Below, piece by piece: positions 1 to 31,401 of a stretch of DNA of 31,401 nucleotides. Source of the DNA: a virus. Both the position numbers and the translations under genes were made by a program. How positions within the stretch are numbered: position 1 is the first letter of the stretch; the number at the start of each line of letters is the position of its first letter. Location of the stretch: positions 1 through 31,401 of the IMG/VR virus record IMGVR_UViG_3300044949_001812. One strand, 5' to 3'. The notes under the pieces were generated by a model. It made no database searches, was not told the DNA's origin, and was given only the letters and a program-made list of their open reading frames with translations.

Positions 1-31
1 CATCGAGATACGCCTTGCTCTCTGGCTGGGG

Positions 32-421
32 ATGCCAGTTCGCCGTCAAGGCTCGGGGCATCCCGTGTCGTCCTTCGACATTCCGCCGGAGGCTCACGCC
101 CCGCGGGTTTACCTCGATCAACCTGCGCCTGCGCCCGAGCCAAGCTCGGAGACCGTGTGCCAGGAGGCCGACCGCCTCGTCTCTGGGGACCGCGGCTCCG
201 CCTACGGGCACCCGCTCGACAACTTCACGCACACGGGCCGCCTCTGGGCGCCCATCCTCGGCCTCGACGAGGTCACGCCTGAGCAAGTGGCGCTCTGCAT
301 GATCGGCGTGAAGCTCTCGCGCGAGTGCCACAAATCGAAGCGCGACAATGCGACGGACATCGCCGGCTACGCCAAGTGCCTCGACCTGGTGCGCGAAGAG
401 AAGGCGCGGAGGGCGTCGTGA
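32..421 (+). CDS. DUF6378-family phage protein (5' end possibly outside window)
   Basis: The C-terminal two thirds carry the signature of the DUF6378 family of small phage proteins: a VSGDRGSAYGHPLDNF segment, then TPEQVALCMIGVKLSRE and a closing KRDNATDIAGYAKCL. The family is common in phage early regions and its biochemical role is unknown. The first 40 or so residues are Pro-rich and lie outside the domain. The reading frame stays open to the left edge of the window, so ATG 32 is only the first visible start and the gene may begin further left. Its stop overlaps the GTG of the next gene (GTGA), which suggests translational coupling. It is transcribed toward the integrase, opposite to the late operon. 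Confidence 0.8.
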   Translation: MPVRRQGSGHPVSSFDIPPEAHAPRVYLDQPAPAPEPSSETVCQEADRLVSGDRGSAYGHPLDNFTHTGRLWAPILGLDEVTPEQVALCMIGVKLSRECHKSKRDNATDIAGYAKCLDLVREEKARRAS

Positions 422-618
422 AAATCTACCTTGTGGTCTCGCACGACCGATTGGAGCCGTGGAGCTCCGTCCACAAGCGCGCCTACCCGACCCGCGAGGC
501 AGCGGCGAAGCGCGTAGCCCGGCTTGAAAACAGCGAAGCCGCAGAGGTCTCTTTCTTCAGAGTGGAGGAGGTTGAGTTGGTAGGGCAAACCACGCCTCTG
601 CCTCGTCCTTCCGCATGA
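418..618 (+). CDS. Small hypothetical protein, 66 aa
   Basis: GTG 418 is chosen because it overlaps the preceding stop by four bases (GTGA) and has a GGAGG about five bases upstream, one of the few good Shine-Dalgarno sequences in the window. The product starts KIYLVVSHDRLEPW and reads like a small alpha/beta protein: a beta strand, a helix rich in Ala and Arg (TREAAAKRVARLE), then another strand (EVSFFRVEEVEL). I do not recognise the family. The last 62 bases overlap the 3' end of the convergent integrase gene. The position after a DUF6378 gene suggests a small early phage protein. Confidence 0.6.
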   Translation: MKIYLVVSHDRLEPWSSVHKRAYPTREAAAKRVARLENSEAAEVSFFRVEEVELVGQTTPLPRPSA

Positions 619-1717
619 GCTCCCGGTAGTGGCGGTGCAGCACGCTCGGCGTGTTGCCCGCCTCGATCGAGGTCTCGTTCACGTTGCCCGTCACCGCCAC
701 TCGGGCCGAAATCCAGGAGTGGCGAAATCCGTTGTCGGCGAGGTCGAGCCCCGACGTCCGGCAAATATCCCTGATCCGGTCAATCGCGAGATTGGTGCAG
801 ATCGGGCCTTTCGTCGTGCCCGGACGCAACGCCCGAAGCCGCGCCACCGCCGCCGTGGGGATTGGCACCATCCGCCGCGCCGGTGTGCGCGGCTTGGCCT
901 TGCTGACCCGCAGGAACGCGCGATCAAGGTCGATGTCGTCCCAGGTCTGGGCGTGGACCTCCGCGCGCCGTAGGCCGCAAGCAGAGGCCAAGATGAGGGC
1001 CGGCTCATACTCCGGCTTCGCCCGGCGAACCTCGACGTAGGCCAGGGCCAGCTCCGCTGGCGTCACGAGGCCGATCTGGACACGCTTCGCCCGGACGGTG
1101 TCAGTGCGCTCCGCGGCGGTGAGCGTGTCCAGCGGGAGGTAGTTCCGCTTCCGCGCCCACCGGAAAAGGGTGACGATGCGCTGGCGGTGGCTGTTGCGGC
1201 TGTTGGCGTTCGCGAACTGGCCGAGGTAGCCGTCGAGCTCCGCCAGCCCCAGCGACTCCAGGGCGCGCCCCCGGAAGTGATCCCGGAAGCGCGGCAAGGT
1301 GCGGTCGTAGCCGGCCGTCGTGTCGACGCCCACCGATTGCTTTTGCGCGTAGAACTTTGCCACTACGTCCTCAACAAGGGCCTTGTGAGTAGAAGGTGAC
1401 GCCTTGTCCCGGGCGGTTCGCCATTCGCGAATTGCGACGAGGAGCGGAGTGTCACCGGCGAGCCCCCGTGCCGCGGCGAGCTCGGCGCGGTCCTCGGAGG
1501 TCATGCCGGCGGCGTCGATCCGACCGGCGTTGAGCTGCTTGGCCTTCAGCCCGGCCTCCTCGAGCGCGGCGGCCTCGTCGGCGAACTTCTGTTTCTTGCG
1601 GCCCTCGGCGGTTTGCCAGACCAGGACGAAGGCCCAGCCGGTGCGGTTCGTCTCGTGTCTCACGCGGTAGACCTTCACGCTCGCGTTGCCCTTCTTGATC
1701 GTCCTCGGCCAGGCCAT
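557..1717 (-). CDS. int: Tyrosine-type integrase
   Basis: 386-aa tyrosine recombinase that would catalyse site-specific integration and excision of the phage. Residues about 12-65 resemble an AP2-like arm-binding domain (strands SVKVYRVRHE and WAFVLVWQT, then a helix). A SAM-like core-binding domain spans about 90-195 and the catalytic domain about 215-375. Visible catalytic elements are Arg250 in ACGLRRAEV, Arg332-His333 in NGFRHSW and the nucleophile Tyr364 in HRHYREL. The His of the usual HxxR is Asn329 and the third-position His of the usual GH is Asn356 in AGNTP. I recall this variant as common in Verrucomicrobiota and Planctomycetota integrases, so it need not mean loss of activity. The gene lies downstream of the late operon on the same strand. 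Confidence 0.93.
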   Translation of the reverse strand: MAWPRTIKKGNASVKVYRVRHETNRTGWAFVLVWQTAEGRKKQKFADEAAALEEAGLKAKQLNAGRIDAAGMTSEDRAELAAARGLAGDTPLLVAIREWRTARDKASPSTHKALVEDVVAKFYAQKQSVGVDTTAGYDRTLPRFRDHFRGRALESLGLAELDGYLGQFANANSRNSHRQRIVTLFRWARKRNYLPLDTLTAAERTDTVRAKRVQIGLVTPAELALAYVEVRRAKPEYEPALILASACGLRRAEVHAQTWDDIDLDRAFLRVSKAKPRTPARRMVPIPTAAVARLRALRPGTTKGPICTNLAIDRIRDICRTSGLDLADNGFRHSWISARVAVTGNVNETSIEAGNTPSVLHRHYRELMRKDEAEAWFALPTQPPPL

Positions 1718-1878
1718 CGGCAGGGACCAAAAGGGGACAGACCGAGGCGGACAACTCTATTCCACGGCGGACGGGGTTCCTCTGGACGGGGCCAGCGGAA
1801 GGCCTGTTCTGGGCACCATTCTCCCTCTGAAGAGGGTTTCAGGGAACGGAAAGGGAACAAACCCGACGTCGGGAACCC
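1718..1878. other. Intergenic region upstream of int, possible attP
   Basis: 161 bp between the metallophosphoesterase stop and the integrase start. It holds a short direct repeat (GGGAACggaaaGGGAAC) and one copy of the dispersed palindrome (1862-1873). On the minus strand the palindrome is followed by TTTGTT and might act as a weak terminator. By phage convention attP often lies next to int, but I see no tRNA-like 3' end and cannot define a core site. Confidence 0.3.
1861..1874. promoter_or_regulatory. Dispersed palindrome copy 1
   Basis: ACCCGACGTCGGGA, 13 of 14 matches to TCCCGACGTCGGGA; intergenic, upstream of int. Candidate repressor site. Confidence 0.5.
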
Positions 1879-2751
1879 TTAGCGGGCCTCGGTGACCTCG
1901 AAGTCGATCTTGCCACCCTCGTCGTGGAAGATCCGCAGCCAAGCTGCGCCGACCGGCTTCGGCGGGGCGCCCCGCTCGATATGCCAGCCGCCGTGCCCGT
2001 CGCCATACTCCTCCTTGAAACCTGGCGTGCTGACGTGGACCTGGCGGCAATGCTCGACCCGATTCGCCCGGTTGAGTCGGACGCGGGCGATGGGTAGAAT
2101 GTAGCCGTCGTGGGTGTGCCCCGTGTGGCAGATGTCGGCGTCAGGGAGAAAGACCGCGTGGCGGTTGGTCTGGATGACGCCGCGAGTCACCGGGCCGCCG
2201 CCCCCGTGCCCGTGGTGATACCAGTAGGTGAGGCTGTGCTTGCTGGTGTGGTTGTAGGTGACGTGGAAGCGGACGTAGCCGCTGAAGCCCCCGGCCCGCG
2301 CCGGACTGCCCATCGCCTGAAGCCGCTCGGTCGTGCGTTCGACGAGGTCGGTCTCGTGCATGCGCTTCACCGCCGACTCGTGGTTCCCGACCCCCCGCAG
2401 GGTGATGATGTCCTTGTAGGGCTCGAGGTAGGCCGCGCCTGTCTCCACGAGGGAGTCGAAATACTTGCTGGTCTGGTGCTCCTTGCGGATGTCGCTTTTG
2501 CTGCCGCGCTTATCGAACTTGCCCTGCATCGCGCAGAACCAGTCGCCGATGTCGAGGACGGGGCAGTCGTCCTTCTTCGCACGCTTCAGGAGCTTCTCGT
2601 AGAGCGCCCGGTCGCAATGGGGGTTGTCCCAGTGGACGTCGCTCGTGAGGAGTGCCCGGAACTCGTCACCCACCCGGGGCAACGTGAGGTCGAAGCGGTG
2701 GACGTTTCGACTGACCTCGTCGAAGACCCAGGGAGCGGACGCGCAGCTCAT
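1879..2751 (-). CDS. Calcineurin-like metallophosphoesterase
   Basis: 290-aa protein with the complete ordered motifs of the calcineurin-like metallophosphoesterase fold: D38-V-H40 in SDVHWD, G69-D70 in DIGDW, GNHE at 122-125, a His-rich YHHGHG at about 178-183 and GHTH at 211-214. These ligate a two-metal centre that hydrolyses phosphomono- or diesters. The substrate cannot be read from the sequence. The start overlaps the stop of the preceding gene (ATGA), so it is the last cistron of the late operon. Phage members may act in DNA processing or counter-defence, but that is speculation. No signal peptide is visible, so it is probably cytoplasmic. Confidence 0.85.
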   Translation of the reverse strand: MSCASAPWVFDEVSRNVHRFDLTLPRVGDEFRALLTSDVHWDNPHCDRALYEKLLKRAKKDDCPVLDIGDWFCAMQGKFDKRGSKSDIRKEHQTSKYFDSLVETGAAYLEPYKDIITLRGVGNHESAVKRMHETDLVERTTERLQAMGSPARAGGFSGYVRFHVTYNHTSKHSLTYWYHHGHGGGGPVTRGVIQTNRHAVFLPDADICHTGHTHDGYILPIARVRLNRANRVEHCRQVHVSTPGFKEEYGDGHGGWHIERGAPPKPVGAAWLRIFHDEGGKIDFEVTEAR

Positions 2752-2963
2752 TTGGAAGCACCACGGCCCTCGATCTGCGCCAGCTTGATCTCAACGGCGG
2801 CCATGCGCTGTCGGAGGTCGAGAAGCTCGCGATCATTCGTCGACTTGGCTTCGACGAGCGCGGAGACCTTCTCGCCGGTCTCGCTGGTCTTGAAAGCCAC
2901 CCACCCCGAGACGCCCAGGAGGACGGCGATCAGGATGGTGTTAAGGTTGGTTTCTTTGCCCAT
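2748..2963 (-). CDS. Small membrane protein with coiled coil, holin-like position
   Basis: 71 aa: an N-terminal transmembrane helix (about residues 8-25, TILIAVLLGVSGWVAF) followed by a heptad-like charged helix (LLDLRQRMAAVEIKLAQIEG). One membrane span plus a coiled coil suits a lysis accessory or small holin-like protein, but no family is recognised. A second in-frame ATG lies three codons upstream (2972). I prefer 2963 because a GATTGAC copy of the start-associated motif sits 15 nt before it. It follows the coiled-coil lipoprotein gene and overlaps the phosphoesterase start by four bases. Confidence 0.7.
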   Translation of the reverse strand: MGKETNLNTILIAVLLGVSGWVAFKTSETGEKVSALVEAKSTNDRELLDLRQRMAAVEIKLAQIEGRGASK

Positions 2964-2983
2964 GACGGTCATTGGTGTGTCAA

Positions 2984-3751
2984 TCAGATTTGAGCCTGGT
3001 CTTGCGCCGAGCGGAGCTGGGGCACGAGGGCCGCGATCTTGGCCTGCTGACTCTGCCAGAGCGGCGAGTCGGCCACGCCGCGCGCGACGGTGGACAGGAA
3101 CGGCGCCTTGCGGTCGATCAGGGCGAGCAGCTCCCCCGTCGCGGCGGTGGCGTTGCCGGTGGCGAGCTTGAGGTAGATCCCGGCGGCCCACCCGAGCGCG
3201 GTGAGCACCGCCAGGCCGCCGGAGGCCCAGAGGGCTTTGGTGTAACGCCCCGCCAAGACGGCGTTGTGCGCGGCGATGCTGCGCGCGCGGGCCTCGGAGG
3301 CGGCGAGTTCTCCGCGCAGGGCGGTGAGCTGCGCGGAGGCGGACTCGTCGGCGGCGCGCTGCGCGGCACGCAACCGTTCGCCCTCGGCACGCAGGGCCTC
3401 GTTATCCGAGAGCAGGGCCTCGACCTGGGCGCGCACGCTGGCGAGCTGCGCAACGGTGAGCGGACCGTTTACCTCGGCGAGCAGGGCGGATGCCTGGCCG
3501 GCGGCCTCGCTCGCCACTTCGACCGGGCGCGAGGCGGGCGCGGTGAGCAGGGCGATGACGGCCTCCTGCACGCGCTCCTGCGCGCGCCGCAGCACGTCGC
3601 CCTCCGTGGTCGCGACCTTCGCCTCGGCCTTGACCACGGCGCGCTCGCCACGTGCGGCCCACCAGCCGAAGGGGCCGGAGCCGCCCGTAGTGGAGCAGCC
3701 ACTACCGACGAGGGCGAGCGTGATGAGCAGGAGGTGGGCGGCGGTTTTCAT
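2984..3751 (-). CDS. Lipoprotein with coiled coil and C-terminal transmembrane helix, spanin-like
   Basis: 255 aa. The N-terminus is a lipoprotein-type signal (MKTAAHLLLITLALVGSGC, candidate lipid-modified Cys19; the lipobox is imperfect because Gly stands at -3). A long Ala/Glu/Arg-rich coiled coil follows at about 95-165, then a hydrophobic helix at about 173-196 (KALWASGGLAVLTALGWAAG) and a soluble tail of about 55 residues. An outer-membrane lipid anchor linked through a coil to an inner-membrane helix is the architecture of a unimolecular spanin, which fuses the two membranes at the last step of lysis. The tail after the helix is longer than usual. It overlaps the preceding small membrane gene by four bases. 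The function is inferred from topology only. Confidence 0.75.
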   Translation of the reverse strand: MKTAAHLLLITLALVGSGCSTTGGSGPFGWWAARGERAVVKAEAKVATTEGDVLRRAQERVQEAVIALLTAPASRPVEVASEAAGQASALLAEVNGPLTVAQLASVRAQVEALLSDNEALRAEGERLRAAQRAADESASAQLTALRGELAASEARARSIAAHNAVLAGRYTKALWASGGLAVLTALGWAAGIYLKLATGNATAATGELLALIDRKAPFLSTVARGVADSPLWQSQQAKIAALVPQLRSAQDQAQI

Positions 3752-3882
3752 CGTGCGAGGTCGATCCAGAGCGCGAGCCCGAGGCCGGCGAGGGCGAGCG
3801 CAAGCGCGACGTGCCAGAGCTCGATTTTCTTACGCGGGCTCATGCCGCGACGAGTCGGGACGAAGGGGTCGGTGTTTTTCAT
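3748..3882 (-). CDS. 44-aa single-span membrane protein
   Basis: Short gene joined on both sides by 4-bp ATGA overlaps, to the trypsin-like gene upstream and the lipoprotein gene downstream. That makes it credible despite its size. The product begins MKNTDPFVPTRRGMSPRKK, a cytoplasmic-type basic leader, followed by a hydrophobic helix (VALALALAGLGLALWI) and a short DLAR tail. The positive-inside pattern predicts N-in, C-out. Its place in a chain of lysis-type membrane genes suggests a holin, pinholin or related lysis factor. No homologue is recognised. Confidence 0.7.
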   Translation of the reverse strand: MKNTDPFVPTRRGMSPRKKIELWHVALALALAGLGLALWIDLAR

Positions 3883-5045
3883 GGCCGGCTAGTGAAGGCC
3901 GAAATGTTCGGGAATCGCAGAGCAGAAGAGGAGCCGGGCAGCAGGGTCTCCATCGCGGATTGGATGGCTCCGGTTTTGCCAACGAGGGTCCCCATGCCGT
4001 CGTCGTTCACGCCTCCTCCGGTCCACCCCTTGCCGAGAAGCACAAGCTCTCCGTTGACCGGCACTCCGACGAATGAACCTGAGTCACCGGAAACCCATTC
4101 GAGATACCACGGGGCGAGTTCAGATGGACGAGCCGTATTCGACACCCCGAGGCCGGAGTTCAGGAACCCGAGGCCAAGCTGGAATCCCTGCGAGCCTCCG
4201 AACTCACGTTTGCCTTTGACCACTGGCAACCGGGAGGACGCGACGGTTGATCCGGCGCGAAACTTATCCGACCAGTTCGCGGGCGGGATGGCGATGGGAG
4301 TGATGTCTGTGAAGGGCGAGTCGAACATCACGAGCATCTGGTCACCGCCGAGGTCCACGCCTGCTGTCACGGTTCGGGTCTGGACTACGTTGCCGTTGGT
4401 GATGAGAGCGTGAGTCGAACCGACCACGTTCGCGACCACCCACGGCCAATGATGACACAGGACGCTGAAACGGGGGTGGATCATCGCGCCTTGATGCCAC
4501 CGCGCACCCACCGGACAGTGGATGGCCGACACGTCCCACGGCACCCAGAGGCTCGTGTTGCGGATGTCACTCGGAGCGACATTCATCGTGGTCGGGCTTG
4601 GGGTCTTTCCAGCCACCGCCGCCTTGATCGCAGCGTCGATATGGTGAGCGAGTGTGCCGGGGGTCCATCCAGTTAGCTCGGAGTAGACTCCGCCGCTCAC
4701 GGTGGAGACGAACGTCCCCGCCCGCTTCTTGATTCGGCCCACCTGCACGTTGACCGTGATATTGGACGAATAGGAAGTGGCGGTGACTCGACCGTTCGAG
4801 GCGATAGTGGCCGGCCCGACAACCGACCACTCAGGAGTAGTCGAAGTGCCTGAAACAACCCCTTGAACCTCTTGGACGACTGTGTCGGTGAACGAGGCAT
4901 ATTGGGAGTCAAAATCCGTAGCGGGGGCGAACCCGGGAGTGACGACTCGGGACACCGGATTCAGAGCAACGGTGAATGGGTCGTCCGAGACCAAAGGGCC
5001 GCGTGACGTGACGCCGGTAGGGGAGCCTCTTCGCGTCGTGCTCAT
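3879..5045 (-). CDS. Trypsin-fold serine-protease-like tail protein with Ig-like N-terminus
   Basis: 388 aa. Residues about 60-102 read like a bacterial Ig-like (BIG2-type) domain (PEWSVVGPATIASNGRVTAT, then NITVNVQV). Residues about 160-345 carry all elements of a chymotrypsin-type active site: a His pair H198-H199 in SVLCHHWPW, an Asp in the GDQMLVMF strand (D235, like the D-I-A-L-L strand of trypsins) and nucleophile S322 inside SGDSGS, followed by a VPVNGELVLLGKGW strand. The spacing and order fit the family. It follows the fibre genes, so it may be a fibre-associated processing protease or an adhesin domain that digests a surface protein. There is no signal peptide. The protease call rests on motifs alone. 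Confidence 0.65.
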   Translation of the reverse strand: MSTTRRGSPTGVTSRGPLVSDDPFTVALNPVSRVVTPGFAPATDFDSQYASFTDTVVQEVQGVVSGTSTTPEWSVVGPATIASNGRVTATSYSSNITVNVQVGRIKKRAGTFVSTVSGGVYSELTGWTPGTLAHHIDAAIKAAVAGKTPSPTTMNVAPSDIRNTSLWVPWDVSAIHCPVGARWHQGAMIHPRFSVLCHHWPWVVANVVGSTHALITNGNVVQTRTVTAGVDLGGDQMLVMFDSPFTDITPIAIPPANWSDKFRAGSTVASSRLPVVKGKREFGGSQGFQLGLGFLNSGLGVSNTARPSELAPWYLEWVSGDSGSFVGVPVNGELVLLGKGWTGGGVNDDGMGTLVGKTGAIQSAMETLLPGSSSALRFPNISAFTSRP

Positions 5046-5443
5046 GGCGTGAAAATCGCGTCGCGCTCAGCTTGGGTGATGACTTGCGCCTGAACCAACG
5101 CAGCGAACCCGGCGATGGTCTGCGGATGATCCATGAACATCTCTCCCTGCCCCATCGCCTCCGAGAGCCAAATGAAGATTGCGGGGCTTTGTAGTGACGT
5201 GGCAACTACACGCTCATACACTCCCGGTGCCTTGGCCCGGCAGTGGCGAACGAACTCCAACCAGTTATCGAAGCGCAGAGGACCTGCCGGCGCGGACGGC
5301 TCACGTTGCCAGCCCTCGGGTAGTTGATCGGCGGATACGAGGGAGTAGCCCTCGGGCGGAGTCCAGTGCTCGGGGATGTCGGGACCGACGAAGGTCTGAA
5401 CACGCCCGGTGGAGATGGAGACGAGTGCGAATTGAGTGCTCAT
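5042..5443 (-). CDS. Putative tail-fibre assembly or accessory protein
   Basis: 133 aa, directly downstream of the large fibre gene (6 bp between stop and start) and overlapping the next gene by four bases (ATGA). The N-terminal half (VSISTGRVQTFVGPDIPEHWTPPEGYSLV) resembles the short beta-hairpin starts of phage tail-fibre assembly or host-specificity proteins. The C-terminal part is helical, ending in an AGFAALVQAQVITQAERDAIF segment typical of phage proteins that count residues or positions for fibre assembly. The family is not firmly recognised; its role is inferred from position. Confidence 0.6.
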   Translation of the reverse strand: MSTQFALVSISTGRVQTFVGPDIPEHWTPPEGYSLVSADQLPEGWQREPSAPAGPLRFDNWLEFVRHCRAKAPGVYERVVATSLQSPAIFIWLSEAMGQGEMFMDHPQTIAGFAALVQAQVITQAERDAIFTP

Positions 5444-5449
5444 GGTAGG

Positions 5450-8164
5450 TCAGTAACGGACGGTGAGTCGGAGGATACCGGCGGCTCCATTGCCGCCTCG
5501 CTTTCCGGTCGTGCCATTGGTGGATGCGCCCGCGCCCGCTCCCCCTCCTCCGGGGAAATAACCGTCCCCACCCTGCCCACCTCCACCGGCATTGTTACCG
5601 CCACCACCGGAAGCCGAGAACGCTCCCCACAAAACAAGGGGACCACCGTAGGTCGCGGTTACTCCGTCTCCGCCACCCGCCGCGCCAACAGTCGCAGTCC
5701 AATTGTTGTTCGTGATAAACGCTGCGGTGCTCGGACCTGATACGCCCCCGCCTGCGTAATGGTTGTTGCTGGCGTCGATGCCGCCACCCCCTGCGCCACC
5801 GCTACCTCCGGGGATTTCAAAGTCAGTCGATATGCCGATAGAGGAGCCCGCCGCGGAGACGCTACCCGCGCCGCCTTGCGTCCCGGGGCGGTTGCAGTAA
5901 CCCCCTCGGGTGCTCTGCGCTCCGCCAGTGGTCGTCCCGGCGCGTCCCCGTCCGTTACCGGTGGGGTATAACGTGCCCGGGGCAAGTATCTGCGTGCCTC
6001 CACCGGAAATACTGGTATCCCCACCATGAGTGCCGGGGTTGCCGTCCGTGTTATCAGTCGTGGGAGCCGCTCCGCCAAGCCCACCGGCACCGATGGTCGC
6101 CGTGATCGTCGCTCCGCCGCCCCCGAAGGTCGAAGCGGGCACCTCGATGTCGAGGCCGTTGCCGCCGCTCCCACCCCCGCCACCGCCCCGCGCCGTGCCA
6201 GCCGCGCCACGTCGGCCAGACCCAGCGCCAGAGCCGCCAGACAGAAGCTCGCAACGAATGGAGCGTGCGCGGATGGGGAGCGCCCACGTGAACGGACCGG
6301 GGAGCGCGCCGGTAGACCCGGCAGGACCGCCAGTGTCGCGACGGAAGATGAAGGACTCCTCCATCGGCATACGTGAAACCAACGACCAGTTTGTGCCGTC
6401 GAACTGGCAACGCATGACCACCCGGCGAGCGGTCCCGTTGCCGATTGCCTCGTCAATCAGCGTCCCGCCGCTGGTGAGGTTGCGCAGTTCGATTCGCGGG
6501 TTGTTCGAGGCAGGCAGATCAACGTTGACCGTGATGAACGCGCCTGCGTGTGCGTTGGTCGATTGGAGCGTGACCGTGTGGGTGTATCCACCCGCGCCAG
6601 CCCCGGCGGTGATCGTCGCCACCTCGTTCGGCTGAGTCGCCAGAAGCGCGAGATTTGTGTTGCCAGCGGCGGACACGGTGGCCGTGAACGCACCGGCTAG
6701 GACAACCTTCCCCGCGACCGTCGCGGTCGCGTCGGGGACGGTGCCACCAATCGGTTCCTGCGCGAGTTGAATGAAGCTGAACGCCCCGCCACCTTCATCG
6801 ACAGTGTGAAACGTCACGATGGTCTGAGCGGGGATCAAAAGATCGTAACCGCCAATCGTGTCGGAGATGTAGGCCCAAACCGTCCCGATGTTCGCAACCC
6901 GGAGGCCCATCCGGGCAGAGTTCACGACAAACAGGGTATCACCGTCACCAAACAGGATCAATTGCGTGCCGTTCTCCACCGTAGCCCAATTCGTATCATA
7001 TTTGAGGATACTGCTTCCGCCTCCTGCGGCGAGCACCCCAGCGGTGTTCACGCCGTCGCCGATGCCGAGTTTCACGCGGGTAGGGGCGGTGAGACTATCG
7101 ACTCGGGCGAAGAGGTGGCGCAGACCCGGGATCGTGGTCGTGTCACTCTCCAAGAGCATCTGCGGGATGATCGGGCCGACCAGTTCACCGTTCTCCAGTA
7201 GGGCAGGGGTCTTCCGCTCCAGCACCTCCAACCCGTAGAGCCCGCCTTGCGGAATGGAGCTAAACTGGACGGCCTCGCCGGGGGCAATGACGATTGGACC
7301 ACCGGTGCCGGAAGAGGTCAGAGTGAAGTCCTCAACACCGAGGTTGTGGACGAGAACAGCGGTGCGGATCGCCGTGGCTGCGCGACCGCCTCCGAAGACG
7401 ACGTAGCTTTCCCCGTCCACAACCTCGGCCCACGCGGCGGGGAGGAGGATGGCGTCGCCCGACGCCCCCGTCGTCAGCCGCACCCAGACCTTCTCATTGG
7501 TGCTGGCCGCGTAATCGTCGGGACGGACAACGCCGGCGCCGACGTCCTCGGCAGTCGTGCCCGCCTGGAGCTGCCAGGTCTGGAGCAGCCCCCCGATTAG
7601 GATCTGCACCAAGACTCCGACGCCTAATCCCGAAGTCGGGATTCCGTCGAGGGCGTCGGTGCCGCCGGTGAGGGCGGTGATCGTGCGGTAGAAGGTGAGC
7701 GTGGTCCCCGTGGGGTATGCGTTCGGCGTGGACTCGCTACCGCGGAACAGATCGTTCTCGATCACGCAGCGCAGCGCACGGGTGGTCGTCTGGCGCCCGC
7801 TGGTGATGAACCCGATCTCCGCGGTGGCGGTGAGACTCGAGACGTCGGTCCCGCCGCCCAAGCCCAGCGCCGCATCGAGCGGGGTCGTGGCGAGGTTCGG
7901 CTGGCAAGTCCAGTAGGCCGTCGTGCCGCTGCCCGACTTCACGAAGTCCGTCGCCAGCACGAGGGGGTCCCCATCATGCACCCCCGCCGGCTTGACGCAG
8001 AAGAAGAGGCTGTCCGGGGTCGGGTCGACGACGACGTTGTTCTGGACGAACTGGATCTCCAGGTCGAGGGCGTCGCCGCGAGTCAGGTAGAGGCTGGCAA
8101 CGGCTTGGCGGACGCCAGGGCCCGCGATGACTTGGCGAAGGTCGAGGTCAACGGTGAGACGCAT
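5450..8164 (-). CDS. Tail fibre / receptor-binding protein with polyglycine-rich C-terminus
   Basis: 904 aa. An N-terminal beta-rich region (from MRLTVDLDLRQVIAGPG) with several repetitive beta segments precedes a C-terminal domain of about 270 residues very rich in Gly, with runs such as GGGGGGSGG and GGGGQGGDGYFPGGGG. Gly-rich tips of this kind form polyglycine-II-like sandwiches in some phage adhesins and carry receptor specificity in the loops. ATG 8164 is preferred over an upstream TTG at 8185 because GGTTGAC lies 16 nt before it and the TTG lies inside that motif. One palindrome copy lies between motif and start; another lies inside the gene at 7628. This region is less GC-biased than the head genes, consistent with exchangeable host-range DNA. 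Confidence 0.85.
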   Translation of the reverse strand: MRLTVDLDLRQVIAGPGVRQAVASLYLTRGDALDLEIQFVQNNVVVDPTPDSLFFCVKPAGVHDGDPLVLATDFVKSGSGTTAYWTCQPNLATTPLDAALGLGGGTDVSSLTATAEIGFITSGRQTTTRALRCVIENDLFRGSESTPNAYPTGTTLTFYRTITALTGGTDALDGIPTSGLGVGVLVQILIGGLLQTWQLQAGTTAEDVGAGVVRPDDYAASTNEKVWVRLTTGASGDAILLPAAWAEVVDGESYVVFGGGRAATAIRTAVLVHNLGVEDFTLTSSGTGGPIVIAPGEAVQFSSIPQGGLYGLEVLERKTPALLENGELVGPIIPQMLLESDTTTIPGLRHLFARVDSLTAPTRVKLGIGDGVNTAGVLAAGGGSSILKYDTNWATVENGTQLILFGDGDTLFVVNSARMGLRVANIGTVWAYISDTIGGYDLLIPAQTIVTFHTVDEGGGAFSFIQLAQEPIGGTVPDATATVAGKVVLAGAFTATVSAAGNTNLALLATQPNEVATITAGAGAGGYTHTVTLQSTNAHAGAFITVNVDLPASNNPRIELRNLTSGGTLIDEAIGNGTARRVVMRCQFDGTNWSLVSRMPMEESFIFRRDTGGPAGSTGALPGPFTWALPIRARSIRCELLSGGSGAGSGRRGAAGTARGGGGGGSGGNGLDIEVPASTFGGGGATITATIGAGGLGGAAPTTDNTDGNPGTHGGDTSISGGGTQILAPGTLYPTGNGRGRAGTTTGGAQSTRGGYCNRPGTQGGAGSVSAAGSSIGISTDFEIPGGSGGAGGGGIDASNNHYAGGGVSGPSTAAFITNNNWTATVGAAGGGDGVTATYGGPLVLWGAFSASGGGGNNAGGGGQGGDGYFPGGGGAGAGASTNGTTGKRGGNGAAGILRLTVRY
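7628..7641. promoter_or_regulatory. Dispersed palindrome copy 2 (intragenic)
   Basis: TCCCGAAGTCGGGA, 13 of 14 matches, inside the fibre gene. Confidence 0.4.
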
Positions 8165-8165
8165 A

Positions 8166-8179
8166 TCCCGACGTCGGGA
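8166..8179. promoter_or_regulatory. Dispersed palindrome copy 3, perfect
   Basis: TCCCGACGTCGGGA, between the GGTTGAC motif and the ATG of the fibre gene. A bound protein or an RNA hairpin here would block initiation of the fibre protein. Confidence 0.6.
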
Positions 8180-8180
8180 C

Positions 8181-8187
8181 GTCAACC
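8181..8187 (-). promoter_or_regulatory. Start-associated GGTTGAC, 16 nt before ATG 8164
   Basis: Two bases after the stop of the upstream gene. Supports the ATG at 8164. Confidence 0.55.
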
Positions 8188-8188
8188 T

Positions 8189-10126
8189 TCAGAGCACCGG
8201 CTCCATACGCACGACCGTCGCGGCCTCGAGGAACACGCTGGCTCCGCGAACGGCCGACGAGACGTAGTAATCCGCGGCGAGCGCGTTGGCGGGCACCACC
8301 TCGGTTCGCTCGATCTCGGAAATGACGTCCCCCTCGGGGTCCGGCTCGTTCAGGGCTACCGGCCGATCCAGATACCAGCCGCCGGTCGGCGCATAGGTGA
8401 AGGTCCGCGTCCATTCACTCGGGGTCCGCGTCACCGTCACCGATCCGAGGCCGTCGCGATGCGAGTGGAAGACATTCACGATTCCATTGCACGTGCCCGT
8501 CTTCACCGTGACCACCCCGATGGTGGACGAGTCCCATTCGGGGAGACCCGTGGTCGCGGAGTAGGCGCGCACCGTGGTCAGGGTGGCGGTGCCGACGCAG
8601 GGCCAGCGATCCGCCGCGTGGTTCTGCGCAGTTCGGACGGTGGTGTCCGTCTCTACCCGGAAGCGAATCGGCACTAGGTCGGTGCTTGTTCCGTCGAGCG
8701 CCGCATGGCCTGCGATCCAGAGCCGGCGGCGCTGCCGGTAGAGCACCCGGAAACCGACTTGTGGGAGTTCTGTGCCGCCTGCGTCGATCACGTCGGCGTC
8801 GTAGAGGTATCCCGTGTCGGTCATGGCCGCCAGGACGACTTCGTGGATCGGGGTTTCTCCGTCGGCGGAGATGGGTAGGTCGATGTTGCCCGCCCCGGTG
8901 CGCAGTCGGAGCTTCATCCCACTCACCCACTCCGTCTTGTCGGCCAACAATCCGCGCACGCGCGTCGCCCATACGAAGCCTTGCGCGAGGCTCAAGCCTC
9001 CGACCAGTTGGAGGTTCCCGATCCCCTGCCCGTCGCGCCGGTAGCGGAATTGCTTCTCCGCGGTGGCACTCCACCTAAGATCGCTCGGCGACCACGCGCC
9101 AAACTCGTCGTGGTAGGGGTGTGTGATTGGCTCGCTGAGGAGCGTGCTTCGGCTGGCGACGAAGTAGCCGCCAGAGCTATCCGCGACGACCAGCATCCGG
9201 TTGCGTCGCGTGACCTCCTTCCATTTCACGCGGCGCGCGTAGGGCACTGCCGTCCCGCTCAAGCGGTATCGACCCGCAACCGAGAAAGCCCACCTATCGT
9301 CGGCTCCGCCTCCGCTGGCATCTGCGCTATTGGAAGCCACGGGACCATCTCCATTCCCCAGCGGCCCGACGTTCCCGCTAGCCGCAGCCGCCTGCGCGCG
9401 GGCGTAGCAGTCCGCCCACGTGCAGGGGTCGCTCAGTGTCACCGAAAACTCCTCGTCAGCGCAGTCCGGTTCCCGAGCGGCGGTCAGTCCGTCCGCCGTG
9501 GTCCAGGTCTGGCCGTAGCCGGAGTCGCGGAACGAAAAGGGCGCGTAGCGCCCCGGAGTTGAGCTGACAAACGTCCACCCGGACAGCGCGCACCCGCTGC
9601 CGTCCTCGTATCGCTCCAGCGTGTCCCCCGTGGGCAGCGCGCCGAGCCCCCACACAGTGCCGGTCCACACCAGCCCGGGGTGCGTCTGCGCCCCGCCCGC
9701 GACCCAGTGCTCGTAGTAGGACGTGAAGGGTGGCACACGCCGGGTAGTCCCCGAGCTGGTCCACGTCTTGTAGAGCTTGTAGTCCACGGCCGGGAGCGGG
9801 GGCGGTGGGGGGTCAAAGTCGTAATTGTCCGGCGTAAACGCCTCGAATCCCCACGCTTGAAACGTAACCGTCCGACGTTGGAAAAAAGCGGCCGTGGTTT
9901 CACTGGTCCCACCCACGGCGGTCACCGCGTTCCAGGCGCCGATCTCGGGGCCGAGGAACCCGGCGTCCGGGGCTTCCTCCAAGTCCGCCCCGTAGGTATG
10001 GTTCCCTGGGCGCGTGCCTGAGTGGGCAGCGTCGAAGCTCGCGTTCCAATCCCGCAAAGGGTTCGCGGAGTTAAACCACCGCGCCCGGCTGAACGGCGCC
10101 CGGTAGTCGTTAGGCAACCGCGGCAT
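8189..10126 (-). CDS. Tail-tip / virion structural protein, 645 aa
   Basis: 645 aa, beta-rich with many Trp, Tyr and Gly-Ser turns and no recognised catalytic motif. It contains a Pro run (DPPPPPLPAVDYK, about 105-116), a Cys-containing segment (CADEEFSVTLSDPCTWADCYARA) and a helical ARAQAAAASG stretch. Its position between the tape-measure side and the fibre gene fits a distal tail or baseplate-hub protein that joins fibre to tail tip. The start has a good Shine-Dalgarno sequence (GGAGGA, six bases before ATG), unlike most genes here, and overlaps the upstream gene by 17 bp. No family is recognised. Confidence 0.75.
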   Translation of the reverse strand: MPRLPNDYRAPFSRARWFNSANPLRDWNASFDAAHSGTRPGNHTYGADLEEAPDAGFLGPEIGAWNAVTAVGGTSETTAAFFQRRTVTFQAWGFEAFTPDNYDFDPPPPPLPAVDYKLYKTWTSSGTTRRVPPFTSYYEHWVAGGAQTHPGLVWTGTVWGLGALPTGDTLERYEDGSGCALSGWTFVSSTPGRYAPFSFRDSGYGQTWTTADGLTAAREPDCADEEFSVTLSDPCTWADCYARAQAAAASGNVGPLGNGDGPVASNSADASGGGADDRWAFSVAGRYRLSGTAVPYARRVKWKEVTRRNRMLVVADSSGGYFVASRSTLLSEPITHPYHDEFGAWSPSDLRWSATAEKQFRYRRDGQGIGNLQLVGGLSLAQGFVWATRVRGLLADKTEWVSGMKLRLRTGAGNIDLPISADGETPIHEVVLAAMTDTGYLYDADVIDAGGTELPQVGFRVLYRQRRRLWIAGHAALDGTSTDLVPIRFRVETDTTVRTAQNHAADRWPCVGTATLTTVRAYSATTGLPEWDSSTIGVVTVKTGTCNGIVNVFHSHRDGLGSVTVTRTPSEWTRTFTYAPTGGWYLDRPVALNEPDPEGDVISEIERTEVVPANALAADYYVSSAVRGASVFLEAATVVRMEPVL

Positions 10127-10751
10127 CGGGTGTCCTCCACCAAGACAGGGAGCGGGTGAAGTTCAGCACTTGCCCGAGGGCGTTGGTGCTGACGTTCGCC
10201 AAGTGGGTGGCGACCACGATGGACCCGCTGCCAGTGTTTTTGATCTCCGTGATCGCGCCACCCGTCCCGGAGACGACGTATCCGAGAGGCACATACAGGA
10301 ACGCAGGCGGGGCGCCGGTCGTCTCGTCGAAAGGGGCCTGGGGATAGGCGGAGGGGTTGGTGTCGAAGACAAAGGCCAGACTCGTGCAAATCAGCGGTTG
10401 GGCTTGGTTGAGCCCGATCTTTGCCCACACGTAGACGGTGCCGGGGCCGTCGAGGTAGAAGAGCGCCGCCGTGAAGGCGCTCGGTGCGGGCACTACGCCG
10501 CCCGCCGTCCCCCAGGTCACCCAGACGGGGTTGCCGAGCTGGCCCCCGGGGCGCACCCAGCCCGGCGGCGCGGTCTTGGTCAGAGTCAGAGCGCCGGCCT
10601 CCGCGGCCGACGTCGCGCGACGCCGGGGCAGATCCGCGGTCAGGATGCGCCGGCCGCCGGGGAGGACCTGCACGCGCAGCCCCGGCCCGGCCAAGGAGAC
10701 CGAGTCGATGCCGCTTGACCGACGGATGCCCCGCTCGCGTTTAAGGCCCAT
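10110..10751 (-). CDS. Tail-associated structural protein, 213 aa
   Basis: 213 aa. The basic N-terminus (LKRERGIRRSSGID) leads into beta segments (GLRVQVLPGGRRILTADLP), a central region of alternating hydrophobics (TVYVWAKIGLNQAQPLICTSLAFVFD) and a C-terminal beta region. No family is recognised. Its ATG lies eleven bases inside the 3' end of the preceding gene and its stop overlaps the next gene's start, so it is translated as part of the tail-tip set. The likely role is a minor tail or tip protein, by context. Confidence 0.65.
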   Translation of the reverse strand: MGLKRERGIRRSSGIDSVSLAGPGLRVQVLPGGRRILTADLPRRRATSAAEAGALTLTKTAPPGWVRPGGQLGNPVWVTWGTAGGVVPAPSAFTAALFYLDGPGTVYVWAKIGLNQAQPLICTSLAFVFDTNPSAYPQAPFDETTGAPPAFLYVPLGYVVSGTGGAITEIKNTGSGSIVVATHLANVSTNALGQVLNFTRSLSWWRTPDAAVA

Positions 10752-11424
10752 AGAGAGTTGAGTTCCAGCCCGCAGGGCCGCTTAGGAGCCACTCGCGGCG
10801 GATGGTGAACGTCTTGGCCTTCTGCTCGTAGCTCAGGCTGCCGAAAAGCCAATTCCGGCCGGACGGGGTCGGCGGCGTCCCGTTGGGGCTGTCAATCTTG
10901 CCGATGCTCGCCAGCTCGCTCCCCGTCGGCCGGGTCTTGCTGACACGCGTCTCCCGCCACACGGCGCTGGCGTTCAGGTAGGCCTTCACGCCGATGAACT
11001 CGCCGGACTTGAAGCCGATGAAGAGGCCGTCCTCGTCAAACACCGCGCCCGCCGTGGTCGACCCGGGGGCGGGCGGAGGGCCGTCGAGACCCGCGAACGT
11101 AGCAAAATCGGGATTGGTCTCCAGCGGCTCCTGGCCGGTGCTGATGTCGAGCGCGTAGATTGGGTCAGGACTGCCCTGGACACCGAAGTAGTCGCCCACG
11201 ATGTCCCACGAGCCGTCGTCGCGGCGGCTGATAGTGCGCTTGTCCATCTCGAGGAAGGACCAGCGGGGGTGATTGCTGAAGATGGCGACCTGCCCCTCGG
11301 GATTCGGGCCGTGATACCACCAGACGGCGCGGGCGGCGGACATGCCGTAGCGGTCGGTGACGAGCTGCCCGCCCGTGGTGAGGACAAGTTTGGAAGAGGC
11401 GTCGTCGTGGAGCGTGAGCGGCAC
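10741..11424 (-). CDS. Tail-associated structural protein, 227 aa
   Basis: 227 aa starting at GTG, 14 nt after a GGTTGAC that forms half of a perfect 16-bp palindrome. The protein has a start typical of virion proteins (PLTLHDDASSKLVLTTGG) and reads as beta-rich with Trp motifs (AVWWYHGPNPEG, RREWLLSGPAGW). No enzyme motif is visible. It is the first cistron after the tape-measure gene in the leftward direction, but a rightward lipoprotein gene is inserted between them. The likely role is a distal tail protein, by position only. Confidence 0.65.
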   Translation of the reverse strand: MPLTLHDDASSKLVLTTGGQLVTDRYGMSAARAVWWYHGPNPEGQVAIFSNHPRWSFLEMDKRTISRRDDGSWDIVGDYFGVQGSPDPIYALDISTGQEPLETNPDFATFAGLDGPPPAPGSTTAGAVFDEDGLFIGFKSGEFIGVKAYLNASAVWRETRVSKTRPTGSELASIGKIDSPNGTPPTPSGRNWLFGSLSYEQKAKTFTIRREWLLSGPAGWNSTLYGP

Positions 11425-11430
11425 GCCGAT

Positions 11431-11446
11431 TGGTTGACGTCAACCA
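11431..11446. promoter_or_regulatory. Perfect 16-bp palindrome TGGTTGACGTCAACCA between divergent genes
   Basis: Contains GGTTGAC on both strands. The leftward copy (11439-11445) is 14 nt before the GTG of the tail gene. The rightward copy supplies a TTGACG -35-like hexamer for the lipoprotein gene. A bound dimer could control both directions. Confidence 0.6.
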
Positions 11447-11461
11447 GGGTAGCCGTAGGGT
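11434..11461 (+). promoter_or_regulatory. Candidate promoter of the lipoprotein moron
   Basis: TTGACG (11434-11439), a 16-bp spacer, then TAGGGT (11456-11461). A start six to eight bases downstream would fall at or next to the ATG at 11469, giving a nearly leaderless transcript. The -10 is poor, so this is tentative. Confidence 0.4.
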
Positions 11462-11468
11462 AGACGGC

Positions 11469-11792
11469 ATGAAGAAGCTGATGCTGGTTCTGGCGATGCT
11501 GGCCTTGGTGGGGTGCGGCGGACCGAGCGCGGAGCAGCAAGCAAAGACGACGGAGCTCGTGGCGCTCATTATGGCCACCTCCCCGAAGGAGGACTGGGCC
11601 CCGGTCCACGCCCGCATCGCTGCCGCGGAACTCCCCGCGGATATCTCGAGGCGGCTGTGGTTGCTTGCCGGGGCTCGCGAGGACAGCCCCGACATCCTCG
11701 ACGACCGCCCCTCGGCAAAAGAGCACCGAAGCCGGGTGGTCGCCGAGGCGAGCCGGCTCGCCCCCGATTTCCTCCAGCGCCCTGTCGACTAG
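11469..11792 (+). CDS. Small lipoprotein, putative moron (superinfection or surface function)
   Basis: 107 aa with a clear lipoprotein signal: MKKLMLVLAM, hydrophobic core, then LVGC with Cys16 as lipidation site. The residue after Cys is Gly, not Asp, which predicts outer-membrane sorting. The mature part is a short helical charged domain with no known motif. It is the only rightward gene inside the leftward late operon, between the tape measure and the tail-tip genes. Its stop TAG overlaps the tape-measure stop within the palindromic CTAG. An independent promoter and a reversed single gene are typical of morons expressed by a lysogen, which often exclude other phages or change the host surface. 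The frame is open upstream to a TTG at 11430, but ATG 11469 fits the signal peptide. Confidence 0.8.
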   Translation: MKKLMLVLAMLALVGCGGPSAEQQAKTTELVALIMATSPKEDWAPVHARIAAAELPADISRRLWLLAGAREDSPDILDDRPSAKEHRSRVVAEASRLAPDFLQRPVD

Positions 11793-14700
11793 TCCTCGTC
11801 GGGCAGGCGGTCCCGGATCTCGCGGAGTAGACCGTTGGCCGTCTCGATGCCCCGGGCGGACCGCTCCTGAGCGGCGAGAATGGGGTCGCGGCCCTGGAAG
11901 GTGCCGCCACCGCCGCCGATGGACGCGCGCGAGTCGGACACGATCCCCGGCATACGGCCGGCGGCCTGGGCCATGAGCGACGTGGCGAAGTCGGCATCCG
12001 CCTGGCCGGAGGTCATGCCGGCGGCCGCATACTCCTCGCGCATCTTGCGCAGGCGCTCCGCATCCTCGAGGGCCTGGGCGCCTCGGTTGTCGCCACGGGC
12101 CCGGGCATCGTCGATGGCGCGTTGCACCGCGGCGTCCTTGCGGAAGCTCTCCTGGTCGGCTTCGCGCTGGGCGGCGTTGAGCGCCTTCTGGGCGACGAGC
12201 GAGTCGGAAAGGGCCTGGTTCTTGTCCTCGATGGCGGCGGCGATCTGACGGTCGAGGTCGGCCTGTTGCTTCAGGAAACGCAGGCGCTCGACCTCGGCCT
12301 TGTTGCCGCTGGCAACCGCGGTGGCGATGTCCTGGTCGAACGCGGCGCTGGCCTCCAAGTCGGCCCGTTCACGCGCACGCAGGCGCGCGGAGAGCTCGGC
12401 ATCCTGACGCGCGTCCTGGGCCTGCTGGCCCAGGTCATTCGCACCTTCCACCCGAGCTTGCGCGTTGGCGTAGTCGCGCTCGAGGCGGATGAGGTCCTCC
12501 CGGCTCGCGCCCTCCTTACGCGCGTCCTCAAGCCGCTGCTTGGCGGCGACACGCTCGTCCGTGGAGCGGAGGTTGATCTGGCGGATCTCCTCGTCCCGCG
12601 CCGCCGCGCGGGCCTTCTCCTCCGCGTCAATGGCGGCAAGGTCAGCCTGCTGACGAGCCTTGAAGGCGGCCTTCTGGCGGGCAATCTGGCGGGCAATCTC
12701 GGCGCCGCCCCTTCCCGCCCGGCCCCGACTGACGTTGGCCTTGAACGTCCGCCCGCGCACCGCGGCTCGACGAGAGTCGAAGGTCGCCTGGTCGAAGCCC
12801 GCTTCGTTACGGAGTTGCTCACGGCGGGCCGCGTCGGGGCCGGCGCCGGCGCTGCGCGCGGCGTCCTTCGAGGCCTGGGCCACGGCGGCTCGCGCCTCCA
12901 GTTCGGCGGCGCGTTGCTCCTGCATCCGAACGCGCGCGTCCGGGTCGGTGGTGGCATTGAGCCGGCGCTGGTAATCGCGCTCCTCGGCATCGCGGCGCTC
13001 CGCCTGGTCCTGCCGGAGGTCCTCAATCTCCTTCGGGGTGAGCCCAAGCTGGGACCTGTCTCGAGTGGCTTCGCTCGTGAGCTCCTTCCGCAAATCCCGG
13101 AGATAAGTCACGGTCTCCTCGTTCCGCCCAATCTGCTCCGCCGACTTGTCCTCACCTGCGGCGACCTCGGCGTTGAACTTCGCGATGGCCTCGGCCGTCT
13201 CCAGGTATTCGGCGCGGAGCTTCTGCATACGGGCCTGCCAGTCGTCGAGGTTCTTCACTCCATCGCGGCCCTTCTCGAGCTCCTTGCGCATGGCGGCGAT
13301 GTTGGCGGCCGTCTGCGCGGCGACCCGGGCAGTCTCACGGGCGGCGGCAGTCCAACGGTAATAGGCCATCGCGGCAAGGGTGAGCGCCCCGATCAGGGCG
13401 GTCCACGGGTTGGTGAAGAGGGCGACGGTGGCGGCCTTGAGCTGACCGAGCACGAAGCCCAGGGCGACGCGGACCAAGCCGAGGCCCTTGGCGGCGACGA
13501 CCGTGCTGACGCCGAGCGCGTAGTTGGCCACGGCGGCGAGGCCGGTCGCACCCGCGGCGGCCTTCATGCCGGCGGCGTGCAGGATCGACATGGTGGCGAG
13601 CAGGCCGTTCTTCGCCGCAGCGAGCCCGGCGCTGGCGGCCTCGAGAAACTGGAGACGGGTCAGGCTGGCAGTAACCGCCGAGAGCGACGCTTTGGCTTTG
13701 GTGAGCTGCTCGACCGCGGTCGCCGACTTGCTCGCGGCCGAGGCGGCGCCGAGCGTGGAGAGGAGGAACCCCTTCATCTCGGTGATGCCCTTGACGAAGC
13801 TGATCGCGGTCATCGCGGAGAGCACGGCGAGTGTGATCTTCACCGCCTCCCAGACGCCAAGCAGGGCCTTCTGCATACCCGGGAGGGCGAGAGTGTTCTC
13901 GACGATGCCGGTCTTGAAGTCGTGGACGAGCCCGCTGACGGCCGCCATGTCGCGACCGACCTGGGCGAGCACGGGGATCAGGTTGCGCGTGGCCTCGGTC
14001 ATCACACGGATCGAGTTGGACTGGGCCTCGGTGAAGGGGGCGGCGAAGCCCTGCTCCATGAGGCGGCGGGACTCCTCGAGCTTCGCGTTCAGCGACTCCA
14101 AGGTCTCCATCTCCTTCTTCATGCCGCCCTCGGTGCGGGCGAGGACCTTCTCGACCTCCGCCCACTTGTCGGAGAAGGACGCTCCGGTCAGTTCGAGATG
14201 TTGCAGCTTTTCCGCCAGCTCGTCGGTGACGACGCCCGTGCCCTGAAACTGGAAGAGCACGCGGTCGATGGAGCGCCCCCGCGCGAGCGCGTCGTAGAGC
14301 CGGCCGACGACGTGGGCCATGTCTTGGACCTGGTTGCCCGTGGCCGCAGCGGCGTCGCCGATCATCTCCATCGCCCGGGCACCGGCGAAGGCGCCTTTCG
14401 TGAGCCGGAGCAGTTGCAGGTTGGCGTCGGCGACGGCGTCGAACTTGAAAGGGGAGTTCGCGGTGAAGGCGTAGAGCTCCTGGATGCGCTTCTTCGCCAG
14501 CTCGGCGCTGCGGAGCAGGGTCTCGAACTTGCCCTCAATGCCCTGGAGCTGGCTGATCGACTTGAGGCCGCGCTCCAGGATGCCCGACTCCCGGACGATC
14601 TTCCGCATCGTGAGTAGGATGCCCGCGAGGCCACCGGCGAAAAGGGCGGTCGGCCCCAGGAGCTTCTCCATGAAGGCGTCTTTCAGGACGTTGGCGGCGA

Positions 14701-14815
14701 CCTGCATCTTGGACGCGCCTGCGGCAAGGTCGGCGGCCGGGCCGGCGATGGTGGCGGCCCCGGCGACGAGCTGGGAGTTGAGCCGGCTGCGGCCAGTGGA
14801 AAGGTTGTTGTCCAT
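11789..14815 (-). CDS. Tail tape measure protein
   Basis: 1008 aa, the longest uninterrupted protein in the window. It lies in the classic place after the tail tube and a chaperone-position gene. Hydrophobic helices occur near residues 50-72 (LLGPTALFAGGLAGILL) and in the middle (about 440-490, with a WTALIGALTLAAMAYYRW segment). The second half is a very long Ala/Arg/Glu/Gln-rich coiled coil that ends in a Gly-rich GGGGTF turn. At about 1.5 angstrom per residue it predicts a tail near 150 nm. The protein fixes tail length during assembly and is ejected with the DNA. The start follows the preceding stop by one base. Confidence 0.92.
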   Translation of the reverse strand: MDNNLSTGRSRLNSQLVAGAATIAGPAADLAAGASKMQVAANVLKDAFMEKLLGPTALFAGGLAGILLTMRKIVRESGILERGLKSISQLQGIEGKFETLLRSAELAKKRIQELYAFTANSPFKFDAVADANLQLLRLTKGAFAGARAMEMIGDAAAATGNQVQDMAHVVGRLYDALARGRSIDRVLFQFQGTGVVTDELAEKLQHLELTGASFSDKWAEVEKVLARTEGGMKKEMETLESLNAKLEESRRLMEQGFAAPFTEAQSNSIRVMTEATRNLIPVLAQVGRDMAAVSGLVHDFKTGIVENTLALPGMQKALLGVWEAVKITLAVLSAMTAISFVKGITEMKGFLLSTLGAASAASKSATAVEQLTKAKASLSAVTASLTRLQFLEAASAGLAAAKNGLLATMSILHAAGMKAAAGATGLAAVANYALGVSTVVAAKGLGLVRVALGFVLGQLKAATVALFTNPWTALIGALTLAAMAYYRWTAAARETARVAAQTAANIAAMRKELEKGRDGVKNLDDWQARMQKLRAEYLETAEAIAKFNAEVAAGEDKSAEQIGRNEETVTYLRDLRKELTSEATRDRSQLGLTPKEIEDLRQDQAERRDAEERDYQRRLNATTDPDARVRMQEQRAAELEARAAVAQASKDAARSAGAGPDAARREQLRNEAGFDQATFDSRRAAVRGRTFKANVSRGRAGRGGAEIARQIARQKAAFKARQQADLAAIDAEEKARAAARDEEIRQINLRSTDERVAAKQRLEDARKEGASREDLIRLERDYANAQARVEGANDLGQQAQDARQDAELSARLRARERADLEASAAFDQDIATAVASGNKAEVERLRFLKQQADLDRQIAAAIEDKNQALSDSLVAQKALNAAQREADQESFRKDAAVQRAIDDARARGDNRGAQALEDAERLRKMREEYAAAGMTSGQADADFATSLMAQAAGRMPGIVSDSRASIGGGGGTFQGRDPILAAQERSARGIETANGLLREIRDRLPDED

Positions 14816-14816
14816 G

Positions 14817-15578
14817 TCAGAGTGGTTCGGCGGGCGGGGGCACGGGGCCTTGGTTGGTGAGACGATTGAGGTTGGCCGCGGCCTTGGCCCTCAGCTCGTC
14901 CCGGGCGAGGCGCTCGGCGGTCTCGGGCGTCATGCGCGGGCGGGTGCGGACCAACTCGTCGGCACGGGCCTTGATCGCGGCCTCCTGTTCCTTGCGGTGG
15001 GCCTCGGCGCGCTGCTCGTCCAGAGGCGTCCAGACGCGAAGGTCGCCACCCTTGATCCGGTTCAGGATCGCCGCGCGCCAACGGAGCTGCCCGAGGGGCA
15101 TCGTCCAGACGGTCTCCGGCGACAGCTTGAACCCGTGCTCGATCATGCCGGCGAGCTCGAGGTTGTCGTCCAGGTCGCTGCCGGCGCGGTCGCAAGTGCC
15201 TTTGTGGTGGTTGGACCAGAAGCGCGGGCCAGTGGCGAAGTCCCGCATGTAGACCGCGAACTTGGCCGTCTCCATGCGAAGATCGTAGCGTTGGTAGCGC
15301 AGCGACCACGCGAGCCGGGCAAAGAGGCGGCGCGGGACGGCAAGATCGGGGCCGTAGTGGGCCGGGGTCCAGGGCGTGCTCGCGCACCGGACGGCGGCCC
15401 AGAGGTCGTGCAAAGTGGGCTCGCGGTGCCCGAGCAGGAACGGGGACTGGATGAGCTCGAGGTTGAACTGCGTCCAGAGCGAAAACGGCAAGAGCCGTTC
15501 CCCAAGGACCGTGTGCGGTCGGTTGAGGAACGGCTCTACGAAACGCTCGTCGTGGACGAACTGAACGGCCTCGGTCAT
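14817..15578 (-). CDS. Protein in tail-assembly-chaperone position
   Basis: 253 aa between tail tube and tape measure, where lambda-like phages encode the G/GT tail-assembly chaperones. It is a single ORF. I see no second overlapping frame or slippery heptamer followed by an extension, so the usual frameshift is not evident. The N-terminal two thirds are aromatic-rich (FSLWTQFNLELIQSPFLLG, LRYQRYDLRMETAKFAVYMRDF). The C-terminal third is a charged helix (EQRAEAHRKEQEAAIKARADEL) ending in a Pro-rich tail. GGTTGAC lies 14 nt before the ATG. The chaperone role is inferred from position. Confidence 0.65.
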   Translation of the reverse strand: MTEAVQFVHDERFVEPFLNRPHTVLGERLLPFSLWTQFNLELIQSPFLLGHREPTLHDLWAAVRCASTPWTPAHYGPDLAVPRRLFARLAWSLRYQRYDLRMETAKFAVYMRDFATGPRFWSNHHKGTCDRAGSDLDDNLELAGMIEHGFKLSPETVWTMPLGQLRWRAAILNRIKGGDLRVWTPLDEQRAEAHRKEQEAAIKARADELVRTRPRMTPETAERLARDELRAKAAANLNRLTNQGPVPPPAEPL

Positions 15579-15592
15579 GCCGAGGCGGAGGC

Positions 15593-15599
15593 GTCAACC
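15593..15599 (-). promoter_or_regulatory. Start-associated GGTTGAC, 14 nt before ATG 15578
   Basis: Lies just after the stop of the tail-tube gene. Same motif and spacing as upstream of the portal and two other genes. Confidence 0.55.
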
Positions 15600-15603
15600 C
15601 CTA

Positions 15604-15996
15604 TCAGGTGTAGGAGAGGCCCTCGTAGCCTTCGCAGTCCACCTTCACCATGAGCCAGTCCTCGTTGGAGGCGGTGACGGTGACGGACATGACCTTGGCG
15701 TATTTGCCGCGGATGACCGCCACGGCGCCGGCCACGGGGAGGGTGGCGGTGGTGGTGGCGTAGCCCTCGATGGAGCCGGAATACTTGAGGTTGCCGAAGG
15801 CGTGGGCGACGACATCGCCGTCCTCGTCCTTGGCGGTGATGTTGGTGTCGTAGCCGCCGGTGAAGTCGGCGGAGACGATGGTGGAGATGCCCGCGCAGAA
15901 CGAGCCTTTGGCGGTGACGGCGGCCGCGGCGTCAGCCGCGGTGAGAACGCCGAACTCGAACTCCTTGCCCGTAGCGAAAACTTTGGAGATGGCCAT
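15604..15996 (-). CDS. Major tail (tube) protein
   Basis: 130 aa, compact and beta-rich, with a start typical of siphovirus tube proteins (AISKVFATGKEFEFGV) and alternating strands such as SGSIEGYATTTATLP, AVAVIRGKYAKVMSVTVTA and WLMVKVDCEGYEGL. Length and place (between a tail-terminator-like gene and the chaperone/tape-measure pair) match the tube subunit that polymerises around the tape measure. GGTTGAC is 17 nt before the ATG. Identification is by context and fold-like pattern. Confidence 0.75.
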   Translation of the reverse strand: MAISKVFATGKEFEFGVLTAADAAAAVTAKGSFCAGISTIVSADFTGGYDTNITAKDEDGDVVAHAFGNLKYSGSIEGYATTTATLPVAGAVAVIRGKYAKVMSVTVTASNEDWLMVKVDCEGYEGLSYT

Positions 15997-16013
15997 AGTG
16001 CCATCCCAGGTCT

Positions 16014-16020
16014 GTCAACC
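16014..16020 (-). promoter_or_regulatory. Start-associated GGTTGAC, 17 nt before ATG 15996
   Basis: Adjacent to the imperfect palindrome copy at 16022. The two elements lie side by side, as they do upstream of the fibre gene. Confidence 0.55.
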
Positions 16021-16021
16021 A

Positions 16022-16035
16022 TCCCGACGTCAGGA
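16022..16035. promoter_or_regulatory. Dispersed palindrome copy 4
   Basis: TCCCGACGTCAGGA, 13 of 14 matches. It overlaps the stop codon of the tail-terminator-like gene just upstream of the tail-tube gene. Confidence 0.5.
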
Positions 16036-16461
16036 TGCGCAGGCCGCCACGCGAAGGGGGACGACATCCATGACCTTCCGGTCGTTGGAATCCTCCTTGA
16101 GGGCGCCGAGGGACCAGGCGATGAGCTTGCAGCCAGTCAGGTAGTCGGGGGCGGGCTGCGGGGCGGCGGTGAGGGCCGTGAGGACGCGGTCGCGCCAGTC
16201 CTGGCGGACCGCCTCGCCGTGGTCGTCCATGTCGGTCACGAGGCCGATGGCGACGGTGGCGTTGCCGTTGGGCGTGCCGCGCGTGACCTGGGTGAAGTCG
16301 GTGCAGAGCACGAAGGCGTGTAGGGGCCCGACCAATACGTCGCGGTCGCTGGCCGCGACGATGTCGATGCCGGCCGCGAGGGCGGGGTCGGCGAGGAGGA
16401 GCGCCACGAAGGCCCGCTCGATGGCGAGCTTCGGGTCGGTGGTGATGGCGGGGGAGGACAC
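16030..16461 (-). CDS. Tail terminator / minor tail protein-like
   Basis: 143 aa starting at GTG. The N-terminal helix (PKLAIERAFVALLLADPALAA), a strand series (LHAFVLCTDFTQVTR, NATVAIGLVTDMDD), a helix (AVRQDWRDRVLTALTA) and a closing strand (KLIAWSLGALKED, VMDVVPLRV) follow the alpha/beta pattern of tail-completion proteins such as lambda gpU. The position directly before the tail tube supports this. Such proteins cap the tail tube and join it to the head. The ascription is structural guesswork, since no strong sequence motif exists in the family. Confidence 0.65.
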   Translation of the reverse strand: MSSPAITTDPKLAIERAFVALLLADPALAAGIDIVAASDRDVLVGPLHAFVLCTDFTQVTRGTPNGNATVAIGLVTDMDDHGEAVRQDWRDRVLTALTAAPQPAPDYLTGCKLIAWSLGALKEDSNDRKVMDVVPLRVAACAS

Positions 16462-16464
16462 GGA

Positions 16465-16980
16465 CTAGAACTTCAACCCCTTCGCCCATTCCTTGGCCGT
16501 GTCGCGGCGGCGACGGGACATCTTGACGTAGGCGGCGATGTTGTTCCGGGACTCCGCGGCGCCGGTCAGCGCGGCCCGAACCGCCCCGGGCTTCGACGTG
16601 GCGTGGGGGAGATCGGGCATCAGCTCCTTGATTACGTCGGGGCGCTGGGTAGGTAGCCACTTGGCGACTTGGTCGCCCCGGGCGAACTCGAGGAGGGCCG
16701 CACGGTCGGCGGCGGAGAGCATCTTGGTCTTGCGGTAGTTCCGCAGCATGCCTGCGGTGGTGGCGCGGGCGTCGACCTTGTCGCCGGCGTAGTAGGCCTT
16801 CGCCTCGGACGCCGTGCGGGCGGCGGCGTGGCTCATGCCGGTCTTCTTCAGCGCCTCCACCGTGGGGGCGACGCGGATGTCCCCGGCCATCGTGCGGCGC
16901 ATGGCGAACGGGTTCTGGTAGGAGGTCTTGAGCGGGCGCTTGGCCGAGTTCTGGAGGGCTTTTTGGACGTTCGGGTTCAT
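16465..16980 (-). CDS. Basic neck / minor tail protein-like, 171 aa
   Basis: 171 aa from the ATG at 16980 (NPNVQKALQNSAKRPLKTS). The frame runs further upstream but would overlap the previous gene. The protein is basic and helical with many Ala and Arg (AAARTASEAKAYYAGDKVDARATTAG) and ends RRRRDTAKEWAKGLKF. Its place between a connector and a tail terminator corresponds to gpZ / HK97 gp10-type tail-completion proteins, but the sequence shows no clear signature. An alternative is an internal DNA-binding head protein. Confidence 0.6.
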   Translation of the reverse strand: MNPNVQKALQNSAKRPLKTSYQNPFAMRRTMAGDIRVAPTVEALKKTGMSHAAARTASEAKAYYAGDKVDARATTAGMLRNYRKTKMLSAADRAALLEFARGDQVAKWLPTQRPDVIKELMPDLPHATSKPGAVRAALTGAAESRNNIAAYVKMSRRRRDTAKEWAKGLKF

Positions 16981-16985
16981 AGTGG

Positions 16986-17336
16986 TCAGGTGGTGAGTGG
17001 GCCGAGCTGGAGCTCGACGGTGTGGCTGTCGTAGCCGGCGTCCGGGTCGTTCAGGACGCGGAAGGTGCCGCCGGGGATGGTGATGTGGGCGCCCTTGGTC
17101 TTCTTGCCCTGGGCGACAAGGCGGGTCTTGGCGTCCTCCCATTGCGTGACGGAGAGGATGACGACGCCGGCGGCCTCTTGGCTGCGGCCGGCGCTCTGGC
17201 CGGGGCGGATGCCCTCGCGGAGGTCGAAGCCGTGGATGACGCAGGTGTAGGTCTGCCCGGCGATCGTGCAGGTGTCCCCGAAGACCGTCTGGGCGGCCTC
17301 GTAGGCGCTGGCGAAGGACTGGGCGAACTCGCTCAT
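16986..17336 (-). CDS. Head-tail joining protein (stopper-like)
   Basis: 116 aa. A helix (FAQSFASAYEAAQTVFG) is followed by beta strands (DTCTIAGQTYTCVIHGF, AGVVILSVTQWEDAK, GAHITIPGGTFRVL, SHTVELQLGPL), the all-beta pattern of small connector proteins such as gpFII or phage ATP-binding-sugar-transporter-like joining proteins. It follows the capsid gene, as expected for a lambda-like order. A hairpin with GGTTGAC in one arm lies directly upstream and the motif is 17 nt before the ATG. Confidence 0.7.
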   Translation of the reverse strand: MSEFAQSFASAYEAAQTVFGDTCTIAGQTYTCVIHGFDLREGIRPGQSAGRSQEAAGVVILSVTQWEDAKTRLVAQGKKTKGAHITIPGGTFRVLNDPDAGYDSHTVELQLGPLTT

Positions 17337-17343
17337 GTAGCAG

Positions 17344-17374
17344 AAAGCCCCGAGTCAACCAGTGACTCGGGGCT
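17344..17374 (-). terminator. Hairpin after major capsid gene, partial terminator or attenuator
   Basis: Perfect 12-bp stem (AGCCCCGAGTCA with TGACTCGGGGCT, 17346-17374), 5-base loop, then only TTTC on the minus strand. The short U-tract suggests partial termination or transcript protection. That would raise capsid mRNA over the downstream tail genes. The second arm contains the GGTTGAC motif of the next gene (17354-17360). Confidence 0.65.
17354..17360 (-). promoter_or_regulatory. Start-associated GGTTGAC, 17 nt before ATG 17336
   Basis: Partly in the loop and partly in the stem of the post-capsid hairpin, so its exposure in RNA would depend on folding. Confidence 0.55.
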
Positions 17375-17419
17375 CTCCATGCCTGCAAACCGGACCGCCC
17401 TGCCGGGGCGGCCAAGGGG

Positions 17420-18376
17420 TTACGCGAACTGCGTGGCGATCAGGGTGCCGCTGCGGGCCGAGACGATTTTCTCGTCGGTGTTCGAGCGGACGCGGATCAC
17501 GTCGGAGCGGATCTGCTCGTTGCGGTAGGTCTCCGTGACGAAGAGCTCGCCGCCGGTGTCCCCGGTCCAGATCAGGGTGCGGCCCGCGCCGCCGGCGGCG
17601 AAGTCGCCGCCCTGGACGTTGCCGATCCAGATGTAGTCGGGGGTCCAGATGCGGCTGAGGGAGGCGGTCTGGCCGTCCTGGGCGGTGTCGACCACGGCGT
17701 CGCCGATGCGGATGTTCGGGATCTCGAACTTCTCGGCGAACATCTGCGGGGTGATCTGCTGGCTGCCGCCGAGTTGGCCGAAGAAGAACTTGGCGAGCCG
17801 GTCGGAACGGCGGATGCGGTTCCAGGACTGGCGGCCGATGACGATGGTGTTGCACTCCTCGCCGCGGGCGCGGATGCGGTCGGTCGCGGCGATGATGTCC
17901 GCCGGGGCGTCCATCGTGGCGAGGTTGGCCTCGGTGTAGGCCGTGGTGGAGTTCACCGAGTCGAACGTGGACGTGTTGAAGAGGATCGCCTTGACGCGCT
18001 GCTCGTGGGCGAGACGAACGCGACGGAGCAGGAGCTTCGACGCCTGGGCCTCGATCGAGAAAGCGTGAGCGACGTCGGCGGCGACGACGTCGTCGATCTT
18101 CTGCTCGATGCCGCGGTCGACGGTCAGGTAGCTGTCCTTCGCCCAGGTCCAGTCGACCTCGGGGTAGCTACCCTTCGGGCCGCGCTTGAGGTCGCCGCCA
18201 GACTTGAGGAGCTTGGTGGCGTCGACCGTGAGCTTGCGGTATTCACCCGAAGAACGGTCGACGGTGAAGGCCGGGAGCAGGTCGAGGCCGATGAAGTAGC
18301 GGTCCGCGGCGAGCGCCTCCTCCAGGACGGAGTTCAGCTCGGGGCGGATTTCGGCGGCGGTGTTTTGGTAAGCCAT
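17420..18376 (-). CDS. Major capsid protein
   Basis: 318 aa. The N-terminal arm (MAYQNTAAEIRPELNSVLEEALAA) and long helix-strand core include features of HK97-fold major capsid proteins: a basic segment (LKRGPKGSYPEVDWTWAKDSYL), a helical spine region (DVAHAFSIEAQASKLLLRRVRLAHEQRVKAIL) and a nucleotide-fold-like A-domain (DIIAATDRIRARGEECNTIVIGRQSWNRI). It follows the protease/scaffold and decoration genes, in lambda order C-Nu3-D-E. It is flanked downstream by a stable hairpin, as often seen for capsid genes. Confidence 0.88.
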   Translation of the reverse strand: MAYQNTAAEIRPELNSVLEEALAADRYFIGLDLLPAFTVDRSSGEYRKLTVDATKLLKSGGDLKRGPKGSYPEVDWTWAKDSYLTVDRGIEQKIDDVVAADVAHAFSIEAQASKLLLRRVRLAHEQRVKAILFNTSTFDSVNSTTAYTEANLATMDAPADIIAATDRIRARGEECNTIVIGRQSWNRIRRSDRLAKFFFGQLGGSQQITPQMFAEKFEIPNIRIGDAVVDTAQDGQTASLSRIWTPDYIWIGNVQGGDFAAGGAGRTLIWTGDTGGELFVTETYRNEQIRSDVIRVRSNTDEKIVSARSGTLIATQFA

Positions 18377-18416
18377 TGTGAGAGCGGGTCAGTTGTTGAG
18401 AGTTGTTATCCGGGCG

Positions 18417-18773
18417 TTAGGGGAGGAGGACCTCCACGATCGAGCCGGCGCCGGTGGCGGCCACGAGGGCGGTGCCGGCGATGACGTTGCCGGAAGCGAC
18501 GTCGTCGACCTGGCCGTTGGCCACGCCGTAGACGACGGCGTTGGCGGCGAAGGAGGTCGCGGCAGTCATGTAGCAGGTGCCGCCGGAGTTCTTCAGGCGG
18601 ACGCTGACCGCGGCGTTGGCCTTGACCGGGGTCTCGGTGATGCCGATGTAGTCCTCGGTGGCACCCGCGATGGCGACCGCGGCCTCACCGCCGATGGCGG
18701 TGGTGAGCTTGACGCGGGTGTAGATCGGGATGTCGACCGAGGCGATGAAGGAGCGATTGTGAGAGTTGAACAT
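18417..18773 (-). CDS. Head decoration protein
   Basis: 118 aa directly before the major capsid gene, the gpD position. The pattern is a series of short strands rich in Ala, Gly, Val and Thr (IYTRVKLTTAIGGEAAVAIAG, YIGITETPVKANAAVSVRL, NVIAGTALVAATGAGSIVEVLLP), which matches capsid-decoration or DUF2190-type stabilisation proteins. These form trimers on the outside of the expanded head. No Shine-Dalgarno sequence or GGTTGAC motif is present upstream. Confidence 0.75.
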   Translation of the reverse strand: MFNSHNRSFIASVDIPIYTRVKLTTAIGGEAAVAIAGATEDYIGITETPVKANAAVSVRLKNSGGTCYMTAATSFAANAVVYGVANGQVDDVASGNVIAGTALVAATGAGSIVEVLLP

Positions 18774-18806
18774 AGTCGTGGGCGCTTGAGGGTTGGCGGT
18801 GCGGGG

Positions 18807-20189
18807 TTAGCCCTTGATGCCGCCGGTGCGGACGCGGTAGTCGCGGTAGGCCTCGGGGGCGTCCTTGATGACGGCGGCGAAGGCGGTGGCTTTGGTAGCC
18901 TTGGGGTTGGACTCGAGGTGCTCGATGACGAGAGTCTCGAACTCGCCGTGCTCCTTGGTGCCGAAGTTCACGACGACGCCGGACTTCGACTTGAAGCTGA
19001 CGGTGCCGGCGCCGTGGGAGGCGGCCTTGCCGCCGGTCTTGAGCTGCTCCTGGAGCTGCTTGTTCTGCTCGACGAGGGCGTCGAACTTGGTGGCGAGCTC
19101 GCCGATGAGCTCGTCCTGGAGGGCCTGCTCGCGCTCGGTCTTGGCGGCGCGGAGCTCGGCGGCGAACTCGGTGAGCTGCTTGGAGACTTCGGCGGACATG
19201 CCGGTGGCGGCGCCCGCAGTCGCGGCACCCGCGGTGGCGGTGGCGGCTTCACCCTCGCCTTCACCAGAGGCCTCGACTTCACCCACCTCTTCAGACTCGT
19301 CGGACTCGCCCGATTGGGCTTCCGCGATGGCCTCGGCGACGTCTTCGGCGGTGAGGCCGTAGCCGGCGAGCTCTTCGTCGCTCATGTTGGCGAGCTCCTC
19401 GAGGGAGGGGGGATTGGCGAGGAGACCTTGCTGGGCCTCGAGGGCGTCGATCTTCTCGGTGAGAGGCGCGACGGCCTCGGAGAGTAGACCCTTGATCTGT
19501 TCGAGTTGTTCGGGAGTGAAGGACATAGCGTTCGGAGTTGCGGTTTGGGTGCTGTCAACTTTCGCCGAGAACATTCCGTCAGGGTTCGCGGCAGGGAGGG
19601 TGACGTAATCAACGGAAAGGAGCTCGGAGCAGCGGGCGGCCTTCTTGCCGCTCTTGGTCTTCTCTTCCTTCTCGGGCGGGAGGAAGGAGGCGGAGAGGCC
19701 GACGCCGGCGGGCATGCGCTCGGCGACCTCGAGGATCGTGTCCTTCTGCGGGTGCGTCTTGAGGAGGTGCCAGTCGGCTTTGAGTTTGTTGCCGTCCAGG
19801 TGGAAGTTGGTGAGGAAGCCGCAAACGGCCTCGGCGCCGGACTTGTGATTGATCTTCACCGGCACCTGACGCTTGGACTCGGCGCAGGTCTTCACCTGGT
19901 CGAGCGTCTTGCCGTCGACCTCGAGGTCGTGGCCGCGGGCGACGAGGCCCGAGGTCATCACGCTCACGCCGCGGATGATCGCGTTGGTCGTGTCGACCTT
20001 GTCGGCGGTGAAATCCGAGTAGAACTCGACGGGCGAGATCTGGGCGGAGAACTGGGTGAGAGGGGCAGGGGCAAGGGTGGGGCTCGTCCAGATCTTGCGG
20101 AGGAGCTTCGGGGTCAGGGTGCCGCGAGCGGCAAAGCTGCCATCGGAGGAGCGGAGGCGGGGTTTAGTGACGACGGGCTTCGTAGGCAT
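18807..20189 (-). CDS. Prohead protease fused to scaffold
   Basis: 460 aa. Residues about 50-205 form a U35-like prohead protease: a His in VKINHKSG (His115), a Ser in VGLSASFLPPE (Ser166) and a following acidic region. Residues about 222-330 and 330-400 are an acidic, Ala/Glu/Gln-rich scaffold with a coiled coil (EFAAELRAAKTEREQALQDELIG). The C-terminal basic tail (EAYRDYRVRTGGIKG) resembles scaffold-capsid contacts. An in-frame ATG at residue 222 (19526, start of MSFTPEQLEQIK) could give a separate scaffold, as lambda C/Nu3 does. GGTTGAC is 17 nt before the ATG, inside a terminator hairpin. Confidence 0.85.
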   Translation of the reverse strand: MPTKPVVTKPRLRSSDGSFAARGTLTPKLLRKIWTSPTLAPAPLTQFSAQISPVEFYSDFTADKVDTTNAIIRGVSVMTSGLVARGHDLEVDGKTLDQVKTCAESKRQVPVKINHKSGAEAVCGFLTNFHLDGNKLKADWHLLKTHPQKDTILEVAERMPAGVGLSASFLPPEKEEKTKSGKKAARCSELLSVDYVTLPAANPDGMFSAKVDSTQTATPNAMSFTPEQLEQIKGLLSEAVAPLTEKIDALEAQQGLLANPPSLEELANMSDEELAGYGLTAEDVAEAIAEAQSGESDESEEVGEVEASGEGEGEAATATAGAATAGAATGMSAEVSKQLTEFAAELRAAKTEREQALQDELIGELATKFDALVEQNKQLQEQLKTGGKAASHGAGTVSFKSKSGVVVNFGTKEHGEFETLVIEHLESNPKATKATAFAAVIKDAPEAYRDYRVRTGGIKG

Positions 20190-20197
20190 TTGCCAAG

Positions 20198-20235
20198 AAA
20201 AAGCCCGTCAACCCTTGGGAGGGCGGACGGGCTTT
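20198..20235 (-). terminator. Rho-independent terminator before the protease/scaffold gene
   Basis: On the minus strand: GAAAGCCCGTC, a 16-base loop, then GACGGGCTTTTTC. The 10-bp stem is followed by five T. Both arms are intergenic, between the 224-aa gene and the protease gene. It should reduce read-through from the portal block into the protease and capsid genes unless an antitermination system is present. Confidence 0.75.
20207..20213 (-). promoter_or_regulatory. Start-associated GGTTGAC, 17 nt before ATG 20189
   Basis: Overlaps the 3' arm of the terminator hairpin. Confidence 0.55.
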
Positions 20236-20259
20236 CGGGACGGACCTCTCTGGTGGAGA

Positions 20260-20934
20260 TTACTGGAGGAGCAGCGGGGCCTTCGGGCGGAGGCGGTTGC
20301 GGAGGGCACCGGCGGCGCCCTTCACGTCGTTCACGGTCATGCCGGCGCCGCGCTTGATGTCGGAGGCGACCGAAGTGGCGGCGCCTTTGAGCCCGCCCAT
20401 GCCGCCGTCGGCGTCGAGAACGCCGCGGACGCCGGTGCGGCCCCACTTGCCGCCGTTGCGGGCGAGACGACCGCGGGCGTAGAGGCCGCCGGCCGCGAGA
20501 GCGCCGACGCCAGCGACCTTGGCCGCGGTCTTCGCGCCGGAGTTCTCTTCGTCCTTACGCTGGGCGAAGCCGATTTCGTTGAGGCGGGAGTCGAAGTGAG
20601 CGTTCAGTTCGACGAGACGGGCGGTGGGGACGGTGTTCATGGAAAAGTTTTTGGATTCTTTGAGAGGCTGCTTGCGACGGATGAGGGTGCCCGCGGCCTC
20701 GCCGACCATCGCACCGCCGGCGGTGCCGAGCCCGGTGAGCGCGGCAACCCCGAGCGCGCCTCGGCGGCCCTTCGTGCCGTAGATCTTCTTGGCGGTCAGG
20801 CCGGAGGAGAGGCCCGCGGTGGCGCCGATCGCGGCGCCGATCGAGCGACCGCGATCCTGGTAGGTGCCGCGGCGGATATGTTTGTCGTGCGACGCGCGGA
20901 CGTCGTCGGTGTAGCGGGTGAGCGGGTGGGCCAT
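20260..20934 (-). CDS. Gly-zipper, membrane-active head-region protein, 224 aa
   Basis: 224 aa, basic. Three stretches of small residues resemble Gly-zipper or membrane helices: about 31-48 (SIGAAIGATAGLSSGLTA), 59-83 (GALGVAALTGLGTAGGAMVGE) and 138-152. Between the second and third, residues 99-124 (MNTVPTARLVELNAHFDSRL, then NEIGFAQ) look like a new N-terminus and carry the ARLVEF-like motif shared with neighbours. That may be an internal start at 20640 or a fusion of two genes. Encoded between portal and protease, it may be an internal virion protein ejected with the DNA. GGTTGAC is 17 nt before the ATG. Confidence 0.7.
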   Translation of the reverse strand: MAHPLTRYTDDVRASHDKHIRRGTYQDRGRSIGAAIGATAGLSSGLTAKKIYGTKGRRGALGVAALTGLGTAGGAMVGEAAGTLIRRKQPLKESKNFSMNTVPTARLVELNAHFDSRLNEIGFAQRKDEENSGAKTAAKVAGVGALAAGGLYARGRLARNGGKWGRTGVRGVLDADGGMGGLKGAATSVASDIKRGAGMTVNDVKGAAGALRNRLRPKAPLLLQ

Positions 20935-20935
20935 G

Positions 20936-21070
20936 TTAGGGTTTTGGATTTGTCAACCTCGCCTTGCGGCGGAGCGCGGCCTTGGCGACGAGGTGGCAGA
21001 AGGCCCAGCCGCCGACGACAATCGCGACGAGGGACCAGAAGAGGATGCCGGTGAGGGTGAAGAAGATCAT
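20936..21070 (-). CDS. 44-aa single-span membrane protein in head block
   Basis: Starts at an ATG overlapping the stop of the 445-aa gene (ATGA) and ends one base before the next gene. The product is a hydrophobic helix (IFFTLTGILFWSLVAIVVGGWAF) followed by a basic tail (AKAALRRKARL). This would place the C-terminus inside the cytoplasm or in contact with DNA. The role is unknown. It sits between two larger proteins that also carry hydrophobic segments, so the three may act together. The GGTTGAC of the next gene lies in its last codons. Confidence 0.65.
   Translation of the reverse strand: MIFFTLTGILFWSLVAIVVGGWAFCHLVAKAALRRKARLTNPKP
20952..20958 (-). promoter_or_regulatory. Start-associated GGTTGAC, 17 nt before ATG 20934
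   Basis: Located within the 3' coding end of the 44-aa gene (codes for part of RLT). Confidence 0.55.
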
Positions 21071-22404
21071 GCTTGCTTGGGCGGGTGCATACGACGGAAG
21101 TCGTCGGCGGTCATCGCGCCAGCCGCGGGCTTGGGAGATTTGAGCCGGCGAATCGTCCGGCCCTGGTAGATCGCGAGCCCTCCGAGACCCGCCGCGGTCA
21201 CGAGCGCCGCGTTGCGCACGGCGCGGATGTTCTCGGTCTTCTCGCCCCACTCCTTCGGACGGCGCTCCCGACGTCGGGAACCGGGCGCGTAGACGCGGGC
21301 GCTGCGGCCGCGGGCGTCGCGAAGGTCCCAGCCGCGCTCGAGCGGGTCGACGGTGGCGAACTCCACCAGACGGGCGTGCGCGCGGAGCGCGATGATAAGC
21401 CTGTTGGGGCGGGCGGAGAAGGGCACCAGCTTCGAGACTCGGCCCGCGAGCTTCGATTTGCCGAGGCGCTCGTTGACCTTGCGGTCCCAGCCAGTGACGT
21501 CGTCAGCGTGGACGTCCCCGCGGGCGATGGCCCGGCCGCGGCGGTGGCCCTTGGCGACGAGGAGCGGCGCGCCGATCGCTGCGGTGAGCACGGCGTTCTT
21601 GAACCAGCTCTTTTTGTAGAAGGGGTCCTTGGGCTTCCGGCCGCTGGCGATGTCGCCGATGTCTCCGGCCGCGTGGCTGGCGCGCTTGGCCCAAGGCACG
21701 ACGCGGCTGGCCTTGCGATAGACCGTGAGGGGCGCGGCGCTCTCGAGGAACTCGCCAGTCTGGGTGTGGCGGTCGTTGAACTGGACGGGGGTGACGCGGG
21801 CGATGAGCCCCTTGGTGCCGACGCGGACCGTTTTCGCCACCTTGGACTTCGACCGCTGGAGGACAGCCTGGCTCGCCTGCTGGGCCTTGGTGAGGGCCTT
21901 GACCCGGACCGTCGGCTTCACGCCGTAGTCGAACTTGCCGCCGCCCGCGTAGCGGGTCTTCGGGGCCGGCGTGCGCTGCTTGAGTGTGTCCTCGTAGGTC
22001 ATGCCGTAGTCAAACTTGCCGCCGCCCGCGTAGCGGGTCTTGGCGGGCTTCGGGGCGGGCGCGGAACGCAGCCCGCCGACATACTCGGCGGTCTTCACCT
22101 TGTTGCGGGCGTCAGTCTTCTCGGTCTTCGCCGCAATTCGGGTCTGGGCGACCGCCTCCTTGGCGGCGACGCGCTCGGTGCGGGCAGCCTCCTTGGAAGC
22201 GGCCTCGGCCTCGCGCATCGCGGCGGAGCGCGCCTTCTGGGAGGCCTTCTTGCGGGCCGCGCCGGCCCACATCTTGTAGACGCCGCCGACGACGAGCGCC
22301 GGGGCGACGACCGAGGCGACCTTGCCAGCTACGCTGCGGCCTTCCTCTTGCTCGGGTTGGCGAGCGCGGAACTCGATGACGGCACGGCGGAGGAGCGGGT
22401 TCAT
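21067..22404 (-). CDS. Basic, membrane-active head-region protein, 445 aa
   Basis: 445 aa, strongly basic and Ala/Lys/Arg-rich. It begins MNPLLRRAVIEFRARQ, an ARLVEF-type motif repeated at 344-349 (ARLVEF). Hydrophobic stretches lie at about 26-42 (VASVVAPALVVGGVYKM), 270-284 (NAVLTAAIGAPLLVA) and 398-413. A charged helix covers 50-105. The sequence TRYAGGGKFDYG occurs twice (123-134 and 150-161) from a 39-bp DNA duplication. Its location just after the portal, its basic charge and its membrane helices suggest a DNA-binding, ejected internal head protein. No family is recognised. Its start overlaps the portal stop (ATGA). Confidence 0.7.
   Translation of the reverse strand: MNPLLRRAVIEFRARQPEQEEGRSVAGKVASVVAPALVVGGVYKMWAGAARKKASQKARSAAMREAEAASKEAARTERVAAKEAVAQTRIAAKTEKTDARNKVKTAEYVGGLRSAPAPKPAKTRYAGGGKFDYGMTYEDTLKQRTPAPKTRYAGGGKFDYGVKPTVRVKALTKAQQASQAVLQRSKSKVAKTVRVGTKGLIARVTPVQFNDRHTQTGEFLESAAPLTVYRKASRVVPWAKRASHAAGDIGDIASGRKPKDPFYKKSWFKNAVLTAAIGAPLLVAKGHRRGRAIARGDVHADDVTGWDRKVNERLGKSKLAGRVSKLVPFSARPNRLIIALRAHARLVEFATVDPLERGWDLRDARGRSARVYAPGSRRRERRPKEWGEKTENIRAVRNAALVTAAGLGGLAIYQGRTIRRLKSPKPAAGAMTADDFRRMHPPKQA
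21266..21279. promoter_or_regulatory. Dispersed palindrome copy 5, perfect (intragenic)
   Basis: TCCCGACGTCGGGA inside the 445-aa gene (codes for part of PGSRRRE). Confidence 0.5.
21922..22041. repeat. 39-bp direct repeat encoding TRYAGGGKFDYG
   Basis: Copies at 21922-21960 and 22003-22041 with one mismatch, 81 bp apart in register. It is an in-frame internal duplication of a 12-residue Gly-rich segment. Confidence 0.85.
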
Positions 22405-24185
22405 TCTTGCTTCGGCTTGGAGTCAACCGGCGCCCCGTCCCCGGACTCGCCCGGCGGCTTGGGCTCGGGCGGGAGATTGGCTTCGATGGCGACGGGCTGG
22501 GGTTCGGGCACGATCGCCTCGGCGACCGCAGGATCGAGCTCGTAGATGCCGACGAGCAGGTTGATGACAGCGTCGCGGGGGAGGATGCCGCCGGCCACCT
22601 TCTCCAGGACGTCCGCCAGGATGCGGAGGGCGCCGTCGCCGATGTCGGCGGTGGTGGGCTGGGGCGGCTCGACCGCGGCAGCGGCGGCGGCGAGCTGGTT
22701 GGATGCGTCGGGGAATCGGCCGAGCGCGACCATCTCGACGGGCACGCCGGCCTGGGCGCACTTGTCGCGGACGATGATGGCCTCTTTGACCATCTGGTCG
22801 ATGAGGTCCTCGAAGTCGTAGCCCTCTTCGCCGGCGATTTCGGACGCGGACTTGAGGCCGGCCTGGAGAAGCTCGAGGTTCGCGGTGGTGTCGTAGCCGG
22901 TGTCGGCGGTGAGGTGCTTGCCGAACTGCCAGCGGCCGTTGTCGAAGTTGATGCCCTTGGGCGGAGCGGGGAGCTCGCCGAGGGCGATGGCGTTGGAGAG
23001 GACGGCGCGCTTGATCTTGTTCAGGACGCTCGTGACCAGGATCTCCTGCCAACGCTCGAAGAGGCGCTGGAGCTGCATGGCCTCGAGGCGCACGGTCGCG
23101 CCGCCGAAGCGGCTCATGTCGAAGAAGCCGAAGGGCACGTTGAGGCCCATCGCGATGTCGCGGAGGGCGGCCTCGATGTAGGCGGCGAAGGCGCCGGCGG
23201 CGCGGGCGCCAGGGTTGAAGGGGGTGACGCCCTCGTTCGATTTGAGGCGGAGGAGCTTGTTGGGCTGGACCTGCTCGGTGGGGTTGCCGTTGGCGTCCTT
23301 GGAGACGCCGTCCCAGAGGCCGGCGCTACCCGCGCCCGCCTTGGCGAGCGGGTCGGTGACGGTGATGACGCCCGCGATGGACGCGGCCCACTTGGCAGCG
23401 CCGCGCTCGAAGGCGAACATCTCGTAGAGGTCGCGGGCCGGGCCGACGATAGGCGCGAGCCAGGAGACGCTGCGGTATTCGTCGGTGCGGAGCGGCTTGG
23501 AAAGGAGGAAGAAGTTCTGCGCGTCGGCGGTGACCTCGAACTCGTAGCGCGTGGTCTTCCGGTCGCGTTTGTAGATGTCGTAGCCGACGGGCTGGCCGAA
23601 GGCGTTGAGCCGGATGCCCTGGACGTAGTCGTCCTCGGTCTGCGTCGCGACGCGGTTCGGGTCGCCGATGCGGTCGGCCTCGATGCACTGGATCTGGAGC
23701 TTGGGGCCGTTGCGGACCAAGTAGAAGCCGAAGTCGCCGTCGCGGAGGGCGGAGCGGAAGCCGAGCTCGACGAGCATGCGGAAGTTCCGGCGGCCGGTGA
23801 TGTCGGCGGTGTTCTCGCACCAGTTGTGCCAGTAGGTCTCGATCAGGGAGTCGTAGGCCGGGTCGCCGGACTGAGACTGGTAGAGGACCTGGGCGGTGAC
23901 GTATTGGGAGATGCGGTCGAGAACACAGCGGACGATGGGCATGTTCCGCTCGAGGTCGCGGGCCTCCCAGATGAGCTTCAGGCGATCCTGCGCCATCTTG
24001 GCGGTCTCGCTGCTGGCGTTCTTCGTCATGCCACCACTACCGCCGCGGGCCATGCCGGGGTTGGCGGCGTCGTAGCCGAAGAGGGTGAGTCGGTCCTTCG
24101 CGATGGCACGCTGAAGGGCGTAGGTCGGGGCGATGGCCGCGATGGCGCGGTCCAGGAAGTTCGGTTTACGGGTGTCGGCGGCCAC
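22401..24185 (-). CDS. Portal protein (lambda gpB-like)
   Basis: 594 aa, lambda-type portal: the N-terminal region leads to the conserved core (IVRCVLDRISQYVTA, YWHNWCENTADITGRRNF, LVELGFRSALRDGDFGFYLV) and a long helical C-terminal part (AGLKSASEIAGEEGYDFE) with a Pro/Ala-rich, acidic tail. Dodecamers form the portal vertex through which DNA is packaged by terminase and ejected. The start is GTG, 14 nt after GGTTGAC. The gene lies between a gpW-like connector region and the block of internal head proteins. Confidence 0.93.
   Translation of the reverse strand: MAADTRKPNFLDRAIAAIAPTYALQRAIAKDRLTLFGYDAANPGMARGGSGGMTKNASSETAKMAQDRLKLIWEARDLERNMPIVRCVLDRISQYVTAQVLYQSQSGDPAYDSLIETYWHNWCENTADITGRRNFRMLVELGFRSALRDGDFGFYLVRNGPKLQIQCIEADRIGDPNRVATQTEDDYVQGIRLNAFGQPVGYDIYKRDRKTTRYEFEVTADAQNFFLLSKPLRTDEYRSVSWLAPIVGPARDLYEMFAFERGAAKWAASIAGVITVTDPLAKAGAGSAGLWDGVSKDANGNPTEQVQPNKLLRLKSNEGVTPFNPGARAAGAFAAYIEAALRDIAMGLNVPFGFFDMSRFGGATVRLEAMQLQRLFERWQEILVTSVLNKIKRAVLSNAIALGELPAPPKGINFDNGRWQFGKHLTADTGYDTTANLELLQAGLKSASEIAGEEGYDFEDLIDQMVKEAIIVRDKCAQAGVPVEMVALGRFPDASNQLAAAAAAVEPPQPTTADIGDGALRILADVLEKVAGGILPRDAVINLLVGIYELDPAVAEAIVPEPQPVAIEANLPPEPKPPGESGDGAPVDSKPKQE
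22422..22428 (-). promoter_or_regulatory. Start-associated GGTTGAC, 17 nt before ATG 22404
   Basis: Located in the last codons of the portal gene. The motif is kept even though the sequence must also encode Val-Asp. Confidence 0.55.
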
Positions 24186-24199
24186 GGCTCTGTGGCGCC

Positions 24200-24206
24200 G
24201 TCAACC
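24200..24206 (-). promoter_or_regulatory. Start-associated GGTTGAC, 14 nt before GTG 24185
   Basis: Immediately follows the TGA of the upstream gene. Supports the GTG start of the portal. Confidence 0.55.
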
Positions 24207-24494
24207 TCAGAGCACGGACTTGCTGCCCTGGCACTTCCACTTCCGGCGAGAGAGGTTGTTCGGGCTGTTCGGATCGCTGCGCCAGTCGCCCTTGATTTTC
24301 GCGCTGCGCGCGCAATAAGAGTCCCCCTTGCTAGTCCCAGGACGGATGCGGTCGCCGCCGTCGGCCGCCTTGCCGGCCTGGCCGTAGCGGACGGTGCGCG
24401 TGCGCCCCGTCTCGGGGTTCTTCACGACTTTGGTGAAGCGTTTCCCGGTCGAAAACTCGATGAGGGCGAGGCGGGCTTCGATCTTCGGGTTCAC
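24207..24494 (-). CDS. Small Cys-containing basic protein with ARLxxIEF motif
   Basis: 95 aa from a GTG that overlaps the previous stop (GTGA). The N-terminus (MNPKIEARLALIEFSTGKRF) carries the ARLVEF-like motif seen in the 445-aa and 224-aa proteins. The remainder is basic: VKNPETGRTRTVRYG, then GDRIRPGTSKGDSYCARS and NSPNNLSRRKWKC. I recall the CARS-to-RRKWKC pattern from small proteins of other tailed phages but cannot name the family with certainty. Two Cys about 30 residues apart could form a small metal or disulfide unit. Its position before the portal suggests a head component. Confidence 0.65.
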   Translation of the reverse strand: MNPKIEARLALIEFSTGKRFTKVVKNPETGRTRTVRYGQAGKAADGGDRIRPGTSKGDSYCARSAKIKGDWRSDPNSPNNLSRRKWKCQGSKSVL

Positions 24495-24754
24495 CAGTTA
24501 CCTCCGATGCGGACGCCGCTGAAGTCGGGGATCAGGGGCTTGTTGCCGACGCCGTTGCTCGGGCTGCGCTCGTTCTTGACCTGGTAGGCCGCCTCGAGGC
24601 GGTCGCGGATCTCCGCGGTCGAGCGCGAGTAGGAACGGTTGCCCTCGGTCTGGGCGTTGAAGGTGTTACGGCTCTGCCCCTCCAGCCACGTGATCTCGGC
24701 GTCGAGCTTGGCGTCGTCGTAGTTGCGGTAGACCGAATACCATTCCGGGGACAT
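24491..24754 (-). CDS. gpW-like head-tail connector
   Basis: 87 aa starting at ATG 24754, chosen because GGTTGAC lies 14 nt upstream; an in-frame GTG sits at 24766. The helix-loop-helix pattern (YDDAKLDAEITWLEGQSRNTF, then SRSTAEIRDRLEAAYQVKNE) and the TEGNRSYSRSTAEI hairpin match the gpW family of small connector proteins that plug the portal. The location between terminase and portal is that of lambda W. Sequence similarity in this family is low, so the call leans on pattern and position. Confidence 0.65.
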   Translation of the reverse strand: MSPEWYSVYRNYDDAKLDAEITWLEGQSRNTFNAQTEGNRSYSRSTAEIRDRLEAAYQVKNERSPSNGVGNKPLIPDFSGVRIGGNW

Positions 24755-24768
24755 GCCTCGGCGCACGA

Positions 24769-24775
24769 GTCAACC
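24769..24775 (-). promoter_or_regulatory. Start-associated GGTTGAC, 14 nt before ATG 24754
   Basis: The TGA of the preceding 66-aa gene is inside this heptamer. Confidence 0.55.
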
Positions 24776-24970
24776 CGCGCCAACCCTCGCCAGCGTGAAG
24801 GTCTTCTTGAACGCCTTCAAATCGCCGCGCCAGGTCATGCCCGCGCCGCCACCCGTGCCAACCTCGCTCCAAAGGACCATGTCCTGCGGATTGACCTCGA
24901 CGACGCGGAAGACGTGGCCGGCCAGCGGGCCCGACTGAGACACGGCTTTGAAACGACGGTCCCAGTTCAT
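24770..24970 (-). CDS. Small hypothetical protein, 66 aa
   Basis: ATG overlaps the previous stop (ATGA). The product has beta-strand spacing: FKAVSQSGPLAGHVFRVVEV, QDMVLWSEVGTGGG, MTWRGDLKAFKKTFTLARV. It is a small beta-barrel-like protein with no recognised family. The TGA lies inside GGTTGAC of the next gene. Its position between regulators and connector gives no firm function. Confidence 0.6.
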   Translation of the reverse strand: MNWDRRFKAVSQSGPLAGHVFRVVEVNPQDMVLWSEVGTGGGAGMTWRGDLKAFKKTFTLARVGAG

Positions 24971-25608
24971 GCGAGGTCGCGGAAGATGGGGGCAAGAATC
25001 TTGCGGAGCTCGACGCGCATGACCGGGGTCATGCCCGAGCGCGCGGCATTGTAGTCGCGCGCGAACTGGCGCGTGGTCTCGAAGATCGAGGTGGTGCCGG
25101 CGTCGGCCCGCTCGGGGGCGTGCTCGGCGTGGTCGCGGCGGAGCCTGTCGCGGAGCTGGCGGACGCTGACCCCGCCCTGGCTCACGTAGTCGACCCAGGC
25201 CTCGTGCTCATCGGGGTCGGCGCGGCCAACGATCTCGACGGCGTGGCTGAAGGTGACGTGGTCCCGACGTCGGGAAATGGGGAGCCGACGGCAGACGGTG
25301 GCGGCATTGCGGAGGGTCTGCTCGGCGAGGCCGGTCTTCTCGGATATGTCGGCGTAGAGCTCGGACGGCTCACGGTCGCCCCAGTGGCTCTTGCGGAAGC
25401 GGTCGTTGCCGTAGACCAGCCAATCACCGATGGCCCAGGTCGCCATGCGGTTCACGTCGACGACGGCGCGGCCGACGCGCATCCAGTCGTCGTAGCTGAG
25501 GCCGTCAGGGATGACGAGGCCGTTGCGTTCGGGGATCACGCCCTCCGGGAGCGGCGCGATCGAGGCGGAGGGGGCTGCGGTTGGTGAGAGCGTATTGGCG
25601 GCTTGCAT
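24967..25608 (-). CDS. LmbU-like DNA-binding regulator
   Basis: 213 aa from ATG 25608; an in-frame GTG at 25668 would add 20 residues. The core (LSYDDWMRVGRAVVDVNRMATWAIGDWL, TGLAEQTLRNAATVCRRLPISRR, VTFSHAVEIVGRADPDEHEAWV, VSVRQLRDRLR) follows the consensus I remember for LmbU-type regulators and related ParB-like HTH proteins (WxxGDWLxYG, TLRNxAxVxRR, SFxHxxEV, LRxRLR). It probably binds DNA as a transcription factor. Its first 105 bp overlap the 3' end of the sigma-like gene. It is encoded within the packaging cluster, so it may control late genes. A perfect palindrome copy lies inside it. Confidence 0.65.
   Translation of the reverse strand: MQAANTLSPTAAPSASIAPLPEGVIPERNGLVIPDGLSYDDWMRVGRAVVDVNRMATWAIGDWLVYGNDRFRKSHWGDREPSELYADISEKTGLAEQTLRNAATVCRRLPISRRRDHVTFSHAVEIVGRADPDEHEAWVDYVSQGGVSVRQLRDRLRRDHAEHAPERADAGTTSIFETTRQFARDYNAARSGMTPVMRVELRKILAPIFRDLA
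25262..25275. promoter_or_regulatory. Dispersed palindrome copy 6, perfect (intragenic)
   Basis: TCCCGACGTCGGGA within the LmbU-like gene, at ISRRRD. Confidence 0.5.
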
Positions 25609-25933
25609 GGGCGGATTTGTTGTTGAACGACAGGGGGAGGTGGAGGTCGGCGCGGATCTTGCCGACACGCTTAGACACGGCGGCTTTGGTGATGCCGTGT
25701 CGGGCGCCTACGGTGGTCATGGTCTCGCCCTCCAGTTCGGCATCGCCGAGGGCGAGGTAGAGGCAGTCGACCGTCAGGCGGGCGCGAGGCTGGGAGCGGA
25801 CGTAACTCACGAGCCTGCGAGCGAACTCGAGCGACTCGGCGGCGTGATTGGCGGTGGGCTGGGGCGGCTCCTCATCGACTTCGTCGTAAGGAAACTCGGT
25901 GGCCAGCTCCCGGGAGTTCTCATGCAGCGGCAT
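25505..25933 (-). CDS. Sigma-70 region 4-like helix-turn-helix protein
   Basis: 142 aa. The acidic N-terminus leads into a helical region with a clear HTH: LTVDCLYLALGDAELEGETM, then TTVGARHGITKAAVSKRVGKI. This matches sigma-70 region 4-type or phage late regulators, with GITKAAVSKRVGKIR as the recognition helix area. The C-terminal tail (about 100-142) is low in structure and overlaps the LmbU-like gene. Just downstream of TerL, it might act in late transcription or in packaging-site recognition. No upstream motif or Shine-Dalgarno sequence is seen. Confidence 0.7.
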   Translation of the reverse strand: MPLHENSRELATEFPYDEVDEEPPQPTANHAAESLEFARRLVSYVRSQPRARLTVDCLYLALGDAELEGETMTTVGARHGITKAAVSKRVGKIRADLHLPLSFNNKSAHASRQYALTNRSPLRLDRAAPGGRDPRTQRPRHP

Positions 25934-25967
25934 CGGGACGATAGACCGCTGAGAACGAGACTCAGTG

Positions 25968-28901
25968 TCAAGAGCGATTGTTAGGAGTTGTTATCTCCAT
26001 GAGGCCGGTGGCGCAGGCGGCGGCGAGGGCCATTCGGAGGCAGTTGCCGGCGATGCTCGGGAATCCCTTGCGGCGGACGATCAAAGTGCCGTTGGGGACC
26101 GTCGCGCAGTAGACCGGGCCGGAGTAGGGCACCTTCTCGACGAGGAACTTGTTCTTGCAGTCGCGGAGGAGGACGTGAGGGATGTTGCGAACTGTTACCC
26201 GGTAGTGGGGTAGAGCCACGCCGGAGCGCCCAGCGATGTTCCAGACGCCCTCGGGCATCGCGACCGTGCGCGAGGTGAGGCCAACCTTCAGAAGCAGTTC
26301 GGCCGTGTCGTCCGCGAGCTGCTTGCTCGTGGTGGAGAGAAGGCGCTTCTTGCCCAAGTGGCCGTCCCCGAGAAACAGGCCCGCGAGATAGGCAGAGATG
26401 ACGCGGGGGGTGGCATCTTTGATCCACTGCGGAACTCGCTTGTTCTCGGCCAGATGACCGCACTCGGAGACGAGCGCGGTGAGCTGCTGGTTTCCGGCGT
26501 AATAGGTGCCGCGCTTATTGCGACTGAACTTCCACGGGAGCCGGCTGAGGGTTTCGCGCCACAGCGCGCCATCGCGGACGGTGCCGACCTTCTGAGACAC
26601 GTCGGTCTGGCTCGACCCGTCCCGACGTCGGTATAGGCAGCCCTCCGCGGTGAACCAGCCGAGGAATCGGGCCAACACCTCGCGATCCACTTCCGTCGCT
26701 TTCATGCAGCGGGTGGCGGGTATTTGAACTGGCCCAGTGAGGCCATCGCCCTCCCACACGGACGCCGTGACCTTGATGCGGTCCCAAAGGGTGAGCTCAT
26801 CGGCGCGCTTGATTGAGTCGACGAAGCGTTGGCGGAGCGTGCCGAACTCGTCGCGGAAATGCCGACGCTCCTCGACGACCATGCGGTGGTCGGGCGTGAC
26901 CGCGAACGACATCGCGCGGTGCTTGCACTCGAGCAGGTGACCGTCGTGGTGCTTAGCGATGAGGGCCTCGGGGCGGTGGTATTCGATCTGGTCGCGGTCC
27001 AGGTTCACCGTCGCGAAAAGGCTGTCGTGGCTCACCTCGGTCCACTTCTTCCAGCCGTCGCGGGTAAGCACCTCAGTCTCGGGGTCAAAACACGAGCCCC
27101 AGTGATCGTCGGGGCGCTTCTGCACCCACTCGGTCTCGATCACGCCGTTGGCCTTCTCGTTGTCCCGGCGCTCGTAGGCGGTGAGCTGCATCTTGAACTC
27201 GTGGAGGTCATCGCCGTTGCCATTGATCTCAAACCGCGGGCCGACGCCGCGCATGCAGGCCTCCGCGCGGTCGAGCATGGAGGACTTGCTGAAGAGGAGC
27301 TGACGGAGCGGGGCGGCGCGGCCCGCCTGCTCGCTGCCGAGGTAGGGGTCGACGAAGGACCAGGTGTAGGGCAGGCGCAGGGTCTTGCCGTCGCCGAGCG
27401 CGAGGGTGTAGTGCGGGGCCTTGTCGCCCTTCATCGCTTTCCAGGCGTAGTTGCCGTCGGGGAGCTGGCCGCTCTCGAGGATGTAGCGGTAGACCTCCGC
27501 GGCCCAGTGGCCGCTGTCGATGCCGACGTTGGAAGCGGGGACGTGGTAGGTGGTCTGGAGGGCGCGCAGCTCCTCGACGCTCCAGGCCTTGCCCCAGGCG
27601 ACGGCGCGGTGGGCGCCGCCCTGGGCAAAGTCGAAGACGCCCCAGTAGAAGTGCCGACCGCCCTTGCCCTGGACGTCGACCATCATAAAGCGCCGCGCGG
27701 GCACGAAGGGCGGCAGGGTGGCGTCGTTGAAGTCGACGACGCGGTCGTCGATGTAGCTGTCGGATTTGCCGTAGCGCATCCGGTCGGTCCAGGGCTGACC
27801 GAGCTTCTCGGTGATGAAGGCCTTCAGCGGCTCGAAGTCGCCGTAGTCGTTGGCGATCTCGGCCTGGACGAACTGCTGCACGAGGGCCGACCATTTGATC
27901 CAGTAGGGTAGGAGGGCGTTCCAGGTGTAGCTGCGGCGCTCGGCGGGGGCGCTGGGGTTGTGCGGCACCCACTGACCGCGGTCGGCGAGCGTGCGGCGGA
28001 TGTCCGGGCGGTCTTGGTGGAGGTGGCCGCAGCGGGGGCAGACGTAACGGACGTGCGGGGCGAGCTTGTCGAAGTCCCACTTGCCGTCGGGAGTCTTGGC
28101 GCCGAGCACGTCCGACCACTTCACGCAGCGGGGGCGGCCGGTCGCGTCGGTCTCGGTCGGGTGCGCGGCCTTCATGTTCGCCCAGTCGAGCGGGCCGGAG
28201 TAGTCGCAGGCCTCGTTCAGGCAGGGGACGTGGTAGTGCCGCTGGTCGCCGTTCAGAAACTCGTTGTGGACGGTGTCGCGCTCCTTCTCCGGTGTGGTCA
28301 GGATGACGATGCGGCTGTTCCAGAAGGTGGTGACGCGGGCCTTGGCCATCGGCAGCGCCCAGGCGGGCCAGTTGCGCACCTCGTCGCAGAGGAGAAATCG
28401 GCGGGGGCGGCTCTGGAGCTTCGCCTTGGCGTTGGCGCCGACCGCCTCCAGCATCATCGTCGGGAAGAGGATCTCAGTCGTCTTCGCCAAGGTGCGGTCG
28501 TCGGGGATGGAGGAGGCGACGGGCGGGCACGACCGCAGAGCGGGCATGAGGCGCTCGTTGCAGAACTTCAGGGCCTCGTCCTCCGACGACGTGATCCACA
28601 TGGTCGGGGACGGGTCCTCGGCCACGATCCAGGAGAGGAGGGCCAGCATGGTCTCCGTCTTCGAGGACTGGGCGGAGCAGAGGACGGTGATCTGGCGGAT
28701 CGAGTTGTCGGCGAAGGTCTCCATGACCTCGCGCACCCACGGGGAGGTTTCGCTGCGCCACTTGCCGCCGGCGGAGAGGGCCGAGACGGGCGGGACATAG
28801 TAGTCCTCGGCCCATTGCCACGGCGGACGGCGGTCGGCGGGCTTCCAAGCCAACGTGGCGGCCTTGGCGACCGGGTCGTAGGCGGGGGCAGGGGTGCTCA
28901 C
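25968..28901 (-). CDS. terL: Terminase large subunit (GpA family) with in-frame intein
   Basis: 977-aa precursor. The N-terminal ATPase has a Walker A-like SAQSSKTE (76-83) and Walker B LLCDE (170-174). Zinc-type Cys pairs are at C227/C232 and C288/C291. The nuclease domain has MVDVQGKGG (D409) and VGIDSGHWAAE (D462). Residues 604-953 are an intein (separate entry). The spliced protein would be 627 aa, the usual length for lambda gpA-type terminases. The packaging motor cuts concatemers and pumps DNA into the head through the portal. The start GTG overlaps the small-subunit stop (GTGA). In the C-terminal motif, where relatives usually have an acidic residue before Cys, Ser603 stands at the splice junction (HWGS-CLRM). 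Confidence 0.93.
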   Translation of the reverse strand: MSTPAPAYDPVAKAATLAWKPADRRPPWQWAEDYYVPPVSALSAGGKWRSETSPWVREVMETFADNSIRQITVLCSAQSSKTETMLALLSWIVAEDPSPTMWITSSEDEALKFCNERLMPALRSCPPVASSIPDDRTLAKTTEILFPTMMLEAVGANAKAKLQSRPRRFLLCDEVRNWPAWALPMAKARVTTFWNSRIVILTTPEKERDTVHNEFLNGDQRHYHVPCLNEACDYSGPLDWANMKAAHPTETDATGRPRCVKWSDVLGAKTPDGKWDFDKLAPHVRYVCPRCGHLHQDRPDIRRTLADRGQWVPHNPSAPAERRSYTWNALLPYWIKWSALVQQFVQAEIANDYGDFEPLKAFITEKLGQPWTDRMRYGKSDSYIDDRVVDFNDATLPPFVPARRFMMVDVQGKGGRHFYWGVFDFAQGGAHRAVAWGKAWSVEELRALQTTYHVPASNVGIDSGHWAAEVYRYILESGQLPDGNYAWKAMKGDKAPHYTLALGDGKTLRLPYTWSFVDPYLGSEQAGRAAPLRQLLFSKSSMLDRAEACMRGVGPRFEINGNGDDLHEFKMQLTAYERRDNEKANGVIETEWVQKRPDDHWGSCFDPETEVLTRDGWKKWTEVSHDSLFATVNLDRDQIEYHRPEALIAKHHDGHLLECKHRAMSFAVTPDHRMVVEERRHFRDEFGTLRQRFVDSIKRADELTLWDRIKVTASVWEGDGLTGPVQIPATRCMKATEVDREVLARFLGWFTAEGCLYRRRDGSSQTDVSQKVGTVRDGALWRETLSRLPWKFSRNKRGTYYAGNQQLTALVSECGHLAENKRVPQWIKDATPRVISAYLAGLFLGDGHLGKKRLLSTTSKQLADDTAELLLKVGLTSRTVAMPEGVWNIAGRSGVALPHYRVTVRNIPHVLLRDCKNKFLVEKVPYSGPVYCATVPNGTLIVRRKGFPSIAGNCLRMALAAACATGLMEITTPNNRS
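26043..27092 (-). mobile_element. Intein with LAGLIDADG homing endonuclease in terL
   Basis: 350 residues (604-953 of the precursor). The N-splice block begins with Cys604 (CFDPETEVLTRDGW). Block B has TPDH with His672. Two dodecapeptide endonuclease motifs are FLGWFTAEG (746-754) and LAGLFLGDG (839-847). The C-terminal block reads VYCATVPNGTLIVRRKGFPS, with Asn953 and then Cys954 as +1 residue. The penultimate residue is Gly, not the usual His. The endonuclease looks intact, so homing is plausible. One palindrome copy (26620) falls inside it. Confidence 0.9.
26620..26633. promoter_or_regulatory. Dispersed palindrome copy 7 (intein)
   Basis: TCCCGACGTCGGTA, 13 of 14 matches, in the intein coding sequence. 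Confidence 0.4.
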
Positions 28902-29392
28902 AGGGGGCTCGTGGAGAGGGCTTGGAGGGCCTCGTCGATCTCACGGCGGAGGCGGGTCTCGATGTCGACCTCGCGGGTGAGGCCAATGAGCTGCGGGGCC
29001 ATGCGCGCGGGGATGGCCTGAAGCTGCTGGCGGGCCTTCACGACCATCTTGCCCACCGACTGCTCGATCTCGGTGTTGAGGGTGTAGTCCTTGCGGCGGA
29101 CCTGGAGCTCGAACTGGAGCTTCTCGTTCTGGAGTTTCAGCTTCTCCATCTCCAGCTTCGACTTGTCGGAGCCGCTACCGACGTTCGGGTCGATCAGGCT
29201 GCCGAAGTTGGCGTTGATGAAGGCCTGCCACTCGGCAATCTCGTAGCGGCCGTCCTTCGACCGGCCGGGGTTCCCTTCCAGCTTCAGGGCTTGCTGAATG
29301 ATTTTCCGGTCACGGGGAGGGGCAAGGTAGCCCCCGAGCTCGGTTTGGCTTTTGGCGAACCGGGGGACGGTTCCAGGCTTGCGGCGTGGCAT
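28898..29392 (-). CDS. terS: Terminase small subunit (Nu1-like)
   Basis: 164 aa. The N-terminal winged-HTH-like region (SQTELGGYLAPPRDRKIIQQAL, then YEIAEWQAFI) recognises the packaging site. A long coiled coil follows (KLEMEKLKLQNEKLQFELQV, then RRKDYTLNTEIEQSVGKMV), which makes the oligomer, and the C-terminal IETRLRREIDEALQAL helix probably contacts TerL. It is the first gene of the late operon and overlaps terL by four bases. GGTTGAC is 17 nt before the ATG. Confidence 0.85.
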   Translation of the reverse strand: MPRRKPGTVPRFAKSQTELGGYLAPPRDRKIIQQALKLEGNPGRSKDGRYEIAEWQAFINANFGSLIDPNVGSGSDKSKLEMEKLKLQNEKLQFELQVRRKDYTLNTEIEQSVGKMVVKARQQLQAIPARMAPQLIGLTREVDIETRLRREIDEALQALSTSPL

Positions 29393-29409
29393 TTGGAAAT
29401 GCCGGAACC

Positions 29410-29416
29410 GTCAACC
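29410..29416 (-). promoter_or_regulatory. Start-associated GGTTGAC, 17 nt before ATG 29392
   Basis: First copy of the motif in the late operon, upstream of terS. Confidence 0.55.
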
Positions 29417-29480
29417 GGAGCTTTGGCGCGAAAGATTTCTGAGAGTCTGGGCCGGGCTTTACGCCTCGAAAACAGGTGTA

Positions 29481-29612
29481 ATGTCGGAAGTCGTTGATGG
29501 GTTAGCGGCTTCTACGCCTTTACGCCTTTTCGGCAGTTCCAAGTTTCTCTGGGTTGGCGGTGCGCTTTTGGCCTTCTGTATATATTTATTCTTCTTCAGT
29601 TCAGTAAACTAA
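29481..29612 (+). CDS. Possible 43-aa membrane protein, doubtful
   Basis: ATG, then SEVVDGLAASTPLRLF and a hydrophobic run (FLWVGGALLAFCIYLFFFSS). A weak AGGTG precedes the ATG. The ORF overlaps the repeat cluster and the candidate leftward promoter, which argues against a real gene. Confidence 0.25.
   Translation: MSEVVDGLAASTPLRLFGSSKFLWVGGALLAFCIYLFFFSSVN
29579..29608 (-). promoter_or_regulatory. Candidate leftward late promoter
   Basis: Minus strand TTTACT (29603-29608), 18-bp spacer, TATATA (29579-29584). It lies about 190 bp upstream of terS in an AT-rich stretch. A TATAAT also lies on the minus strand near 29980-29985 without a good -35. Confidence 0.4.
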
Positions 29613-29785
29613 GAGAAAGAGGTGTAAGGCGTAAAATCGCTGCGGAAGTCGTTGGTGGGAAGGGAGGTTGCGTCGGTTACACCTGTTTACCGCAAGTGTT
29701 TTGCCGTGCCGTTCTTTGATCGGGCGCAGTTCGGGTAACCCCTTGGGGGATTCACCTATGCGCGGCCCCTTGACGTTTCGCTCTC

Positions 29786-29887
29786 CGGCCACCACGGTGC
29801 GGACTCCGCAGTCTGGAGTGGTATCCTGCTGTGGTTATTTGAGTTGAAGCGCCGCCCGTTTTCTCGGGTGGCGCTTCTTCCGTTTTT
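29786..29887 (+). ncRNA. Possible structured RNA ending in a terminator
   Basis: Nested stems: ACCAC with GTGGT around TGCGG-act-CCGCA, followed directly by the strong terminator hairpin. No open reading frame longer than 29 codons is present. It could be a small phage RNA or a leader. No known RNA family is recognised. Confidence 0.3.
29846..29887 (+). terminator. Rightward rho-independent terminator
   Basis: GAAGCGCCGCCCG, loop TTTTCT, CGGGTGGCGCTTC (13-bp stem with one G-T pair), then TTCCGTTTTT. It stops transcripts from the repeat cluster before they reach the 340-aa gene. Confidence 0.8.
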
Positions 29888-30093
29888 AGGCCATTTTCCG
29901 GCGCCACCACGGCCCAGGATCAAGTCGCTGAATGGTAGGGATTTGGGCGTTTTCGTATCCGGTTTGTGGATACACTTAATTATACATAAGTAAGCGTAAG
30001 TGAACGATTTAGAGCCTGTTTTTTGTGCTTCACGCGGGACGGGGCATCGGGTAAGGTATCGGTCCCGGGCAATTCCGCCCGGCTCAAATAACC

Positions 30094-31116
30094 ATGAACA
30101 CCCAGACCCAAACTCAGAACGAAGGCGCGACCATTGCGCGCGCCCTCTTGACGCATGAGCGCAACGCACAAGCGCGGCGCGCGCTTTCCCCGATGAAAAG
30201 CCTTCGTCGATTCCCTGCGCGCGAGGCGCACCTTGAAACCCTACTTCCTCGCGCCCTCCGCTCGCTCGCCGTCGCCGTCGCCGACAAGCGCGGCCGGAAG
30301 GACGCGCGCGCCCTCGCCCTCCGCGCGGAGTTGGTGACGGAGGCGGAAAGCGCGGCGGGGGAAGCCGTCGCGCTTATTTGCGCGCGCTTCCCCTTCGCCC
30401 TCTCCGCCCTCTCCGCCCGCCTCGCGCTCGTGCGCGCGGGGTATCACAAGCGCGCGTCGTTCATCGGTCCTATTGAGCCCCACTCTCTCGTGTCTGTTTT
30501 CCCTTTGCAGGTGTGGCGCGCCGCGCACAAGGCATGCGATCGCGCTTTACGAAAGATGGCGCGCGAGGTCGCGACGGAAGACCTTCCTGCCAAGTTTGAC
30601 GCGGGCGCGCCTGTCTCTGAACCGGTCTTCACCGTTGGCGTGTGGATCAATCCTTGGCACGCTCGGGACGCGCGGATTGAAATGCAAGTAAGCGCGGAGA
30701 CTACGCCTGAGGACACCGCCCTTGCCCTAACGGAAACGAAAATCCGCCTCCGCGCGGAACGTCTGCGCGCGGCAATCCGCGCGCGAGCGGAGGGTGGCAA
30801 CGGTTATCTTGTCCGCTCAGCCTCCGCTTTCCTCCGGAGAGTTGACGCTTGGCAAGCGCGCGCGCTTGCCCTTGCTCGGGGAGAGGATTCCGCCCCGCTC
30901 CCCGTCCTCTCTTCCCGTCCTGAGAGGGAGCGCGAGACGGTGGAGACGCTGGCAATTTATGACCGCTCGGGGCGCCCGGTTGCGACGGATGGACGGGGCG
31001 GAGTGAGTGGCACTCGCAAGCGCAAGGACGGCGAACGGTTCGCCGTTTACTCGCGCGCGTTCAAGGAAATTAAGCGTCTAGAATACTTCCTTGGCACGCG
31101 TCTGTCCGCCCTCTGA
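30094..31116 (+). CDS. Hypothetical basic protein, 340 aa
   Basis: 340 aa, helical, rich in Arg and Ala (ERNAQARRALSPMKSLRRF, ALSALSARLALVRAGYHKRA), with a middle beta-like part (EPVFTVGVWINPWHARDARI, then EMQVSAETTPEDTALALTE) and a C-terminus with KRKDGERFAVYSRAFKEIKR. No family is recognised. Codon use is richer in GCGCGC-type runs than the late genes, which may reflect a different origin. It lies across the control region from terS, in the opposite direction, and ends in a terminator array. It may be an early or lysogeny gene, or a neighbouring non-phage gene. The ATG follows a CCGGGC/GCCCGG hairpin. Confidence 0.7.
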   Translation: MNTQTQTQNEGATIARALLTHERNAQARRALSPMKSLRRFPAREAHLETLLPRALRSLAVAVADKRGRKDARALALRAELVTEAESAAGEAVALICARFPFALSALSARLALVRAGYHKRASFIGPIEPHSLVSVFPLQVWRAAHKACDRALRKMAREVATEDLPAKFDAGAPVSEPVFTVGVWINPWHARDARIEMQVSAETTPEDTALALTETKIRLRAERLRAAIRARAEGGNGYLVRSASAFLRRVDAWQARALALARGEDSAPLPVLSSRPERERETVETLAIYDRSGRPVATDGRGGVSGTRKRKDGERFAVYSRAFKEIKRLEYFLGTRLSAL

Positions 31117-31401
31117 AGATAGCGGAATCACTCACGCAATACTAAGCGGAGGGGATGCGTTCTCCTCCGCTTTTTCGTGTAGCGGTTCCGCTGAAAGATA
31201 GCGGAATCACTCACGCAATACTAAGCGGAGGGGATGCGTTCCCCTCCGCTTCTTCGTGTAGCGGTTCCGCTGAAAAAGATAGCGGAATCACTCACGCAAT
31301 ACTAAGCGGAGGGGATGCGTTCCCCTCCGCTTCTTCGTGTAGCGGTTCCGCTGAAAAAGATAGCGGAATCACTCACGCAATACTAAGCGGAGGGGATGCG
31401 T
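31117..31401 (+). repeat. Tandem array of about 80-bp palindromic units, running off the edge
   Basis: Units start at 31117, 31196, 31277 and 31358 (periods 79, 81, 81); the last is cut by the window. Each contains an outer pair AGCGGAA / TTCCGCT and an inner perfect stem AAGCGGAGGGGA / TCCCCTCCGCTT with loop TGCGT, plus the small palindrome AGCGGTTCCGCT. The units are nearly identical, which implies recent amplification or homogenisation. Confidence 0.92.
31144..31175 (+). terminator. Terminator in the first array unit
   Basis: AAGCGGAGGGGA, loop TGCGT, TCTCCTCCGCTT with one G-T pair, then a run of five T (31171-31175). It terminates the 340-aa gene. Later copies have CTTCTTCG instead of the five T, so they are weaker terminators. 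Confidence 0.8.

Follow-up and report, generated by a model that had tools for sequence, protein, structure and literature searches.

The window analysed here is the whole 31,401-nt stretch of the IMG/VR virus record IMGVR_UViG_3300044949_001812; it forms part of a 66-kb contig, IMGVR_UViG_3300045999_010503. It encodes terminase, portal, major capsid and tape-measure proteins and an integrase. The heptamer GGTTGAC recurs on the minus strand, close upstream of leftward genes (Table 1). Gene boundaries and start codons are predicted throughout, and the host of this phage is inferred from relatives.

Table 1. Predicted features of the window; spacing is from the end of the heptamer to the start codon.
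Position	Strand	Feature	Spacing (nt)	Start codon	Gene	Remarks
29410-29416	-	GGTTGAC	17	ATG 29392	28898-29392	terminase small subunit (phrog_57, 1.1e-13)
25968-28901	-	large terminase gene				C-terminal LAGLIDADG domain, probably an intein or homing-endonuclease insertion
24769-24775	-	GGTTGAC	14	ATG 24754	24491-24754	87-aa gene; start lies inside a longer GTG ORF; orthologues in all relatives that have the gene carry GTTGAC (cluster 8: 6 of 6)
24200-24206	-	GGTTGAC	14	GTG 24185	22401-24185	portal (phrog_21, 1.5e-53)
22422-22428	-	GGTTGAC	17	ATG 22404	21067-22404	inside the 3' end of the portal gene
21919-21960 and 22000-22042		imperfect 42-nt direct repeat				inside the gene 21067-22404
20952-20958	-	GGTTGAC	17	ATG 20934	20260-20934	
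20207-20213	-	GGTTGAC	17	ATG 20189	18807-20189	all 7 orthologues compared carry GTTGAC (cluster 3)
17420-18376	-	major capsid gene				spaced, no GTTGAC, A-rich leader
17354-17360	-	GGTTGAC	17	ATG 17336	16986-17336	
16014-16020	-	GGTTGAC	17	ATG 15996	15604-15996	
15593-15599	-	GGTTGAC	14	ATG 15578	14817-15578	
11789-14815	-	tape-measure gene				1 nt after the upstream gene, no GTTGAC (cluster 5)
11439-11445	-	GGTTGAC	14	GTG 11424	10741-11424	half of the perfect palindrome GGTTGACGTCAACC (11432-11445)
11432-11438	+	GGTTGAC				other half of the palindrome; no rightward gene follows
8181-8187	-	GGTTGAC	16	ATG 8164	5450-8164	
2979-2985	-	GATTGAC				near the start at 2963

Occurrence of the heptamer in the window

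An exact count gave 12 copies of GGTTGAC in the window, against 3.84 +/- 1.93 expected; none of 100 shuffles reached 12. Eleven copies are on the minus strand, and all of these end 14, 16 or 17 nt before a start codon (P about 1e-27 under uniform placement, a rough figure that relies on hand-listed starts). The single rightward copy is the palindromic partner of a leftward one. The preliminary description had reported eleven leftward copies at these starts and, by eye, no others; this observation is confirmed, as the exact count revealed no further leftward copy. Three of the starts it named are, however, GTG or alternative starts (24185, 11424 and 24754). It had also listed a GATTGAC variant before the start at 2963. 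This is present, but GATTGAC occurs three more times on that strand away from starts, and ATTGAC is barely enriched in relatives (6 against 3.0 expected); the variant is therefore probably due to chance.

GTTGAC in related phages

Portal and capsid searches retrieved a relative with a portal 61% identical to that of the window, as well as capsid relatives at 40-45% identity. A first profile scan of the genome collection with the capsid found nothing. In the relatives, the conserved core is the hexamer GTTGAC; the extra 5' G is specific to the phage of the window. Over ten related contigs, some of which are near-duplicates, the pattern GTTGAC-N14-18-ATG occurs 139 times, against 9 for the reversed pattern. 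In the eight non-duplicate contigs (about 0.5 Mb), 93 of 196 GTTGAC copies lie 14-18 nt before an ATG that is followed by at least 60 codons, against about 5 expected, and none of the 18 single-letter variants is enriched. An unguided scan for hexamers upstream of ATG also ranked GTTGAC first by a wide margin (91 observed, 4.0 expected).

In the window, spacings of 14 or 17 nt place the TGA within the motif in frame with the start, as had been pointed out in the preliminary description. This phase is local; relatives use 15, 16, 17 and 18 nt (20, 30, 33 and 11 cases, respectively), so the frame does not matter. A role for the in-frame TGA is thus not supported.

Gene classes and leader types

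In the two 96-kb phages among the relatives, the word sits in the late strand, and the conserved early or opposite-strand genes have it once in 43. Within the late (virion) module, genes that abut or overlap the gene upstream (gap of at most 6 nt) have it in 7 of 85 cases, and genes with larger gaps in 51 of 107 (same start rule for both; Fisher p 1.6e-9, which is indicative only, since orthologues are not independent). Orthologues swap between the two arrangements. The tape-measure gene has the word where there is a 16-324-nt gap, as in the phages labelled G004, G005 and G007, and lacks it where it abuts; clusters 6, 7, 27, 36 and 37 behave alike. Overall, mixed orthologue groups (clusters 5, 6, 7, 15, 27, 36 and 37) exchange motif plus gap for overlap or for A-rich leaders.

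About half of the spaced late genes do without the word, and many of these, such as the major capsid gene, tend to have A-rich, unstructured leaders. In contrast, starts with the word are A-poor (0.16 against 0.37) and more structured, with a mean of -8.5 against -3.5 kcal/mol for the region -20 to +20 in the same six phages (p 5e-13, likewise indicative only). The spacer between word and ATG is GC-rich and folds better than shuffled versions (z -4.0 and -6.2), an effect absent from motif-less genes. This is only a statistical tendency; a fixed, conserved hairpin was not found, as folding is not consistent between orthologues. Nor is the hexamer itself predicted to be more open than permuted versions. 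The start context GGG[T/C]ATG aligns to the ATG rather than to the motif.

Two further leader types were seen in relatives. In clusters 14 and 28 of the phages G003-G008 (for example, near 3975 and 5019 in the stretch L026), a GC hairpin plus U-run ends at or a few nt before an ATG; these are terminator-like sequences used as leaders inside the late operon. In cluster 19 (the region L035:1566-1620 and orthologues), GTTGAC sits farther than usual from the real start (about 22-36 nt), and in two phages a tiny ORF, a possible leader peptide, starts at the usual distance.

Proviruses and host genomes

A profile search with eight portals matched 51 of 388 Verrucomicrobiota genomes. The best match is a provirus in the isolate Verrucomicrobium sp. 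BvORR034 (E 1e-151), whose phage genes carry GTTGAC at 14-18 nt. More distant proviruses, labelled here by genome, also do so: G263 (8 of 10 copies), G374 (8 of 14), G211 (5), G275 (5 and 3) and G125 (4). Two lineages, G232 (6 of 8) and G116, use TTTGAC instead, while the proviruses in G196, G073, G340 and G053 do not use the word appreciably.

Flanking or other host DNA from three of these genomes (395 kb) shows no start-associated excess of GTTGAC (1 of 139 copies), and no Shine-Dalgarno enrichment in the same scan. Genome-wide counts in the 388 Verrucomicrobiota genomes, and in a sample from other phyla, show no phage-like density. In many host genomes GTTGAC-N15-17-ATG does exceed the reversed control; but in the 40 genomes re-tested, which include most of the highest ratios, the excess is mostly matched at an irrelevant spacing of 24-26 nt and is hence codon-driven. 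The signal is therefore viral. Absence of the motif from homologous starts in related phages and from the host had been named beforehand as grounds for rejection; related phages carry the word at homologous starts, and its absence from sampled host genes makes it virus-specific rather than refuted.

Candidate readers of the word

The 16S rRNA 3' end in Verrucomicrobiota is canonical (CCTCCTTTCT). No GTCAAC was found in the 16S rRNA of BvORR034, where GTCAA occurs only in an internal stretch, and no extended tail with GTCAAC was found; direct pairing with the 16S tail is thus not supported. Among gene groups built from at least three of the eight related phages, only the portal was found in all 17 phages and proviruses, and the large terminase in 12. 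No non-structural group is shared by all bearers, although several records are fragments. A conserved gene pair, c12 (an HTH protein) and c11 (of unknown function), was found in 12 and 9, respectively (for example, L177:6776-8576, L218:13319-14469 and L018:5648-7486), with no Pfam match for the representatives tested. The protein c12 is a candidate regulator only: its weak matches to sigma factors are not significant, and its predicted fold (mean pLDDT 69) has no significant PDB match, so nothing is claimed from it.

Interpretation

The most probable reading, held with moderate confidence, is that GTTGAC (TTTGAC in some lineages), placed 14-18 nt before ATG, is a phage-specific, Shine-Dalgarno-independent translation-initiation element of Verrucomicrobiota phages. 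In this view, late genes that cannot start by coupling to an abutting upstream gene, and that lack an A-rich open leader, carry the word so that the initiation machinery is recruited to an otherwise structured start. This set of trade-offs (coupling, open A-rich leader, or GTTGAC) is what a translation-initiation element predicts, and it is not naturally explained by a promoter. The sequence analysis itself establishes the position and exactness of the word, its conservation and swapping among orthologues, its confinement to phage late genes, its absence from sampled host genes, the structured starts and the lack of a -10-like sequence; that it acts on mRNA, on ribosome recruitment and hence on translation is inferred from sequence alone. 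The unidentified reader could be a host ribosomal protein, a phage factor or a small RNA. It is odd, however, that host genes do not use a signal that host ribosomes would have to read. The earlier interpretation is partly supported: the word is phage-wide and start-linked, it is not a -35 box, Shine-Dalgarno sequences are scarce, and an unusual translation-initiation element is most likely, as had been suggested. A coupling element, also proposed, is not supported, since genes that abut or overlap the upstream gene are those that mostly lack the word.

The main rival is a DNA-level late promoter element, bound by a phage sigma factor or activator, with transcripts starting a few nt before, or at, the ATG (short-leader or leaderless mRNA). 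This is considered unlikely, but confinement to late genes, the resemblance of TTGAC to a -35 box, the conserved c12 protein and the hairpin plus T-run sequences directly before some motifs would all suit a transcription signal. However, there is no -10-like or AT-rich stretch between word and ATG, and since conserved protein N-termini begin at that ATG, a classical -35 box would place the transcript start inside the ORF and remove the start codon from the mRNA. Furthermore, a promoter need not track gaps of under 7 nt between genes; hairpin plus T-run sequences also directly precede starts without the motif; and c12 was not found in the phages G001 and G003 or the two TTTGAC proviruses, though some of these are fragments. 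A search of these contigs for a T7-type RNA polymerase gave no match, but the test is weak, as its control was also silent. An mRNA-processing site, at which a sequence-specific ribonuclease would cut GUUGAC and free short-leader mRNAs, appears very unlikely on present evidence. An exact six-letter requirement close upstream of starts would suit an enzyme, but absence at abutting genes, although it fits, is not specific, and no candidate nuclease supports this reading. Chance, codon-use bias or a general host sequence habit is refuted for the phages, where the excess is confined to 14-18 nt.

Relation to known systems

The nearest described system is the Start-Associated Sequence (SAS/ESAS) of Cluster K mycobacteriophages (PMC3203893). 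Both are repeated, one-orientation, start-linked phage words, absent or nearly so from the host and conserved before homologous genes, with a proposed role in translation initiation and an unknown reader. SAS is a 13-bp sequence (GGGATAGGAGCCC) located 3-7 bp before the start in the Shine-Dalgarno position; it contains AGGAG, which pairs with 16S rRNA, and sits on non-structural genes. The word described here does not match that consensus or position: it has 6 bp, lies 14-18 nt away, has no 16S complement, and marks virion genes in several phage lineages of one bacterial phylum. No description of the GTTGAC word was found in the literature searched, which lacked many subscription papers.

A Shine-Dalgarno site is likewise a short upstream word at limited spacing to ATG, but GTTGAC is not complementary to CCUCC, lies farther upstream and is not used in partial matches; the hosts are Shine-Dalgarno-poor although their 16S tail is canonical. 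A-rich leaders without Shine-Dalgarno sequences occur in Bacteroidota, and are used by other late genes of the same phages, whereas the GTTGAC starts are A-poor and structured. Akkermansia is listed among Shine-Dalgarno-scarce organisms (PMC10783764). The sigma-70 -35 box (TTGACA) shares TTGAC(A), but the word lacks a -10 box about 17 nt away and is too close to the start codon; this geometry excludes a sigma-70 promoter.

How Shine-Dalgarno-poor bacteria and their phages select start codons is an open question, and an exact, virus-only start word with a clear host, an isolate carrying a provirus, makes it directly testable. The word could also improve start-site calling in verrucomicrobial phages, help to assign such phages to their hosts, and point to a new initiation or late-gene control factor. 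It is possible, though somewhat less likely than not, that phages of a whole bacterial phylum run a private translation-initiation code, in which an exact hexamer unrelated to 16S pairing is read by a dedicated factor and starts late genes that the host's own signals would not start.

A different repeated element was found in two relatives. The palindrome GTCTTA-N3/4-TAAGAC occurs in 8 copies in each of the stretches L019 (G004, 75.9-95 kb) and L021 (G007, 76.9-96.7 kb), against 0.01 expected in L021. Several copies lie directly upstream of early minus-strand starts, and the palindrome is likely an early operator or terminator.

Follow-up and report, generated by a model that had tools for sequence, protein, structure and literature searches.

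Many late genes of a group of uncultured phages are preceded by a short oriented element, (G)TTGAC(A), which ends 14-18 nt before the start codon, is confined to the late (virion) module and co-occurs with a gene encoding an HTH protein, including in phages with unrelated virion genes. The explanation that we consider best, with a probability of about 0.5, is that the element is a late-regulon DNA site read by the HTH protein, with transcription starting just upstream of the late start codons.

The window analysed here is positions 1-31,401 of the virus record IMGVR_UViG_3300044949_001812 and holds the late module and the integrase of a phage; a 66.3-kb contig (G001), 99.99-100% identical across the stretches shared with the window, supplies more of the same phage. 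Genes were called with a simple codon-bias caller written for this analysis. The late genes run leftward (small and large terminase, portal, capsid, tape measure and others), and genes for DNA polymerase A, a helicase, a ligase and an AAA protein run in the opposite direction. The large terminase (25968-28901, minus strand) carries an insert from about residue 602, after its GpA ATPase and nuclease domains, with a LAGLIDADG domain at residues 834-882; the insert appears to be an intein. In G006, a phage whose large terminase is 65% identical to that of the window phage, Hint and LAGLIDADG domains are found in a helicase/DUF2800 protein instead. Upstream of the late module, a 180-bp stretch (29456-29634) is 82% identical to positions 676-854 of L021, near the other end of G001, and is possibly a regulatory region. 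At 31116-31401, an 81-bp unit is repeated 3.6 times in tandem with 98% matches; the array runs off the end of the window and reads as an open repeat frame (KDSGITHAILSGGDAFPSASSCSGSAE).

A start-anchored element in the late module

The heptamer GGTTGAC occurs 12 times in the window, compared with 3.84 ± 1.93 times in 100 dinucleotide shuffles of the same sequence (largest 8). Eleven of the 12 copies are on the minus strand, each lying 14, 16 or 17 nt upstream of the start of a late gene, and all of the distances given in the original prediction agreed with our recount. The spacing is 17 nt before the small terminase gene (motif at 29410-29416; start 29392), which is the first gene of the late module, before a 460-aa gene adjoining the capsid gene (20207-20213; start 20189) and before the genes starting at 22404 (22422-22428), 20934 (20952-20958), 17336 (17354-17360) and 15996 (16014-16020). 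It is 14 nt before the portal gene (24200-24206; GTG at 24185), the gene starting at 15578 (15593-15599) and an 87-aa gene (24769-24775; start 24754) whose orthologues carry the motif in six of six phages, and 16 nt before the gene starting at 8164 (8181-8187). As had been noted, the copy at 22422-22428 lies within the 3' end of the portal gene. The remaining minus-strand copy (11439-11445), 14 nt before a GTG at 11424, is one half of a palindrome, GGTTGACGTCAACC (11432-11445), and the sole plus-strand copy (11432-11438) is its other half. We also found the GATTGAC variant that had been placed 15 nt before the start at 2963 (2979-2985, minus strand). The claim that no other leftward copy exists holds for the exact heptamer. 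GATTGAC has three more leftward copies (779, 6452 and 10891), none of them at starts.

GGTTGAC is one form of a wider element. We took relatives of the window phage by capsid (about 40% identity) or terminase (28-47%) and counted k-mers, unsupervised, over the 32 nt upstream of genes; many of these relatives are partial metagenome contigs, and related phages are not independent samples. Upstream of genes in the related uncultured phages (GC 40-66%), few k-mers were as strongly enriched as GTTGAC and TTGACA, with up to 50 occurrences against 1.2 expected, and one or the other was a top-ranking k-mer in most sets of capsid- or terminase-related phages. Motif discovery on upstream regions, as proposed with the original prediction, recovered the element, and it recurs at homologous starts in related phages, so that the prediction survived this part of its own refuting condition. 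Its flanks differ by lineage, with GGTTGAC in the group of the window phage, GTTGAC in the capsid kin, and GTTGACA and TTGACA in others; TTGAC is the core and the leading GG is local. In the literature, the matches listed for the GGTTGAC heptamer were all unrelated.

In the relatives, the end of the motif lies 14, 15, 16, 17 or 18 nt upstream of the start codon and seldom at any other distance. Orthologues of one gene in eight phages have spacings of 17, 15, 16, 16, 14, 15, 17 and 17 nt. The family of the 460-aa gene, called a protease by position only, has the motif in all eight phages, at differing distances. At 14 or 17 nt the TGA inside the motif is in frame with the start, an arrangement that had been pointed out from the window and that occurs at 10 of its 11 sites but is not conserved in the relatives. 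Because the spacing varies among orthologues and is not kept in register, the frame in which the TGA falls is of no consequence and its agreement with the start coincidental, and we rejected recoding and the proposed coupling element on the same grounds. The motif is also rare at overlapping gene pairs, which argues against coupling: within late blocks it precedes 10-11% of overlapping or abutting genes, compared with 35-73% of genes that follow a gap.

The motif is limited to the late module in six phages (G001, G004, G005, G006, G008 and G009). Outside that module, G001 has no start-associated copy. In G006 the motif occurs about ten times, in most cases 14-17 nt upstream of a late gene, and the numerous early genes of this phage all lack it. 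A regulator site is the best supported of the roles originally suggested for the motif, although it serves the late module only and is not phage-wide, as had been envisaged.

Co-occurrence with an HTH gene

After the large terminase, the window encodes a 142-aa, sigma-region-4-like HTH protein (25505-25933, minus strand) that is a candidate reader of the motif. The protein is 69% identical in G006, and its HTH domain is doubled in two of the capsid kin (G004 and G005). Three of 22 family members match Sigma70_r4 (best E 7.8e-6), the window member not being among them. In an AlphaFold2 model the core has pLDDT above 85; the structures that match this model best are sigma domains, at modest Z scores of 6-6.7. 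Sigma region 4 canonically binds TTGAC, which makes the pairing of this type of protein with this site suggestive.

By iterative profile search, the HTH family was found in every motif-bearing lineage, including the capsid kin. Phages P8625, RcRhea and Epona and three 38%-terminase records (G011, G012 and G015) show no motif peak, and the HTH gene was not found in them, in a test limited by fragmentary records. One exception is G003, a motif phage with no HTH gene in its 42.6-kb record, which may be incomplete. Scanning viral contigs with the HTH alignment alone yielded 80 loci, 75 of which were examined. The site was present in 66 of the 75, with a few loci lacking it, and for 56 of the 75 the stretch covered showed no detectable relative of the terminase, the portal or the capsid encoded in the window. 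Distances pooled over the HTH loci peaked at 14-16 nt with a shoulder to 19, and this peak was kept when the 56 loci with unrelated virion genes were taken alone. Most sites, 155 in all, followed the HTH gene on its own strand, compared with 31 that preceded it and 30 on the opposite strand, and in G022 the motif genes start directly after the HTH gene. As read from these genomes, the link between HTH protein and motif is an association. At tblastn sensitivity, the HTH protein was found in no GenBank phage and its gene in no cultured phage; use of the protein is thus not known for any member of that collection.

The HTH gene is itself preceded by TTGAC, at 33, 32 and 30 nt in three phages. The window copy (25967-25971, minus strand), 33 nt before the start at 25933, is a possible -35 element of the gene's own promoter, with no convincing -10 element accompanying it. 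In L071, around 11781-11800, TTGAC lies both about 30 and about 17 nt before the likely start of the HTH gene, an arrangement that could reflect autoregulation. A second conserved gene (24967-25668, minus strand) adjoins the HTH gene, is 50% identical in G006 and sits beside it in many relatives; its product is a possible partner of the HTH protein.

DNA site or mRNA element

The motif might instead act in mRNA, as originally suggested, with GUUGAC at 14-18 nt from the start taking over the role of a Shine-Dalgarno (SD) sequence or an A-rich leader by recruiting the ribosome via a phage protein or a ribosomal one. SD-like sequences are indeed scarce (5-8%), the five-nucleotide spacing window around the start codon resembles a ribosome constraint, and many sites are 13-30 nt past the upstream stop codon. 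Genes with the motif are A-poor before the start (A 0.15 versus 0.35 in the capsid-kin set) and lack the A-rich leader of their neighbours, as if the motif stood in for it.

Several observations count against such an element. Six sites are immediately preceded, or overlapped, by the end of a strong intrinsic terminator, and at three of these the heptamer, if transcribed, would be paired in a hairpin of -29 to -35 kcal/mol. Among them, the site at 20207-20213 lies within a terminator-like hairpin with a T-run (-29 kcal/mol) and that at 17354-17360 within one that follows the capsid gene (-34.9 kcal/mol). This argument uses only individual overlapping cases, and terminators were not enriched in general before motif genes of the capsid-kin set (4/66 versus 14/265). 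The highly expressed major capsid gene (17420-18376, minus strand) has the motif in none of eight phages, two of these called starts being visibly internal to the gene; an A/C-rich stretch precedes it in the window and in most orthologues. Early genes are likewise without the motif, and the conserved protein associated with it is of the HTH type, typical of DNA binding. Together, the hairpin-buried sites, the lack of A-rich leaders at motif genes, the absence of the motif from capsid genes and its preference for genes that follow a gap favour a DNA site that heads a transcription unit whose RNA would begin somewhere between this site and the start codon, over an mRNA element, and we regard a role in translation initiation as unlikely.

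Some other features of these leaders may be recorded here. In G001 and G006, both SD-poor, genes without the motif are enriched just upstream in TAACAA/AACAAA-type words, which resemble the A-rich leaders of other SD-poor bacteria. A mini-hairpin between motif and start was rejected as weak and largely a product of composition, and comparing G before the start when anchored on the motif or on the start codon gave a mixed result.

A repressor site is a quite improbable reading. The HTH protein would here occupy many oriented sites and block late genes in lysogeny, in the manner of stoperators, in keeping with the asymmetry of the sites, their orientation with transcription, their frequent position in short intergenic gaps and the presence of an integrase in the window phage. 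In profile searches, the HTH protein also weakly matched KorA-type repressors (E 7e-4) and a repressor that binds stoperators (7r6r, E 0.08). A roadblock, however, needs no fixed distance to the start, yet 14-18 nt is kept even after long gaps; moreover, the sites are limited to the late module, and the HTH gene has the late genes as neighbours rather than the integrase.

A signal read by the host polymerase or a ribosome component and used by host genes too, the HTH protein being incidental, would suit the presence of the motif across many phages of wide GC content and, if the host belonged to that group, the scarcity of SD sequences reported for some Verrucomicrobia (PMC10783764), but we rejected such host-wide use as very improbable, given that early genes of the same phages lack the motif, that sister phages without the HTH gene lack it too, and that, in a comparison that covered phages and a plasmid, neither an Opitutaceae TAV5 plasmid nor P8625 showed the peak, P8625 having TTGACA 31 nt before four starts instead.

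Promoter geometry and known systems

If the element is a late-regulon DNA site, as we favour, (G)TTGAC(A) would mark those genes of the late module that open a transcription unit. The HTH protein, whose gene lies before or near the front of that module in most loci, would read the site and bring RNA polymerase to initiate no more than ~15 nt further on, producing late mRNAs with very short leaders, and genes inside a unit, such as capsid, would have A/C-rich leaders or overlap instead of the motif. We infer this binding, the activation and the positions of transcript starts from the patterns described above.

A more specific form of this proposal, to which we give somewhat less than even odds, is that the HTH protein is a stand-alone sigma-region-4-like factor acting on a one-box promoter, in which the -35 core TTGAC would lie ~15-20 nt, rather than 35, before the transcript start and the late mRNAs would be nearly leaderless. 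In a canonical sigma-70 promoter, the -35 TTGACA and the -10 box are about 17 bp apart and transcription starts 7 nt further on, and sigma region 4 bound to the polymerase flap places TTGAC about 31 nt before a leaderless start. The late motif, at 14-18 nt, is about 15 nt closer than this flap-bound geometry, which counts against the reading that we favour, as do the modest structural matches of the HTH protein and its similarity to KorA-type repressors. In the cultured Verrucomicrobia phage P8625 (L147, KP792622), TTGAC lies exactly 31 nt before the starts at 5448, 10772, 15594 and 22442, a position that would be expected of leaderless sigma-70 promoters. For the late motif, we found no enriched -10 or second box upstream (to 45 nt, none clear), in the spacer or in the first codons. 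We accordingly rejected a canonical sigma-70 promoter, including one with its -10 box inside the gene, and agree with the earlier argument that the motif is too close to the start for a normal -35 box. The geometry is not that of any known promoter. The HTH protein may occupy another place on the polymerase, it may itself act as a separate activator or repressor, or the signal may after all be read in RNA. No phage RNA polymerase was seen among the early proteins scanned, in a scan that was not exhaustive.

The T4 late promoter is a -10-type box, unlike the box described here, which resembles a -35 core. Common to both, on our proposal, would be phage proteins that mimic sigma domains and steer host RNA polymerase to late genes. 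In T4 late transcription (gp55/gp33), gp33 is described as a sigma-4 mimic; its sequence does not discernibly resemble those of sigma proteins, and it depends on both gp55 and the sliding clamp (PMC2988020). The Start-Associated Sequence (SAS) of cluster K mycobacteriophages is likewise a short, asymmetric, oriented repeat with many copies per genome at a near-fixed distance before start codons, but it is a 13-mer, GGGATAGGAGCCC, 3-7 bp from the start codon and mainly at non-structural genes (PMC3203893), whereas the element here has a TTGAC core at 14-18 nt and is found in the structural module only. ORF-adjacent promoters of Deinococcus-Thermus also have an element that keeps a short, constant distance to the start codon, but that element is a normal -10 box, used cell-wide to make leaderless mRNA (PMC12340547); the TTGAC described here is further upstream and serves phage late genes only. 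Cluster A mycobacteriophage stoperators share with our sites their number, asymmetry and orientation and a phage HTH protein, a binder there and a candidate here, but are 13-mers bound by the immunity repressor and spread over the genome (PMC9283540), with no fixed distance to starts, in contrast to the start-anchored, late-module sites of this phage group. Each of the four systems fails or leaves open a defining feature, and there is a real chance that the element represents phage late-gene control with a new promoter geometry.

If this is correct, the late-gene control of a large uncultured phage group would have been found from sequence alone, as a short DNA site paired with its likely reader protein and a promoter geometry that standard annotation would miss. 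The motif would also aid the annotation of SD-poor phages, as a marker of late modules and of genuine start codons. Collectively, our results suggest a form of late-gene activation in phages that has not been described before.
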